From contig NC_054747.1 in assembly GCF_018143015.1 (NCBI RefSeq), positions 31,428,733 to 31,492,732 on the forward strand: a stretch of 64,000 nucleotides of DNA, read 5' to 3'. The position numbers and the translations under genes are program-made. The notes beneath the pieces are model-generated. The model did no database searches. It saw only the letters and a program-made list of their open reading frames with translations, and was not told where the DNA came from. Positions within the stretch are counted from its first letter, which is position 1; each line of letters begins with the position of its first letter. Below are positions 1 through 64,000 of the stretch, piece after piece. This DNA is from Lytechinus variegatus. Its lineage: Eukaryota > Echinodermata > Echinoidea > Temnopleuroida > Toxopneustidae.

Positions 1-132
1 AGGAAGAGACTAGCCCGATGTTTACGCCGCCATCTTGTTTTCTATTGTTCTTCACCCACTTGCGTCGCGTAACATGGGTGAAGAACAATAGAAAACAACA
101 TGGTGGCGTAAACATTGGGCAAGTCTCTTCCT
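1..132. repeat. Foldback (hairpin) repeat at window edge
   Basis: The first 60 bases and the reverse complement of about 73-132 match almost perfectly (AGGAAGAGACT at both ends, then GCCC, ATGTTTACGCC, GTTTTCTATTGTTCTTCACCC), with only a short loop between them. This is a miniature foldback element or hairpin MITE. It may extend left of the window. It contains no coding sequence. Confidence 0.8.
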
Positions 133-1239
133 TCTTTTCATGATATTTTTGTCATTTTTTTAATGAATTCTTGTCTAAAAATAAAATCAATATCATATTC
201 GGAAATAGACAGCTGGCAGCCGTCTGTTTCGAGGAGTTTTTAACATTTTTTTTATATTTCTCCTCGTACACAGACGGCTCGCTATCGTGCAGCCACCATT
301 AGGGAACTTGCAATGCAAAATCCCCCCGTCGGGGCTCTTCAATTTTTGTCTTTAATGAATAAAAATTTTGAAAATATACGCTACCAAAATGCAAATTGTT
401 GATATTCCCTCTTGGCATTAATTGCTAAAAAACAGAGAAAAATCAAGTTAAAAGAAACAGAAACGGTGACTTACCACGGCTGTTGCGCAAATTCACTTCC
501 CAGGGGAGCGTTTCATCAACATTTTTGTCCGACAAGTTGTCAGATCTGACATCTTTCCTTGATTTTGATTTGTTGATAAGCAATGTTACTATGGTAACTG
601 TCAAAATAAAATAGGACTTGTCGGATAAAACGTCTGACAAGTCCTTTCATGAAATGCTCCTCTGTTTTATCCAATCTTAAGTACATAAACATATGGCCAT
701 TGAGTCCCCTGTACAGAGCGCGCTAGAACTTCGGTCTCTGTATTTGGTGAGTGAAGCCAACGGAGTTCAGCTGAACAACCAACACAACAGAGACCGAAGC
801 TTTTGGTCTAATTCGGAAATAAAGTTGTATCCCATGTACATGATTTAGAGCTAGATCTTTTAGAGAGAAAGTAGAAATCTCGGGGGCGAAAGTTCCAGGT
901 TTTTTGGTGGTACACACACATGTATAGAAAAGAAGCCCTTGCTTCGTACGAGAGTAACCTTACATGTACGTTAGTAAATGATTTTTACTCTCTAGAAGCC
1001 TCCTGGCTAGTGTGGATCCCTCGATCCATTTGTAAAAAAGGCATACATTAGGCTTGACCCTTGTCTTGAACCGCTTCGTTATGATGTACCTTCGATATAA
1101 AGTGAATCAGTGTTACAAAAATGCTGCCTTGAACAATTTTTTGATAAAAAAATATTGTTTAACAAATAATAAATTTAAATGTGATTATGAATGATTATAA
1201 TAATAATAATAATAATCATGTTTTAAATTTTAATATTTG
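133..1239. other. AT-rich non-coding DNA upstream of gene A
   Basis: I see no supportable gene here. Short open frames lack homology and splice context. Gene A's first coding exon starts right after a splice acceptor, so its 5' untranslated exon and promoter lie in this stretch or left of the window. I could not pick a convincing donor. Confidence 0.5.
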
Positions 1240-1538
1240 ATAACTAAATTAAACTCTGGTTTAAAATTTTGGTTTCAGTATGGAAAGCCAAATGGGGCAC
1301 AAATCACTAACAATACACATCCAATAAATTAACTTATTGGACACCAAATTGTTCATATTGTCTGGGAATGATAACTAAAGTTTTTGAAGTATTTTTCTTC
1401 ATTATGAAAGCAAAAGGAAACATAGTAAACATAAAAAATATATAATTTAACCAGATTTTTTTTCAATTTTGGCTCCCCATAATTTTAGCAGGGAGTTATA
1501 CTGTGGTCGAAGTTAAACCTGACTTCAGAATACGGGCC
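1240..1538 (-). mobile_element. MITE, copy of the element at 31022-31335, one end worn
   Basis: The right end (GACTTCAGAATACGGGCC, with TAATTTTAGCA and GTTATACTGTGGTC inside it) is the reverse complement of the left end of the element at 31022. The left end (TTAAACTCTGGTTT...TATGGAAAGCCA) matches the other end of that copy, but its outermost bases have decayed. It is non-coding and sits just upstream of gene A's first coding exon. Confidence 0.65.
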
Positions 1539-1623
1539 TATAGATCTAGATCTAGCCTATTCAGTGAATTATTTCATATCATAGTTACGTTCTGATATAT
1601 TTTTTGTTTCATTTCATCTTAAG

Positions 1624-1639
1624 ATCTGTTTGTTGAGCC
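1624..1639 (+). other. 5' untranslated end of gene A's first coding exon
   Basis: A pyrimidine-rich tract runs into TCTTAAG with AG at 1622-1623, giving 16 untranslated bases before the ATG at 1640. Genes B and C have the same layout, with an acceptor 14-28 bases before the ATG. This supports a shared leader-exon structure. Confidence 0.6.
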
Positions 1640-4600
1640 ATGGAAGGCAACTACCCTCCTGGTTTCTACTGCCCCGAAAGAGATCAACAAGACAGTCGAC
1701 AACATCAGCAACCTCAGCAACCGCCACCACCACATCAGCAACATGTCGCACCTTACCCCATTGACTTGCCTTACCACTCAACCTCGCATTCACAGCAACC
1801 TGATTTTGTCATGGATCAGCCCATTAGAGCGTTCCCTGCACCACATCCTACATCTATATTTCGATCAATGTTTCCCGGTAATCCCTTCTGATCAAACAAG
1901 TTGCTGATCTTTCTTTTTTTGTTTAAAGAGAAATTCCAGTTGTTGCAGTAAACACTGATTTCATGAGAAAGTCTGTAAAACAAGGCTTAATTTTCAGTAT
2001 ATCATCGAGGATCTAGATCTGGTACAGTTACATTAACTGAACTTTGTGAAATCTTGAAATCTACGCTGAAAAATGTTCACACAGAAGATCCCAACACAGA
2101 TAAGTGCATATGGGACAATGTATAATTATTGCTTAGAGCGTCGTGCCCAATGCTCTACCCGAATCCTGTGCTTATTTGCTGATTCCTCAGCAATTACACA
2201 ATTTCTTCCAGAATTCTTTGGCACATGCGTTTTATTTATACCAACAGACACTTTGGTGGTCATTTTTCATTGGATTCTATACGAACTCATTTTGATTACC
2301 AAAACTAGCATTTACCTTTAATGCAGGACTTTTTTAACTTCAGTTGTACATAATTAAAATAGGGCAATTTTTGTGATCTGGAATTGATGTCTCATGAAAG
2401 ATGTAATTTGTTTTTTCGGCAAGTACATGGCACATTTAGCAGTGGCATGATTCTTCTTTAAATGTACACTTATTTCATCTCAGACCCATTCCATCGGAAA
2501 TTCAAACTTTAGTGTGATGTACACGTACTTCTAACAGAGGTAAAACCAAAACTTGTACATGTATGCAAAAACCCTTAAATGAATTTGCACTATAATTGAG
2601 GATTTGAATTTCATCTTAAAGGTATAACTTGCTTTATTGTTATAACAACGTGTAAAAGAAAAGCATGAGGGACAGGGGAAAGAGAGTGATGTTCATGCAT
2701 CTTATAGTATATTTCTACAGATTTTTGAAATTTGATATTTCAAGGACAGTGCCATTGTTTAATAGGGTACATTATGTCAGCAAAAATGGCAAAAATGAAA
2801 AAGGGCATCAAATACATGTATTTCCAAAGCTTCATGTGGGGAGCATCAAGGCTTTTTCAGTGGGGCATCTGAGCCCACAGCCTAGACAACCTTGGATTAA
2901 TTTAAGATGTTTCCAAGCAAATTTTATGAAACTTATTTCTTTTTAAAACAGAGTCAACTCCAATGCTTCCAAGCCCGAATCTCATGCAGCCGACTCGAGA
3001 GCAGTCACCGTACAGTGCCAGAGGTCATGGGGTTAAATCTACTGCACTGAGCGGAGAGTTTGCCCCACATATCACAACTCCTGAACCAGCGATTATTAAC
3101 AATGCATCACAACCTCAAGGTAAGTAAGAAACTCACCTCAGAGCTATTCTGTGATTATTCCTCTATACCTCGAACTTGAATTGTTTTCTAAAATATCATC
3201 TCAAACCCTTTGTAAACTTTATTTTAAAAATGCATTAAATTCGGGTAGACTGCTATCAGAGAAGTAATAGAAGAATACTGGTTTCCCTTAAATATGGAAT
3301 TGTGTAGACTAAGCCATGGTCAAGTTCCTTGTCCATTTTTAAAATGATCATTATGTTGATGGCCTTGATCCCCCACCCTTCCATGAGGCCATCAAAATAA
3401 TGATCATTGTAAATAGCCTGGCCTGATTATGATGATCAATTTGATTAATAACAATTCATTTTTCCACCACTCTTCAATCAGGCGAGATACCTGCACCAGC
3501 ACCTCCCAAGAAAACCCAAGCTAAAGAGCAACGCAAGCAGGTTCCTGCATCCTCTAATAAACCAAGCACAAGTCCCCCGGACCAGAACGCCTCGGCCGCT
3601 GATCCTCAGCTTCTCTCAGCCCTCAATCTCAAAAAGAATGCAATCATATCGTCCAGTCAGGAGCTTCCAAAGGGACTCATATTCAAGGTGGCATCGGCGG
3701 ACAAAGTAGAGGGGGTGGTTGCTAGGGATACGATGGAGAAAGGGGTGGAATTTGGACCCTATACCGGGACGTTGTTGGATGAGGAGCAGGGCTGGTCCAA
3801 GGAGACATCGTGGGAGGTATGGTGTATCTCCGGATTATATTCAGTTGGTCTACAAGTACTTGATCTACATTTAAGATGTATTACCACATGGAATGAACCA
3901 TTTTGTCTATCATTTTGAGCTAATTGTCATTGATAAACATTTAAAAAAACATGGAGCATATATATATTCTTACTTGAATGAGGCATTTTCAACCTGAGAT
4001 TTAAGCATGAATTTTGTCCGTCTAAATTTATTAAATGTAAAATATGTCTCACTGGTCCAGCCAGGGCTCAGCTGTATTTCTCAGAATCCTATTAGCCATA
4101 CACCCCTCCATGAATTCTATCATTTTCCTATTGTGCCTCTGTATTTAATTATTGGTCCATTATACTCATCCTAGCTTTTAAATATCAAAGCCCAGCACAA
4201 GATTGTTAAAGTGTTATTTTTATGTACACTTCAATAGTTGACATCACAATTACTATGTGAGGATTGAATTTTTATTCGTGAATAACCTGAAATGTGAGGT
4301 ATCGACAGGCAAACGCATATACATGTATGAAATCACTACTAATAATAGTTTGAGTGGTACATTTAAGTGCTGTAAGTATTAATATCATTGACTTGAGTTG
4401 GTTTGGGGAGATACTGAACATTAGACCGTCTGCAATCATCATGACTGGATAATATGAGACTTCTTCAGGAAATATATATAGTATCTCCCTCGAGTTCATT
4501 CAATATTATAATAATAAAATAATTAACATTTATATAGCGCTTATCTCAAAGAATGTCTCTAAGCGCTTAAGGAAAATAAATAGAAAGACAAGAAATTATT

Positions 4601-7600
4601 ATTATGTACCAACAATTCTGAAAGTCATGCTTTGATTTAGAAACTTAAAACTAAGAATCAGGGCACAGGAAGGAATTGATGACAGGATTGATTTGATGAT
4701 TGTAATCTCTTAATCCATCATAAAAACTGGACTAATGATCAATTATTGAGTTTTGTGTCACCAGGCTCATGTTTTTTCACTGTGATTACAGATATGCAAT
4801 CCAGGGGGAGTCTTCTTGTATATCGACGGACGCAAGAACTGGATGTCACACATCAGATGCGCAAGGAGCGAAGAAGAACAGAACATGGAGGCGTATCAGC
4901 ATTATGGCAATATCTACTTCAGAAGCACAAAGGTCATTCAACCAGGAAGTGAACTGAAGGTTTTCTATGACGAGGAGTACAAGAAGTGTGTCGGGATGGA
5001 GGCGAGGTTTGAGGATCTCAAATTTGATCAAGGTATGTACGACAAGTTAACAACAGATTTAAAATATAAATCAAGAATTTGTCTTGGTTGGGCTGATAAA
5101 TCCTTGTATCTCAAGATTTAAATATTTTGATGACAGCTCACAATAAGATAGATTTTAGAGTTATAACATGTGTAGCAACCTTCTTTTGCCTCAAAGAGTT
5201 CTTCACAGGCAACAGGAGACTGTTTTCACACAATATGAGACTGCCACCATTGCTATATTTTCAAAAATACAGTCTATTCTAAGCTGCCCTCAATTTTTTT
5301 ATTATTTTCAGATAGAAGGTTTTATCAGCAGAACCAGGTTATACGATATCCCACAACTGGCATATTGGTTCAATTGGTGGAGCCCACTGGGCACACCTTT
5401 AAAAAATGGAAGGCCATGGGTTCTATTCCTGGGCCCTATCTTACAAAGAGTTACGATTGATTGGATCAATCATAACTCTATGGATATCCATCAGTGTCAG
5501 AATTTTTTCTCCAGAAAATTTGCAGAATGTCCTTTGTAAAAAAAGAGAAACACAGTGAATCTTCAAGAAAACAATAAAATGCATGAATATACACTTTAGA
5601 AAATTCTCTGAATAACCATGTATAACAGATGTTTACATTACTGGCAGTCCATAGTTGTGATTGATTGGATCAATCGTAACTCTTTGTAATGGCGCTGTCA
5701 CACCTTGGCGTTTTTGACAGCGTGTGCCCGACGTATCAAAATTTCCCTAAAACGTCGGCATGCGCTGAACTTCGATTTTTTTTTTCAATTCTAGGCGTAT
5801 ACTTAGCATATTCATAACGAGTTGGACGTATACATAACGTTTTAGTAACTTATATCGAACGCTTCGTGAACTTATAAGGAACGTATTCCAACGAATGCTT
5901 AGCGTATTGCTGGCGTACACAACTTATGCCCTACGATAGCCTAACTTATGCATAGCACGCGGCAGCGTATCACTGACGAACACGTGTCGTAGCCTATAAA
6001 AAGGCTGCCGCTCGACTATTCAAATCATAACCGCACGATACATCACCGTATCAACACCACAGCCATGCCGAAGAAAACTCCTGTGAACCCCACCTTTATA
6101 TATCAATTCCTATAAACGTTGTCAATACGCCATTATACGGTAGCTGTAAGTTATAAACACGTTCAGTAAGTTTTGTGGTCGTCCGGAGCACGTATTCATA
6201 CGTCAATATACGTTGGAGTAAAGTTACACATACGTTCAAAGCACGTTACTCATAGGTTAGAAGTTTTAGAGTACGCTGGACATTATCTCGACGTACATCG
6301 ACTTATGGATAACTTACGAGTAACATGTGCATGTCAACGTGTATCAACGATCGCGTTACTTGCCCACAACTTATGGCCGGCGTATGCGGGACTTATGAGC
6401 CATACGCTGGCATACGTCGAAAAATTTTGTGCTTGCACAAAATTTTTCGATGACCTCGCCGTATGACGACGTATACCAGCGTATTTTAGCGTACTCTTAA
6501 CGTATGCAAAACTTACCCGTAACGTATTCGACGTACGCCAGTGTATTCGCCAAATTCCTCATACGTCGGGCATACGCTGTCTAAAACGCCAAGGTGTGAC
6601 AGCGCCATGAGACGGGCCGCCAGTCTAGTCATCCCAAAGACTGACTTCAATTTCAGGGTCCCATGTCAAAGAATTTTTGCAACAACGAATGCACAATTCC
6701 ATAACAAGTCTACTATCAACTAATCAAATTATGTCAGTAGCATAACAATGTTATTAGAAATCTATTATGAAACAGGCCCCAGGCCAGGGGACTGCCAGTT
6801 GGAAGATTTCTTTAACAGTATGGTGGTACCCTTACTGCTTAATCATAGATATGTTCATAGGTAACTGGTTTCTTTTCTTATAAATCACTGATAATTCCTT
6901 TCTGACCTAAAGCATTGCAATTATAATGGATAATGGATATAATCACCATTTTGATTTTTGTTTTTCAATTTTATAAAAATTATCAATTTTTCATAGTGTT
7001 TGACACAGAATTTCTTACAATTTCTTGATTTCATTGATTTACTGGTGGGCAGGATAATTCACTTGTGACCGACAACCTCAGATGACACTATACTAGAAAA
7101 TAAAGTATACCTACTTCACATTCTTGGGGAACTCTCAGTGCACTTGCCTGTTAAGGTTCTTAATGGCAATAACAAGAGACCTTATAAACAAGTTTATAAG
7201 TTCATATTATCTCATCATTTTCAGATTCTGACAACCTTGGACGTAGAAATAAAAGTGGACCTACAATACATTCTTGGGGGAACTCTCAATACACTTGCCT
7301 GTTGAGATTTGTACTTAAAGTTTATTGTCATATTATCTCACTATTTTCAGATTCACAGAAGTTCCAATGTAGCCAGTGTGAGGAGCTGTTCACATCAACC
7401 AAACTAATCCTGAGACACATAAGATGTGAACACACCATTGGGAAACCAGATGAGATGATAGCTGTACTCACATGGAAGAAGAAAAAGAAGAAATCAATAG
7501 AAACGGACGTCAACGCCAAACAGCCTGTCCGAAAAGAGAAAGTGGATAGTGACAAGAAAGAGGTAGTCAGTGAAACGAAAGAGGTAGCTAAGGATGCAAA

Positions 7601-8714
7601 AGTGATAGAGTTTAAATGCGGAACCTGCGGAAAGGTCTTTCCTTCGTGTGGGAGATTGAAAGCTCATGAGGTGTTCCACGATGACTGTCAAGAGCATGCC
7701 TGTCCTGTGTGTGGTAAAGGGCAGGCCAATGCAAAGACTCTCGCGAATCACATGATCATACATGAACCAAAGTTCCAAGTGTGTAAGAAATGCAACCAGA
7801 AGTACAAGACAAGGGCATCCCTTGCGAAACATGAGATGGACGCCCATAGCTATCAATGCAGGTTTTGCTCTGAACGGTTCTTGAAGAAAGGTCATTGTCT
7901 GAAGCATGAGCAAACCCATCAAGCCTTCAAGCCACCCAAGACTTCGGCAAAGAAGGTGGCGCCGCCTGCAAAGGCAAAGGAATCACCTCCCAAGGTTCAT
8001 CAACCATCAGAACCATCTCCAGATGAACCTAAGGACATGCTTGGTAAAGGCACTCACTACTATCTCCAGCAGCGACCCTTCAAGTGCCGCTTTTGCCCCA
8101 AGAGGTACGTCTTACGTAAGAAGGTCAGTGAACATGAGCGGGAACACCACACAGGAGATGCAGCCTACAAATGCAGTTACTGCCCAAAGCTGTTCATCAG
8201 CGAGGCTAAGATGCTGGTCCATATTAATAGCCACGAGCAGAACCGCATCTATCGCTGCAAGCTCTGCCCTCGGACCTTCGCGTCGGAGAGCGCGCTGAAC
8301 AACCATCAAGATGAACACACCGGACTGAAACCGATCAAGTGTGAAATCTGCGGCAAAGGGTTCCGCGTCAAGAAGGCCGTTGCTGCGCATAGGAGACGCA
8401 TGCATCAGGAACGGCCGAAGCGGTTCTTCTGTTCCGTCTGTGACAAAGGGTTCTGTGATAAAGCCAATCTCATCAAACACGAGAGACGACACAAGGGCAT
8501 TAGACCCTATGTTTGTCTAGAATGCGGGAAAGCGTTCACAGGAAATGCCGCCCTCACAGCTCACAAGAAGGCATTGCATACTGAAAAAAAGGCCTTCTCT
8601 TGTGAGATTTGTAATAAAACATTCTCTTTGAACCAGCATTACACTTATCATATGTTCAAGCATAGAGTGAAAGAAGATAGTAGTCTATGTAACAACACTA
8701 GCAATACAAAGTAA
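1640..8714 (+). CDS. Gene A: PRDM-family PR/SET-domain protein with 12 C2H2 zinc fingers
   Basis: Coding exons 1640-1877, 2952-3119, 3482-3816, 4792-5032 and 7351-8714 join in phases 1, 1, 0, 1 into 781 aa with GT/AG borders throughout. The exon holding the ATG begins after an acceptor at 1622-1623, so a 5' untranslated exon is expected upstream. Residues 1-80 are Gln/His/Pro-rich (PDFVMDQ matches the PAFVLDQ of genes B and C). The PR domain is about residues 197-325: FGPYTG, the SWE exon border, GVFLYIDGRKNWM, EEEQNMEAYQ, PGSELKVFYDEEY. Twelve fingers follow, five and seven, separated by a linker with PKDMLGK. The PR domain resembles PRDM9/7, but no KRAB or SSXRD sequence is present. A nuclear DNA-binding regulator, possibly a histone methyltransferase, is inferred. 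Unlike B and C it has an extra intron before the PR domain. The stop lies inside a donor-like AAAGTAAGT, so a further 3' exon is conceivable. Confidence 0.92.
1927..2317. mobile_element. TTAA-flanked MITE in intron 1 of gene A
   Basis: TTAA occurs at 1923-1926 and 2318-2321. The termini are imperfect inverted repeats (AGAGAAATTCCAG against AAATGCTAGTTTTGG read inward from the other side). An inverted copy of the same 391-bp body lies at 20625-21017 with its own TTAA pair, so the ends are confirmed by comparison. No transposase is encoded. The short open frame inside is incidental. Confidence 0.8.
4500..4600. repeat. SINE/LINE 3'-tail-like remnant
   Basis: An (ATA)n run is followed by a segment with TATATAGCGCTTATCTCAAAG and GTCTCTAAGCGCTTA. 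The AGCGCTTA dyad next to a simple-repeat tail is a common ending of invertebrate SINEs. No body can be recognised, so this is a fragment in intron 3 of gene A. Confidence 0.35.
5431..6618. mobile_element. Hairpin MITE family G, copy 1, split by another element
   Basis: It starts GGGCCCTATCTTACAAAGAG and its second arm ends CGTAACTCTTTGTAA before the inserted element, then GACGGGCC after it. Copies 2 (11075-11340) and 3 (20278-20547) show the uninterrupted form, about 265 bp, whose two arms fold on each other around ATTGATCCAATCA-type sequence. Non-coding, inside intron 4 of gene A. Confidence 0.75.
5690..6607. mobile_element. TIR element (PIF/Harbinger-like MITE) inside hairpin copy 1
   Basis: About 45-bp terminal inverted repeats begin TGGCGCTGTCACACC and end GGTGTGACAGCGCCA. 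Comparison with the intact hairpin copies shows the target was TAA: left flank TAA, right flank TGA (one change). A 3-bp TWA target fits PIF/Harbinger; that assignment is inference. The 918-bp interior is unusually rich in CGTA/ACGT words and encodes no transposase. Confidence 0.7.
7085..7350 (+). repeat. Local tandem duplication carrying a second splice acceptor of gene A
   Basis: Two degenerate units share CATTCTTGGGG..AACTCTCA, CACTTGCCTGTT, TATTATCTCA and a terminal TTTTCAG|ATTC. The first unit provides an acceptor at 7223-7224 and the second the acceptor at 7349-7350 used in my model. From 7225 to 7350 is 126 nt, in frame and without a stop, so use of the upstream site would insert 42 residues between the PR domain and finger 1. 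Confidence 0.7.
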
Positions 8715-9001
8715 GTTTAAAATTTCAACTCTAGTTAACTGTTCATGGAATTTCCAGCATGTTTATTTCCAGAGCCATCTGAACTATTCCAGACTCTCTG
8801 TGTTTATTTTGAAAAACTTCTAAATGCTATAAACAGGCGGTTAGGGTTATCCAGCAGGAGTGAAAAAGTTGCGGAAAGTTTGCATTTCATATCTTTTCAT
8901 ATATGGAAAGGCTATCTATTTCATACATTTCCTTGAAATTATTTTGATAATGTTGGAAACTTTCAAGAAAGTGAAGATTATTCCCTTCTTTCTTGCCTCT
9001 G

Positions 9002-9007
9002 AATAAA
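9002..9007 (+). promoter_or_regulatory. Possible poly(A) signal of gene A
   Basis: AATAAA lies 288 bases after the stop codon, and a second one lies near 9174. No transcript evidence is available, so the choice between them is open. Confidence 0.35.
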
Positions 9008-9539
9008 TGTTTTCAGTTGATGTCACCCTTACATATACAAAATGATTTTTATTGTATATGTATTACTTTTTCTGAGTGAAAGGCATATATTTATGATTTT
9101 GCTCCTTTGACTTTTAAACGCTCAGGTTGACGTTTTTGTCCATCTTAAGATCTTGTATTCAATAGTGTAACTCAGAATAAATTGCATTATCTTGCCACTT
9201 TTCCTGACAAATCTAATTAGGTATTACAATGCTATTCTTGTCCTTGTCATGGAGGAAAACAAATAGTGACGTGCTAAGGGTAATAGCCCTCAAGTATTTA
9301 TTTATTTTTTTAAACCTGTAAAATAAGTTCTTGTATTGCTGTTGATCACGAGTTCAATTTAAAATTCCGTTTAAAATGAACATAAATTGAGTTGCGTTGT
9401 AAATCTAAATGCTCTAGGTAAACAATGAATCGCAATATGTTAAATGTTTTTAGTAATCATGTACAACTTGACTGACATTTAGCAATTGACTTTGAAATGC
9501 TCGTTGGAATGCTCCCCAGGGAGTGGAGAAAGGCATACA

Positions 9540-9685
9540 GTTGTATGCGGGCATGCCATGATCCAATGACCAGGATAATATATCTGTAAAGCGCTCAGAG
9601 ACGTTCCGTTGTATGATACGCTATGTAAAAGCAGATTATTATTTTTATTGTAATTATTATCATCATCATTATTATTATAAAGATC
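9540..9685 (+). mobile_element. SINE 3'-end remnant
   Basis: The stretch has GTAAAGCGCTCAGAGACGTT, then CGTTGTATGATACGCTATGT, then a run of ATT/ATC trinucleotides. This is the usual 3' end of tRNA-derived SINEs in marine invertebrates. The promoter-bearing 5' part is not recognisable. Confidence 0.5.
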
Positions 9686-11074
9686 ATTATCAAACTCATT
9701 ATCTTTGATCAACTCAAAGGTTTATCAACTCATAAAATCTCCAGAAAATGTGATCTATGTTTTATGTCGTCATTTTTATTGACCTCCCCAAGAGAGCTAG
9801 CAAGAAATGCGATAAGCATAATTAAAACTTAGCTGTTTTCTGGCTCTTTTGGAAGACCAGAAATATTCATTTGTATTTTTCAAACCATGATGGTACAATG
9901 CATGAGGATTTAAAGACTTTTGTACAATTAGTCTACTCTGTGGGTAAAAAAAAAATTAACACCTTTCAAATTATTTCCTACCCCCAAATAAATTGACAAG
10001 CAAAAAAAAAGGTCTTCAATAAAATATGAGGGGGGGTGGGTTGTTGGGTATAAACTAAAATTAAGGGGGGGTTGAACCACTGTAACCGCCCCCCCCCCCC
10101 TCCTTGCGTACGCTACTGCTACAACAGCTGCATTAAAATCCATTTCAAAACACCTTTTAGATAATTCACCTTACAATTGTTTAGTAAACACTCTAGTAAA
10201 AATTTCATTGAAATGGGATTTGCAAATATGTTTACTCACTCATGTGGGATTATGACATCTGGGGGTCATTTATTCCATTCATGCCTTACCTTTGCGCAAA
10301 TAAAAAATTACATCACTGCAAAGAATACCTATTGATTATCCAAGTCTGCAGACATACCACATGAATATGGTATAAATTATTTGGGAGAAGTATGTGTTCA
10401 TGACATATTTTCCTAAATAATGGGGATTTGTGAGGTGTCAAGTTTTTTTATACGGTAGTTGATATATATATTTTCATAATATAGATTTTGCTCTTAGGGC
10501 ACTTCATGAAAATTGAGGAAAAAAACATAAATGAAGTGCAATTTAACAAATTCAACATAGGTATAGAGATATGCTGGCCTACTTTTAGTTTTGGTTTTAT
10601 GTGATAGTGAATAGAATGAAGAGTATGAATCATCTAATCGCTGTTATCTCTTAACAGAAGACTAGTAAGTCCAATTCTTTCCCATGATTAGGCTCTGTTC
10701 ATTTGACTCTGAATGAAGCCAACATTGTCAAAAACTCAATTATTATCAAGTCTTAATAATATTCCCCATAACTATGTTGTATATAGAAGTATTTAGAATT
10801 AAGTATTTTTTCCCAGCTATCTTGAGGCATGACCCCATATTCCAGAGTCATCAGTAATGAAGTATACATCTAGTTTTTATGTTTTCCATACATGTATTCC
10901 TCATTGAGTATTAAGAGGAATGATTATGTCGCATATCGTGTAGAGATTTGTAATGTACGAAATATTTGAAATATGCAATATTTCAGATGTACTGTACTTG
11001 TATTATGGTGTTGGTATGTTGTGAGAAAGCAAGGTATTGATTATAATGATGCCCGAATAGGAGGGTTTGTCCAA
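9686..11074. other. Intergenic DNA without a recognisable gene
   Basis: AT-rich. It contains a G-run and C-run segment at about 10028-10105 that ends in a TGCGTACGCTACTG sequence resembling the termini of the CAGTAGCGTA-type repeats seen near 39-40 kb. No credible coding sequence. Confidence 0.5.
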
Positions 11075-11340
11075 GGCCCTGTCTTACAAAGAGTTGCGAT
11101 TGATCCAAGCAATCATAACTCTATGGAAATCCGTCAGTTTCATCATTTTTTCTATAGGAGATTTGCACAATGTACTTTGTAAACAAAGAGAAGCACAGTA
11201 AATTTTCAAGAAAACAATGAATTCATGAATATACATCATAGAAAATATTTTGAACAAACATGAATGATACATGTTGACATTGCTGGCTGTCCGTAGTTGC
11301 GATTGATCGGATCAATCGTAACTCTTTGTAAGACGGGGCC
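11075..11340. mobile_element. Hairpin MITE family G, copy 2 (intact)
   Basis: GGCCCTGTCTTACAAAGAGT at the left is the reverse complement of ACTCTTTGTAAGACGGGGCC at the right. Inside, TTGATCCAAGCAATCATAAC pairs with the other arm. The copy is uninterrupted and serves as reference for copy 1. Confidence 0.85.
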
Positions 11341-11660
11341 TAGGATTGAATGACAGAGAGGGGGAGGGAGAGATTGTGAGTGGCAGAGAGGGGGGTAGTG
11401 AGGGTGAGTATAAGAGAGTGGGGGATGGTAGTGACAGGAAGGGGGAGAAAGAATTTGAGAAGTAATGAATTATGTCTGCAAGGGGGTGAGTGAGGAAAGA
11501 ATTAGGAGAGAGAGAATACAAAGAGGAAAGTGGAAGAGAAAGGAGAGAGAGAAAGATTGGTTGAGGAGAGTGAAGATATATACAACAATGTACAGAAAAA
11601 ATATTTAGAAGCCCCGCGACCCCCTCCTCCCGTTCTCCCCCCCCCCAATAAATACATGAT
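11341..11660. repeat. GA-rich (polypurine) tract with C-run
   Basis: Irregular runs of GAGAGAGG, GGGGGAG and AGGAAAG are followed by a C-rich stretch near 11610-11650. It is low-complexity sequence, so long open frames across it are composition artefacts. Confidence 0.7.
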
Positions 11661-12061
11661 GAATTTATACTATACAGAGTGATCAAAGGGGAGGGGAAAC
11701 ATGAAATGAATAAACGATTTGGTAAAATTCATCAGTTTGTGATGAAAGTGAGGTAAACTGATGCAGAAGGCAGGTCGGGAGGAGGGGCGTATATGAAATC
11801 AGACTAAGATCAAATTTTGATGTGGAAATGAGTGGGATGCTCAGATGAGGGAGGTGGACAGAAATCTTACAATTTACATCAGGAATATTTTGGAGATTAT
11901 ATTTGTGGAAATAGACCTGGTCTACGCAATATTTATATTTTCCTACGAATACCCCTCCCCCTGCCATTAGCATTTTTTTCTCTTTCGGGGCTCTTGTATT
12001 TGGAGACATTTTTTTTGTTTATGAATTTTCTTATTGGTCGCTACCCACAGTAATTCCGGCC

Positions 12062-12157
12062 GTATCTCGTTATTAGATTTTGCTTGATCTTCGTAGCACT
12101 TATGGGTCGCTGGTTTCTACCGCATCCATCTTGGAAAAGTCGAAAGGGGATCGGTCG
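12062..12157 (+). other. Candidate 5' untranslated exon of gene B
   Basis: CATCCATCTTGGAAAAGTCG leads to a good donor, TCG|GTGAGT, with GT at 12158-12159. A resembling stretch (CCTCCATTTTGGAAAGTGAA) leads to a good donor about 2.1 kb upstream of gene C's first coding exon. Both genes have an acceptor just before their ATG, so an upstream leader exon is required. This one is a candidate only, and its 5' edge is unknown. Confidence 0.3.
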
Positions 12158-12393
12158 GTGAGTAGATTGAATTTACCCACTTGCTCTACTCTGTTTTGTA
12201 TAAATATGATATTAAACAGGTTTTTTAGTAAATTTGCATCATTCCCTATCGTTTGAATATTTGGTAAAAGTTGTGTAAATTCTGAAAACGAATGTGTTAT
12301 GTACCCCAATCCATACTTGTAATTTTGCTTTTGTTCCACACTGGTCCCATTAATAGATTTTCTTGTAAGCGAATTATGAGCCTAGCAATAATT

Positions 12394-12545
12394 GGCCAAA
12401 TCGTGGTTTTGGGAACCAGTCGTAGATTTGTGTACGCGCACTTGTGTACAAAGTGAATGGAGGTGGAAGTAGGGAACCGTGTGTGTGACTGAATAAAGCG
12501 CTGCTGTATGAAGTGAACGGTGGTTCCCAATATCACGATAATGCC
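12394..12545 (+). mobile_element. 152-bp TIR MITE family H, copy 1
   Basis: Termini GGCCAAATCGTGGTTTTGGG and CCCAATATCACGATAATGCC are inverted repeats. The element is flanked by an exact 8-bp duplication, CAATAATT, at 12386-12393 and 12546-12553. An 8-bp target is typical of hAT-like elements (inference). Non-coding. Confidence 0.85.
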
Positions 12546-12614
12546 CAATAATTGATAATCTGAGTCTACGGTAAGAATTTTGGCCGTTTAGACTAAAGAA
12601 CCTAAAATTTTTGC

Positions 12615-12770
12615 GGCCAAATCGTGGTTTTGGGAACCACTTGTAGATTTGTGTACCGTATTTGTGTACAAAGTGAATGGAGGTGGAAATAGGGAACCGT
12701 GCGTGTGACTGAATAAAGCGCTGCTGCATGCTGTATGAAGTACTGTGGTTCCCAATATCACGATAATGCT
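12615..12770 (+). mobile_element. TIR MITE family H, copy 2
   Basis: Same body and sense as copy 1, and only 70 bp beyond it. Flanks ATTTTTGC and TTTTTTGC agree in seven of eight bases, consistent with its own 8-bp target duplication. It is therefore a separate insertion, not a tandem duplication of copy 1. Confidence 0.75.
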
Positions 12771-14617
12771 TTTTTTGCATTATGCTGGTTTCAGTCACCA
12801 GTCCATTCACTGCTGTTTTTTCGTCAGCGCTGCAGAGATGCCAAGTTCAAAGACCAGCTGTGCGTGAGATTTTCTGTGAATCTGAGTGAGATCAGTGTAC
12901 AATGTATATGGGGATAGGATGTGATGATAGTTGCGTGAGACAGAGATTTGAGGGGATGAACAAGAGTCCAAAATGCTTGAGTCTCACGCGTAATGCGTGA
13001 GACTTGGTAGCTCTGGCGCTGGTAGGCACTGCCACTGGTAACTTCTTTCAACTCCCAATTTGGCATTGACTTTGTAGACGTATTTTGTACACGTCACAAT
13101 GAGTGCACACACACTGACAGTTGACACACGAGAAGAGTTTAAAAAGGGCCAAATTTGTCAACTGTATTCTTGTGTGTGAACACAAAAGAGAATGGGAGTT
13201 GAAAGTACTACTACTGACTGTCTCTGCCATGGGCATAACGGGCATGGCGAAATACACCCATCATGCCACTGCCCAGCCATGGCCATGGGGGCATTATGAT
13301 GTGTCGCTGTGAGAGGAAGGTGGGAGGCACAATGCCATGGGATTTTGCACAGTTTTCGGATTGGGTTAACGAAAAAACTGTTCAAATTGTGCTTTAATAC
13401 TTACCAAACAATATATGTGAGCTTCTGAGTATTCTGTTAGAAATAAAATATCTTTTTATGTTGATCTTGATCTTGACGTTGGGTGATATCATGAGAGTGA
13501 TTAGGGTGACTAGAACCCTTGTGCCAGTAATTTTTAGCCTGAAGGGGGCGCACGATTTATATTCATATCTACTTGTAGGGCACTGCAAGAGAAAAACTAG
13601 GCACTGAAATAATTATACACGTAAATCAATGCATAGCGTTAGGCGAAGTCCGCAAAGTGTCAAATCTTTTTATTGAATTCGATAAAACGTTTGTTGACAT
13701 ACATGTATGAACAAAGGCTCCCACTGCTGGCTATGTTTAAGGCACATAGAATTTTCTCTTTTTTTTGTTTCAGCGCTTCGAATGTTTTTCCAACAATTGT
13801 TATCATCAGCAATAATCACCTGAAAGTATTTTTTTAATTACTGCATTCATTGGTGTCTATATTTTATCAAACAATCATAAGTAGGGTTCCATAGAAAGTT
13901 TCAGGAATTTTCATTTTCTCACAAAAAGTTATAGATTATGTTTTTAAAAGCAAACTTATGAATTGACATCCTCGAATATCATAATTTCCAGTTGTAATAA
14001 AATATTCATTCTTTAAATTGCCCTAGGTATAAAATATTCATCAAACTGTATAGAAATATTATAGTACATGTATGTATCCAGTAACATGACGGAGTATAAT
14101 GTACAAAATGAACTGCTCTAGGACTAGGATCAACGATAGCTAAAAATGCAATGCGCTGGAATGTCACAAATCAAATGTGTTTCTTAGCGTTGCATGAATA
14201 TGAAATTGATCATGAAGTTTCTCCACCGTGAACTAATCAGTGGTCTCCTAATTGCTGTGCGGAGCTGTCCGTTGAATTCACGTAGTCAATGGCAATTTGC
14301 CTTTATGCTGTGCTGAGTCTTAGCCGACTGAGTGGGCACTGGAACAAGAAATCACAAATTGGAGGGTCGAAGTAGATTGAAAGTGGCAAGTTTGTTGATG
14401 TTATTAAACATGTAACTATCTGAAGTTCATTTATTACAAATAAAGCAAGCATGCTATTTTTAGTTTACTGGCTGCACTCCAGTAGGTCTAACCTGTCACC
14501 TCATTCGTCTACTTTGACATTTTTTCTTGTTCAAATGGATTACCAAAATTTATAGGCAGTGGTTTTATATCTAAAATTGTGCTAAATAGTTTTCCCGTTA
14601 TTTTGTTCTTTTAAAAG
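12771..14617. other. Non-coding DNA upstream of gene B's first coding exon
   Basis: Probably mostly the leader intron of gene B. A short palindrome (GTCTCACGCGTAATGCGTGAGAC, about 12981-13003) is present. No coding sequence is supportable. The acceptor is at 14616-14617 after TTTTGTTCTTTTAAA. Confidence 0.5.
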
Positions 14618-14631
14618 TGACCCCTTCATCC

Positions 14632-17600
14632 ATGATGGATCTTAGCTACAGAGATCGTCAGGGTTACTACAATGAGCAAGATCCTCAGCAAAACATACGG
14701 CACCACCACCATCAGCCGCAACACCAGTTACAGCAGCCACAACTCCTACCACACTATGCTCAGCAACTCTCTCACCACCAGTCTCTGTTGCAGCCACACC
14801 TGCCGCAGCATCAGCTCCACCACTCTCAGCCGGCTTTTGTGCTGGATCAGTCGGACCAGCGGAGGGCCAGAGAGGAGTGCTCTAGTTCTAGGTTGGCTGG
14901 GCCTCCTAGTATGCAGCAGCTGATTTCAGGTCAGTTCCACTTGCAATTTGTTTAATGATTTTAATATCCTTTTCTCACAGGCAGAATTTTCCTTAACCCT
15001 GTACTATAGGTGGGACTAAGTGGCAAGTTAGCCTCACCTATAGTCCTGGGTAAGATTATCCCCTTTTCTTTTCTCGCTGAGTTTTTGCAAAATTAGGTGA
15101 ACCCCACCTATCGTACAGGTTTATTTGGCCCAGCAAAATAGGGTTAGCTGAGTAATTGAAGTGTTGAGACTGAGAGTCCAGGGTTAAGAATCACTGTGAG
15201 AAAAGAAACCCGGCCAAGCCAAGGACAGTGCTTGATGTATGCCCTAGTGGCAAGAGAGTCAGTGCTGATTTCCAATCAGAGATAATTGCTCATGAATGGC
15301 TTTCATATAGTCCAGGATTCCTGATTTTTTGTGTGAAAAATTGTCCTGTGACAAAAGGATAAACTGAAGTACAGGGTGGAGGATAATATTGGGTTAAAGA
15401 TTGTCTGGATTCAAGCAAACATTGTGAGACATGAGCATAACAGTTATATTCCCATTACCATGATTTAGTTTACAATAAATTAACTTCGTGTTACACCACA
15501 CTTTCGTTTAGGGTTGATTTTCATTTAATTTGCCAAGTACAAATTATTGTAATCCTGATGCAAAAGGATGCAAAAAATTAAATGAATTGTGTTGTGAAGG
15601 GCAAAGAATAAAAAGAGTTCATTGTATTCATGATTATCACCAGATTCTTCTTTCAAAACAAGTGGCACCTGTAAAGCTTTGCTAACCGCTAGAACTTAAT
15701 TTTGATTGAATAATCAATTGAATGATTAAAATTGCTTTTGTCATTTTTAGGTCATGGCACTCATAACCATCAGCCGCAGTATTCAGATCACACCCATCCT
15801 CTTCTTGCTCAGCTTGGTCTGACCTGTCAGTCCGGGTACCCACCACAGACCACCACCAACACCCAGTCCATGGTCGACACCACCCCAAACAACCAACCAT
15901 TCCTATCACCGGACTCCCCGTCACCACCACAGCCTCAGGACACCAGGGATGAACCCATGGTTTCTGAGGCGCCCCTGGTTGAACAACCCTCGGCGGAACC
16001 TCCCATGCCAGAACCGCTGCCAGAGCCACCCATGGAGGCAGAAGCCATGGCTGAATCTCGGAGTGCAGTTCCTGCTGCGATCACAAAGGTGCCACCGACA
16101 GCTGCAGATTCTGCTGAATCTGCAACAGAAGCTCAACCTGAAGCAGAAGATGCACCACAAGCTCTTGTTATACCAGAGGAAGATACTCCCTCGGATGCTC
16201 CCAGTACCAGCACCACCAAAGCCAAGGAGGACCCAAAGAAACCTGAACCAACTGGCCCAACCACCAGGTCCAGTAAGATCTGGAAGCCAGACTTGCCCCT
16301 TGGACTTTCTCTCAAGTACATGCAAGGTGGCAAGAAGATAGCAGGTGTCAGATCTGAGAAGCCTCTGGAGAAAGGTGCTACCTTTGGTCCATACAATGGA
16401 AAGCTGATTGCTGAACCTGTGGGTAGTCTCAAGGACTCAGCCTGGGAGGTATGTATTAGTGGACGGTAGCACTCCTGTCACAGTCATGAAATTAGTTTGT
16501 CACTTTCGACCATTTGACCCACACCATCTCCAGGAATAAAAACCATCAATGATGTGGAATGTTTTCATAGGGGTATCCTATAATCAGTACATTTTACATT
16601 CAGGCATCTTATTACCACAATAAAAATTAGAAAATTAACCCTAATAATACTGGGGGGGGAGCTGATTCAGGCCCCGCCCCCTCAACATTTTTTGCGATAA
16701 ATCCACTGCGCAAATTTTTTTTGACCGCGTCGCTTGATGACTGTTTGACTTGAAAGTAAAAAGTTTTTACGTTCAAGTCATGCCCAAGTTTTGAGACCAA
16801 AATTGTGATCCCAGGCTACGCGGTTCTAAAATAAGCAAAATTGCATAAGCAATGCTTCTGCATCAGGTGACAACATAATTTGGCCAAAGACTCAGACTGG
16901 CTTTGGAAGAATTTGGATAAAACTGCAAAACTGTCAAATATTGTAAGTTCAGGAGACGATTAAAATATGTTTGATATTTAAACTCAGAACTTCAAGGATT
17001 TATCAATCAGGAAGAAAAAATATGTTTTCTTTATGTGTCGTTGCAGTTGTGTTTGCGAGGGAAGGTTTTTGTGTACGTCGATGGTCAGAACAAGACTTTC
17101 AACAACTGGATGGCTTTCGTTGAGAGTGCCAACTCCGAGGAAGAACAGAACCTTGAAGCATTCCAATCCTACGGGGATATCTACTTCAGAACCACTAAGG
17201 TCGTTGAACCAGGAAGTGAACTGAAGGTGTTCTACAGTGACGAGTATGCTAATCATGTCGGCTTCAAGAAGAAACTCTGTGATCTGGTGTATAACAAAGG
17301 TATGAGATTCTGTAATTTAAACAATTATTTGTTTTGTGCATCACCCAGTATTTCACCGTAATCTGGCATGATTTTTACAGTGATTCAAAATTCGGGTTGA
17401 TGTGCAGTCATGTGAGATATCCCTGAAGTCTTAAAGTCATAAGGTTCTTTATCAGGCCACTCACATACTGATCTGCTCCTTGCAAATGCACTCTGATGGT
17501 CAATAAATATTCATGCATGCTCTCCAAGCAAAAAAGCAATCCTGGTAGGAACATTTTGTTGCCTTTTCTACTAAAACCTTACCTGTCTTGTCCCCATATC

Positions 17601-19309
17601 GACCACCACAAAAAGTGGCTCATGAACCATCCTCGTTACCCCATATCTCGTAAAAATCAGTAAAAATATTTCATTCAAAATTTTTCACAAAAATCCACGC
17701 AATTGAGATCCTTCAGTTTCAGAATGAATTTGCTAAATATTCTAAAACAATTGACATCCCCTCTTAAATTTTTTTTGTGATTGCGATTGGAGATATAGAT
17801 TATATGCTACACAAGAATGATCTGTCATTTTCTTTTCTCAATTATATTTCAGATACAAAGAGCTTCCCATGCAGTTCATGCTACCGAACCAATGCTTCCG
17901 CCAAGCGGATGTTGCGTCACATGAGAATCAACCATGACCCTGATAGGATTGGTGCGATGCGTCCGGTCATCACCTGGGAACCTTGTACCTCAACAGAGAA
18001 TGCGGAGAACGAGGATCCAGAGATGGCTTCAACTGCAAAGACAGTCAATGAACGGTTCATATGTACAATCTGCGGTAAGAACTTCCCTACGAGTCGGAGG
18101 CTCGCAGCCCACGAATCTACACATGCTCAAAGCGCAGACAAGACTTGTACGATTTGCGGTGAGACGCATACCAGTTCAAGAAGTCTTTCCAAGCATATGA
18201 GGACGCATAAGCCAAAGCCCTTTGAATGCCAGTCTTGCGGGAGCTCGTTTGCATCGCAGAACCATCTGACCCGTCACAAGAAACTGTCGCACACCTACAA
18301 CCATAGCTGCAGGGTGTGTGGCATACAGTTCATCAAGAAACGGGAGTGCAACAAACATGAGAAGACACATCCGGAATGGACCGCCTTCAAACCTCTCCGC
18401 AAGAAGGCGAGAAAAACGAGGAGGACCAAGAAAGTGCAAAATAATGAGATTGAGGAAGAAGTCCCAGCTGAGGAGGAGGAACCGGAGCCTGAGGAAGAGA
18501 TCGAGGAGCCAAATCCAAACTTGCCAAAGGATATGCTTGGGAAGCGAATCAATTACTACGACAAACCAAGACCATATAAATGCCGTTTTTGCCCCAAAAG
18601 ATACCTCTCAAGGAACAAGAAACTTGCTCATGAAGCTGAAGCACATACGAAGGAATGCGAGTTTAAATGTAAGCACTGCCCTGCTGTATTTGCCACCGAG
18701 TTCAGGTACGTGGAACACTCCAAGCGCCACATACAGAATCGGCCGTTCCAATGCCAGTTCTGTCCAAACTCATTTGCCTCAGAGAATGCACTGAAGAACC
18801 ACATGGGTGAACACACAGGCCTGAAGCCTGTCAAGTGTGAGGTATGCGGGAAGGGCTTCCGGACGCGGCACATAATGAACGCTCACAAGCGACGCATGCA
18901 CAAAGTCAGGCAGATGCGCTTCTCCTGCTCCTACTGCAACAAACCTTTCGCCGACAAGGGCAACCTTGTCAAACATGAGCGCCGCCATAAAGGCATCCGA
19001 CCGTACGTCTGCCTGACCTGCGGGAGGGGCTTTGCTACCAACTACAGCTTAACGCAACACTCCTACACGCACACCAAAGAGAAGAAATTTGGTTGTCCGC
19101 AGTGTGACAAGCGCTTCACCCTCAATGAACATTTGACAAACCACATCTATAAGGTGCATACTGTAAATCAGAAAGAACAGCCGCAGAGTATTCATTCCTT
19201 GACGATTGGTCAACGGAATCCTATGCCTCCACAGCCAATTCAACATCCAAATCAACATCCAACTCTACCATCTACAACTCAACACTACCAGATGCCACAT
19301 CCACAGTGA
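14632..19309 (+). CDS. Gene B: PRDM-family PR/SET-domain protein with 12 C2H2 zinc fingers
   Basis: Coding exons 14632-14929, 15751-16448, 17047-17299 and 17853-19309 join in phases 1, 0, 1 to give 901 aa. The start is the ATG at 14632 (or 14635, M-M-D), matching the MDPGYRERQGYY start of gene C. Residues 1-100 are Gln/His-rich; about 100-275 is a Pro/Glu/Ala-rich linker. The PR domain spans about 281-415 with FGPYNG, VYVDGQNK, NNWM, SEEEQNLEAFQ and PGSELKVFYSDEY. Finger 1 follows at about 423, then four fingers, an acidic linker with PKDMLGKRINYY, and seven fingers joined by linkers such as TGLKP, KGIRP and TKEKK. The tail is Gln/Pro/His-rich. The fingers differ from one another and are not a PRDM9-like tandem minisatellite. 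A nuclear DNA-binding regulator is inferred. It converges on gene C, and part of its PR exon looks gene-converted with C. Confidence 0.93.
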
Positions 19310-20277
19310 TAGTGAATGCGAAATTGCCAAACCTGTCGTAGTGGCCATATTGTTATGCATCTAGCCATTTGGTCTAATATTCCTACTAGAAAGAACTGAG
19401 TGTCACAGAGTATGTTCATATAGTGGAGTCTGTGAAGGTTTCATTCACACTGGATATTCAAAAGTGTATAGATGATTTCACATTGTGTTACACACTGCAG
19501 GACACTTGTGTTCTTTGATGCAGGAATTAGCGAGTCTAATTCTAAGATTGTCTAAATGGGGCATTGCTGGAGACTTCATCTGAAATTGGTTGCTCATTTA
19601 ACAAGCAATTCAGCACAAAAAGCATACCAGCAACAAATATTAGCATTCAACCCATTGCCTACTGGAACCAGGTGATCCCTGTATAGAGTCTATGGAAATC
19701 ACATGATTCAGTAGTCAAATAGTTAAATGGAATGAATGACATATACATGTATGTATTTTTTTTCTTTCAGTTGATTGCAGGTTTGTTGCAACGCCCGATA
19801 TGATCATCATCTTCACTAATCAGTCCAATATCACTTGGTTTTATACTCACTTGGGCTACCAGACATTGTCTTTTTGTTGACATTTTGATTGAATGTCATT
19901 TTGACTAAGTGTCAAGACATGATTAACTCCATTTATATGTAGATTCTTCCCACTCCATTTATTCATATAGACAACAAATATAGATCGACCAAGTGTGTTA
20001 AAAAAAATGAAGTTTTTTTTAAAATATATATATATATTTTTTGGGGGGAGGGTGTAGGAAATGGTGATATGTGCCTCTTGCACTCCATTTCAAGGGAGAA
20101 AAATGAGGATCAAGGTTTAGAAATGAAATTTATTCTATTGAAAAGCAAAGGAATAAATTTGAAGTATTGATCTTAATTCGGCTGCTGTTTCCCCAAGAAT
20201 ATGGACATAGATTATGACACAGGTGATGCATACCCCAGTTTTTGACATGAGCTTATGATTGTTAGCCTATTAAACCT
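19310..20277 (+). other. Probable 3' untranslated region and downstream DNA of gene B
   Basis: No coding sequence. An AATAAA lies at 20152-20157, and a poly-purine/poly-T stretch with an (AT)n run lies near 20000-20040. The actual 3' end cannot be fixed from sequence alone. Confidence 0.4.
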
Positions 20278-20547
20278 GGGCCCTGTCTGACAAAGAGTTG
20301 CGATTGATCCAATCAACCACATCTATCGACAGCCAGCAACATCTAAAACACATTTTTGTTCAAAATATTCTTTAAGATGTAGTGTAATGTTCATACATTC
20401 ATCATTCTCTTGAAAATTCAGTGCAATTCTCTTTGGTTACTAAGGAGATTGTGCAAATTTCCTGGAGAAAAAATTATGGTGTGGATGGATTTCCATAGAG
20501 TTACACGATTGGTTGGATCAAACGTAACTCTTTGTAAGACAGGGTCC
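20278..20547. mobile_element. Hairpin MITE family G, copy 3
   Basis: It begins GGGCCCTGTCTGACAAAGAG and ends CGTAACTCTTTGTAAGACAG. The arms pair along most of their length. Same family as 5431-6618 and 11075-11340. Uninterrupted. Confidence 0.8.
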
Positions 20548-20624
20548 AGCTGTGTCTACCCACACTCCCTGGATGGGAGATGAGTCAAAATAACTAGGTT
20601 ACTTATATTTACATGTGTGGTTAA

Positions 20625-21017
20625 AGGTAAATGCCAGTTTTGGTAATAATATCAAATGAGTTTGCACAGAATCCAATGAAATGACCACCAAAATGTCTGT
20701 TTGTATAAATAAAGAATATGTGCCAAAGGATTCTGGAAGAAATTATGTAATTGCTGAGAAATTAGCAAATAAGCACAGGATTTGGGTCAAGCGTCGGGCT
20801 CGACATTCAAAGCAATAATAATACATTGTCCCACTTGCGCTTATCTGTGTTGGTGATCTTCAGTGTGAATATTTTTCAGCGTAGATTTCAAGATTTCACA
20901 AAGTTCAGTTTATGTGACTGTACCAGATCTAGATCCTTGATGATATACTGACATTTAGCCTGATTTTACAGACTTTCTCATGAAATCAGTGTTTACTGCA
21001 ACTACTGGCATTTCTCT
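20625..21017. mobile_element. TTAA-flanked MITE, inverted copy of 1927-2317
   Basis: TTAA occurs at 20621-20624 and 21018-21021. Termini AGGTAAATGCCAG and CTGGCATTTCTCT are inverted repeats. The body matches the element in gene A's intron 1 in reverse orientation. No coding potential. Confidence 0.85.
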
Positions 21018-21408
21018 TTAACCTAATATCACAATAGATAAGGACAGCCAACAGTCTTGCCCTCTCATGGTATTTATCCATTGATATTTTATTTCAAGTA
21101 ACAGACACATCTAAGTTTATGTGGAACGTTCATGTCACTTATAAATATAAAGTAAGAAAATGAAAAGTCTCAAAACTTGTAGAATTAACTCCTCTATGAA
21201 ATATAATATGTATCACACTGCCTAGATTTCATAGACATGTATGGATGAAAAGAATAACTAGCCATTGTAAAAGATTGAATCATGTTATATATGATGTTTA
21301 AAAGTATTCTTGTAGGAGTGTACTGTAAATACAGGGGAAGCTGGTTTCTTGGTGAAAGTAAGTCACCATACCCTGGTGTGCTGATGGCCTACTTTACAGT
21401 CACTGTTA

Positions 21409-21829
21409 AGGCCACCGCACACCTTACGACCTGACCGGTCGCCGACTGGCTTGCGACTGGGTGAGGGGAGATGTGACGTCACAGCCCTTGTCAGCTTGAG
21501 CGTCGCAGACCGGTCAGAGACAAGTCGCAAGGAAAATCGGAAGGATTTGACATGTCGAATCCTTATGACTGGATCGCAAGCTCAATCCAACCTCCAGCCA
21601 ATCAGACAGCAGAGTTGCATAACGCGTATTATGATAAACAACGCGCATACGCAGTAGTAAGCGCAATTTCTCAGATGCTATGCCAAAAAGCAAAAAGTGC
21701 ATGCCTGAGTCGCAGATTGGATCGCAAGGTGTGCGGTGTCGCGGCTTATGACTGCCTTGCGATTCATCGCCCCTCACTCATTCGCAAGCCAGTCGCTGAC
21801 CAGTCGGGTCGTAAGGTGTGCGGTGGCCT
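21409..21829. mobile_element. TIR MITE with TTA target (PIF/Harbinger-like)
   Basis: AGGCCACCGCACACCTTACG at the left is mirrored by CGTAAGGTGTGCGGTGGCCT at the right, and similarity continues inward (CGACTGG, CTTGCGA). TTA occurs directly on both sides, a 3-bp target consistent with PIF/Harbinger. The family name is inference. The open frames inside are incidental. Confidence 0.75.
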
Positions 21830-22769
21830 TTACAGGTACGCTTATGAAGCCGAATCCAGCTTTTAGTTCATTTTAATGCTGCAGCCCCATTTCCCCTTCG
21901 GCCGCCGTTTCAACATTTATTGTACCAGCTACATATAATTAGTTTGAATAAAAATGAATAAAACAGGTGTTTTCGACTTGCCGTACAGCCGTGGTAGGGG
22001 AAATGTGACTGAAACATTAATGGCATACCATTGGTTGATTTGGAGTTTGTTTTGTGGATGTGACTTCAGCCAATCGGGCAGAGTTCCCCTGTATTTACAG
22101 TGCATGTATTTATCATGTACATAACAATTGATGTCTGAATATGAACCTGTTTGATGGTATTGGTGAACTTTGCATGTTGGCTGTATCAGGCTGTATGTAT
22201 AGTGAGTGTATTCAGATGAATGTAGGGATATTTACATACATGTGTAGATTACATTTACATAGTGACTATGAGCCTAGGTTCCAGAATTGAATGTGTTTTT
22301 ATCCTAGTTATTCCATCATTGAATGCTAGTTAGATTACTGCAATATTAGCTACAATTCAATACCAATTTTTATTTTGTCTGTTAAAAATTCTCAATAACA
22401 ATGATAATCTTTGTTTGACTACAATGGACTGGATATGAACTTGTGATACTTGTATAGATGTACATGTTTATGTAGAAAACTAGAAATATTTTGTCAATTC
22501 AATTCCTTGATATTATAATTACATTATTTATTTGACAGGGATGTAGATTTAAAAAGCTGCAAATGATGTGAAATGTGTTGTTTTGTTTTTTAATGTGATA
22601 CATTTAAAGGTTTTTGCCAGTATTTCTAGTGTCATGTTCATGCCAATATAGACATAGTTCTTAGAAACTTTCAAAGTGCCAAATTCTAAAGATTGTATAG
22701 CATCAGAGTTTATAAGCAAATTGGTACCATTATAAAAGCTATCTAAACTCCTCAAAATTTTTTTGGAAA
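21830..22769. other. Intergenic AT-rich DNA
   Basis: I recognise no gene, RNA gene or complete repeat here. Confidence 0.5.
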
Positions 22770-23160
22770 TCTGACTTTGATCGATAATCCCTCCTCGGTT
22801 TTAGTAAATATTGATGTGTGATTGATACCAATGAATAGATCATTTAATTGTCTTTAAAACGATACCCTACATGATATGATTATGGTTCACATGGAGGTGC
22901 AGTGCCTTGAAATGTGGGGCAAGGTCAAAATTCAAAAGTTGCAAAATGACACAATATTGAAAGTCACTGTTCTTTTTTTCCATGGTGATTAGTGAGTTTC
23001 TCAGCAGTTTCTTTTGTATGCATGCACCTTAACCATTATCATTTTAAAGAGAATGAAATGATCTTTGAATGATATCAAATATATGCATTGTGTAAAATTG
23101 GGAAATGGGAGAAATTAATGGCCAAACTCAGATTTCCAAACTTTTTAGTGGTTTAGTAGC
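22770..23160 (-). repeat. Dispersed repeat R, copy 1
   Basis: Segments such as GATCGATAATCCCTCCTCGG, AAATGTGGGGCAAGGTCAAA and AGTGAGTTTCTCAGCAGTTT recur as the reverse complement in 45850-46780. The boundaries are set by comparison of the two copies only. Family unknown. Confidence 0.6.
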
Positions 23161-23376
23161 AGATGTACCTCACCAAAGGAGTGTTACAAGGAATTTGCAT
23201 TTCAATTGCAAATCAAGCTCAATCCCAAACTCGAACATAATACAGAGCTGTTCGTTAGGATTTCATCCCATTTAATATTATTTTTAAGGAGAAAGTGACA
23301 GTAAATAGGATTTTCCCCCTAGAAATAGGATTTTATTTTCTGAACAGTTGACTCATGAATGAAATAGCATGCTTAA

Positions 23377-23966
23377 AGGACAATCTACCCCAACAAAAAG
23401 TTGATTGAATAAAAAGAGAAAAATCCAACAAGCATAATACTGAAAATTTCATGAAATTTTGATGTAAAATAAGAAAGTTATGACATTTTAAAGTTCTACT
23501 TAATTTCATAAAACAATCATATTAACACTATGGTCGGTATGCAAAAGAGGAGACTGATGACGTCACTCACTATTTCTTTTGTATTTTATTTTAGAAAATA
23601 TGAAACATTCAAACTTTCTCATTATCCTGTGAAACAAATTTTTGTTTGTCCCTGAACACATGTAGAATTGCCATTGTTCAACATTTTATGGTTCAACTAA
23701 GTTGGTCCTTATTATCACTTTTGGAAAAATTGAAATAATTTATAATTAAAACGATTAAAAGAAAAAATAGTGAGTGAGAGACATCATTGACTCTCATTTC
23801 TATATCACTGAGTTGACCATATAACTGTTTAATGAAAAATAAACAAGAGTTTCAAATGCCATAATTTTCTTATTTTACATCCTATTTTGATGAAATATTC
23901 TGTGTTATGCTAGTTTGATTTTTCTCTATTGATTAAAATCAACATTTTCTGAGGTGGACTTGACCT
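23377..23966. mobile_element. TTAA hairpin MITE, family T (copy at 23.4 kb)
   Basis: TTAA is at 23373-23376 and 23967-23970. It begins AGGACAATCTACCCCAACAA and ends TTTCTGAGGTGGACTTGACCT. The two halves form a long imperfect palindrome (AAATTTCAT.AAA, AATAAGAAAGTTATGACATT and their complements). Same family as 25561, 49766, 52465 and 61920. Confidence 0.85.
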
Positions 23967-24420
23967 TTAACCATGGCAACTACCATAATCTTGCGCACTG
24001 CAGCAAAAGCGCGCTTTAGCAGTGGACATTTTTCATTATATCAGGTAGATTAAGCGTAATTTATACAGGAAATCTACATAAATCACGGATAATCCGAATT
24101 GAATAGAGTGTCTCTTTCACCGAATGCGAAGTGTCGCCCCATTGCACCAACATGAGTATTCGCCATTTGTGTTGTACAACGCCTATGAATTTAGCGGAAA
24201 TATGACAAAAAATTGAGTTTTTCCTTGCATTAATCTATGAAAAAGGAGCAAAAATATTGAAAGCGAAAAGCAAAATCCCACAAGCGTGCATGATATCAAG
24301 GGCCAATAGTGTAGGGCAGTATTGTAATTTATCCTGCAGGCCATACGTTCATGTATATTGCAACTTCATTTTTTACTGAGCGCAATGAACTGAATCAATT
24401 GTAAGCCATGCAATGGTATA

Positions 24421-24847
24421 TTTGGACGGTGTGAAATGTTGCACGTTCAGCTTCTCATTTGCTTGTGTACAACCAGCTACATTTGGACGGTGTGAAACGT
24501 TGCACGTTCAGCTTCTCATTTGCTTGTGTACAACCAGCTACATTTGGACGGTGTGAAACGTTGCACGTTCAGCTTCTCATTTGCTTGTGTACAACCAGCT
24601 ACATTTGGACGTTGTGAAATGTTGCACGTTCAGCTTCTCATTTGCTTGTGTACAACCAGCTACATTTGGACGGTGTGAAACGTTGCACGTTCAGCTTCTC
24701 ATTTGCTTGTGTACAACCAGCTACATTTGGATGGTGTGAAATGTTGCACGTTCAGCTTCTCATTTGCTTGTGTACAACCAGCTACATTTGGACGGTGTGA
24801 AACGTTGCACGTTCAGCTTCTCATTTGCTTGTGTACAATTAGCTAAG
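24421..24847 (+). repeat. 61-bp minisatellite, seven units
   Basis: TTTGGACGG starts recur at 24421, 24482, 24543, 24604, 24665, 24726 and 24787, an exact 61-bp period. Units are nearly identical and contain GTTGCACGTTCAGCTTCTC. The few unit differences fall mostly at ACG/ATG and GACGG/GATGG positions, that is CpG sites. It is not a CRISPR array because there are no variable spacers. Confidence 0.95.
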
Positions 24848-25556
24848 CAGGCGTTTTACAATATACATTATACCATGTTAAAAAATTAAAACCTTGTGTG
24901 CTTAAAGCAATCATTTCTGAATATTGATGTAAATTGTCTTGGCATTGTTAAATAAACAAGTGCAGACTCTAGTATTGATTCTTCGCTTTATTTTGTTTAG
25001 TGGGATATTAAAAATGTTTATATTTTTCAGTTTTATTTAGGCATAATCTTTATTCACATCAAGTTGAACTGTTGGAATTTTTCTAAAGCTATTTGTAAAT
25101 TATGAAAGACTATGCACAACGGGTGACCCCCCTTTTGTGATATATCCCTATTTAGCTGGATAGCATCTCAGAATTTTTTTTTCCATTTGTTTGTAAATTC
25201 ATCCTGAACTTTGCGAACAGCTTCATGAAAGACCTATGATTTCTTGGAGCCTTGCTTTCACATGAACAATTCAAATGATTTATATAATACAATAGTTTTA
25301 ATCGAATTTACATTTATAAAGAAGATATCAGTATTAAAAACAAATAACCAAAAAATAACCTTACCAATCACAATGGGGGGGGGTTAAAACAAAAGAGAGG
25401 AAAAAATTTACTCTAGCAAATATATGCAAGAACAAAAAATGTTTAAACATACGTTTTACAAACTTGCAAAGATCTACAGTTGTACATATTACATGGTACA
25501 TCTTTTAGCAGTTCCTTCTATTGTTTTTTTTTTCTACGAGTCATTAATTATCATCT
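24848..25556. other. Intergenic AT-rich DNA
   Basis: Nothing recognisable apart from short homopolymer runs. Confidence 0.5.
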
Positions 25557-25560
25557 TTAA

Positions 25561-26116
25561 AGGTCAAGTCTACCCCAGGAAAATGCCGACTTTAATGAAT
25601 AGATAAAAATCAAATTAGCATAGTACTGAAAATTTCAACAAAATCGGATGTAAAATAAGAAAGTTATGACATTTTAAAAGTTACGCTTATTTTTCACAAA
25701 ACAGAGATATGCACAACTAGGTGAGTCAGTCGATGATGATGATCACTCACTATTTCTTTTTTTTTTATAGTTTGAATTATACAATATTTCATTTTTTTAG
25801 GTTTGACGCTAAGGACCAACTTGTCTGAATCATAGAGTATTAAACAATGCTAATTCCACATGTTCAGGGAGGAATTAATTGTTAAATCACTTGGTAATGA
25901 GGAGAAAATTAGAATACCGGTATTTCATATAATAAAATACAAAAGAAATAGTGAGTGGATGACATCATAGTCTCCTCATTTGCATACCGACCAGGATGTG
26001 AAAATAACTGAAATTAAGCGAAACTTTAAAATGTCATGACTTTCTTATTTTACATCCGATTTTGATGAAATTTTCATTGTTATGCTTGTTGGATTTTTCT
26101 GGGGTGGACTTGTCCT
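25561..26116. mobile_element. TTAA hairpin MITE, family T (copy at 25.6 kb)
   Basis: TTAA is at 25557-25560; the right flank is TTGA at 26117-26120, one base worn. It begins AGGTCAAGTCTACCCCAGG and ends TCTGGGGTGGACTTGTCCT. It is a long imperfect palindrome of about 556 bp with the family's GAAATAGTGAGTGGATGACA segment. Confidence 0.82.
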
Positions 26117-26120
26117 TTGA

Positions 26121-26985
26121 ATCCTTTTCACAATTCATAAACATACATAACCTACGCATTCTGGGTTTCTGTTTTTTTTTGTCATTTCCAGGGCTAGCTC
26201 AATGCAACCCTGCAATACTAATGACCACAAATGAATACTTATTTCATAAAAACATTTATTCACCTTTGCATATGATAGAACCAAAATACATAAAAATGGT
26301 GTAGGAACAACAGAAAACATTTACTTTGAATAAAAATGACCCATCTGTGATATTTTAACCTCAATTCAATTCAATTTATTTCCTTTCACGAGAGTTGGAG
26401 AGTAATCATAGTGTCCATCATACTTCATGACGGTCTAGATGGCAAAGATTTTAAATAAAACAAATAATCAGAAATAAAATCAAGATAGGTGGGCCCAGCT
26501 GCTCTTCAGTGGTAATTAGCTATCTTCATGCTCATCAATAAACCCGATTAATGTATTCTTCCTTTCTCCCTTTTCGTTTAAGTACGGAAAGAATTTAAAA
26601 AAATGCCAATAACACTTTTAATCAGCATGTATTTGTATTTTTCCCTCCGATGTGATCTAAGGGGGAAATGAATGAAGACAAAGGAAAGAGGAATGTAAAT
26701 ATATAAGAAAAAGAGAAAGGCAAAAAAGAGGAAATAACAAAATATCATTTTTTTTGCTTTCTGTCTTCTATTAAACTTTCATCCATCATTCTCTCCCATC
26801 TCTTTCATATTCTTTGTTTTTTGTACAATTCTTTCCTTTTTCTTTCACCTTTTCCGCAGAATCGCATTGCAAATTTCAAAAGGTTGAATGAACATCCTTC
26901 CAATGCTAACTTAATTTTTTTTTTACTATCTCCACCCCCCCAAAAAAACCCCTACCTAATTATAATAATAACAATAATATATATA
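26121..26985. other. Intergenic DNA, possible LINE 3' remnant
   Basis: No gene is seen. A CAATTCAATTCAATTTATTT segment near 26360 resembles the TTGAATTGAATCAAATTTATTT tail seen at 48.8 kb, so a decayed LINE 3' end is possible. The rest is AT-rich. Confidence 0.35.
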
Positions 26986-27290
26986 CGTGGAGCGTTGTGG
27001 CCCAGTGGATTAGTCTCCGGACTTTGAAACAGAGGGTCGTGGGTTCGAATCCCAGCCATGGCGTAATTTCCTTCAGCAAGAACTTTATCCACATTGTGCC
27101 GCACTCAACCCAGGTGAGGTGAATGGGTACCCGGTAGGATTTTTCCTTGAACGCTTTAGCGCCTATTAATATGGCGGCTCAGCTACAGCCGGGGTAATAA
27201 TATGATACCAAGTATCAAAGCGCAGTTGAGTATATGCACATAGTAACTGCGCTATATAAATGGACATATTATTATTATTATTATTATTAT
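26986..27290 (+). mobile_element. tRNA-derived SINE, apparently full length
   Basis: The head contains A-box-like TGGCCCAGTGGATTAGTC and B-box GGGTTCGAATCCC at tRNA spacing. An unrelated body follows (GAATGGGTACCCGGTAGGAT and AACTGCGCTATATAAATG), then an (ATT)n tail. The tRNA-like part extends into a long body with a tail, so it is a SINE and not a functional tRNA gene. Confidence 0.88.
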
Positions 27291-27297
27291 ATTGATC

Positions 27298-27520
27298 ATA
27301 AGAAGAAGAATGAAAAGGAGAAGAAGAAGGGGAAGGAGAAGAAGGGGTAGAAATGGAAGAAGATGGACAAGAAGAAGAGGAAGATGAAGGAGAAACAGAG
27401 GAGGAAGAAGTAATAAAAACAAAAATAAATGTAGCAAATGAAAAAAAAGAGAAGTAGGAGGAGAAGAGGAAGAAGAAATAATAAAAATCAAAATGAATTT
27501 AGCAAATGAAAAAAAAAATC
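27298..27520 (+). repeat. Polypurine tract (GAA/AGG-rich)
   Basis: About 200 bases that are almost purely A and G on this strand, such as GAAGAAGGGGAAGGAGAAG. Open frames through it are artefacts. It directly follows the SINE's simple-repeat tail. Confidence 0.85.
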
Positions 27521-27819
27521 ATACTTAAAATTAGTTCTAACACTCCTATCAAAATGTTCAAAAGATGCCCTTGCATCAATATGAAAGATGATTAGACCTC
27601 AGCTGTTCTTCCACATCTCACATGAAGGTAAATCACTATCTTTAGGCTGATCAAGGAAAGTAAGTGAGCAAGAATCGTTCTTGAGAACCTTTTAATACTC
27701 GTTGAATCACCATGTTTAACCCTCTCATATTGAGCAATATACCCAAAGTTGTGATAAAAAAGATAAGCAAATTGTAAGTGGATTGTACATAGGGTTATGT
27801 AAAACAATGAAAATAAGAA

Positions 27820-28222
27820 GATAATGGTGGTGGTGCTGATAATGATGATGGTAGTGGTGTTGGTATGATGGTGGAGGTGGTGATGATAGTAGTGGTGGTG
27901 ATGATGATGATGGTGGAGGTGATGATAATGATGATGGTAGTGGTGTTGGTGATGATGGTGGAGGTGATAATGATATTGATGATAGTAGTGGTGGTGATGA
28001 TGATGGTGGAGGTGATGATAATGATGGTAGTGGTGATGATGATGGTAGTGGTGGTGATGATGGTGGAGGTGGTGATGATAGTAGTGGTGATGATGATGAT
28101 GGTGGAGGTGATGATGGTAGTGGTGGTGATGACGGTGGAGGTGGTGATGATAGTAGTGGTGATGATGATGGAGGTGATGATGGTAGTGGTGGTGATGATG
28201 GTGGTGATGATCGATGATGATG
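27820..28222 (+). repeat. GAT/GGT trinucleotide-derived microsatellite
   Basis: About 400 bases of GATGATGGTGGTGATGATAG-type sequence in higher-order blocks around GGTGGAGGTG. It yields long open frames on both strands (Met/Val on one, Ser/Pro/His/Thr on the other), which are not genes. Confidence 0.9.
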
Positions 28223-28239
28223 TTGACGATGACACACCT

Positions 28240-28535
28240 CTCTCCCTCACTCCTCTCTCTCTCACTCTTCTCTATTTCCCACTCTTTTCCTCTTTCTCCA
28301 ATCTCTCTCTTTCATTCTCCATCTCCAATCTCTTTCTCCATTTCTTTCTCCATCTCTCTCTCCATCTCCAATCTTTCTTCATCTCCAATCTCTTTCTTTC
28401 TTTCTCCATCTCCAATCTTTCTTTGTTCATCTCTAATCTCTTTCTTTCTCCATCTCCAATCTCTCTTTTTCTTTCTCCAATCTCTCTCTTTCTTTCTTTC
28501 TCTATGTCCAATCTATCTCTTTCTTTCTCCAAACC
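28240..28535 (+). repeat. Polypyrimidine minisatellite
   Basis: Irregular repeats of CTCCATCTCCAATCTCTTTC, about 10-20 bp per unit, nearly free of purines apart from the A of CCA/CAAT. It follows the GAT tract within 20 bp. Confidence 0.85.
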
Positions 28536-28583
28536 CAATATGAAGTCACCGTGATTATAGTGATTACCAATATCTACAACTTT

Positions 28584-28656
28584 AAAAATCCACAACTTTC
28601 TTACTGTTCAAACTTCTATGGTAGAACTTTGAACAGTAAGAAAGTTGTGGATTTTT
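28584..28656. repeat. Short perfect-arm hairpin
   Basis: AAAAATCCACAACTTTCTTA...CAAA is followed after about 15 bases by its reverse complement (TTTGAACAGTAAGAAAGTTG and onward). The arms are about 29 bp. Confidence 0.8.
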
Positions 28657-28902
28657 ACCTATCAGTTTGTTGGATTTTTCTGTTTCCTCTACACACAAGT
28701 TTTTATTTGGGTTGGATTCCCTTTAATAAAGGAGAGCCATGTTTTTATCCTGAGGGAGAACTATCATTACTGGTCTGATATCATGCTGTAAAGAAATACA
28801 TAAAAAAGGGGTTGTTCTTCGAAGGCAGAGCAAAGTATCGCATACAGTGAAAAGGGTATCAATTTGTCAAAATCATGAGAAAATGGAATACCTTCCAACC
28901 AG

Positions 28903-29041
28903 GGGCAGATCCAGCACTTTCAAATGGGGGGCACACTTCTGTTTTAATGGCATTTTTACATTACAAATTTCAATTTTGATTTACAAAAGGGGGGGGGCAC
29001 AAGTAGGATGTACCCCCCCCCCTGGATATGCCACTGCTTTC
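28903..29041. mobile_element. Short MITE-like repeat with GGGGCAGATCCAG end
   Basis: ACCAGGGGCAGATCCAGCAC at one end and CCCCTGGATATGCCACTG at the other form inverted ends around G- and C-runs. It resembles the repeat ends near 42.9, 48.0 and 55.4 kb (GGGGCGGATCCAG). Confidence 0.5.
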
Positions 29042-29390
29042 AACAGCCTGATATGCTCAAACATGTAGAAGGGGTATTTATATTTTCACACTATCAAGAA
29101 AATGAGATATTTCAAGTTTTCTAAGGTGGAAGGATAATTTCCCACTTGCAATGACAGTAAACATTTCAGTATTCCATTTCAATTGTAATTGTGTTTATGA
29201 TGGATTTTGTCTACTGTTTTGTTGGAAATGAGAAAAAATAAAACCGAACTGAAACTGAAACCCTCCCGAGCCGAATGGAGCAAAGAGGAAGCGGGGAATC
29301 CTGACCTTGCATCCAAGAGTTCAAGGTTCAAGCCTCAGGACACAAACTCATTTTCCCATAGCATCAATCTACATGTTGCTACTCTAAACC

Positions 29391-29555
29391 CAGGGGCCCG
29401 TTTCATACAAAGGACTTGCAACTGTTGTAACTTTGCCATAATGGCAACTGCCATGGTAACAGGGCTCAGCAGCCAATCAGAATCAAGGTTTCCATGGTAG
29501 TTGCCATAATGGCAAAGTTACAACAGTTGCAAGTCCTTTATGAAATGAGCCCCAG
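29391..29555. repeat. 165-bp hairpin MITE
   Basis: CAGGGGCCCGTTTCATACAA...GGACTTGCAACTGTTGTAAC is mirrored by GTTACAACAGTTGCAAGTCC...ATGAAATGAGCCCCAG. The arms are about 60 bp with a short middle, and no coding sequence. Confidence 0.8.
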
Positions 29556-29789
29556 GTCTGTTACAAGATTTGAAATGAAATAAATACAGAGATCTATACT
29601 CAAGTTGTTGCATGAATAAAAACAAGTTAGTTTTTTATCTTGGCCTTTGTTACACAGACATTGACAGCATGAATATTACAATCATAAAATTCTACAAGTT
29701 AAAGTAGAATAAAGATGGCAAATGACACTAGAATCTTTGTACAGAACAGAACATATCAACAGGACATTATATAAAAACAAAAACAGATA

Positions 29790-30227
29790 CAGTGGTGCTC
29801 AAAGCTTAGTGACCCCCTGCAGAAAATGGACATATCTACAGTGTTCAAGTTCTGCCATGTTTTACATACATGTATATATCTAATTGCATACTTTAATGTT
29901 CACCTGAAAATGACCTTTGACCTTACCATTTGACCTCCGCCTACACCAAACTCGATAGACTTCTTCGCTATACCATACTCAACCTTCATGCCAAATTTGA
30001 AGACGACTGGAGAAGAAATGCAGCTGATAGAGCGCTCACAAGGAAATCTCTGTGGCAGAAGCACGACGAGGCCAAATCCATAGTATCCTCCGAACTCTGT
30101 ACGGGGGATACTATTAAAATTTGTTTCTCTGGGCATGTCGAATGTCAAAGTGTTGTTGTTTCCATTCAATACTCAGCATAAAGGAGTGCATTTTGTGGTG
30201 GGATTCACTAACTTTTGTGCACAACTG
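29790..30227. mobile_element. Tc1/mariner-like MITE, 438 bp
   Basis: TA occurs on both sides (29788-29789, 30228-30229). Ends CAGTGGTGCTCAAAGCTTAG and CTAACTTTTGTGCACAACTG are inverted repeats. TA targets and CAGT ends fit Tc1/mariner. No transposase is present; the interior is a CCTTTGACC-type sequence. Confidence 0.75.
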
Positions 30228-30610
30228 TAACTTAGAATCATCTCAGGTGAGAATACAATCAATTGTTGAGTTTCTCAATCAAATTACAGTACACATAATA
30301 TAAATTATGTAGTCATTACTGACATTACATGATTGTAAAGTAGGATATAATTTTCCTGGTTTAGCAGGACAATTTGCTATGTACCCTCACATGCCATACA
30401 TATATAATGTATGTATACTGTCCAATGTAAACAATCTATGACATATAAAGAAGTGAGTTTCTATTGACTTTGTGGTTCATTATTTGAGAAAGTGGGCAGC
30501 GTACAACTCCCTTTTAAACCAAAATTACCGCCACATGAGACGGATTTAGTTCAAAATATTGCAAAAATTCATCAAAGAAAGATCATTAAGCAAAAATCAA
30601 GAATATATAA

Positions 30611-30982
30611 AGCCCAGCGCACACTATGCAATGCGATTGCACCGAGATTCCATCGCAACAAAATGACAGAGTGTGCGGCAACATACAACGTGCTCCAACT
30701 ACGACCCACTCTGTTGCAGTAGCATCGCAGACCAAACCTTAGACGTTTGACATGTCAAATCTTTCAGCGATTTTTCTATGATTTTGCTAGTTTCAGCCAA
30801 TCCGATTTGCCTTAGAAGGTGACGTCATGGCCACTTCGCTGCGCTGCCGAAGCGCTGCCAACATACGCATAAAAGAGGCGCCATGGAGACAATTAACTGT
30901 CATTGTTACATAGCAAATTGCAGAGCTGTTGCAATATGTGCACTAGCTCAGTGCAATAGTGTCGCATAGTGTCCACTGGGCT
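30611..30982. mobile_element. TIR MITE, 372 bp
   Basis: AGCCCAGCGCACACTATGCA and its inverted partner CATAGTGTCCACTGGGCT define the ends. No convincing target duplication is visible. Non-coding. Confidence 0.6.
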
Positions 30983-31021
30983 TGCAGCATGTGAGTGCAT
31001 TTTGTATGAATACTACTCAAT

Positions 31022-31335
31022 GGCTCGTATTCTGAAGTCGGGGTTTAACTTAGACCATGGTCTAACTCTGTGCTAAAATTATTGTAAGCCAAATGTTTCA
31101 AAATTTTGTTTACAGTGAATGCTTCTCATGCTTACTTTGCTCTTTACTACTTCTTAAATAGTGAAGGCAATTGTCATACTTATCCTTCCCAGGCAGTTAA
31201 TAATGCTTTGGGAGTCAAATGAGCTGATACATTGAACCTCTACTGTTAAGAGATTTATGTAGCAACTGGCTTTCCATAGTGAAACCACAACTTCAAACTA
31301 GAGTTTAAATCAAACCCAACTTCGGAATGCGGGCC
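31022..31335. mobile_element. TIR MITE, 314 bp, more complete copy
   Basis: GGCTCGTATTCTGAAGTCGG and CCCAACTTCGGAATGCGGGCC are inverted ends. The body matches 1240-1538 in reverse orientation. Confidence 0.75.
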
Positions 31336-32145
31336 AATATGTCTTTAAGGTATCTTGTCAAAAGTCAGAGCCTTTATCTTTCCTGTAGTAAACCTAGCAA
31401 GTCGTAAAGTGGTTCCTTATGTAGACGGAATTATACAGAATACTGGTGAAATATTTAAATTAGTCTCTATAAAGATCAACTTTAATTCTGGGCGGAGGGG
31501 AGTGGTATTTCATAAAGCATCTTGTCAGTGATTTTCAAAGAATTATTTGCTCTGAGCCAATCAGATGCAAGGATTTCAGTAGCTTTTAACATTAGCCAGT
31601 GAAAAATCACTGAGTTTCTTTCATGAAAGGCTCCCCTGGTCATATGAGAATGAATTATGAAATACCAAAGAACTACTAAGCAATTGGATAATATTAATCA
31701 GAAACAGAGACATAATTGAGGGAAAGCAGACAAATTACTGATCTGGGTGCACTTTCTTGGAAATGATTATATGAGGAAGCCAAAGAATGGCAAGATAGGG
31801 CACTGTTTCCTACAACTAGAGAGAAGGGTAAAAAAACCGGATTGTTTGACGCAACACGAACAACCCTAATGAAACCATCCGACTTTTTTGTCTTCTTTTA
31901 ATTAAGATTTGCAGTAACACATGTAAATAAAATGGACCTTAATTTTCATACTTTATAAATTTGCAATAGTTTGGAATAGATTGTTAACATTTGCGTTACT
32001 GGGTCTGGCTCAATTAGCTAATGGATTCATTCATTCTTGATAGTGATTTTACAAATCTTGACAGAGCAACAATGAGGTAAATGAACATAGAGAATATCTT
32101 CTCCACCATAACAAACGATACTTCTCAGTGCTCATCATAAAGAAG
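31336..32145. other. Downstream region of gene C
   Basis: No coding sequence. An ATTAAA on the minus strand at 31897-31902 is a possible weak poly(A) signal for gene C. I found no nearer AATAAA. Confidence 0.35.
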
Positions 32146-35100
32146 CTAGAGCTGCATTTGTGGCTGCATTGGAACATTGACAAGTTGTGTGGCAGGAATG
32201 GTGGCTGCATTCTGAGTTGCAGGAGCTTGGGTTTTCTGTGGTTTCCCATGCGACGTATGTTCCTTGTACATATGGTTCGTAAGATGCTGGTTAAGAGTGA
32301 ATTTCTGGTCACAATGTGGGCACTGGAAGGGCCTCTCTTTGGTGTGGGTGTAGTTATGGGAGATTAAGCAGTAGTTGCTGGTGAAACCTTGACCGCAGAT
32401 GAGACAGACGTAAGGTCGGATGCCCTTGTGGCGCCGTTCGTGCTTGATGAGGTTTCCTTTGTCAGAGAAGGGTTTGTTGCAGTAGGAGCAGGCGAATCGC
32501 ATCTGTTGGACCTTGTGCATTCTACGTTTATGGGCGGTCATGAAGTGACGCGTCCGGAAACCTTTCCCGCAGACGTCGCACTTGACGGGTTTGAGACCAG
32601 TGTGCTCTCCTTGGTGGTTCTTGAGGGCGCTCTCGGATGCGAAGGTCATGGGACAGAGGGCACAGTGAAATGGACGGTTCTCGATGTGCCGCTTCACGTG
32701 CTCTACATATCTAATCTCAGTTGCGAATACTGATGGGCAGTGCGTGCATTTGAAGCGGCATTTCTTGGTGTGTCTCTCAGCTTCATGATCAAGCTTAGCC
32801 TTCTTTGAGAGATACCGCTTTGGACAAAATTGGCATTTATAAGGTCTTGGTCGATCATAATAATTAACTCTTTTCCCAAGCATGTCTTTTGGTAGGTTTG
32901 GATTGTTCTCTTCTTCTTCCTCCTCCTCTTGAGCCTCAACTACCTCATTTGCTTCATCAGTGTTCAGGAAATCAAACTGCCCTTCTTCAACATCATCATC
33001 TTCATCGCTTTGAACCACTTTTTTCAATCTTGACCGTTTTTCAGGTTTAATTTTCACAGACCTGAAGTTCCTCCAATCTGGGTGAATCTTTTCGTGCCTA
33101 TTACACTCACGCTTCTTCACAAACTGCATCCCACACACCCGGCACTTGTGGTTGAACGAGTGCGAGAGCCTCTCATGGCGGCTCAGCATATTCCTTGTTG
33201 TGAAGGCGTTCCCGCAGGATTGGCACTTGTAAGGTTTGGCCTTGTGGGTCACCATGTGCTTGGCAAGAGTGTTGGAGTTGGTAAAGCTTTCGCCGCATAT
33301 ATTGCAAATGTGTTCCTCGCTGTATTCGTGGAAGGTTTCATGGGCAGCAAGCCTTCCACGGGTCGGGAAGTTCTTGCCACAAGTCGTGCAGATAAACCTC
33401 TCTTCGACCATACTGGAACTGTTTGTGGTCAACACCTGGGTCTTCTTGCTGGTTGGCGAAGAAGACTTGACCGGTTTAGCAATGACAGGTTTCTCATTCT
33501 CAGCATTCTCTGAATTGGTACGTGACTGCCACGTCAACACAGGACGTAAATCATTGGCCCTGTCAGGGTCATGACTGATCTTCAAGTGCCTCAGAAGTCG
33601 TTTAGCTGAAGGGTAAGATTGGTCGCAGGAACCGCAAGGAAACATCTGAGAATCTGTGGAAAGTGTGAAGAAATCTCCATTTTAAATCTCTAATAGTTCT
33701 ACATTTATTTTCTTATGGCAATGTTTTCAAATTCAGCGCTTAACTCAAAGTAGTCGCTGTGAGAAATTACAGAAATTTTATGAAATCGAGGTCAACTGTT
33801 ACAAAAACATCACAGAACATGATCTTGTAAATTTTGGAATACATACAGCAAAATTGTAAAAACAGATCAGCATATAAGAATCACATGCTTCATTAACTGA
33901 CCTTAACAGTCCTGACGGTGACACGAGTGATGAACTTTCAAATGAGGCAAACCTCCCTGTCATCGTTCATTCTTTCATATTATCAAAAGCTCCCTTTTAT
34001 AAATACAGTACAAATAGATAGCAACAACCAGCAACGTGAAACACAAAACACCAGAAACTCTTAAGAAACCTACCACTTTTTGACTGCAGATCACTCAGTT
34101 TCTTCTTGAAGCCGACATGATTAGCATACTCGTCACTGTAGAACACCTTCAGCTCACTTCCTGGTTCAACAACCTTAGTGGTTCTAAAGTAGATATCCCC
34201 GTAGGATTGGAATGCTTCAAGGTTCTGTTCTTCCTCGGAGTTGGCACTCTCAACGAAAGCCATCCAGTTGTTGTGACTTTTGTTCTGACCATCGACGTAG
34301 AAGAATACCTTCCCCCGCATGCAAAGCTGAAATGACAAAGGGTTTGATATTATAAAATATATTACGACAATCTATACTACAATGACCTCATTCAATTCAT
34401 CTTCAACCAGCTTCTTGATTCGTTGCAGTTTTCATTCACTTTAAACATATATATGTATGTCATCCACTGAAAATTGTAATGTAATCTCTGAAAATAAAAC
34501 GGCTGATATGGTGGGTAAGGTTCTGACAAATTGTGATTCTGCCACAATCCCAAAAAAGTATCAAGTTACAAACCTCCCAAGAGGAGTCCTTTTGGAATCC
34601 CACTGCCTCATCGACCAGCTTGCCATTGAAAGGACCAAATCTTGCACCCTTCTCCAAAGACCGCTCTGAACGTAGCCCACTGATCTTCCCATCCAGAGAG
34701 AACTTCAGAGACAGACCAATCGGGATATCAGGTTTCCATATATCCTGGTCCACAACTTGCAGATCCCGCCGTAACAAGTTCTGTGGAGCAGTCAGAACGT
34801 TCTGTTGCGTCTCCGCGAGGGCTAGGCGCACTGCCCGTTTCTTGGGAGTGTCCATGTCTGCACTGCTTGCCGAAGTCAAGACTGGCTCACACTGGGGTTC
34901 TGGGAGTGTGACAACGCGGGCATTCTGCGGTTCAGAGACGGTGACAACACGGACATTCTCGTTAAGGACCATGCTACCAACTGGTTCCTCCACCACTTCT
35001 TCTTCCACATCATGTTCGTCTGACGAATCCTGCTGTGTGGGGGATTGAGGGGACATGAAAGCCTGGCTGCCACTTGCCGGAGCATCTACAATCGACTGAG

Positions 35101-35795
35101 TTGATGTGGTTGGTGGGACATAGCTTGCCTGGCTGGTTAGATGGGATAGCTGAGTATGACTGTGTTCAGTGAAGTGGGGATGGCTGCGATGCATACTACT
35201 CGCAAGCACCTGTCCACTACCTGCAAGAAAGAAATACACCATGAACACGAGGGCAATATCCTTTAGTCAGGGTCACCAACTATTTGTTATAAATCTGGGG
35301 TGATGTAACAAGTTTTTTTTTTTTTGTATGGTCAGCCCATTGGACTGCTCGAGACCCAAGGCATGCATATGAGTCTAGTGTTAGTGTGCAAGTTATCGAG
35401 TCAGTCTACAGTACAAATGTTCAAATGATATGATTCTACAATCAGTAAATATAGAGGAAGGACAAAATATGAATTACACCAGATCTATACTCACTGGGCA
35501 ACATTTGTTGTAAGACAGCCGATCCTGTCAGCCTGCCCGCAAAGTCTTCACGACCTCTGACCTGATCACCCTGGTCAAGAACAAAGGCTGGCTGTGTGTG
35601 ATGCAACTGATGCTGCGGTGGCAGGTGTGGCTGCAACAGGGACTGGTGGTGGGGCAACTGGTGGGCATAATGCGGCAGGAGTTGTGGCTGTTGTTGTTGC
35701 AACTGATGCTGTTGCTGTTGGTGGTGGCGGATATCCTGTTGTGGGTCCTGATCCCTGCCGTAGTAGCCCTGTCTCTCTCTGTAACCTGGATCCAT
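32146..35795 (-). CDS. Gene C: PRDM-family PR/SET-domain protein with 12 C2H2 zinc fingers
   Basis: On the minus strand, coding exons 35795-35495, 35220-34574, 34326-34074 and 33653-32146 join in phases 1, 0, 1 into 902 aa, one residue longer than gene B. The ATG exon begins after an acceptor at 35825-35824, leaving a 28-nt leader (35823-35796). The N-terminus (MDPGYRERQGYY, then Gln/His-rich, ending PAFVLDQ) parallels gene B. The PR domain is about residues 266-398: FGPFNGK (Phe where A and B have Tyr), SSWE at the exon border, FYVDGQNK, NNWM, EEEQNLEAFQ, PGSELKVFYSDEY. Finger 1 sits just after it, then four more, a strongly acidic linker with PKDMLGKRVNYY, and seven fingers. The ZF exon acceptor is at 33655-33654; the AG eight bases later would break frame. 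Introns are short (274, 247, 420 bp). No KRAB. A nuclear DNA-binding regulator is inferred. Confidence 0.93.
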
Positions 35796-35918
35796 GACTT
35801 CAGTCGAGGACCATTCGCAAAATCTGCAGCAAAGGATGAACATAACAAGTGAAACACCTCTCGCAGTCTCGAACAATCCAAACATAGTTCATTGACCCTA
35901 AATGACATTTGATCTTAA

Positions 35919-37054
35919 AGGGGTACTCTGGGCTGAAAATATTTAAATGCACAGAGCAAATTCCTGAAAGTTTCATCAAAATCTGATATCAAATACCAAA
36001 GTTATCAAAGTTTAGAGTTAAGCATTATTTGGTTCTCATGAATATTCATTAGGTGGGCTGATGATGTCACATCCCCACTTTCCTTTTCTTTAATATGTTT
36101 TTACATGAAATCATAATTGTAAATTTTTCATACATGTTGGAAGGATAGGTCATCCTTACAATGAAAGAAGATGCAGCAATGAATATGTAATGCACTAAAG
36201 TTTAACACATTTTTGTAGTTCTTAAGTAGGGAGTTCGGTGACTTCTTGAAATCTTGAAGAAAGCTTGTGAAATAAGAAAAATGGTGCCTCAATCAACTCA
36301 TTGTCTGATATATTGACAGAGATATTCCAATTTACAGGGGAATATATGCAGATTTTTAGTCTGTCAAAAAAAAATTAAAGGCTTGTTTTGAAATCTTGAA
36401 GGAATCCCAACAAATTTGGTACCATTGGAAAGCTTGTGAAATTAAGAAAAAGAATGGTGCATAAATCAACTCATGATGTCAAATATTGACAGAGATATTC
36501 CTGTTTAAAGGGGAGAATGTGCAGATTTTTTACAGCAAAAATAGATTTTTCATAACTTACACAAAATGCAATGAATGGGACTATGTAATACTTTTTTTAA
36601 AAGTGCAATGCGCTGCTATGTGGGGCAAGGCATGACTTTGAATTACACATCATTTTAAACTTCAAAGTTTCTCATGGTATAGGTTTCTAGAAGGTTTTTC
36701 TTCCTCCTTTAATGGCTTCATACTTGTTTTATACATGGGTGCACAGACAGATACAAATTCTAAAAGTGGCATTTTCACCGAACTCCCTATCTTAAGACTA
36801 GAGGGAAAAAATATGAATAAATACCATTTCATATAACAAAATACAATGAACAAGTGGGCGTAGACATCATCAATTTGCTCATCGACTATTCCTGATGATC
36901 AGTCAAGAATTGTTTCACAGGAATAATGCAAATCTTTAAATACCATAATTTTTATGTATATTCCTTGTCTGGTTTTGATCAAATTCTCAATTTTCGTTTG
37001 TCTGATTTTTCTTTATATGTTCAAATCACATTATTTTCAGCCTGGAGTACCCCT
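35919..37054. mobile_element. TTAA-flanked hairpin MITE (second family), split by a nested one
   Basis: TTAA is at 35915-35918 and 37055-37058. Ends AGGGGTACTCTGGGCTGAAA and TTTCAGCCTGGAGTACCCCT are inverted repeats, and the halves are palindromic. It holds the 566-bp element at 36226-36791. It lies within the presumed leader intron of gene C. Confidence 0.82.
36226..36791. mobile_element. TTAA-flanked MITE nested in the 35.9-kb element
   Basis: TTAA is at 36222-36225 and 36792-36795. Ends GTAGGGAGTTCGGTGA and TCACCGAACTCCCTATC are inverted repeats with one extra base on the right. The body is non-coding and partly internally repeated (AAGCTTGTGAAAT.AAGAAAA twice). Confidence 0.8.
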
Positions 37055-37434
37055 TTAATCATGTGACCTAAGCCCCTCCAAGACAATTGTTCATACTTGA
37101 TTACCCTTGTGTCTAAATTTATTGAAATAGGTAGATATACTTTCAAAATTATGAGAACATTCAAAAACTTAACCTTGGTTAAGATTTCAATGTTGATACT
37201 CCCAAAAGGGTCAAAATTAATTGACCCTAATTAATTGACTTTTGACCTCAAACTCATGCAAGATTATCAATGATACTTGACTACGCTTATGTCCAAGTTT
37301 CATGACATAGGTCTACATATTATTTTCTCCAAGTCATGATGATCAGATGACATGACGTCTGTTTGTTTTATTTGTTCCAATCAAATCATTTAAGCTTGGG
37401 GCAGGTCTACCCCTTAAATTTACAAATGAAATTT

Positions 37435-37585
37435 GGCATTATCGTGATATAGGTAACCACCATTCACTTCATACAGCAGCGCTTTATTCAGTCGCACGAA
37501 CGGTTCCCTATTTCCACCTCCATTCACTTTGTACACAAATGCGCGTACACAAATCTATGAGTGGTTTCCAAACCACGATTTGGCC
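37435..37585 (-). mobile_element. TIR MITE family H, copy 3
   Basis: Reverse orientation relative to 12394. Flanked by its own exact 8-bp duplication TGAAATTT on both sides. The different target sequence from copy 1 proves an independent insertion. Confidence 0.85.
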
Positions 37586-37923
37586 TGAAATTTAAGTAAA
37601 CAATTACACTCTGAAGAGTCTACATCTGTAGAAAAAAAATCCCATGCCTTTGATGGCATTGGCCATTGCCATTCATTGTCTTGATCACTCATCCAAATTG
37701 ATATATTCACACACACACAAACATACAGGTGGGAACACAGCAAAGTGTCGCCATTCTATTTCAGGTATACAACTTCGCAAAAGATATGCATACATTCGTG
37801 GAATCGTGAGACACAAAAACACAAAATCAACACTAGACCTCTTCTAATATACATATAAAGAAATGAAAACCGGGAAAATCGAAATACACAGTGCTTGAAA
37901 TTTTGATACATCCGTAGCCTTAC

Positions 37924-38050
37924 CGTATTTAGTCAGAAGAAGTCGCCCACACCCTTGTTCACTTTCCAAAATGGAGGCTTGTGAAACGATAGCTGTCGAT
38001 CAAATTCTATGTTGTCTTTGTATTATATCGTTTGAGCTCCGATAGCACAA
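37924..38050 (-). other. Candidate 5' untranslated exon of gene C
   Basis: On the minus strand CCTCCATTTTGGAAAGTGAA is followed by a strong donor TACG|GTAAGG (GT at 37923-37922). CCATTTTGG resembles a YY1-type promoter element. The presumed leader intron would run to the acceptor at 35825. The upstream limit is unknown, and this is a candidate only. Confidence 0.3.
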
Positions 38051-38723
38051 GGTCGTTAAACTTGTGAAGTGAGTGAACACACACACGTATGGGGCATCCC
38101 CTGCGAGCTGCTGCGAGCTGCGCCAAGAAAAGAAAAGAAAAAGAAGCTTTAAGCCTTTATTGGGGCCGGGGGGGGGGGGGTTAACACTACGATGTTGAAT
38201 GTTGATAATGGCTGTGATGGGGTGAGTGGTAGCAGTTTTTTGTGCAAATAAGTTTAGAAATTTTACAAGGTAATTGAAATCCCGGGGAAATTGGGGGGCC
38301 GGGCGGAGTGGACATAGGCCTATATATACACTGTTTAAAAAAATGATTTTACGGGGGGGGGGGAGAAGATTTTGCAGAAAGCAATAACAGAATCATGTTG
38401 TGAATTCATTTTTTCTGCAATTTAACAGAACAGGTCTGTTTAAAAGGGGAAAATGGTGCTTTATGTTAAAGGAATTTTTTAAGGTTCCATATACAAACTA
38501 TACTAGTCCAATTTCCTGACTGACATGATCTGCACAAGATTACAGCGTTCTCGATACTCTGCTACAGGAACTTCTTTTACTTTATAAGGATAAATTTTCT
38601 AACATTGTACGTACGTAGTAACGTTAGGCCTCAAGATCGGGTGGCTAGATCGAGCCTCACCTCTTCACCTAAAAAGGGGCCAGAAAACATGAAGAAAAAA
38701 TCGTGATTTAAGAGGAGAAAAGG

Positions 38724-40122
38724 CACTGGCGTAAATCCCGGGGGATGGCCTGTACAAACATCCCCCCACTTTTTACGAAAGATATGAAAAAATAATCAGA
38801 GAAAATTGTTTTATAGGTGAAAATTCTTCCTGAAATACCGCTTAACAAATATAACAATATTATTGAATCATAAAATACAAATAAAGAGCCAGATCACCAT
38901 TTCCAAACGAAATATACTTATGTCCTTATTAATTTATAACATTGAAGAGAAACTCCAGTTTCTTCCAATTCATCAATGTTGGAGTCTTTGGGAAGGGATT
39001 AAGATGGAATGTCAAACATTTTTGAATGCAATCTCTAATAAAACCATTAAACTATAATGGGGTAAAAAGATAATAATATTGCAGGGGTATTTGCCATATG
39101 GGCATACAGTGGCGTAACTACGGGGGCATGGGGGGCACGTCCCTCTGACTAAGCATTGTCTGTTTAACGAGATATATAATCCTGTTGTACTTAAACATAC
39201 TTGAGTTATCATTGTTTTATGTAGTGACATATGCTTCTTTTTCATGACTCAAAAAGTGATTGCCCCATGTTAAGGTCTTCGTATGAAACATTTCCTGTCC
39301 ATGATTACGTTCGCATTACTGGATTGTTGCTCTTCATGAATTATTCATAAAATCAGTCCTTAAAATGTCCATTCTGATCTGAATATATCAAAAATTTTCA
39401 GCTCGCGCTCTTCGCACTCGCATCACTTGGTTAATGAAATACATATGGCCATAGTTAATTCCTACAAAGAAACCTTTGAATGCCCAACTTCAGGTCTGAA
39501 TTATCTAAATTTTCAGCTCACGCTTCGCGCTCGCAATATATGATTATAGTGAGATGCGTAATCATGATTGCAATGACTACAAAAAGTGTTTCATGTGTTC
39601 AGATGTAATTGTGGTAAAATCAGCAAGCGCTTAATTGGCTATTGCATTAGATGACTATGGTGAGATATGCATACTCTTAATTGATTAAAATATATTCCTT
39701 AAAATCTCGCTGTTTGGGGTTAAAATATACGAAAACTTCAGCTCGCGCTTCGCGCTTGCATTGTTCAGCTAGCGAGACAGGTACCTATCATAATTACACA
39801 AATTTGATTATGATGTCCCTTTTTAGGTATGCATACAAAAAATCAGCTAGCGCTTCGCGCTCGCATTATTTGATCAATGAGATACATATCCGTTTAATGA
39901 CATTGTCCTTAAAATGTCTCTATTAGGACAGTATATCTGGCACCTGAGCGCGCTCATTCAGTGATTCAAAAATTTTGCTGGTGTCCCCCCCCCCATGCCG
40001 TGACCCACGGCACGCTACTGTGGACATATCAATGACAATTCCTTGTATATCTAAAAACATGATTGAAAAAAAAATGCCCAAATATTTTAGTCGCCACCCA
40101 TCAACATGGATTTACGCCAGTG
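38724..40122. mobile_element. TIR element with nested insertion
   Basis: A perfect 15-bp inverted repeat, CACTGGCGTAAATCC at 38724-38738 and GGATTTACGCCAGTG at 40108-40122. No transposase is seen. Most of the interior is the nested element at 39107-40020. Confidence 0.55.
39107..40020. mobile_element. Nested repeat with CAGTGGCGTAACTACG end
   Basis: The left end CAGTGGCGTAACTACGGGGG with CATGGGGGGC is mirrored imperfectly by CCCCCATGCCGTGACC...GGCACGCTACTG at the right. A second copy of the left end starts near 40459. The interior carries GCTCGCGCTTCGCGC motifs. Confidence 0.5.
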
Positions 40123-42652
40123 AGACAAAAAGATACATAGGATATAAAGTGAATAAAAAGAAAAACGAGAAGAGGGAATTATAGGCTAATTTGGAAAGTA
40201 ATCAGAAAGTATTTTGGAAATAAAAATTGATTATAAAGTAAAAAGAAAAAAAAATTGCAAGTGCAAGATTGGCCATTTCACAACGGGAATATGAAAATTT
40301 TCAACTCACGCTTCGCGCTTACCCATCCTGATGAATCAAGATTTTAAAAGTGTTTAAGAAATAGCATTTTTATGTTTAGGTCTAGATCAAAATTTTGTTT
40401 TTGTCATTTATAGAATATATAATAATATACGCTATTTTTTAAGCATTTTATCCTTACACAGTGTCGTAACTACGCGGGGCATGGGGGGCACATTCCCCCT
40501 CCCCATCAGGTGATAAAACAAGGATAAAAAGAGGGAGAAAGGAAGAGAAACGTAGTGGGAAGGAAGAAGTTATTATACATTATGATATGATTTTTCACAA
40601 CTTTATAAAACATTATTTGCTCAGGGCTTATATGTGTTCATGGTTCCCGGTTCTCGCATTATTTTGTTGAACGGTCCCCTTTTCAAGTCAATGTAAACCA
40701 AATATACTTCCTCGCACTTCGAGTTATTATTGTTTTGTGTAGTGATGCTTCTTTTTCATTAGTCTTGACTAAGGCATAAAGTGATTGCTCCTTTTTAAGG
40801 TCTGAATATAAAACATTTGCAGTCCGAGCTTTTGTTCGCATAATTAGTGGATTGGTAAAATATGTCTGCTCTTCATGAATTCCTAAAATCAGTCCTCAAA
40901 ATGTTCGTTTTAAGATGTGAATATCAACAATTTTCGGCTCGCGCTTATCGCTCGCATCAACGTTGGTTATTATTATTATTATTATTTATTTTTTATATGA
41001 AAATTTCCAATAATTTATCATTTTCATGATTTACAAAACATGAATAGAGTGTCCAGAATTTTTCCACTCGCGCTTTGCGCTCGCATCAATAATGTTTAGT
41101 TTATACAGTGCGTATCAAAAAAAAGTTTACACTTTGAAAAAGCCCTGGGAATTAAAAAATATACAACATGCGGGTAATTTTTTCACATATAATCTTGGGA
41201 TTGGGTCTCATCTATCCAATGAAAGTAAAAGTTTTGTCAGAATGTTCCATTTCTGTAAAGCTCGCAGAAATCTGTTTGCGCAGAAATGCTCGTTTTCATG
41301 CTCTGTCAAGGGGAAAGGGCGAAACCAAACTTACACTACGAAAGATTTATCATACATTTCCCTTGCACTTTTAGTCAATTGGAATAAAACGGATAAATTC
41401 AAGCATTTTGTGACAATTTTGCCACCCAAGTTGAAATTTCAACACTTAATAAGCACAACCTTTTCCCTATTTCTGCTAGCTGGATCTGCATGAGGACATA
41501 ACTGAATCTGAACAAAAGTTTATATCAGACATCTCCAGCATTTTTTTACTCAGTTTTTATCATTGAAAGTTTGTTTACATTTCATTCTCCATTTAATACT
41601 TGTTTCTCCACACTTTTTCCCAAGCTTAGCAATGATTAACAAAATGAAAATCAAGCTTAAGCCATTCCATGCAAATCACAGCTCAATGTAAAGTAAATAT
41701 CGTCACGATGGCCTCGGTGTGTGGAGGAGTGGGGTGGGGCGAAATGCACTCTTCGAAGTGTTTTGGGGCAAGGAAACAAGTCAAACAATGTAGAAGATAT
41801 CTTCAAATCAATTTTACTAGCTAAATTCCATGTGTTCTTCATAATTAAGGTCTACTTTTATTCGCATAACTATTTCAAATTTCTGCGCAAATCATTTTTC
41901 ACTAACTTTTCAAAAGTAAGTGGTGCTCACTCAAGCGGAAATATTTTTCGACAGTTATATCGTCATTTGCTTTAATGGACCTGTACCAATGTTAAAATGT
42001 GGAACAATCTTCAGGATATTACAAATGTATAATTTTACAGGATTTTTTCTAAGTGTAAACTTTTTTTTGATACGCACTGTATATTTATTCTTTCCACGAT
42101 TACAAAAAGTGCTTAAAATTTCATTCAGGTAGAAATGTAAACATTTTTAAGCTCGCGCTCGCAATATTTGAATGTCTTCATTGCTAAGTGCAAACAGGTA
42201 CGTTTTCGATCAGTTCAAAACGTATATAAATATTTTCTGCTCGCGCTCTGCGCTCGCATTATTAATGTAAGGAAGATCCCCACTTACTCATCCTTTTCAT
42301 GATTTACAAAACTTGAATAGAGTGTCTCGTTCAGTAGGTTAAATCTCGATTTTTTTTTGCTCACGCTTCGCGCTCGCATCAATTGTTTAATTACATACCT
42401 ATTCTGTTAAGTTACAAAAAGTGCTTAGAATTTTCATTCCTTAGGTAAAAATGTCCAAAAAAATTCAGCTCGCGCTCGCATTATTTGATTGAAAAAATAT
42501 GTAACGTCTTCACGGCTAACTGCAAGCAAGTCTTTAACGGTTCCCTTTCCATCACTTCATTTCTGCTCGCGCTTCACGTTTGAAGTAATTATTTACTTGC
42601 ATACACATCTTTTTTCAGGATAACAAAATTAAAAGAAATAATACATAAGATT

Positions 42653-42683
<31 letters not shown>

Positions 42684-42720
42684 CTCGCGCTTCGCGCTCG
42701 CATTATAAATAACGATTATA
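39380..42720 (+). repeat. Block of dispersed GCTCGCGCTTCGCGCTCGC motifs, forward orientation
   Basis: At least 13 copies of a roughly 20-bp core, usually AGCTCGCGCTTCGCGCTCGCA, occur at irregular spacing of about 90-650 bp (for example near 39404, 39515, 39740, 39844, 40303, 40935, 41066, 42150, 42238, 42358, 42467, 42565, 42683). Most are followed by an AT-rich ATTATT or ATCAA. The surrounding DNA is A/T-rich and non-coding. Confidence 0.85.
41106..42079. mobile_element. Tc1/mariner-like MITE, 974 bp
   Basis: TA is at 41104-41105 and 42080-42081. The left end CAGTGCGTATCAAAAAAAAG with TTTACACTT is the reverse complement of the right end. The 133-residue frame inside shows no transposase features, so it is non-autonomous. 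It is inserted in the GCTCGCGC block. Confidence 0.85.
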
Positions 42721-42769
42721 GTATCACATATTTATGTTTATTCATAAGAATAAAGCTAAGAAGTAACTA

Positions 42770-42900
42770 TTAGGACTACCCCTTCAAGGAAACCAAAAAT
42801 CCCGGCAAAAATCATATTCGAGCGGCCGATCGTGAAAAATATGGCTGAAGAAAAAAAATCCGCCCCCCCCCTATTGGCGAAGGCTGGATCCGCCCCTGTT
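42770..42900. repeat. Repeat end with GGATCCGCCCCTG
   Basis: ACCCCTTCAAGGAAACC, GAGCGGCCGATC, CGCCCCCCC and GGCTGGATCCGCCCCTG recur as the reverse complement at about 55419-55540. It marks one end of the larger repeat that also carries the GCTCGCGC motifs. Confidence 0.6.
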
Positions 42901-44159
42901 AATAGAATTTGGTCTGGATTCAAAGCAATCTTAAACATACACAGTATTTACGCTGTTTAATATTATACAACGTACATCTGTTTATATGTATTTTACATGT
43001 TAATAAACCAAAGATACATCAGCTAAGCTAATACCATAGAGATATAAAAATACTTTATCTCTATGGCTAATTCACACATAACACAGGGACTTGGGTAAAT
43101 TATGTATATGGCCAACAAATTACCCAATCAGAATGCGAGAGTGTGTTGTCAGACTTAATTAGTACGCACAAGAACTGAGGGGGGGGGGGGCTATAGGGTC
43201 TATAGGGGGATAAGACCTTTCGATGCGCGGCTTAGATGAGAAAAAACTCAAACTGACTTGTTCAACCCTTCGAGATCGAGATCGTTATCGCACTTCTGTC
43301 TCATATATATTGAGATGTACATTGGGAGACGATACGAATTCACAACAAGTCATGATGCGAAGCGTTTATTCAATTTCTCCAGTTCGTTCCGAGATGATGG
43401 GTAAGTTCACTATTTTTTTTGTATTTTATATGTGATATGACGTATTATCTCTTCCGTCCTTCTCAACATTATCAATATTATTTTATTTAATGATTGATTT
43501 TCATTTTATTTCTTTTATTTCATTGTTTATTTCACCATTGTATTTATTTGCATTTTTATGCAATTTCACATCATACCATGTCATATCATAAAATATCACA
43601 TCATAATCATTATCATAATCACGATTTGTGATATAATATATATTTTTGTTCTTCTCTTTCTATTTCATTGATTAAAAGAAGCAATGTCAATAATAATTAC
43701 ATAATCACAACGCTTTCCAATCAAGAATCATTTGACACAAATCTCTCTATCACTCTTTGTAAATACAATAAAATAAAGAAAGTTTTTCGGATAACACACA
43801 TGCGTGTTTGTATTCAAAAGAGCAAAAATGTATCATGTTTGTAGGTAGATAACTATGATAGGCCTATTAATAGGTAGAAAAAATTCCTTACGCTCAATTG
43901 GAAACTTTCTTTACCTAGCCACGTACATATCCTGAACCACATAATCGAATGTTTTTATACCGTGGGGCCTCGCAATTTAATTAATTATCCTGCAAATTGT
44001 GAATATTATGTAGTTAATCATTTTTGTCTGGAATTATCTTTTCAGTACTCTTTATTCATAATTCATGCCAAAAATGCTAACATATTATGTTTATTATGTT
44101 ATGAAAAATGTATTATACGAATGTTATGGTTGCAGAAGAAAACAATAAATCAATCAATC
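42901..44159. other. AT-rich DNA with a weak candidate first exon
   Basis: No confirmed gene. ATGATGCGAAGC at about 43352 opens a short frame that reaches a good donor GATGATGG|GTAAGT near 43400, so a first coding exon is conceivable. No partner exon was found downstream, so I do not call a gene. Confidence 0.2.
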
Positions 44160-44620
44160 AATTGTTTATCTCCTTCTATAAAATCTTCTAATTGTAATAC
44201 ATTCATTGGAAGGACACTTAATGACCGAATCCTGAAAACTATTTCCCTTTAAACCCGGGGGGGGGGGCACTTCCATTTACGAGTGGATACCATGCGCGAC
44301 CATGGGGTCTCGAAAAGCACCCTAAACACGTAATTTCAATATTCTGAAAATGCACCCCTTAACAAGTATTGGCGTGTGAAACCCTACCCTTAACAAGTAT
44401 TGGAAACAAAACGATACTCTTGGCAAATATTCCCTGAAATGAACCCCTAAACAAGTACAGGAATGTTTTATTGTTACGGGTCCTTTGGTTGTCGGCTTTA
44501 CCTCATTTGGTTTAGTACGACCCCACCTTCTACACCTCGCGCAAATAGGACTCTAAACACGTAGTGTTGGGGCCCCCTTTAAACCAAAACTCAAAAATAT
44601 AATTTGGGGGTACTTTTTTG
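44160..44620 (+). repeat. Dispersed repeat S, copy 1, interrupted
   Basis: AATCTTCTAATTGTAAT.CATTC through CTATTTCCCTTTAAAC, then after the insert CAAAACTCAAAAATATAATT. The uninterrupted version lies at 47024-47130. This gives a direct empty-site comparison for the insertion at 44255-44576. Confidence 0.75.
44255..44576. mobile_element. Element U copy 1 (8-bp target duplication)
   Basis: Exact 8-bp duplication CTTTAAAC at 44247-44254 and 44577-44584. It begins CCGGGGGGG and contains ATTTACGAGTGGATACCATG. The related 551-bp copy at 50087 has matching inverted ends; this one is shorter and lacks the mirrored second end. Family unknown. An 8-bp target is hAT-like (inference). Confidence 0.75.
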
Positions 44621-45019
44621 GGTGAGTGGTGGGTGGGGTTATTATAGGTGCTCGGTTTTTACTAAAGGGTGGGTTTGCTGTTCTTTCTCCCTTGATGTTG
44701 CTCTTATGTCATGCAAATTTATTAATGTCTTTATTTTTGTAATATGAATTTCATCTTGTTTATTTAATATAGCTAGGCCCCTCGGCAGAACATTTGTGCT
44801 GTAATGGCTCAGCTGAATTGGGCGATCAATCCAATGTTTTGTATTATATTAGGTTAAAATGCATTGTTATTATATTGGTAAATCAAATCATATCAATCCA
44901 CTTCCGAATTATAATCAGAACAAAATGAATAACGGAAATAAAAGATGAAAGAAATTTAAATTAAGAATTTTGAAGGCAATATTGTACACTCTAAAAATAA
45001 AAAATCAGTAAAAAAAAAA

Positions 45020-45177
45020 TGACTAGGTAATTGGGTCAGCTGCGGGTGCAACTGTTATTCCAGTCATATTTTACTAGAACATAATTATTTCTGACTAGAA
45101 TATATTGTCAGAAATGTGACTGTATCAGTGATTGTCATAATCAGTTGCACCCAGCTGACTTCTGGTCTAGTCAATTT
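45020..45177. repeat. Hairpin repeat, about 158 bp
   Basis: TGACTAG...GGGTCAGCTGCGGGTGCAACTG is mirrored by CAGTTGCACCCAGCTGAC...GGTCTAGTCA, with short inner arms TCTGACTAGAA/TACTAGAAC. Non-coding. Confidence 0.55.
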
Positions 45178-45435
45178 GACTGATATGTTTGTTTGAACAA
45201 GTCAAAGTCCGCACAAAAATATTCTGATGTCTGTGAGAGCGATTTTTCATTTTCTAAAAAAAGACTATCAACAGATATTTTTGGTCTTACACATAATTCG
45301 GAAAGAAGAAACTTTGGATGTGAATGCCATTTTCGACAGGGCCGATGAGACTGACCGCTAACATGAGGTTAGCTGAAAATGTTTACATTCCAATTGGAAA
45401 AGCGGGCATTTAAAAGCACGCGGATTTTAAATAAA

Positions 45436-45664
45436 GAACTGGTGGCTCATTGGTAGAGCGTCCGCCTCATGAACGGGAGGTCGTGGGTTCGATCCCCGGC
45501 CGAGTCTTATAAAATTGGGACCTTCTGCCTTCTTGCTAGGTGCTCAGCATTTAGATTGGAGAAGGGTAATAATAATTATGTTATGCAGGGCCCATTGGAA
45601 GAGCAGTGTTACGATTGAAGTGCTGGCTACCCTGGGTAAATAAAACGTTATTATTATTATTATC
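45436..45664 (+). mobile_element. tRNA-derived SINE, second type
   Basis: GGTGGCTCATTGGTAGAGCG (A box) and GGTTCGATCCCCGGC (B box) stand at tRNA spacing. A body with GGGCCCATTGGAAGAGCAG and CTGGCTACCCTGGGTAAATA and an (ATT)n tail follow. The anticodon region reads CTCATG, but the long body argues against a genuine tRNA gene. Confidence 0.82.
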
Positions 45665-45849
45665 ATATCATGATAACTTATACATGTACAGGGCGTTCCC
45701 GTTAATGTATTAAAAGGTATGCCTATTAGATGGCCTGCATTTGATTATGATTTTGGGGATGTCATACTTCGATTAAACAAACAAAACCATTACATCGCAT
45801 ATATTGCATCTCATTTCATGTGTAGGATTCAAAAGTGTTGGATGAGGTC

Positions 45850-46780
45850 TGAATTGAAAAGCTGCACAACGAGCAAAAAAAAGTTTGGAAATCTGACTTT
45901 GGCCATTAATTTCTCCCAACCCCCAATTTTACACAATGCTTATTTTATATCATTTAATTCTCTTTAAAATTATACCATTCTTGTTAAGACCATGCCATCA
46001 CGAAAAGAGCAGGATTCAAAAGTGTTGGATGAGGGTTTGAACTGAAAAGCTGCAAAACGCTCAAAAATGGTCATGAAGGGTCAATTCAGAACATGATTCT
46101 TTGGTCTGTGTCAATAGAGATGAAATACCATTCAAATCAAGCCCCTGCTTCTTTAGTGATGGTTCTTTGAGATAAAATACCCATGCATGTTTGTTTGTTG
46201 TGTGTTTGCCCGTGCACAGGTGTACATGTGGTTGATTCCATGAAATCCATGTTAATGTTGATGTTAAGGTGCATGAGAATAATTAAAAGAAACCGCTGAG
46301 AAACTCACTTATCACCACTGAAAAAAGAACAGTGGCATTCAATACTGTGTAATTTTGCAACTGATGAATTTTTTACCTTGCCCCGCATTTTAAGGCACTG
46401 CACCTCCATTTGAACGATAATCACATCGTGTAGGGTATCATTTTAAATAAAATTAAATGATCTGTTCATTGATATCAATCACACCTAAAAACCGATGTGG
46501 AATTATCGATCAAAAAAGAAACCGCTGAGAAACTCACTCATCACCACGGAAAAAAGAACAGTGACTTTCAATATTGTGTCATTTTGCAACTTTTGAATTT
46601 TGACCTTGCCCCACATTTCAAAGCACTGCACCTCCACGTCAACCATAATTATATCATGGAGGGCAATGATGGAGGGTATCATTTTAAGGAGAATTAAATG
46701 CTTCATTTCTTGATATTGATTATACATTGATATTCACTAAAACCGAGGAGGAATTATCGATCAAAGTCGGATTTCCAATT
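45850..46780 (+). repeat. Dispersed repeat R, copy 2, with an internal tandem duplication
   Basis: AGAAACCGCTGAGAAACTCA recurs at about 46288 and 46517, giving two units of about 229 bp. The block matches 22770-23160 in reverse orientation, including TGACCTTGCCCCACATTTC and GGAATTATCGATC. Confidence 0.65.
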
Positions 46781-46807
46781 TTTTTTTTTAGTTTATATCA
46801 TATATAT

Positions 46808-46906
46808 AAGAAATGCGAAACAAATTCATGAGTAATGCAATTTTGCAATGACAATAAGCTTTCCATTGCAAAATTGCATTACTCGTGAATTTGTTTCGCA
46901 TTTCTG
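46808..46906. repeat. Hairpin, arms about 44 bp
   Basis: AGAAATGCGAAACAAATTCA...GTAATGCAATTTTGCAATG is mirrored by CATTGCAAAATTGCATTAC...TGAATTTGTTTCGCATTTCT around a CAATAAGCTTTC loop. Confidence 0.8.
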
Positions 46907-46935
46907 ATGTCTTATTATTGCCAATACGTGGAAAC

Positions 46936-46961
46936 CAAGATGCTATATATATATATATATG

Positions 46962-47023
<62 letters not shown>
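46936..47023. repeat. (AT)n microsatellite
   Basis: Nearly pure TA dinucleotides with a few interruptions, directly before copy 2 of repeat S. Confidence 0.95.
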
Positions 47024-47027
<4 letters not shown>

Positions 47028-47130
47028 CTTCTAATTGTAATGCATTCATTGGAAGGACACTTAATGACCGAATCCTGAAAACTATTTCCCTTTAAACCAA
47101 AATTCAAAAATATAATTTGGGGGATCTTTT
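47024..47130 (+). repeat. Dispersed repeat S, copy 2 (empty site)
   Basis: Same sequence as 44160-44254 joined to 44577 onward, without the insert and with a single CTTTAAAC. It is the reference for element U's target duplication. Confidence 0.75.
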
Positions 47131-48014
47131 CTCAACTTTTTCGTTGTGTTCATGACCAATTAACATGCTTCAATGATTCAAAGGCGTTTAATTAAACATT
47201 CACGCTTGGATGAACATGTGGAATGGGATTAGCTCTTTTTTACGTTATTGGAAAAAATGCAATTTGTAACTATGGATATCTGTCACAGACCTCCTTGCAT
47301 AGTTCATTTGATTTGATTTTTATGAAAATCCCGATGTTTAACTTTAATGCATCAATGAGCATACTCGAAAATTATGCAAATGAGAAGAAAGTTCAAGGCC
47401 TTGGCCCCACTCTGTGCCGTATCGAATGGTTATTTTGGTGTGCGCACCTTTTGGATAGTGTTATTCTGAAGCCATGTGCGAAGTTTCATGAAATAACTGT
47501 TGCAGAAGTAACAAAAATCGTCCATGAAACAAACCCTCATTTCAAAATGTTGACTTCCTCTCTCATATACTTGTGTACATTATGGGGGCATATGTTTACG
47601 AAAGTAACCCCTTATTCAATATGGTGAAACTTTTTTCAAGGCTGTCTTTAGCAATGTCGTTTGGCAGTAATGTTTATCAACCTATGGGCAAAATTCTGTG
47701 CAAAAATGAAATCGATTTGTTTATTTATGGATGAGTGAGCACGCATCAAAGTGGGAAAATTGGTATTTTCAATGTCACAGACGTCTTTTAAAGGATAATT
47801 AAGTGATTGTTGGGGGAAAATTCGGTTTCAAATGTGACCTCAATTGGTGTTGTTTTATCATCCATCATTTCTATCACCACACACTTTCCGAACTTTAAAC
47901 ATTTTTATGGTTGAACAAGCACAATGGAAAACTTAGGAATGAATTCTCTTTATACTGCATAAATGTATTATTTTCCTAACAATTTCTCAGGATCAGTTGA
48001 ATGTATGGACAAAT
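47131..48014. other. Unassigned DNA, probably repeat-derived
   Basis: A 134-residue frame at 47223-47627 has no recognisable domain, no splice context and no conserved motif. I do not accept it as a gene. Confidence 0.4.
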
Positions 48015-48330
48015 CAGTGGTGGATCCAGAATTTTAAAATGGGGGAGGGGCCTATAATCGGGGGAGCCACCAACATTTTCCAATTTTAACATGATCTAAC
48101 AAGTTGTAGGTGATACTACCATAAACCCCTATGATGATACGTCACAATTTGGGGGCAACGGAACGGTTTTCAAAGTTGGGGGGGGGGGGGACTGAGCCAA
48201 AAGTGAGGGGGGCTGATCATGCAAAAAAAATCAAAATCGTTTGGTCATTTTTACATTTTAGTACATGCATTTGGAAAAAAGTTTGGGCTCTGAAGACCAC
48301 CCCCCCCCCCGCTTCCGCAGCCCCTGCAAT
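48015..48330. mobile_element. GGATCCAG-type MITE-like repeat
   Basis: GTGGTGGATCCAGAATTTTA at one end and CCCCCGCTTCCGCAGCCCCTG at the other, with G- and C-runs inside. Related to 28903-29041 by its end sequence. Confidence 0.45.
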
Positions 48331-49765
48331 ACATTGTGCTCACTCAACCATGAACATACGATATCAAAATCTGGTCTGAAGTTGTTGAATGATGGATAGT
48401 AAAACAGTATAACACCATAAAATTCACCTGAAAACAACATTTGCCCAACTTTGTATTTGAACAAACTGAAAGACGAATCTTGTGACTTTCAAAAATGGTC
48501 ATTTTTAATTCAATCTTTAATTACTCATGCATGACTGAACCGATCAGTCTCATTTTTCCTCAGGAGTTGCGTAATGAGTGAAGAAAACCACCTATGAAAT
48601 ATCATATCTCAAACTAATTCGGTTCAAAAGTTACAGCAATTTGATTTAGGGGGGACTTACTTTTTTTGTTGTGTAGATATTTTGATTTAAAAGCATATTG
48701 TGAATGTATATTTTTTTAAATTTCAGATGTAAGAGCATTCCATAACTTAGTACATTTAAAGATGATGGAGTTACGCTGAACGAGATATATACGACAATGT
48801 GGCAAGATAGCGTTATTCTTATTGAATTGAATCAAATTTATTTTCATACTTCACAAGATAACAAAATAATAATACAAGAAATACATTTAATTGCATAGAA
48901 AATACAAAGATAATGGCAGTAAATAAAGTGAAATATGAAGGAACCTGCATGAAAAGCAGAACTTGTAATGTCTGCAGGTTCCTTGAAATAATTACTAGTA
49001 TGAAGTTCGTAAGGAGATAGGACACTAAACAAGAATTAGACTACAAAGGAAAAGACATCGATTAGCGCAAAAATCACGGGGTAAAGAATTAGAGGAAAAG
49101 TGGACAATGTGAAGGGGGATGAGCGAAGAATGAAAAAAATATATACCACATTATACCTGTAAAAAGGTATAAATCAAATACATTATATATATTCAGCCAC
49201 CCAGCCGGGGTCCGATTACTTGACCGAAGGTCCGCGAGGCCGAGGGTCCGCTAGACCGAGGGTCCGCGAGACCGAGGGTCCGCGAGACCGAAGGCCCGCG
49301 AGACCGACTTTTTTCCCATCATCGGTTGCCGCGGTCGAGTGGTTTAAAACGCCTCGTTGCAGCGGCGTAACAGGTGCCTGTTATCGAGGAGGGGGTCAAA
49401 TAATTCCCTGTTACTAAATAGAATCAATAGATTTCGTAGTATTATGAAAATCATTTTTGCAAACTATTCCCAGTCTAATAATACTAATTGATATGAAAAA
49501 AGGGAATCTATTAGAGAATAGTTGAATAAATGAATAAAAATGAATTATATGTACTTAATTGATTACAACTTTGTAGCCAAAAAAAGCCACCCCCCAAAAA
49601 AAAGGGGGAAACGTGAGCGAGAAAATAAAAAGGTATAGGAGAACGTAAGACGAGCGAGAGCAGACAAGGAACAATTCGAAGAAAACGTCAGAGCTTCCAT
49701 GCTTCGCGCGGGAAGGGGGAAACTCCCCTTAAAATATGGATCGCCTTTCGCGCGCTCATTATTAA

Positions 49766-50908
49766 AGGTCAAGTCCACCTCAGAAAAATGTTGATTTGAA
49801 TCAATAGAGAAAAATAAGACAAGCACAATGCTGAAAATTTCATCAAAATCGGATGTAAAATAAGAAAGTTATGACATTTCAAAGTTTCGCTTATTTTCAA
49901 CAAACTAGTTATATGAACGAGCCAGTTACATCTAAATGAGAGAGTCGATGATGTCACTCACTCACTATTTCTTTTGTTTTTTATTGTTTGAATTATACAA
50001 TATTTCAATTTTTACGAATTTGACGATTAGGACCTCCTTGCCTGAAGCACAAAATGTTGAAATAATGGAATTCCATGTGTTCAGGGCCGGGGGGGGGGGG
50101 GCCGGGCCACTTACATTGACGAGTGGATACCATGCGCGACCAAAAAAACACGTGTCTTTTTCACGATGGGGCACGTTACGTACGTAACGTGATAAGGGTA
50201 TCAAAAACACAAAAATAAGGAAAAAAGGGTATCTATTTCGCTAGGAAAATTACGTGTTTAGGGTCGAATTTGCGGGGATGATAAAACAAAATTAAAATGT
50301 TTTATAAAGGATGTCATTTTTGCCCCAACACTTCGTGTTTAGAGTCCGATTTGCGCGAGGTGTAGAAGTGGGCTCGTACTAAACCAAATAAGGTAAAGCC
50401 GACGACCGAAGGAACCGTAACAATAAAACATTCCTGTACTTGTTTAGGGGTCCATTTCAGGGAATATTTGCCAAGGGTATCGTTTTTGTTTCCAATACTT
50501 GTTAAGGGTAGGGTTTCACACGCCAATACTTGTTAAGGGGTTCATTTTCAGAATATGGAAATTACGTGTTTAGGGTGCTTTTCGAGACCCCTTGGTCGCG
50601 CATGGTATCCACTCGTGAATGGAAGTGGCCCCCCGGGGTTCAGGGAGGAATGAAACTTCATTTCACATAACAATGACGAGAAAATAAAGATATTTCATAT
50701 TTCATATAACAAAATACAAAAGAAATAGTGAGTGAGTGACTCATTTGGATGTAACTGGCTCGATAACTATTTTGTTGAAAATAAGCGAAACTTTAAAATG
50801 CCATAACATTCTTATTTTACATCCGATTTTGATGAAATTTTCAGTGTTATGCTTGTTGAATTTTTCTCTTTTTATTCAAATCAAGTTATTGTTGGGGTGG
50901 ACTTGTCC
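49766..50908. mobile_element. TTAA hairpin MITE, family T, split by element U
   Basis: TTAA is at 49762-49765 and 50909-50912. Ends AGGTCAAGTCCACCTCAG and TGGGGTGGACTTGTCCT are inverted. Without the 551-bp insert and one target copy it is about 584 bp, like its relatives. Confidence 0.85.
50087..50637. mobile_element. Element U copy 2 (8-bp target duplication)
   Basis: Exact 8-bp duplication GTTCAGGG at 50079-50086 and 50638-50645. Near the ends, GACGAGTGGATACCATGCGC and GCGCATGGTATCCACTCGTG are inverted repeats. The interior repeats CTTGTTAAGGG and ACGTGTTTAGGGT words. No coding sequence. Confidence 0.85.
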
Positions 50909-52464
50909 TTTAAGTAATTCTCCACTTCGCGTGCTCATCACCGCACATGCCTAAAATGAAATCCTAGCAAAGCCACTGATTCTGGACTTAGTTACCGGAA
51001 ATTTTTTTTACACTGCCACCCCCCCCCCTGATAACAGGCACCTGTTACGCCGCTGCAACGAGGCGCCTTAAACCACTCGACCGCGGCAACAGATGAAGGG
51101 GAAAAAGTCGGTCTCGCGGGCCTTCGGTCTCGCGGACCCTCGGTCTCGCGGACCCTCGGTCTCGCGGGCTGTCGCCATTCAGCCAGTGCGTCTTAACGGT
51201 GTCCATAACTGGACAAAAGAAATGATTTCAGTTTACATTTAAACATACTTAGGAATAAACAGCTAGTTATTTCGTTTGGAAGATTATTCCAAAGCCTTGG
51301 TCCTTCGAATACAATTTTTCTTTGAGCAAATAACGTACGAGTACGTGGAAGGTGAAATGAGTCCCTTTTGCGTGTAGGGTAAGAATGGATGAGGTTGTTT
51401 CTTTGAAACAAGGAAGAAAACATTTCCGGTAGATCATCTTTAGAGAGTTGAAACATGAATGTACCCAAATGAAATTCGTAAAGATCATGAATTTTCAGGA
51501 TTTTATTTATTTTAAAAAATAATGGATTTGTGTGTGCATAAAAGTCAGATTGGTTAATTATCCTAATTGCCCGCTTTTGTACATTTCTAATACAGTCTTG
51601 TTTCTATTATACCCCAAGCCAATATACCATAATTTAATCGTGATGAAATGAGAGTCAAATATAAGTTTAATAATATATAATCAGGGAAAAAGAATTTTAG
51701 CTTGCTTAAATGCCAATACTTCTAGGAGTCAATTTACTCAAGTAATTAATGTGACACTTCCAAGACAAATCATGATCAATATAGAGCCCAATAAAGTGGT
51801 GGATTCAACCTGTAATAAATTTACATTATCCATGACTACTTGACCAGGTAAACTTTTGAGAGAATTACTGAAAATCATAAAATTAGTTTTCTTAACATTA
51901 AGTGACAACTTTTTAGCTCTGATCCAAGACTGAACTGATAGAAGTTCTGTATTCAAAGTATTAAGTAGCGTATGTGGGTCACGGTGAGACAGAAAAAGAT
52001 TGGAATCATCAGCAAACAAAACAAATGACAAAATATTGGAAGAATTCTTAAAATCATTATTGTAAAGAATAAAAAGTAAGGGACCAAGGAGTGATCCTTG
52101 GGGTACTCCGCAAGATATTGATTTCAAACTAGAATTTATACCTGTATAAGAAACAAATTGTTTACGAGAACTGAGGTAGCTCCTGAACCAATCCAATTAT
52201 TACGTGTATTAAATGACTGCTTGAATTTACTGTTAGAAAATAAATCATCTAAAATAGGAGGTAGTGAGGGAAAACATAAAGATTGCCAATTTCAGGTTAA
52301 TCAAATCAGAGAGCTTTAGTGTATTGAAGTTTTTGAAAAAAGAAGTAGTATGAGCAAGGTAGTGCGAGTTTGTCCACAGCCGAATTGCTTTCCTTTGCAA
52401 AACAAATAACCGATTGATGTTTTTTTTAAGTAGTACCTGACCAAACTATTCCACAATAATTTAA

Positions 52465-53066
52465 ATGTCAAGTCCACCTCAGAAGGTTGTTGATTTGAAT
52501 CAATAGAGGAAAATCAGACAAGCACAATGCTGGAAATTTCATCAAAATCGGAGGTAAAATAAGAAAGTTATGACATTTCAAAGTTACGCTTATTTTTCAC
52601 AAAATAGTTATATGAACGAGTCTGTTACATCCAAATGAGAGAGTCGATGACGTCACCCACTCACTATTTTTTCTTGGTTTTTTATTTTTTGAATTATACA
52701 ATATTTCAATTTTTACGAATTTGACAGTAGGACCTCCTTGCCTGAACCACAAAATGTTGAAATAATGGAATTCCACGTGTTCATGGAGGAATGAAACTTT
52801 ATTTCGCATGACAGTGACGAGAAAATCAAAATATTTCATATTTCATACAATGCAATACAAAAGAAATAGTGAGTGAGTGATGTCATCAGTCTACCATTTG
52901 CATACGATCATGGATGTGAATACAACTGTTTTGTGAAATGAAGTGAAAATTTAAAATGCCATAACTTTCTTATTTATATTCGATTTTGATGAAATCTTCA
53001 GCGTTATGCTTGTTGGATTTTTCTCTTTTTATTTAAATCAAGTTTTTCTTGGGGTGGACTTGTTCT
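52465..53066. mobile_element. TTAA hairpin MITE, family T, inside LINE B
   Basis: TTAA is at 52461-52464 and 53067-53070. Deleting the element and one TTAA restores the LINE reading ILPYLNYCGIVWS across the site. This proves the insertion limits to the base. Confidence 0.92.
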
Positions 53067-54262
53067 TTAAATACGGCAAGATCAAATCATTGTATAACAT
53101 GAATAAGGTTTTTAAAAGTATGAAATGACGAATTTTGTGCATAATTCATGTGTACATACTTATTTTCCCATGAATATTATTAATATGCTCTGTCCAAATT
53201 AGTCATTCATCGATTATTACACCTTAAAAGTTTATGCTGTGAACATTTCGATTTCAGTATTATCTATTTTAACTGTGAAGTTGGGGGCAAAATGTTTTTT
53301 TGAATGAACGGAATATTATGTACTTCGTTCCATTTATATTAATCATCAATTTATTTGCTTTAAGCCATTTTGCAACGGACAAAATTTCACTATTAGCTAA
53401 ATCAATCAATTCTAGTTCTTTTTATGTGACAATGTAATATTAGTATCATCGGCATACTATAAATATTAATATTTTAGAGGAATAGACAATTTCATTAACA
53501 TAGATTAAAAACAACAAAGAACCTAGTATACTTCCTTGCGGGACACTGCATGTTATTGGCAAAATATTAGATTTAATATCATTAAAAAAGTAAACTGTTT
53601 GCGAACAGAAGGTAGTTTTGAAACAAGTTATATGCAACACCTCTGATGCCGTATATGCCTAAGCTAATAGAGTAGTATATAGGTCGACTGAGTCGAAGGC
53701 TTTGCTGAGTTCAACAAAGATAGCCATGGGAATTTCTTTTGTGTCGAGAGAATGTATGATAGGTTGTCTAGTGTACATTAATGCATTTTCTGTAGACGAG
53801 AACTGGCGGAAACCAAATTGTTCATGTGATTGTGCATAAAGACGTGGTTGTATCTTTTATAAACGACGTGCTCAAGGATCTTTGAGAATGTAGGCAACAT
53901 TGCATGGGCGGTAATTCTCGACGAGGTGCTTGTTGTCTTTTTTATATACAGGGAAAACTTTTAAAATCACCAGGTACAGTACCTGTTGAAATTGAAAGAT
54001 TGAAAATGACAGTTAAATGATAAGCTATACCATGAACTATTTTCTTTGTAAGTGTAGCATTTATATCATCATGACCTTATGACGGTATTCTTCATCATGA
54101 ACGATATTTATAATTTCAGATTCACTTGTAGGAAGTAGAAACAGTGAGCTGAAAGACTTATTATTGAGAAACTTTTACTTGATTTGTTTATCTTTTTTGA
54201 TATAGTTGATCCGATACTTGAAAAATAAGAATTAAACGTGTTAGCCATTTCACCTGGTTCTA

Positions 54263-54380
54263 GGACAATTACCCCCGGACAATTACCCCCGGACAACTAC
54301 CCCGGACAATTACCCCGAGGACAATTACCCTCGGACAACTACCCCGGACAATTACCCCAGATGACAATTACCCCCCGAGG
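54263..54380 (+). repeat. Short minisatellite, GGACAATTACCCC units
   Basis: Seven or eight degenerate units of about 13-17 bp (GGACAATTACCCCCGGACAA). It abuts the 5' limit of LINE B. Confidence 0.9.
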
Positions 54381-55004
54381 CCCTCATACTAAGTTTTCAT
54401 AGAACGATTGGACACGATTAGTCATATTAAGCATCACAAATGCTTGATATCTCTGATTCCAACTGATCTGATTTTTTAAATATTTATTTTTGGTTTAATT
54501 TCAGGAAAGAAATCAGGCAAATAGATAAAACGTAAAAAAGACATCTTCATTGGTAGAAATATATTGAAAGTCGATAACGCAACTATCAACACTAACACTG
54601 TCAAGTAGGGCCTATAATCCTGTTATTTTAAAACAATTCAACTAACAAGAAGCTAAGAATTATGAAACAATTGGTGCTCATTCCAGATTAAGATGTGGCT
54701 TCATAACTTAATACAGTAACCTAAAAAAAACTTTATGCAAATATTATACACACAAGAACACCTTGTAATTTTACCATTTAGGCCCTAAATAGTAAAATTA
54801 CAAAGTGTTTTTTGTGTATTATTCTTGGGTGAAAGCAACATTAAAGAAGGAAATTAAGTACCAAAATTATTAAATTGTAAACAATATGACATAATCAAAT
54901 ACAGTGTGTTTTTCTATACAAATTGGCAATCATGATAGTATACAATTCGTTTAAGGTGCATTTTAAGGACGGTTTGTAACAATTTATAAAGAAGTAGGCC
55001 TATG
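54381..55004. other. AT-rich DNA with one hairpin
   Basis: No gene is seen. ACAAGAACACCTTGTAATTT...GGCCCTAA and its inverted partner AAATTACAAAGTGTTTTTTG at about 54750-54822 form a hairpin. Confidence 0.55.
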
Positions 55005-56404
55005 CAAATCAAATAATGCGACCGAGCTGCGCGTGAGCTGAAAATATTAATATTTAGACCATAAACGGACATTTTACAGAGCACTTGAAAAAATCAATTT
55101 GTAAATTTAAAAATAATGAAAGCTCGATATCCGAGATGAAATATGTTTTGTATATTGACTTTAAAAACAATACATTTTAAGCTCCATATCAGCCTATGTT
55201 GAGCAAGATATGAATCCCATCGAAAAAGCAATGCGAGCGGGAAGCGTGAGCGAAATTTTTTATAGTGACATAAAAAGAAAGTCTTTCTTCACCTTATATT
55301 ATTCACTCCTCTTGCTCCTCTCATTTTCCTCATTTTTTTGGCCCAAACGAATGATCTTATGCTACGGTGACATACAAATTATGATCGAATTCTGAGTTTC
55401 GTAAAGATTTGCAGATGGCAGGGGCGGATCCAGCTCTTGCCAATAAGGGGGGCCCGAAATTTATTTCCCCCATATTTACCCAGATCGGCCGCTCAAAGTT
55501 GATTTTGATTTGTTTCTTTGAAGGGGTTGTCCCAGTGGAGTAATGAGCCAAAAATTTTGAGGGGGCTCAATACAGCGTATCACGTAAAAATTAATAAGAA
55601 GTTGCGAGCGAGCAAAGCGAACGAGCAAAAATTTAACAAAATTTATTACAAAGATCAAGTTTTTGATAGATTTAGACATAACATTTTTCGAAAATAATAG
55701 GCCTATATTTCACCCTTATCCCTTTCCTTTTCTTTTTTTTCTTGGTCGTGAAAAATAAGGGGAGGGGGGGGGGGGCAAAACTCCGATGTCCTAACAGTAA
55801 TTTCATTTCTACGCTTTATTCTTATAAAACAACATATAAAGTGTAATTATCTTATAAGCCTTATTTAAATAGTGCGAGCGCGAAGCATGTGCTGAAAATT
55901 TTTGGAATTGCATGTATATATTTCAACCTGAAAATTGACTACCGGGTATTCTGGGCAATGTTTGTTAACCTGAACAAGATGCGTATGTAACAAGATAATT
56001 ACTGCGAGCGCAAAGCGCGAGCAGAAATTTTTATTATCGTTTCTGGCTTGATCGAAAAGGGACCTGGTAAGGAGGTTTTGCAGTTACCCATTAAAACGAT
56101 ACATTTTTCAACTATCAAATAATGCGAGCGCGAAGCGCGAGCTGAATTTCTTTTGACATTTTGACCTTACAAAATGACATTCTTAGCACTTTTTGTAATC
56201 ATTAACGGTATAGGTACAAAACCAAACAATTGATGCGAGCGCGAAGCGCGAGCAGAAAAAAATTGAGATTTCAGACCTAAAAATGGGACACTCTAATCAT
56301 GTTTTGTAAATCATGAAAAAGAATGGGTAATTTGGTTTCTTCCTACATTAATTATGCGAGCGCAAAGCGCAATCTGATCTGAAACTAGACAATGTTAGCA
56401 CGTT
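55005..56404 (-). repeat. Block of GCGAGCGCGAAGCGCGAGC motifs, reverse orientation
   Basis: Motif copies lie near 55015, 55220, 55605, 55872, 56002, 56123, 56234 and 56354, and one more at 58160 beyond the LINE. The repeat end GGGGCGGATCCAGCTCTTGC at about 55421 mirrors the end at 42900. This is the same family as 39380-42900 in opposite orientation. Confidence 0.8.
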
Positions 56405-58090
56405 TTGAATTTATTTATTTATTTATTTTGTTTTATTTATTTTATACTGCAGGGTAGGCCTGTTCAGTTCTTAAAACTGCTTTACAAAGGCGCCCTGCAG
56501 TTTAAAATACATGTCAAGATAAATATAAAATATATCATCAAAAAACATTCAACGTCAAAAATACAAAATACAAACTATTTAACATCAGAAACAATTAACA
56601 TCAAAAAATTTAGAGTGGGAAGTGACAATCTAAACATACAAGTACATAGCATTGTAAATCAATGGAATATTATTTCGCTCTTCATCAATTCGTATGAAAG
56701 GCTTTGCATAATTTTTTAAAAACTAACAAGGAGGTACACGTACAGGCTTGTAAATTTGAAGGAAGTGCATTAAATAATTTGGGTCCGAAATATGCGAAAG
56801 ATTTTCTTTTATATTCAGTTCTAGCTTTGGGAAGCTGAAGGGGGCATCGCAAAGAAAACCGTGTCCTGTATTTCACGGGCCGTTTACATACTAAAGGTTT
56901 TAAATAATTTGGAACTAAATTGTTCATTATTTTATATACAAAAACACAATACTGATATTTTATACGCTGATCTACTGATTGCCACTTCAGTGACTGCAAC
57001 AGAGATATTTGTGATGTATTATAATCTTTTTTCAAAAGCATCCTGGCATATTTATTTTGAAGTTTTTGTATCTTATCTAAATGTACTTTTGCACTGCTTC
57101 CCCAAGATGTACTACAGTAATCAATGTAAGGTAAAATCATAGAAAAGTACAGCTTCTTCATGATATCAAAGGACAGTAAATGCTTAATCCGCCTTATACA
57201 ACCTATTGCTCGAGATATTTTACAAACGATATCAGTAATATGTTCACACCAAGTCAAGCCCGGATCGAGCATGACACCTAAGTATTTAATCTTTTTTACA
57301 TTTTCTAATTGTATGTTCCTGAATTTCACTGGCAAATGAGCACCCCTCAACTTTTTCTTTTGACCAAATACCATGGCTTTAGTTTTTTGCGGGTGTAAAT
57401 GCATATTATTTAAGTCTAACCATTTACATATTGAATCAAAATCATCTTGCAAATACTTTTGTACCTCCTTAATTGATTCACCGTGATTAAAAATGGCGGT
57501 ATCATCAGCATAAAGAGACATTTTAGAATGTACATGCAATTTCAAATTACACATGTCATTAATAAAAATACAAAATATCAATGGACCCAATATAGATCCT
57601 TGTGGAACACCTGATTTTATCTTTAAAAATTCACTGCGACAATTGTTAATCATTACAAATTGCCTTCTGTCTGTTAAATACGATTCCATCCAGTTGTATT
57701 CATTGCCAGTAATACCATAATACTTAAGTTTTGCAAGTATAAAATTGTGAGGAATAACATCAAAAGCTTTGCGTAGGTCCAAGAAAATACCACCAGTAAC
57801 ATGTTTTCGGTCCATTTTATCATACAAAAAGTCTGTAATCTCAGTTAGACAAGTGGCAGTGGAATAAGACGGTCTGAAGCCAGACTGACAATTTGCCAGT
57901 AGATCATTTACATTTAAGTACTTATACAATTGATCATGTACTGCTCTCTCTAGTATTTTGGACAGGACTGGAAGAAAGATGAAGCTGCGTATCTCAATGT
58001 TGTGCGCGTGTTTTAGAGTTCGAAAGAATCTGGGCATTCTGATATTTTTATCACGAAAATCAATAATGCAAAAGACTTGATATTCCTGTA
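56405..58090 (-). mobile_element. LINE copy C (CR1/Jockey-like), 5' truncated, reverse transcriptase frame open
   Basis: One frame from about 58060 to 56685 holds LPVLSKILERAVHDQL, QSGFRPSYSTATCL, FLDLRKAFDVIPH, GVPQGSILGPLIF, SLYADDTAIF, KIKYLGVMLD, and the C-terminal LPKARTEYKRKSFAYFGPKL and NALPSNL to a stop. The YADD catalytic motif is intact. The endonuclease and the first reverse-transcriptase motifs are missing. The 3' untranslated part has a GCAGGG...GCCCTGCAG stem and ends in an (AAAT)n tail. It is inserted in the GCGAGCGC block. Confidence 0.9.
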
Positions 58091-58199
58091 TGAAAATTGT
58101 GAATTTGAGCACTATTTAGGGAAATTGTGAAGTGGATGTGGAAAGCACTTAATAAATTATGCGAGTGTGAAGCGCGAGCAGATATCTTCATTATTAATT

Positions 58200-58850
58200 T
58201 GACCTATATGACCTGGACATTCTAGGTCTAAGGACATTTTGTCATATGAAAATGAGACAACTTTCTTATTCTTCTTCCGAAGCGCGATATGAAACTGATA
58301 TTGTCTATATTATTTCCTGAAAAGGGACAATTTAGTCATTAAGAATTCATGAAAATTTTATTATCACATTTATTAATGTAATAAGCCTAATGAGTGACTG
58401 AATAATGTGTTGACAGGCTGAGGCCAAAATGGCAATGATAAGGAACTCTTCAGTGAAGATAATTTATTGATTTACTAGCTGGTTCTCTTGTTTGTTTTTC
58501 TTGATTAATAAACATACGCATAAACTTACCGCTCATTGTGTGAATGCTTTTGTCTCTGTTTCAGCTAGCGGGTACAGGTAATCACCTGACTTGGCACAAA
58601 TGGGTTTTGACACTTTTTCAATCAATGGCTGTTGTGCACTCAACCATAAAACCAACACTGAAACAAATTTACCAAGTGACAAAGGAATATCTACTCTATC
58701 CATACATGCTAAAAATTCTCTCTGAATCCCACATTTTCTTGGAAAATACTAGATTTAAAAAGTGTCTCGCAATGTATATCTTCATCTAATACATAATTTG
58801 TGAATATGTTATCAATACAAGTGAAAGAACAGTGAACTAAGCGTGTAGGA
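58200..58850. other. Short intergenic DNA
   Basis: No gene. A polypyrimidine-AG (TTTTGTCTCTGTTTCAG) at about 58545-58561 followed by a coding-like stretch is most likely a chance acceptor. Confidence 0.4.
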
Positions 58851-58851
58851 T

Positions 58852-61800
58852 TGGTTATTTATTTATTTATTATTTATTTATGTTTTCTTTATAAAAAGCA
58901 GGGTAGTCCCATTCAAGCCAGAGGCCTGCTTTACAAGGGAGCCCTGCTGTCAATCACAATTTGAACATTATACAATAACAATTATAACACACAAGATTAA
59001 AATATACAATACAAAAATGATATATATACATAATAAATAAATAACAATAAGAGGGGGGGGGGGGTAAGGCCTATACACTCTATGACAAACAGTAGAAAAG
59101 TTAGCTTGCTTGGAATTTACGGACGTTTCGTTTAAAAGTAGGAAGTGAAACAGAGCACTTAATTGGTACTGGTAATGAGTTAAAAAGTTTGGCTGCTATC
59201 TAGGAGAATGACTGTTTTTTAAACTCGGTTCTTGGTTTTGCGAGATACAATTGTTGTGATGAGATTGATCTAGTAAGATAATAATTAGGTCTCAGAGGCA
59301 TTGTTTGCAATAAATATCTAGGAGCAAGACCGTTTAAAGTTTTATACATAAGTATTTGGTAATTATCATGATTATAATCCACCCTTTTCTTGACAGATTG
59401 TAACTTCAGAGAGCGTAACATATTCTGGACTGGGGTATAGTAGTCTGCATCTAATACCAAACGACAATATTTGTTTTGACACTTGTGAAGTCGCTGCAAA
59501 TCTTTCACTTTTAATGTTCCCCAAACAGTTGAACAGTAGTCGATATGAGGAAGGATTAAAGAAAAATACAAATGGGCGAGTACGTCTTTTGTCAGACAGT
59601 GCCTGATTCTCCGCATGCATATTATAGAATTCATGATCTTTTTAATAATGGAATTGATGTGAAAAGACCAGTCCAGAATATGACTGAAAGTGACACCCAG
59701 ATATTTAAACTGAGTTACATTTTCTATGGATTTACTATTCATGTATATCTGCATCTTGACTGGGTGTACCTTCCCCCGACTTGAAAATAACATAACTTTC
59801 GTTTTATCTGTATTAACAACCAAACCATTTTCTTTTAGCCATTTACTTAGAACATAAACATCACTTTGCAACTGTGTTTGAACAGCTTTAACTCCAAATC
59901 CAGAAGAAAATATTGCAGTATCATCTGCATACAGAGAAATATTAGTATTGGAATGCATAGTTAAATTACTAATGTCATTAATGTACATACAAAACAGTAG
60001 AGGGCCCAAAATTGAACCTTGCGGTACCCCTGAACGAACAGGCAGAAAATCGCTAGTAGTACCCTTATAGGACACACATTGCTTTCTTCTAATTAAGTAT
60101 GATTCAAACCATGTTAACTCTAAATTTCTTATGCCAAAATAATATAATTTCTTGATAAGGATATCGTGAGGGATAATATCAAAGGCCTTTCTAAAGTCCA
60201 AAAACAGAGCACATATTACTCGGCCTTTGTCAAGGTTATCGTATAACATATCAGTAAACTCTGTTAGGCACGTCGAGGTGGAATGTTTACTTCTAAACCC
60301 TGACTGCCGATGAGACATCAATTCTTCGTGGTGAAGATATTCAATTAATTGAGAGTGGACCGCTCTTTCTAAAATTTTGGAAACGATCGAGAGAAGGGAA
60401 ATAGGGCGAAAATGGTTGAGTTCGTTAGCAGTCTTTGTTTTGGGGATAGGGACTACTTTAGCCAACTTAAAATCATTGGGAACTTGTCCAGATTGTATTG
60501 ACTGATTGAAAATGCGCACAAGAGGAATGGCAACCGAATGTGCGCTGAGTTTCAACAATCTCGGATGGACGTCGTCAAGGCCTACAGATTTTGTACAATT
60601 GATGTTATTCAATTCCTTTCTTACAAAGTCAACGGTTTTCTCTCTAAAAGTAAAGCTTGAATGTACTTCACGAAGCCTTTTGATAGCGTCATCACTCTTG
60701 TCTTTTATTTCGCTCGGGTCTTTACCATGAATCGATTCAAAAACTTTGCTAAACATTGTGTTGAACTCTGTTGCTATTTTAAAAGGATCCGATTCAATAG
60801 CACCGTCAATGACCAAATGATCGAGAGCCTTCGCTCGAGTTGTTGTTAGGCAACAACCCTTTAACAATATCCCAGGTTTCTTTCATATCACTGGTTCCCT
60901 CTATCTTACTACGATAATATGACCTTTTCAGTTTTTTGTTGAGAGTATTAGTTTTGTTTCTGAGTGAAATATATTTCTCCCACATAGCAGTACTTTCATA
61001 TTCATTTTTATTTCTATCATATTTCATCTTATAGAACTGCCTTTTACAGTAGTCTCTGTCTCTTGCTAGTTGTTTATAAGCCGACGTAATCCAAGGAGAT
61101 CCTTTGATTTTTTTACACACTGATACATACGGTGCATGTTTGTTTGAAAGTTCAACAAAAGCTTTTTTGAATTTGTTCCACATGACGTCAACATCAGTTT
61201 CATTCATAAAACAATCATTCCAATCGATACTTTCAACATCACTAAGAAATGCATTTTCATTGAAAAACTTGAAAGATCGGAAGCGTGAGATCTGAGGAGG
61301 TGATCTCTGTGTTTTCAATTTTGTAACAACATAGATTAAGGAATGGTCACTAAACCCAATAGACTGCACACCTGAATATAGCTCACCTAATGAGTTTGAA
61401 ACATAAATCAGATCTATGAGGCTTTTACTAAAAGGGGTCACACGAGTTGGGTCTTTGATAAGTTGTTTTAAACCTAGTGATTGACTAATTTCTATTAATT
61501 TGTTTGATAGTGAGTTAACTGTGAGCATGTTGCAGTTAAAGTCGCCTAGTAATATCATTCTATCTGAGAATGAAAATACTTGATCAAGATTGTTATCTAA
61601 TTCATCAAAGAAAGATGTGGTGGAATTTGGTTTTCGATAAATAATGCCCACATACAAACTGGCTTCATTTTTAGGCTTTAGTTCAATCCAGATCAATTCT
61701 AAATTTTCACTTTCAAGATCGTGCCTCCTAATATAAGGTACACCCTGTTGAATATAACAGCAGACTCCGCCCCCTAAACAACCTCTGCGGATGTCTTTTC

Positions 61801-61890
61801 TCTCCAAATAATAACCTTCAATATAGCATTCATTGCTGCCAATAGTCTCATCTAACCAGGTTTCAGATAAATTATTAAAGGTCTAAAAAG
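58852..61890 (-). mobile_element. LINE copy D (CR1/Jockey-like), endonuclease plus reverse transcriptase
   Basis: The endonuclease part starts at LSETWLDETIGSNECY near 61870, with GGGVCCYIQQG, IIYRKPNSTTSFFDEL, ILLGDFNCNML and FSDHSLIYV. The reading then changes frame near 60840, and the reverse transcriptase follows with FRPISLLSIVSKILERAVHS, FLDFRKAFDIIPH, SGVPQGSILGPLLF, SLYADDTAIF. A stop at 59202-59200 precedes IAAKLFNSLPVPIKC, which continues the C-terminus. Thus about two breaks in an otherwise readable ORF2. The 5' end is cut inside the endonuclease. The 3' end has the same GCAGGG...CCCTGC stem and (AAAT)n tail as copy C. Confidence 0.9.
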
Positions 61891-61919
61891 GTCTAAAACC
61901 TTGCGCACATAATACTTAA

Positions 61920-62526
61920 AGGACAAGTCCACCCCGGCCCAACAAAAACTTGATTTGAATGAAAAGAGAAAAATTCAACAAGCATAACAGTGAAAATTTC
62001 ATCAAAATCGGATGTAAAATAAGAAGGTTATGGCATTTTAAAGTTTCGCTTATTTTCAACAAAATAGTTATATGAACGAGCCAGTTACATCCAAATGAGA
62101 GAGTTGATGACATCACTCACTCACTATTTCTTTTGTATTTTATTATATGAAATATGAAATATTTTTATTTTCTCGTCATTGTCATGTGAAATGAAGTTTC
62201 ATTCCTCCCTGAACACGTGGAATTCCATTATTTTAACATTTTGTGCTTCAGGCAAGGAGGTACTAATCGTCAAATTCGTAAAAATTGAAATATTGTATAA
62301 TTCAAACAATAAAAAACAAAAGAAATAGTGAGTGAGTGATATCATCGACTCTCTCATTTGGATGTAACTGGCTCGTTCATATAACTATTTTGTTGAAAAT
62401 AAGTGAAACTTTGAAATGTCATAACTTTCTTATTTTACATCCGATTTTGATGAAATTTCAGCATTGTGCTTGTCCGACTTTTCTCTACTGATTCAAATCA
62501 ACATTTTTCTGAGGTGGACTTGACCT
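61920..62526. mobile_element. TTAA hairpin MITE, family T, inside an endonuclease frame
   Basis: TTAA is at 61916-61919 and 62527-62530. Ends AGGACAAGTCCACCCCGG and CTGAGGTGGACTTGACCT. Across the site the LINE frame reads HSSTGDF then LSIMCARF once the element and one TTAA are removed. About 607 bp, palindromic along its whole length. Confidence 0.88.
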
Positions 62527-62530
62527 TTAA

Positions 62531-63025
62531 AAAATCACCTGTTGAAGAATGAGATGAATATTTCAGTATGTCAAAATTAAAGTCACCAAGAAAATAACAA
62601 AGTTTGTTTTCTTTCGATATTGAAGTAACGCAATTTTCTAGCAGGGAATTGAAAACTGATCCACCTGAGTTAGGAGCTTTATAGACGACACCTTTCACAA
62701 TATTCATCCCATTCTTCCGATGCACTTCAATAAACAATGTGTCAATACAATCATTAGAAAAAGACAAATCCGTTCTTTCATGGTAAGCAATCGTTGAATC
62801 AATGTAAATACATACACCCCCTCCTCTTCTATTATCACGTGATTTACGAATAAGAGAGTAACCTGTCATATTATAAAACGACGACACGTTTGTCGAATTA
62901 AACCATGTTTCTGTGATTGCATAAACTTGAGATAACATATATTTGAATATTTTGCAACAAGGCAAAGAACATTGAAAACGTGTTTTCATATTGGTCTTTA
63001 GAAAACTTGTTATTAAATGTGTCAC
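62531..63025 (-). mobile_element. LINE copy E, endonuclease fragment
   Basis: AP-type endonuclease pieces in order: ITETWFNSTNVSSFYNMTGY, RGGGVCIYID, GVVYKAPNSGGSVFNSLLEN, CYFLGDFNFDILKYS. It continues past the MITE only to about 61895, where copy D begins. The domain repeats the one in copy D, so it is a separate LINE. Confidence 0.85.
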
Positions 63026-64000
63026 TGAAATAATTACATGGGTGATTATATGGATAATAGGGGTGAGATAGGACTTAAGTGGAAGAAGTAGGTCGATGGA
63101 TAAGGGTCATCAGAACATTTATCCCCCTCCCTAGCTCTCCCGCCCTCCCGTCCTGCTGAGAGACTGATTGCTATAATAATTGTTATACGTACGCGTTAAG
63201 TCCAGAGCAGAATTTTGATTTAATTCTGAATTAATTGGGGCATCAACTTTTTCCTGTCAATCATTTAATCAACAATTTATCAATAAATCAACTCATCAAT
63301 GTGCAATGTGATCAATCAAACATTTTTTTTTTCAATAAATTGTTTCATAAATCATCATAATCGGTCAATTTCTTGGTAATCATTCAATAAAAAAAATGAC
63401 CATCAGCCACCGGTCACTTGGCAGTAGTTAAGTTTTGAATAGGCTACAATCCAGGAAGTAAGACAGAGAGAGAGAGAGAGCCGGGAAAATGGAGGTGGAG
63501 GGGGGGGGGTACATATGACTTTTAACTTGTAAAATGAATAAAAGAAGAGGAATGCCCTTTTAACCATGCAGGTCTTACAATATCTCGCTCTCTTGCTTAT
63601 AACAGGTTACTCTAACTCTCACGACCACACTGCTGAGGTCCACAAGATGAATATGCTACACTAAAAGTACAATTACTGTTCACCCATGCATCAAATTTTA
63701 ATTTAGTAACTCATGAAATTTGCCTCAGAAACCAAAACTTTTCTTACTCATTAATTTAGCACAACACCCTTAGCTTTGCAAGTTCCAAAGGACTAACCAC
63801 TAAAAAAAACCTGTAAGGCTAATTACTGCATGTGCCCACCCTAGCCGAGCTTAGCTCTCAGATAGAGAGAAGGGGGGGGGGGTAGAGATGGAGGGAGGGG
63901 TTGCTAAATGTTCTGTTGACCTTTATCCCACCAACGTACTTCACTTAATTAAGTCCTATATCTTACCCCCTATTCTCCTGACTCTCGTGAACACATTGCT
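63026..64000. other. Terminal stretch without recognisable gene
   Basis: AT-rich, with short (GA)n and G-run tracts near 63460-63510 and 63870-63900. The LINE E 5' region may extend a little into it. Nothing else is supportable. Confidence 0.5.

Follow-up and report, generated by a model that had tools for sequence, protein, structure and literature searches.

A probably old PRDM-type gene family on one chromosome of Lytechinus variegatus, with signs of gene conversion in a PR-domain exon

Three neighbouring genes in a 64,000-nucleotide stretch of DNA from the sea urchin Lytechinus variegatus (contig NC_054747.1, labelled C8 throughout, positions 31428733-31492732; the whole stretch is called the window) each join a PR domain to twelve zinc fingers in the order 1+4+7. 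They raise the question of whether this combination marks a separate PRDM subfamily and, if so, how large and how old that subfamily is, how its parts have changed, and what its proteins might do.

The three genes of the window

The genes, G1 to G3, lie in the first part of the window, and each is divided into four coding exons, A to D (window coordinates, here and in the lists below).

1640..8714, forward strand: G1, exons A-D at 1640-1877, 3482-3816, 4792-5032 and 7351-8714; 725 aa with a Gln/Pro-rich N-terminus, PR domain and 1+4+7 fingers
14632..19309, forward strand: G2, exons A-D at 14632-14929, 15751-16448, 17047-17299 and 17853-19309; 901 aa with a Gln/His-rich N-terminus, PR domain and 1+4+7 fingers
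32146..35795, reverse strand: G3, exons A-D at 35495-35795, 34574-35220, 34074-34326 and 32146-33653; 902 aa, laid out as G2 and inverted

In the models that we rebuilt from the sequence, all nine introns are bounded by GT..AG, with phases 1, 0 and 1 in each gene, and every frame is open from its ATG to a single stop, which confirms the exon joins of the first-pass annotation. C-terminal to the PR domain, each gene carries 12 strict C2H2 motifs in the order 1+4+7. Pfam, to which G1 and G2 were submitted, reports the PR domain PF21549 (E 4e-32 in G1 and 6e-31 in G2) as well as C2H2 fingers in both proteins, and the PR exon of G3 was matched at 88 bits when the genome was searched with the PR domain. 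The motifs EEEQN..AFQ and PG.EL.V.Y are present in all three genes, and a phmmer search of the PDB with the G2 PR domain places PRDM9 at the top (E 5e-23), followed by PRDM1 (E 1e-18). By their PR domain and C-terminal C2H2 fingers, G1, G2 and G3 are members of the PRDM family; the earlier claim of three PRDM-type genes with a shared layout is therefore borne out by the gene models, by Pfam for G1 and G2, and by the 12 motifs in each gene. Chance likeness to PRDM genes was considered and rejected, given a PR domain E value of about 1e-31 and 12 strict fingers per gene. Neither KRAB nor SSXRD was detected by Pfam in G1 or G2, in keeping with the first reading that KRAB is missing. Genome searches with KRAB and SSXRD also returned nothing, and are uninformative because their controls were equally empty.

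The N-termini are less uniform than the rest of the layout, as seen from the first coding exon.

14632..14929, forward strand: exon A of G2, Gln/His-rich N-terminus with a start of the form M[DE]..Y

Within the first 99 aa, G2 has 21 Q, 12 H and 9 P and G3 has 24 Q, 11 H and 9 P, so that the description of a Gln/His-rich start holds for these two, but G1, with 15 Q, 6 H and 21 P, is Gln/Pro-rich. Exon A of G1 resembles that of G2 only weakly (identity 0.30), and a genome search with exon A of G3 matched G3 and G2 only. Starts of the M[DE]..Y type occur in G1, G2 and G3 and, in an upstream scan of ten other loci, before L016/L017, L027, L028 and L031; in the same scan no related exon A start was found upstream of L019, L021, L024 and L025, and exon B alone was visible for L026.

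Several other elements were recorded in the window.

7200-7353: two 3' splice-site stretches, nearly identical, ahead of exon D of G1; this small duplication may give the intron an alternative acceptor
about 14950-15340: dispersed repeat in intron 1 of G2, found again on many contigs, where the longer matches have an identity of 72-78%
24420-24845: a 61-bp unit repeated seven times, its copies 96% alike; a second full array was not found in the genome, which holds 11 short likenesses of 45-76 bp alone
49222-51174: foldback element of about 1.95 kb, with nested inverted repeats of 155 nt at 92% and 151 nt at 87%, its ends being arrays of a 16-bp unit
51738-52196, 56685-58115, 59200-60882 and 60806-61882, all reverse strand: retrotransposon remains, probably non-LTR, with reverse transcriptase in three of the ORFs and endonuclease in the fourth
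62498-63106: a fifth ORF, for which no match was found

Extent and placement of the family

The genome (869.6 Mb in 33 contigs) contains two two-part matches to the Pfam Bindin family (best E 4e-66), which points to an echinoderm and most likely a sea urchin. It was searched with the last seven G2 fingers and their preceding linker, and the best 150 of 1124 candidates were scored. Among these, 26 seven-finger blocks match G2 at 191.8 bits or above, all of them on C8, and the next listed match reaches 132.1 bits. A search with the PR domain, in which all 80 candidates were scored and the exons counted by hand, gives 31 related second PR exons (exon C) on C8, a count that leaves aside four C8 matches of other PRDM types at 17.36, 17.41, 10.64 and 13.11 Mb. 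These 31 comprise 17 distinct members that were placed in a tree, 6 mirrored or near-identical copies that were left out of it, and 8 that are known from search matches alone (2.94, 2.96, 3.85, 3.86, 21.93, 21.95, 29.56 and 31.33 Mb). The three window genes form the end of an array of 11 family loci at 31.17-31.47 Mb, ten on the forward strand and G3 alone on the reverse; the cluster of three described at first is thus real but belongs to something larger. Further PR loci, seen as search matches, lie on C1, C14 (31.49 Mb), C15, C17 and C19. Because of these matches and of the 8 unread exons among the 31 on C8, it is mainly the finger-block search that supports a family confined to C8, and a stray member may lie elsewhere. 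In the literature that was searched, as far as its text was available, we found no description of such a family on C8; the survey of Vervoort et al. 2016, reportedly a broad one of animal Prdm genes, falls outside that scope.

Mirrored inverted pairs of PR-gene loci are found on C8 at 2.94-2.98 and 3.83-3.86 Mb and at 9.56-10.89 and 12.84-14.37 Mb, and mirrored PR loci likewise occur on C4, C6 and C14. The main segments of the aligned C8 and C4 pairs are mostly 92-99% identical, with lower stretches present and one L024/L025 segment at 86%. Such pairs suggest either haplotypes that escaped purging and were placed head to head, or genuine palindromes. Could many of the copies then be assembly artefacts of the former kind, and the family in truth small? 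The mirrored arrangement on C8 and the similar loci on the three other contigs would fit, but G2 has no second copy in the genome, no two finger blocks of the window array have the same score, about 23 loci still remain on C8 once six mirrored pairs and one triple of near-identical copies are merged, and the median exon D pS is 0.80 over the 91 pairs of 14 genes compared. We consider a small, artefactually inflated family highly improbable, and return to a family of about 23 loci.

Whether these PR domains are enzymes bears on both placement and function. Three sites were located by counting along PDB chain 4ijd, the first residue of which we take to be PRDM9 residue 195, and a tyrosine falls at each of the three. 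They are the catalytic tyrosines Tyr276, Tyr341 and Tyr357 of PRDM9, as given in the available text of PMC5519329. The residues aligned with them are Y/F/Y in G1 and G2 and F/F/Y in G3, the last two sites lying in the second PR exon.

17047..17299, forward strand: PR exon C of G2, with Phe aligned to Tyr341 and Tyr aligned to Tyr357

Among the distinct members read, the Tyr341 site is Phe in 14 of 17 and Tyr in the other three (L019, L024 and L046), the Tyr357 site is Tyr in all 17, and the Tyr276 site, read in nine members, is Tyr in five and Phe in four; L019 keeps all three tyrosines. From these residues we infer that the methyltransferase activity of the family's PR domain is altered or weakened. 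Some members may be active enzymes, since three of the 17 retain Tyr341 and L019 retains all three tyrosines. Moreover, single substitutions need not abolish methyltransferase activity, according to the accessible part of Baker et al. 2017 (PMC5519329).

A second difference precedes the PR domain. No zinc knuckle was seen in exon B of G1, G2, G3, L016, L019, L024, L026, L028 and L031 (nine reads), nor in the frame of L018. It was seen in L009, L010, L011, L014 and L015. In PRDM9, a zinc knuckle typically stands before the PR domain, and one finger follows soon after it. L009 is another PR gene of C8, and the other four lie on C6.

C8:17355300-17365200: L009, which has a zinc knuckle, all three tyrosines and a finger frame holding 17 strict motifs
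C6, 15.0 Mb (L010), 21.2 Mb (L014), 26.27 Mb (L011) and 27.74 Mb (L015): PRDM9-like loci with zinc knuckle, three tyrosines, a proximal finger and self-similar finger arrays

The first-pass annotation had named a PR-domain phylogeny as the means of placing the genes, and we built two trees. The exon C tree holds 34 PR second halves (17 of the family, 8 PDB references and 9 other PR genes of this genome), and the full PR tree uses both PR halves in 19 rows, 8 of them from the family; PRDM3/16, 5, 6, 8, 11, 13 and 15 are outside both. In the exon C tree the 17 distinct members form one clade (98/98), apart from PRDM1, 4, 9 and 10 and with no sampled vertebrate PRDM reference inside it, and the Blimp1-like, PRDM10-like and PRDM9-like genes of the same genome fall outside. 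For example, the genome's Blimp-like gene, L012, is grouped with PRDM1 (98/93), and PRDM4, PRDM10 and L022 make up a branch of their own (94/83). The 8 family rows of the full PR tree likewise form one clade (99/99), which the PRDM9-like rows adjoin at weak support (50/87). AU tests do not reject the joining of the family with PRDM9 (p 0.42), with PRDM9 and the genome's PRDM9-like genes (p 0.44), or with PRDM1 and L012 (p 0.23). The family is distinct, and either PRDM9 or PRDM1 is compatible with the AU tests as its nearest PRDM group. The proposal of a separate PRDM subfamily thus stands insofar as the members form a single clade, but the family may yet belong with PRDM9, since the joinings with PRDM9 and with PRDM1 both survive the test.

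One reading of these results is that the C8 genes are PRDM9 orthologues which have diverged and lost KRAB and SSXRD, as teleost PRDM9-beta has. PRDM9 is the best PDB match to the G2 PR domain, the PR domain is followed by one finger, an arrangement shared with PRDM9, the AU test and the weak adjacency in the full PR tree allow the joining, and the loss of N-terminal domains together with a Y341F-type change parallels swordtail PRDM9-beta, as far as the available text of PMC5519329 describes it. However, both trees hold PRDM9 and the genome's own PRDM9-like genes outside the family clade, the zinc knuckle is absent from the nine family exons and present in L009 and the C6 loci, and the 4+7 fingers lack self-similarity. 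On balance we judge orthology to PRDM9 unlikely, though the best placed of the alternatives weighed here, and continue with a distinct PRDM-type family.

Tempo of change in the PR exon and the fingers

Exons A, B and D of G2 and G3 differ at a pS of 0.77-0.81, and the 91 pairs behind the exon D median given above include one younger pair at 0.33 (the genes at 31.202 and 31.175 Mb). A recent tandem burst is rejected, since most silent sites outside exon C have reached saturation, that one pair apart. The tandem expansion suggested at first therefore fits the array, with its ten of 11 members on one strand, but most of the divergence is old.

Exon C departs from this pattern. The G2/G3 pair has an overall exon C pS of 0.22 beside the saturated exons A, B and D, and a 92% DNA match over 251 bp, returned by a genome search with G2, further supports the G2 side of the following tract.

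17100..17276, forward strand: G2 side of a probable conversion tract in exon C, 3 differences in 177 bp against G3
34097..34273, reverse strand: G3 side of the same probable tract, 3 differences in 177 bp against G2

Part of the likeness of the G2 and G3 PR domains looks like recent gene conversion. For the same 91 pairs, which are not independent, we set the identical codons of exon C against those of exon D, with Bonferroni correction. The exon C excess is significant in 6 of the 91 pairs, all within the array. One of them is G2/G3, and the other five come from the four genes at 31.175, 31.202, 31.218 and 31.387 Mb, which make six pairs in all. The mean excess is 0.10 in 45 array pairs versus 0.03 in 46 others (one-sided p 0.013, the pairs again not being independent). 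We believe that gene conversion likely homogenises PR exon C among array neighbours while the finger exons diverge. The low silent divergence of exon C could also come in part from constraint on the DNA itself, a weaker alternative because such constraint should act on non-array pairs too, which show little excess.

The fingers of the family are distinct from one another rather than self-similar, and the spacing of their blocks is fixed. In the seven-finger block of 15 members, mean entropy is 1.92 at DNA-contact positions versus 1.41 at the others. One might read this as a genome-defence system in which the fingers track transposons, by analogy with tetrapod KRAB zinc-finger proteins. The family is large and clustered, its contacts vary more than other finger positions (a variability equalled by 57 of 1001 four-position sets), and dN at contacts exceeds dN elsewhere in six of seven pairs, by a factor of two to three in two cases (0.14 vs 0.06 and 0.49 vs 0.17). 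Yet the most variable single finger position is a non-contact one, contacts hardly vary in the third of the last seven fingers, contact dN is below dS wherever dS is computable, and the seventh pair, L041/L047, lacks the contact excess. In addition, six near-identical family comparisons, counted without L022/L023 (PRDM10-like) and L011/L015 (C6), show no nonsynonymous change at finger-contact sites, at dN/dS of 0.03-0.27 over the finger exon, from small counts. A transposon-tracking role of this kind seems quite improbable, and sequence-specific regulation remains our preferred reading. A PRDM9-type hotspot setter as the main reading was likewise rejected, because the fingers are not self-similar and fast change was not seen in them; a role of the C8 family in recombination hotspots is unlikely.

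The four PRDM9-like loci of C6 are of another kind. Their arrays hold 6-9 fingers with a mean nucleotide identity of 0.82-0.86, and contact residues differ in 0.66-0.88 of comparisons versus 0.18-0.24 elsewhere. L011 has nine fingers and L015 seven, and this pair shows 11.5 nonsynonymous changes per 74 contact sites versus 1.5 synonymous per 22, on an uncertain array alignment. L010, L011, L014 and L015 carry the PRDM9 signature. Oliver et al. 2009 (PMC2779102), in the text available, already cite a transcript of Prdm9 from the germ-line tissue of a sea urchin. A slow PR family and a fast PRDM9-like type are therefore comparable side by side in one genome, and a sea urchin could serve as a test case for PRDM9-directed recombination.

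Proposed function and comparison with known systems

Taken together, G1, G2 and G3 are probably members of an old PRDM-type subfamily of about 23 loci on one chromosome, acting as sequence-specific regulators, an interpretation made at the level of sequence. In such proteins the 4- and 7-finger blocks are predicted to bind fixed DNA sites, the PR domain would serve mainly as a docking module for chromatin cofactors, its methyltransferase activity being altered or weakened, and the Gln-rich region would form a flexible interaction segment; conversion would keep PR exon C alike among neighbours as the fingers specialise. More speculatively, and with little confidence in the whole, the set may be modular: about 23 chromosome-confined PR-zinc-finger regulators that share a converted PR docking exon, have finger targets of their own, form the PR counterpart of KRAB-zinc-finger clusters and coexist with fast PRDM9-like genes. 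What looks new is the apparent homogenisation of exon C by conversion within the array, which, together with PRDM9-like genes alongside it, would be of specialist interest. Tetrapods built large clusters of zinc-finger regulators with KRAB. A PR family expanded on one echinoderm chromosome, with an apparently converted effector exon, would, if true, represent a separate instance that is maintained in a way of its own.

The closest comparisons are with PRDM9 itself. Like PRDM9/PRDM7 of vertebrates, the C8 family has the EEEQN..AFQ and PG.EL.V.Y motifs and one finger soon after the PR domain; unlike them, it lacks the zinc knuckle (nine exons) and a Pfam KRAB (G1 and G2), has Phe at the Tyr341 site in most members, and combines non-repetitive 4+7 fingers with a Gln-rich start. 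Teleost PRDM9-beta, as the accessible sections of PMC5519329 describe it, is without KRAB and SSXRD, has slowly evolving fingers and carries catalytic substitutions including Y341F, and the C8 family resembles it in giving no Pfam match to KRAB or SSXRD in G1 and G2, in its slow fingers and in the Y341F-type change. In contrast, the C8 family comprises many genes on one chromosome, begins with a Gln-rich exon and has 1+4+7 fingers, and it retains Tyr357 in every member read where swordtail PRDM9-beta has Y357P (PMC5519329, same sections). With the PRDM9-like loci of C6, the family has in common the single proximal finger and a PR domain that seems to be divided at the same Trp-Glu boundary, whereas the knuckle, all three tyrosines, self-similar arrays and hypervariable contacts are found in the C6 loci.

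Finally, tetrapod KRAB zinc-finger clusters are large C2H2 families whose members have one effector in common while their fingers diverge. The C8 family is likewise large and clustered, with a shared effector and fingers that diverge, but it has a PR domain in place of KRAB, silent sites mostly saturated between its paralogues, and an effector exon that is apparently homogenised by conversion.
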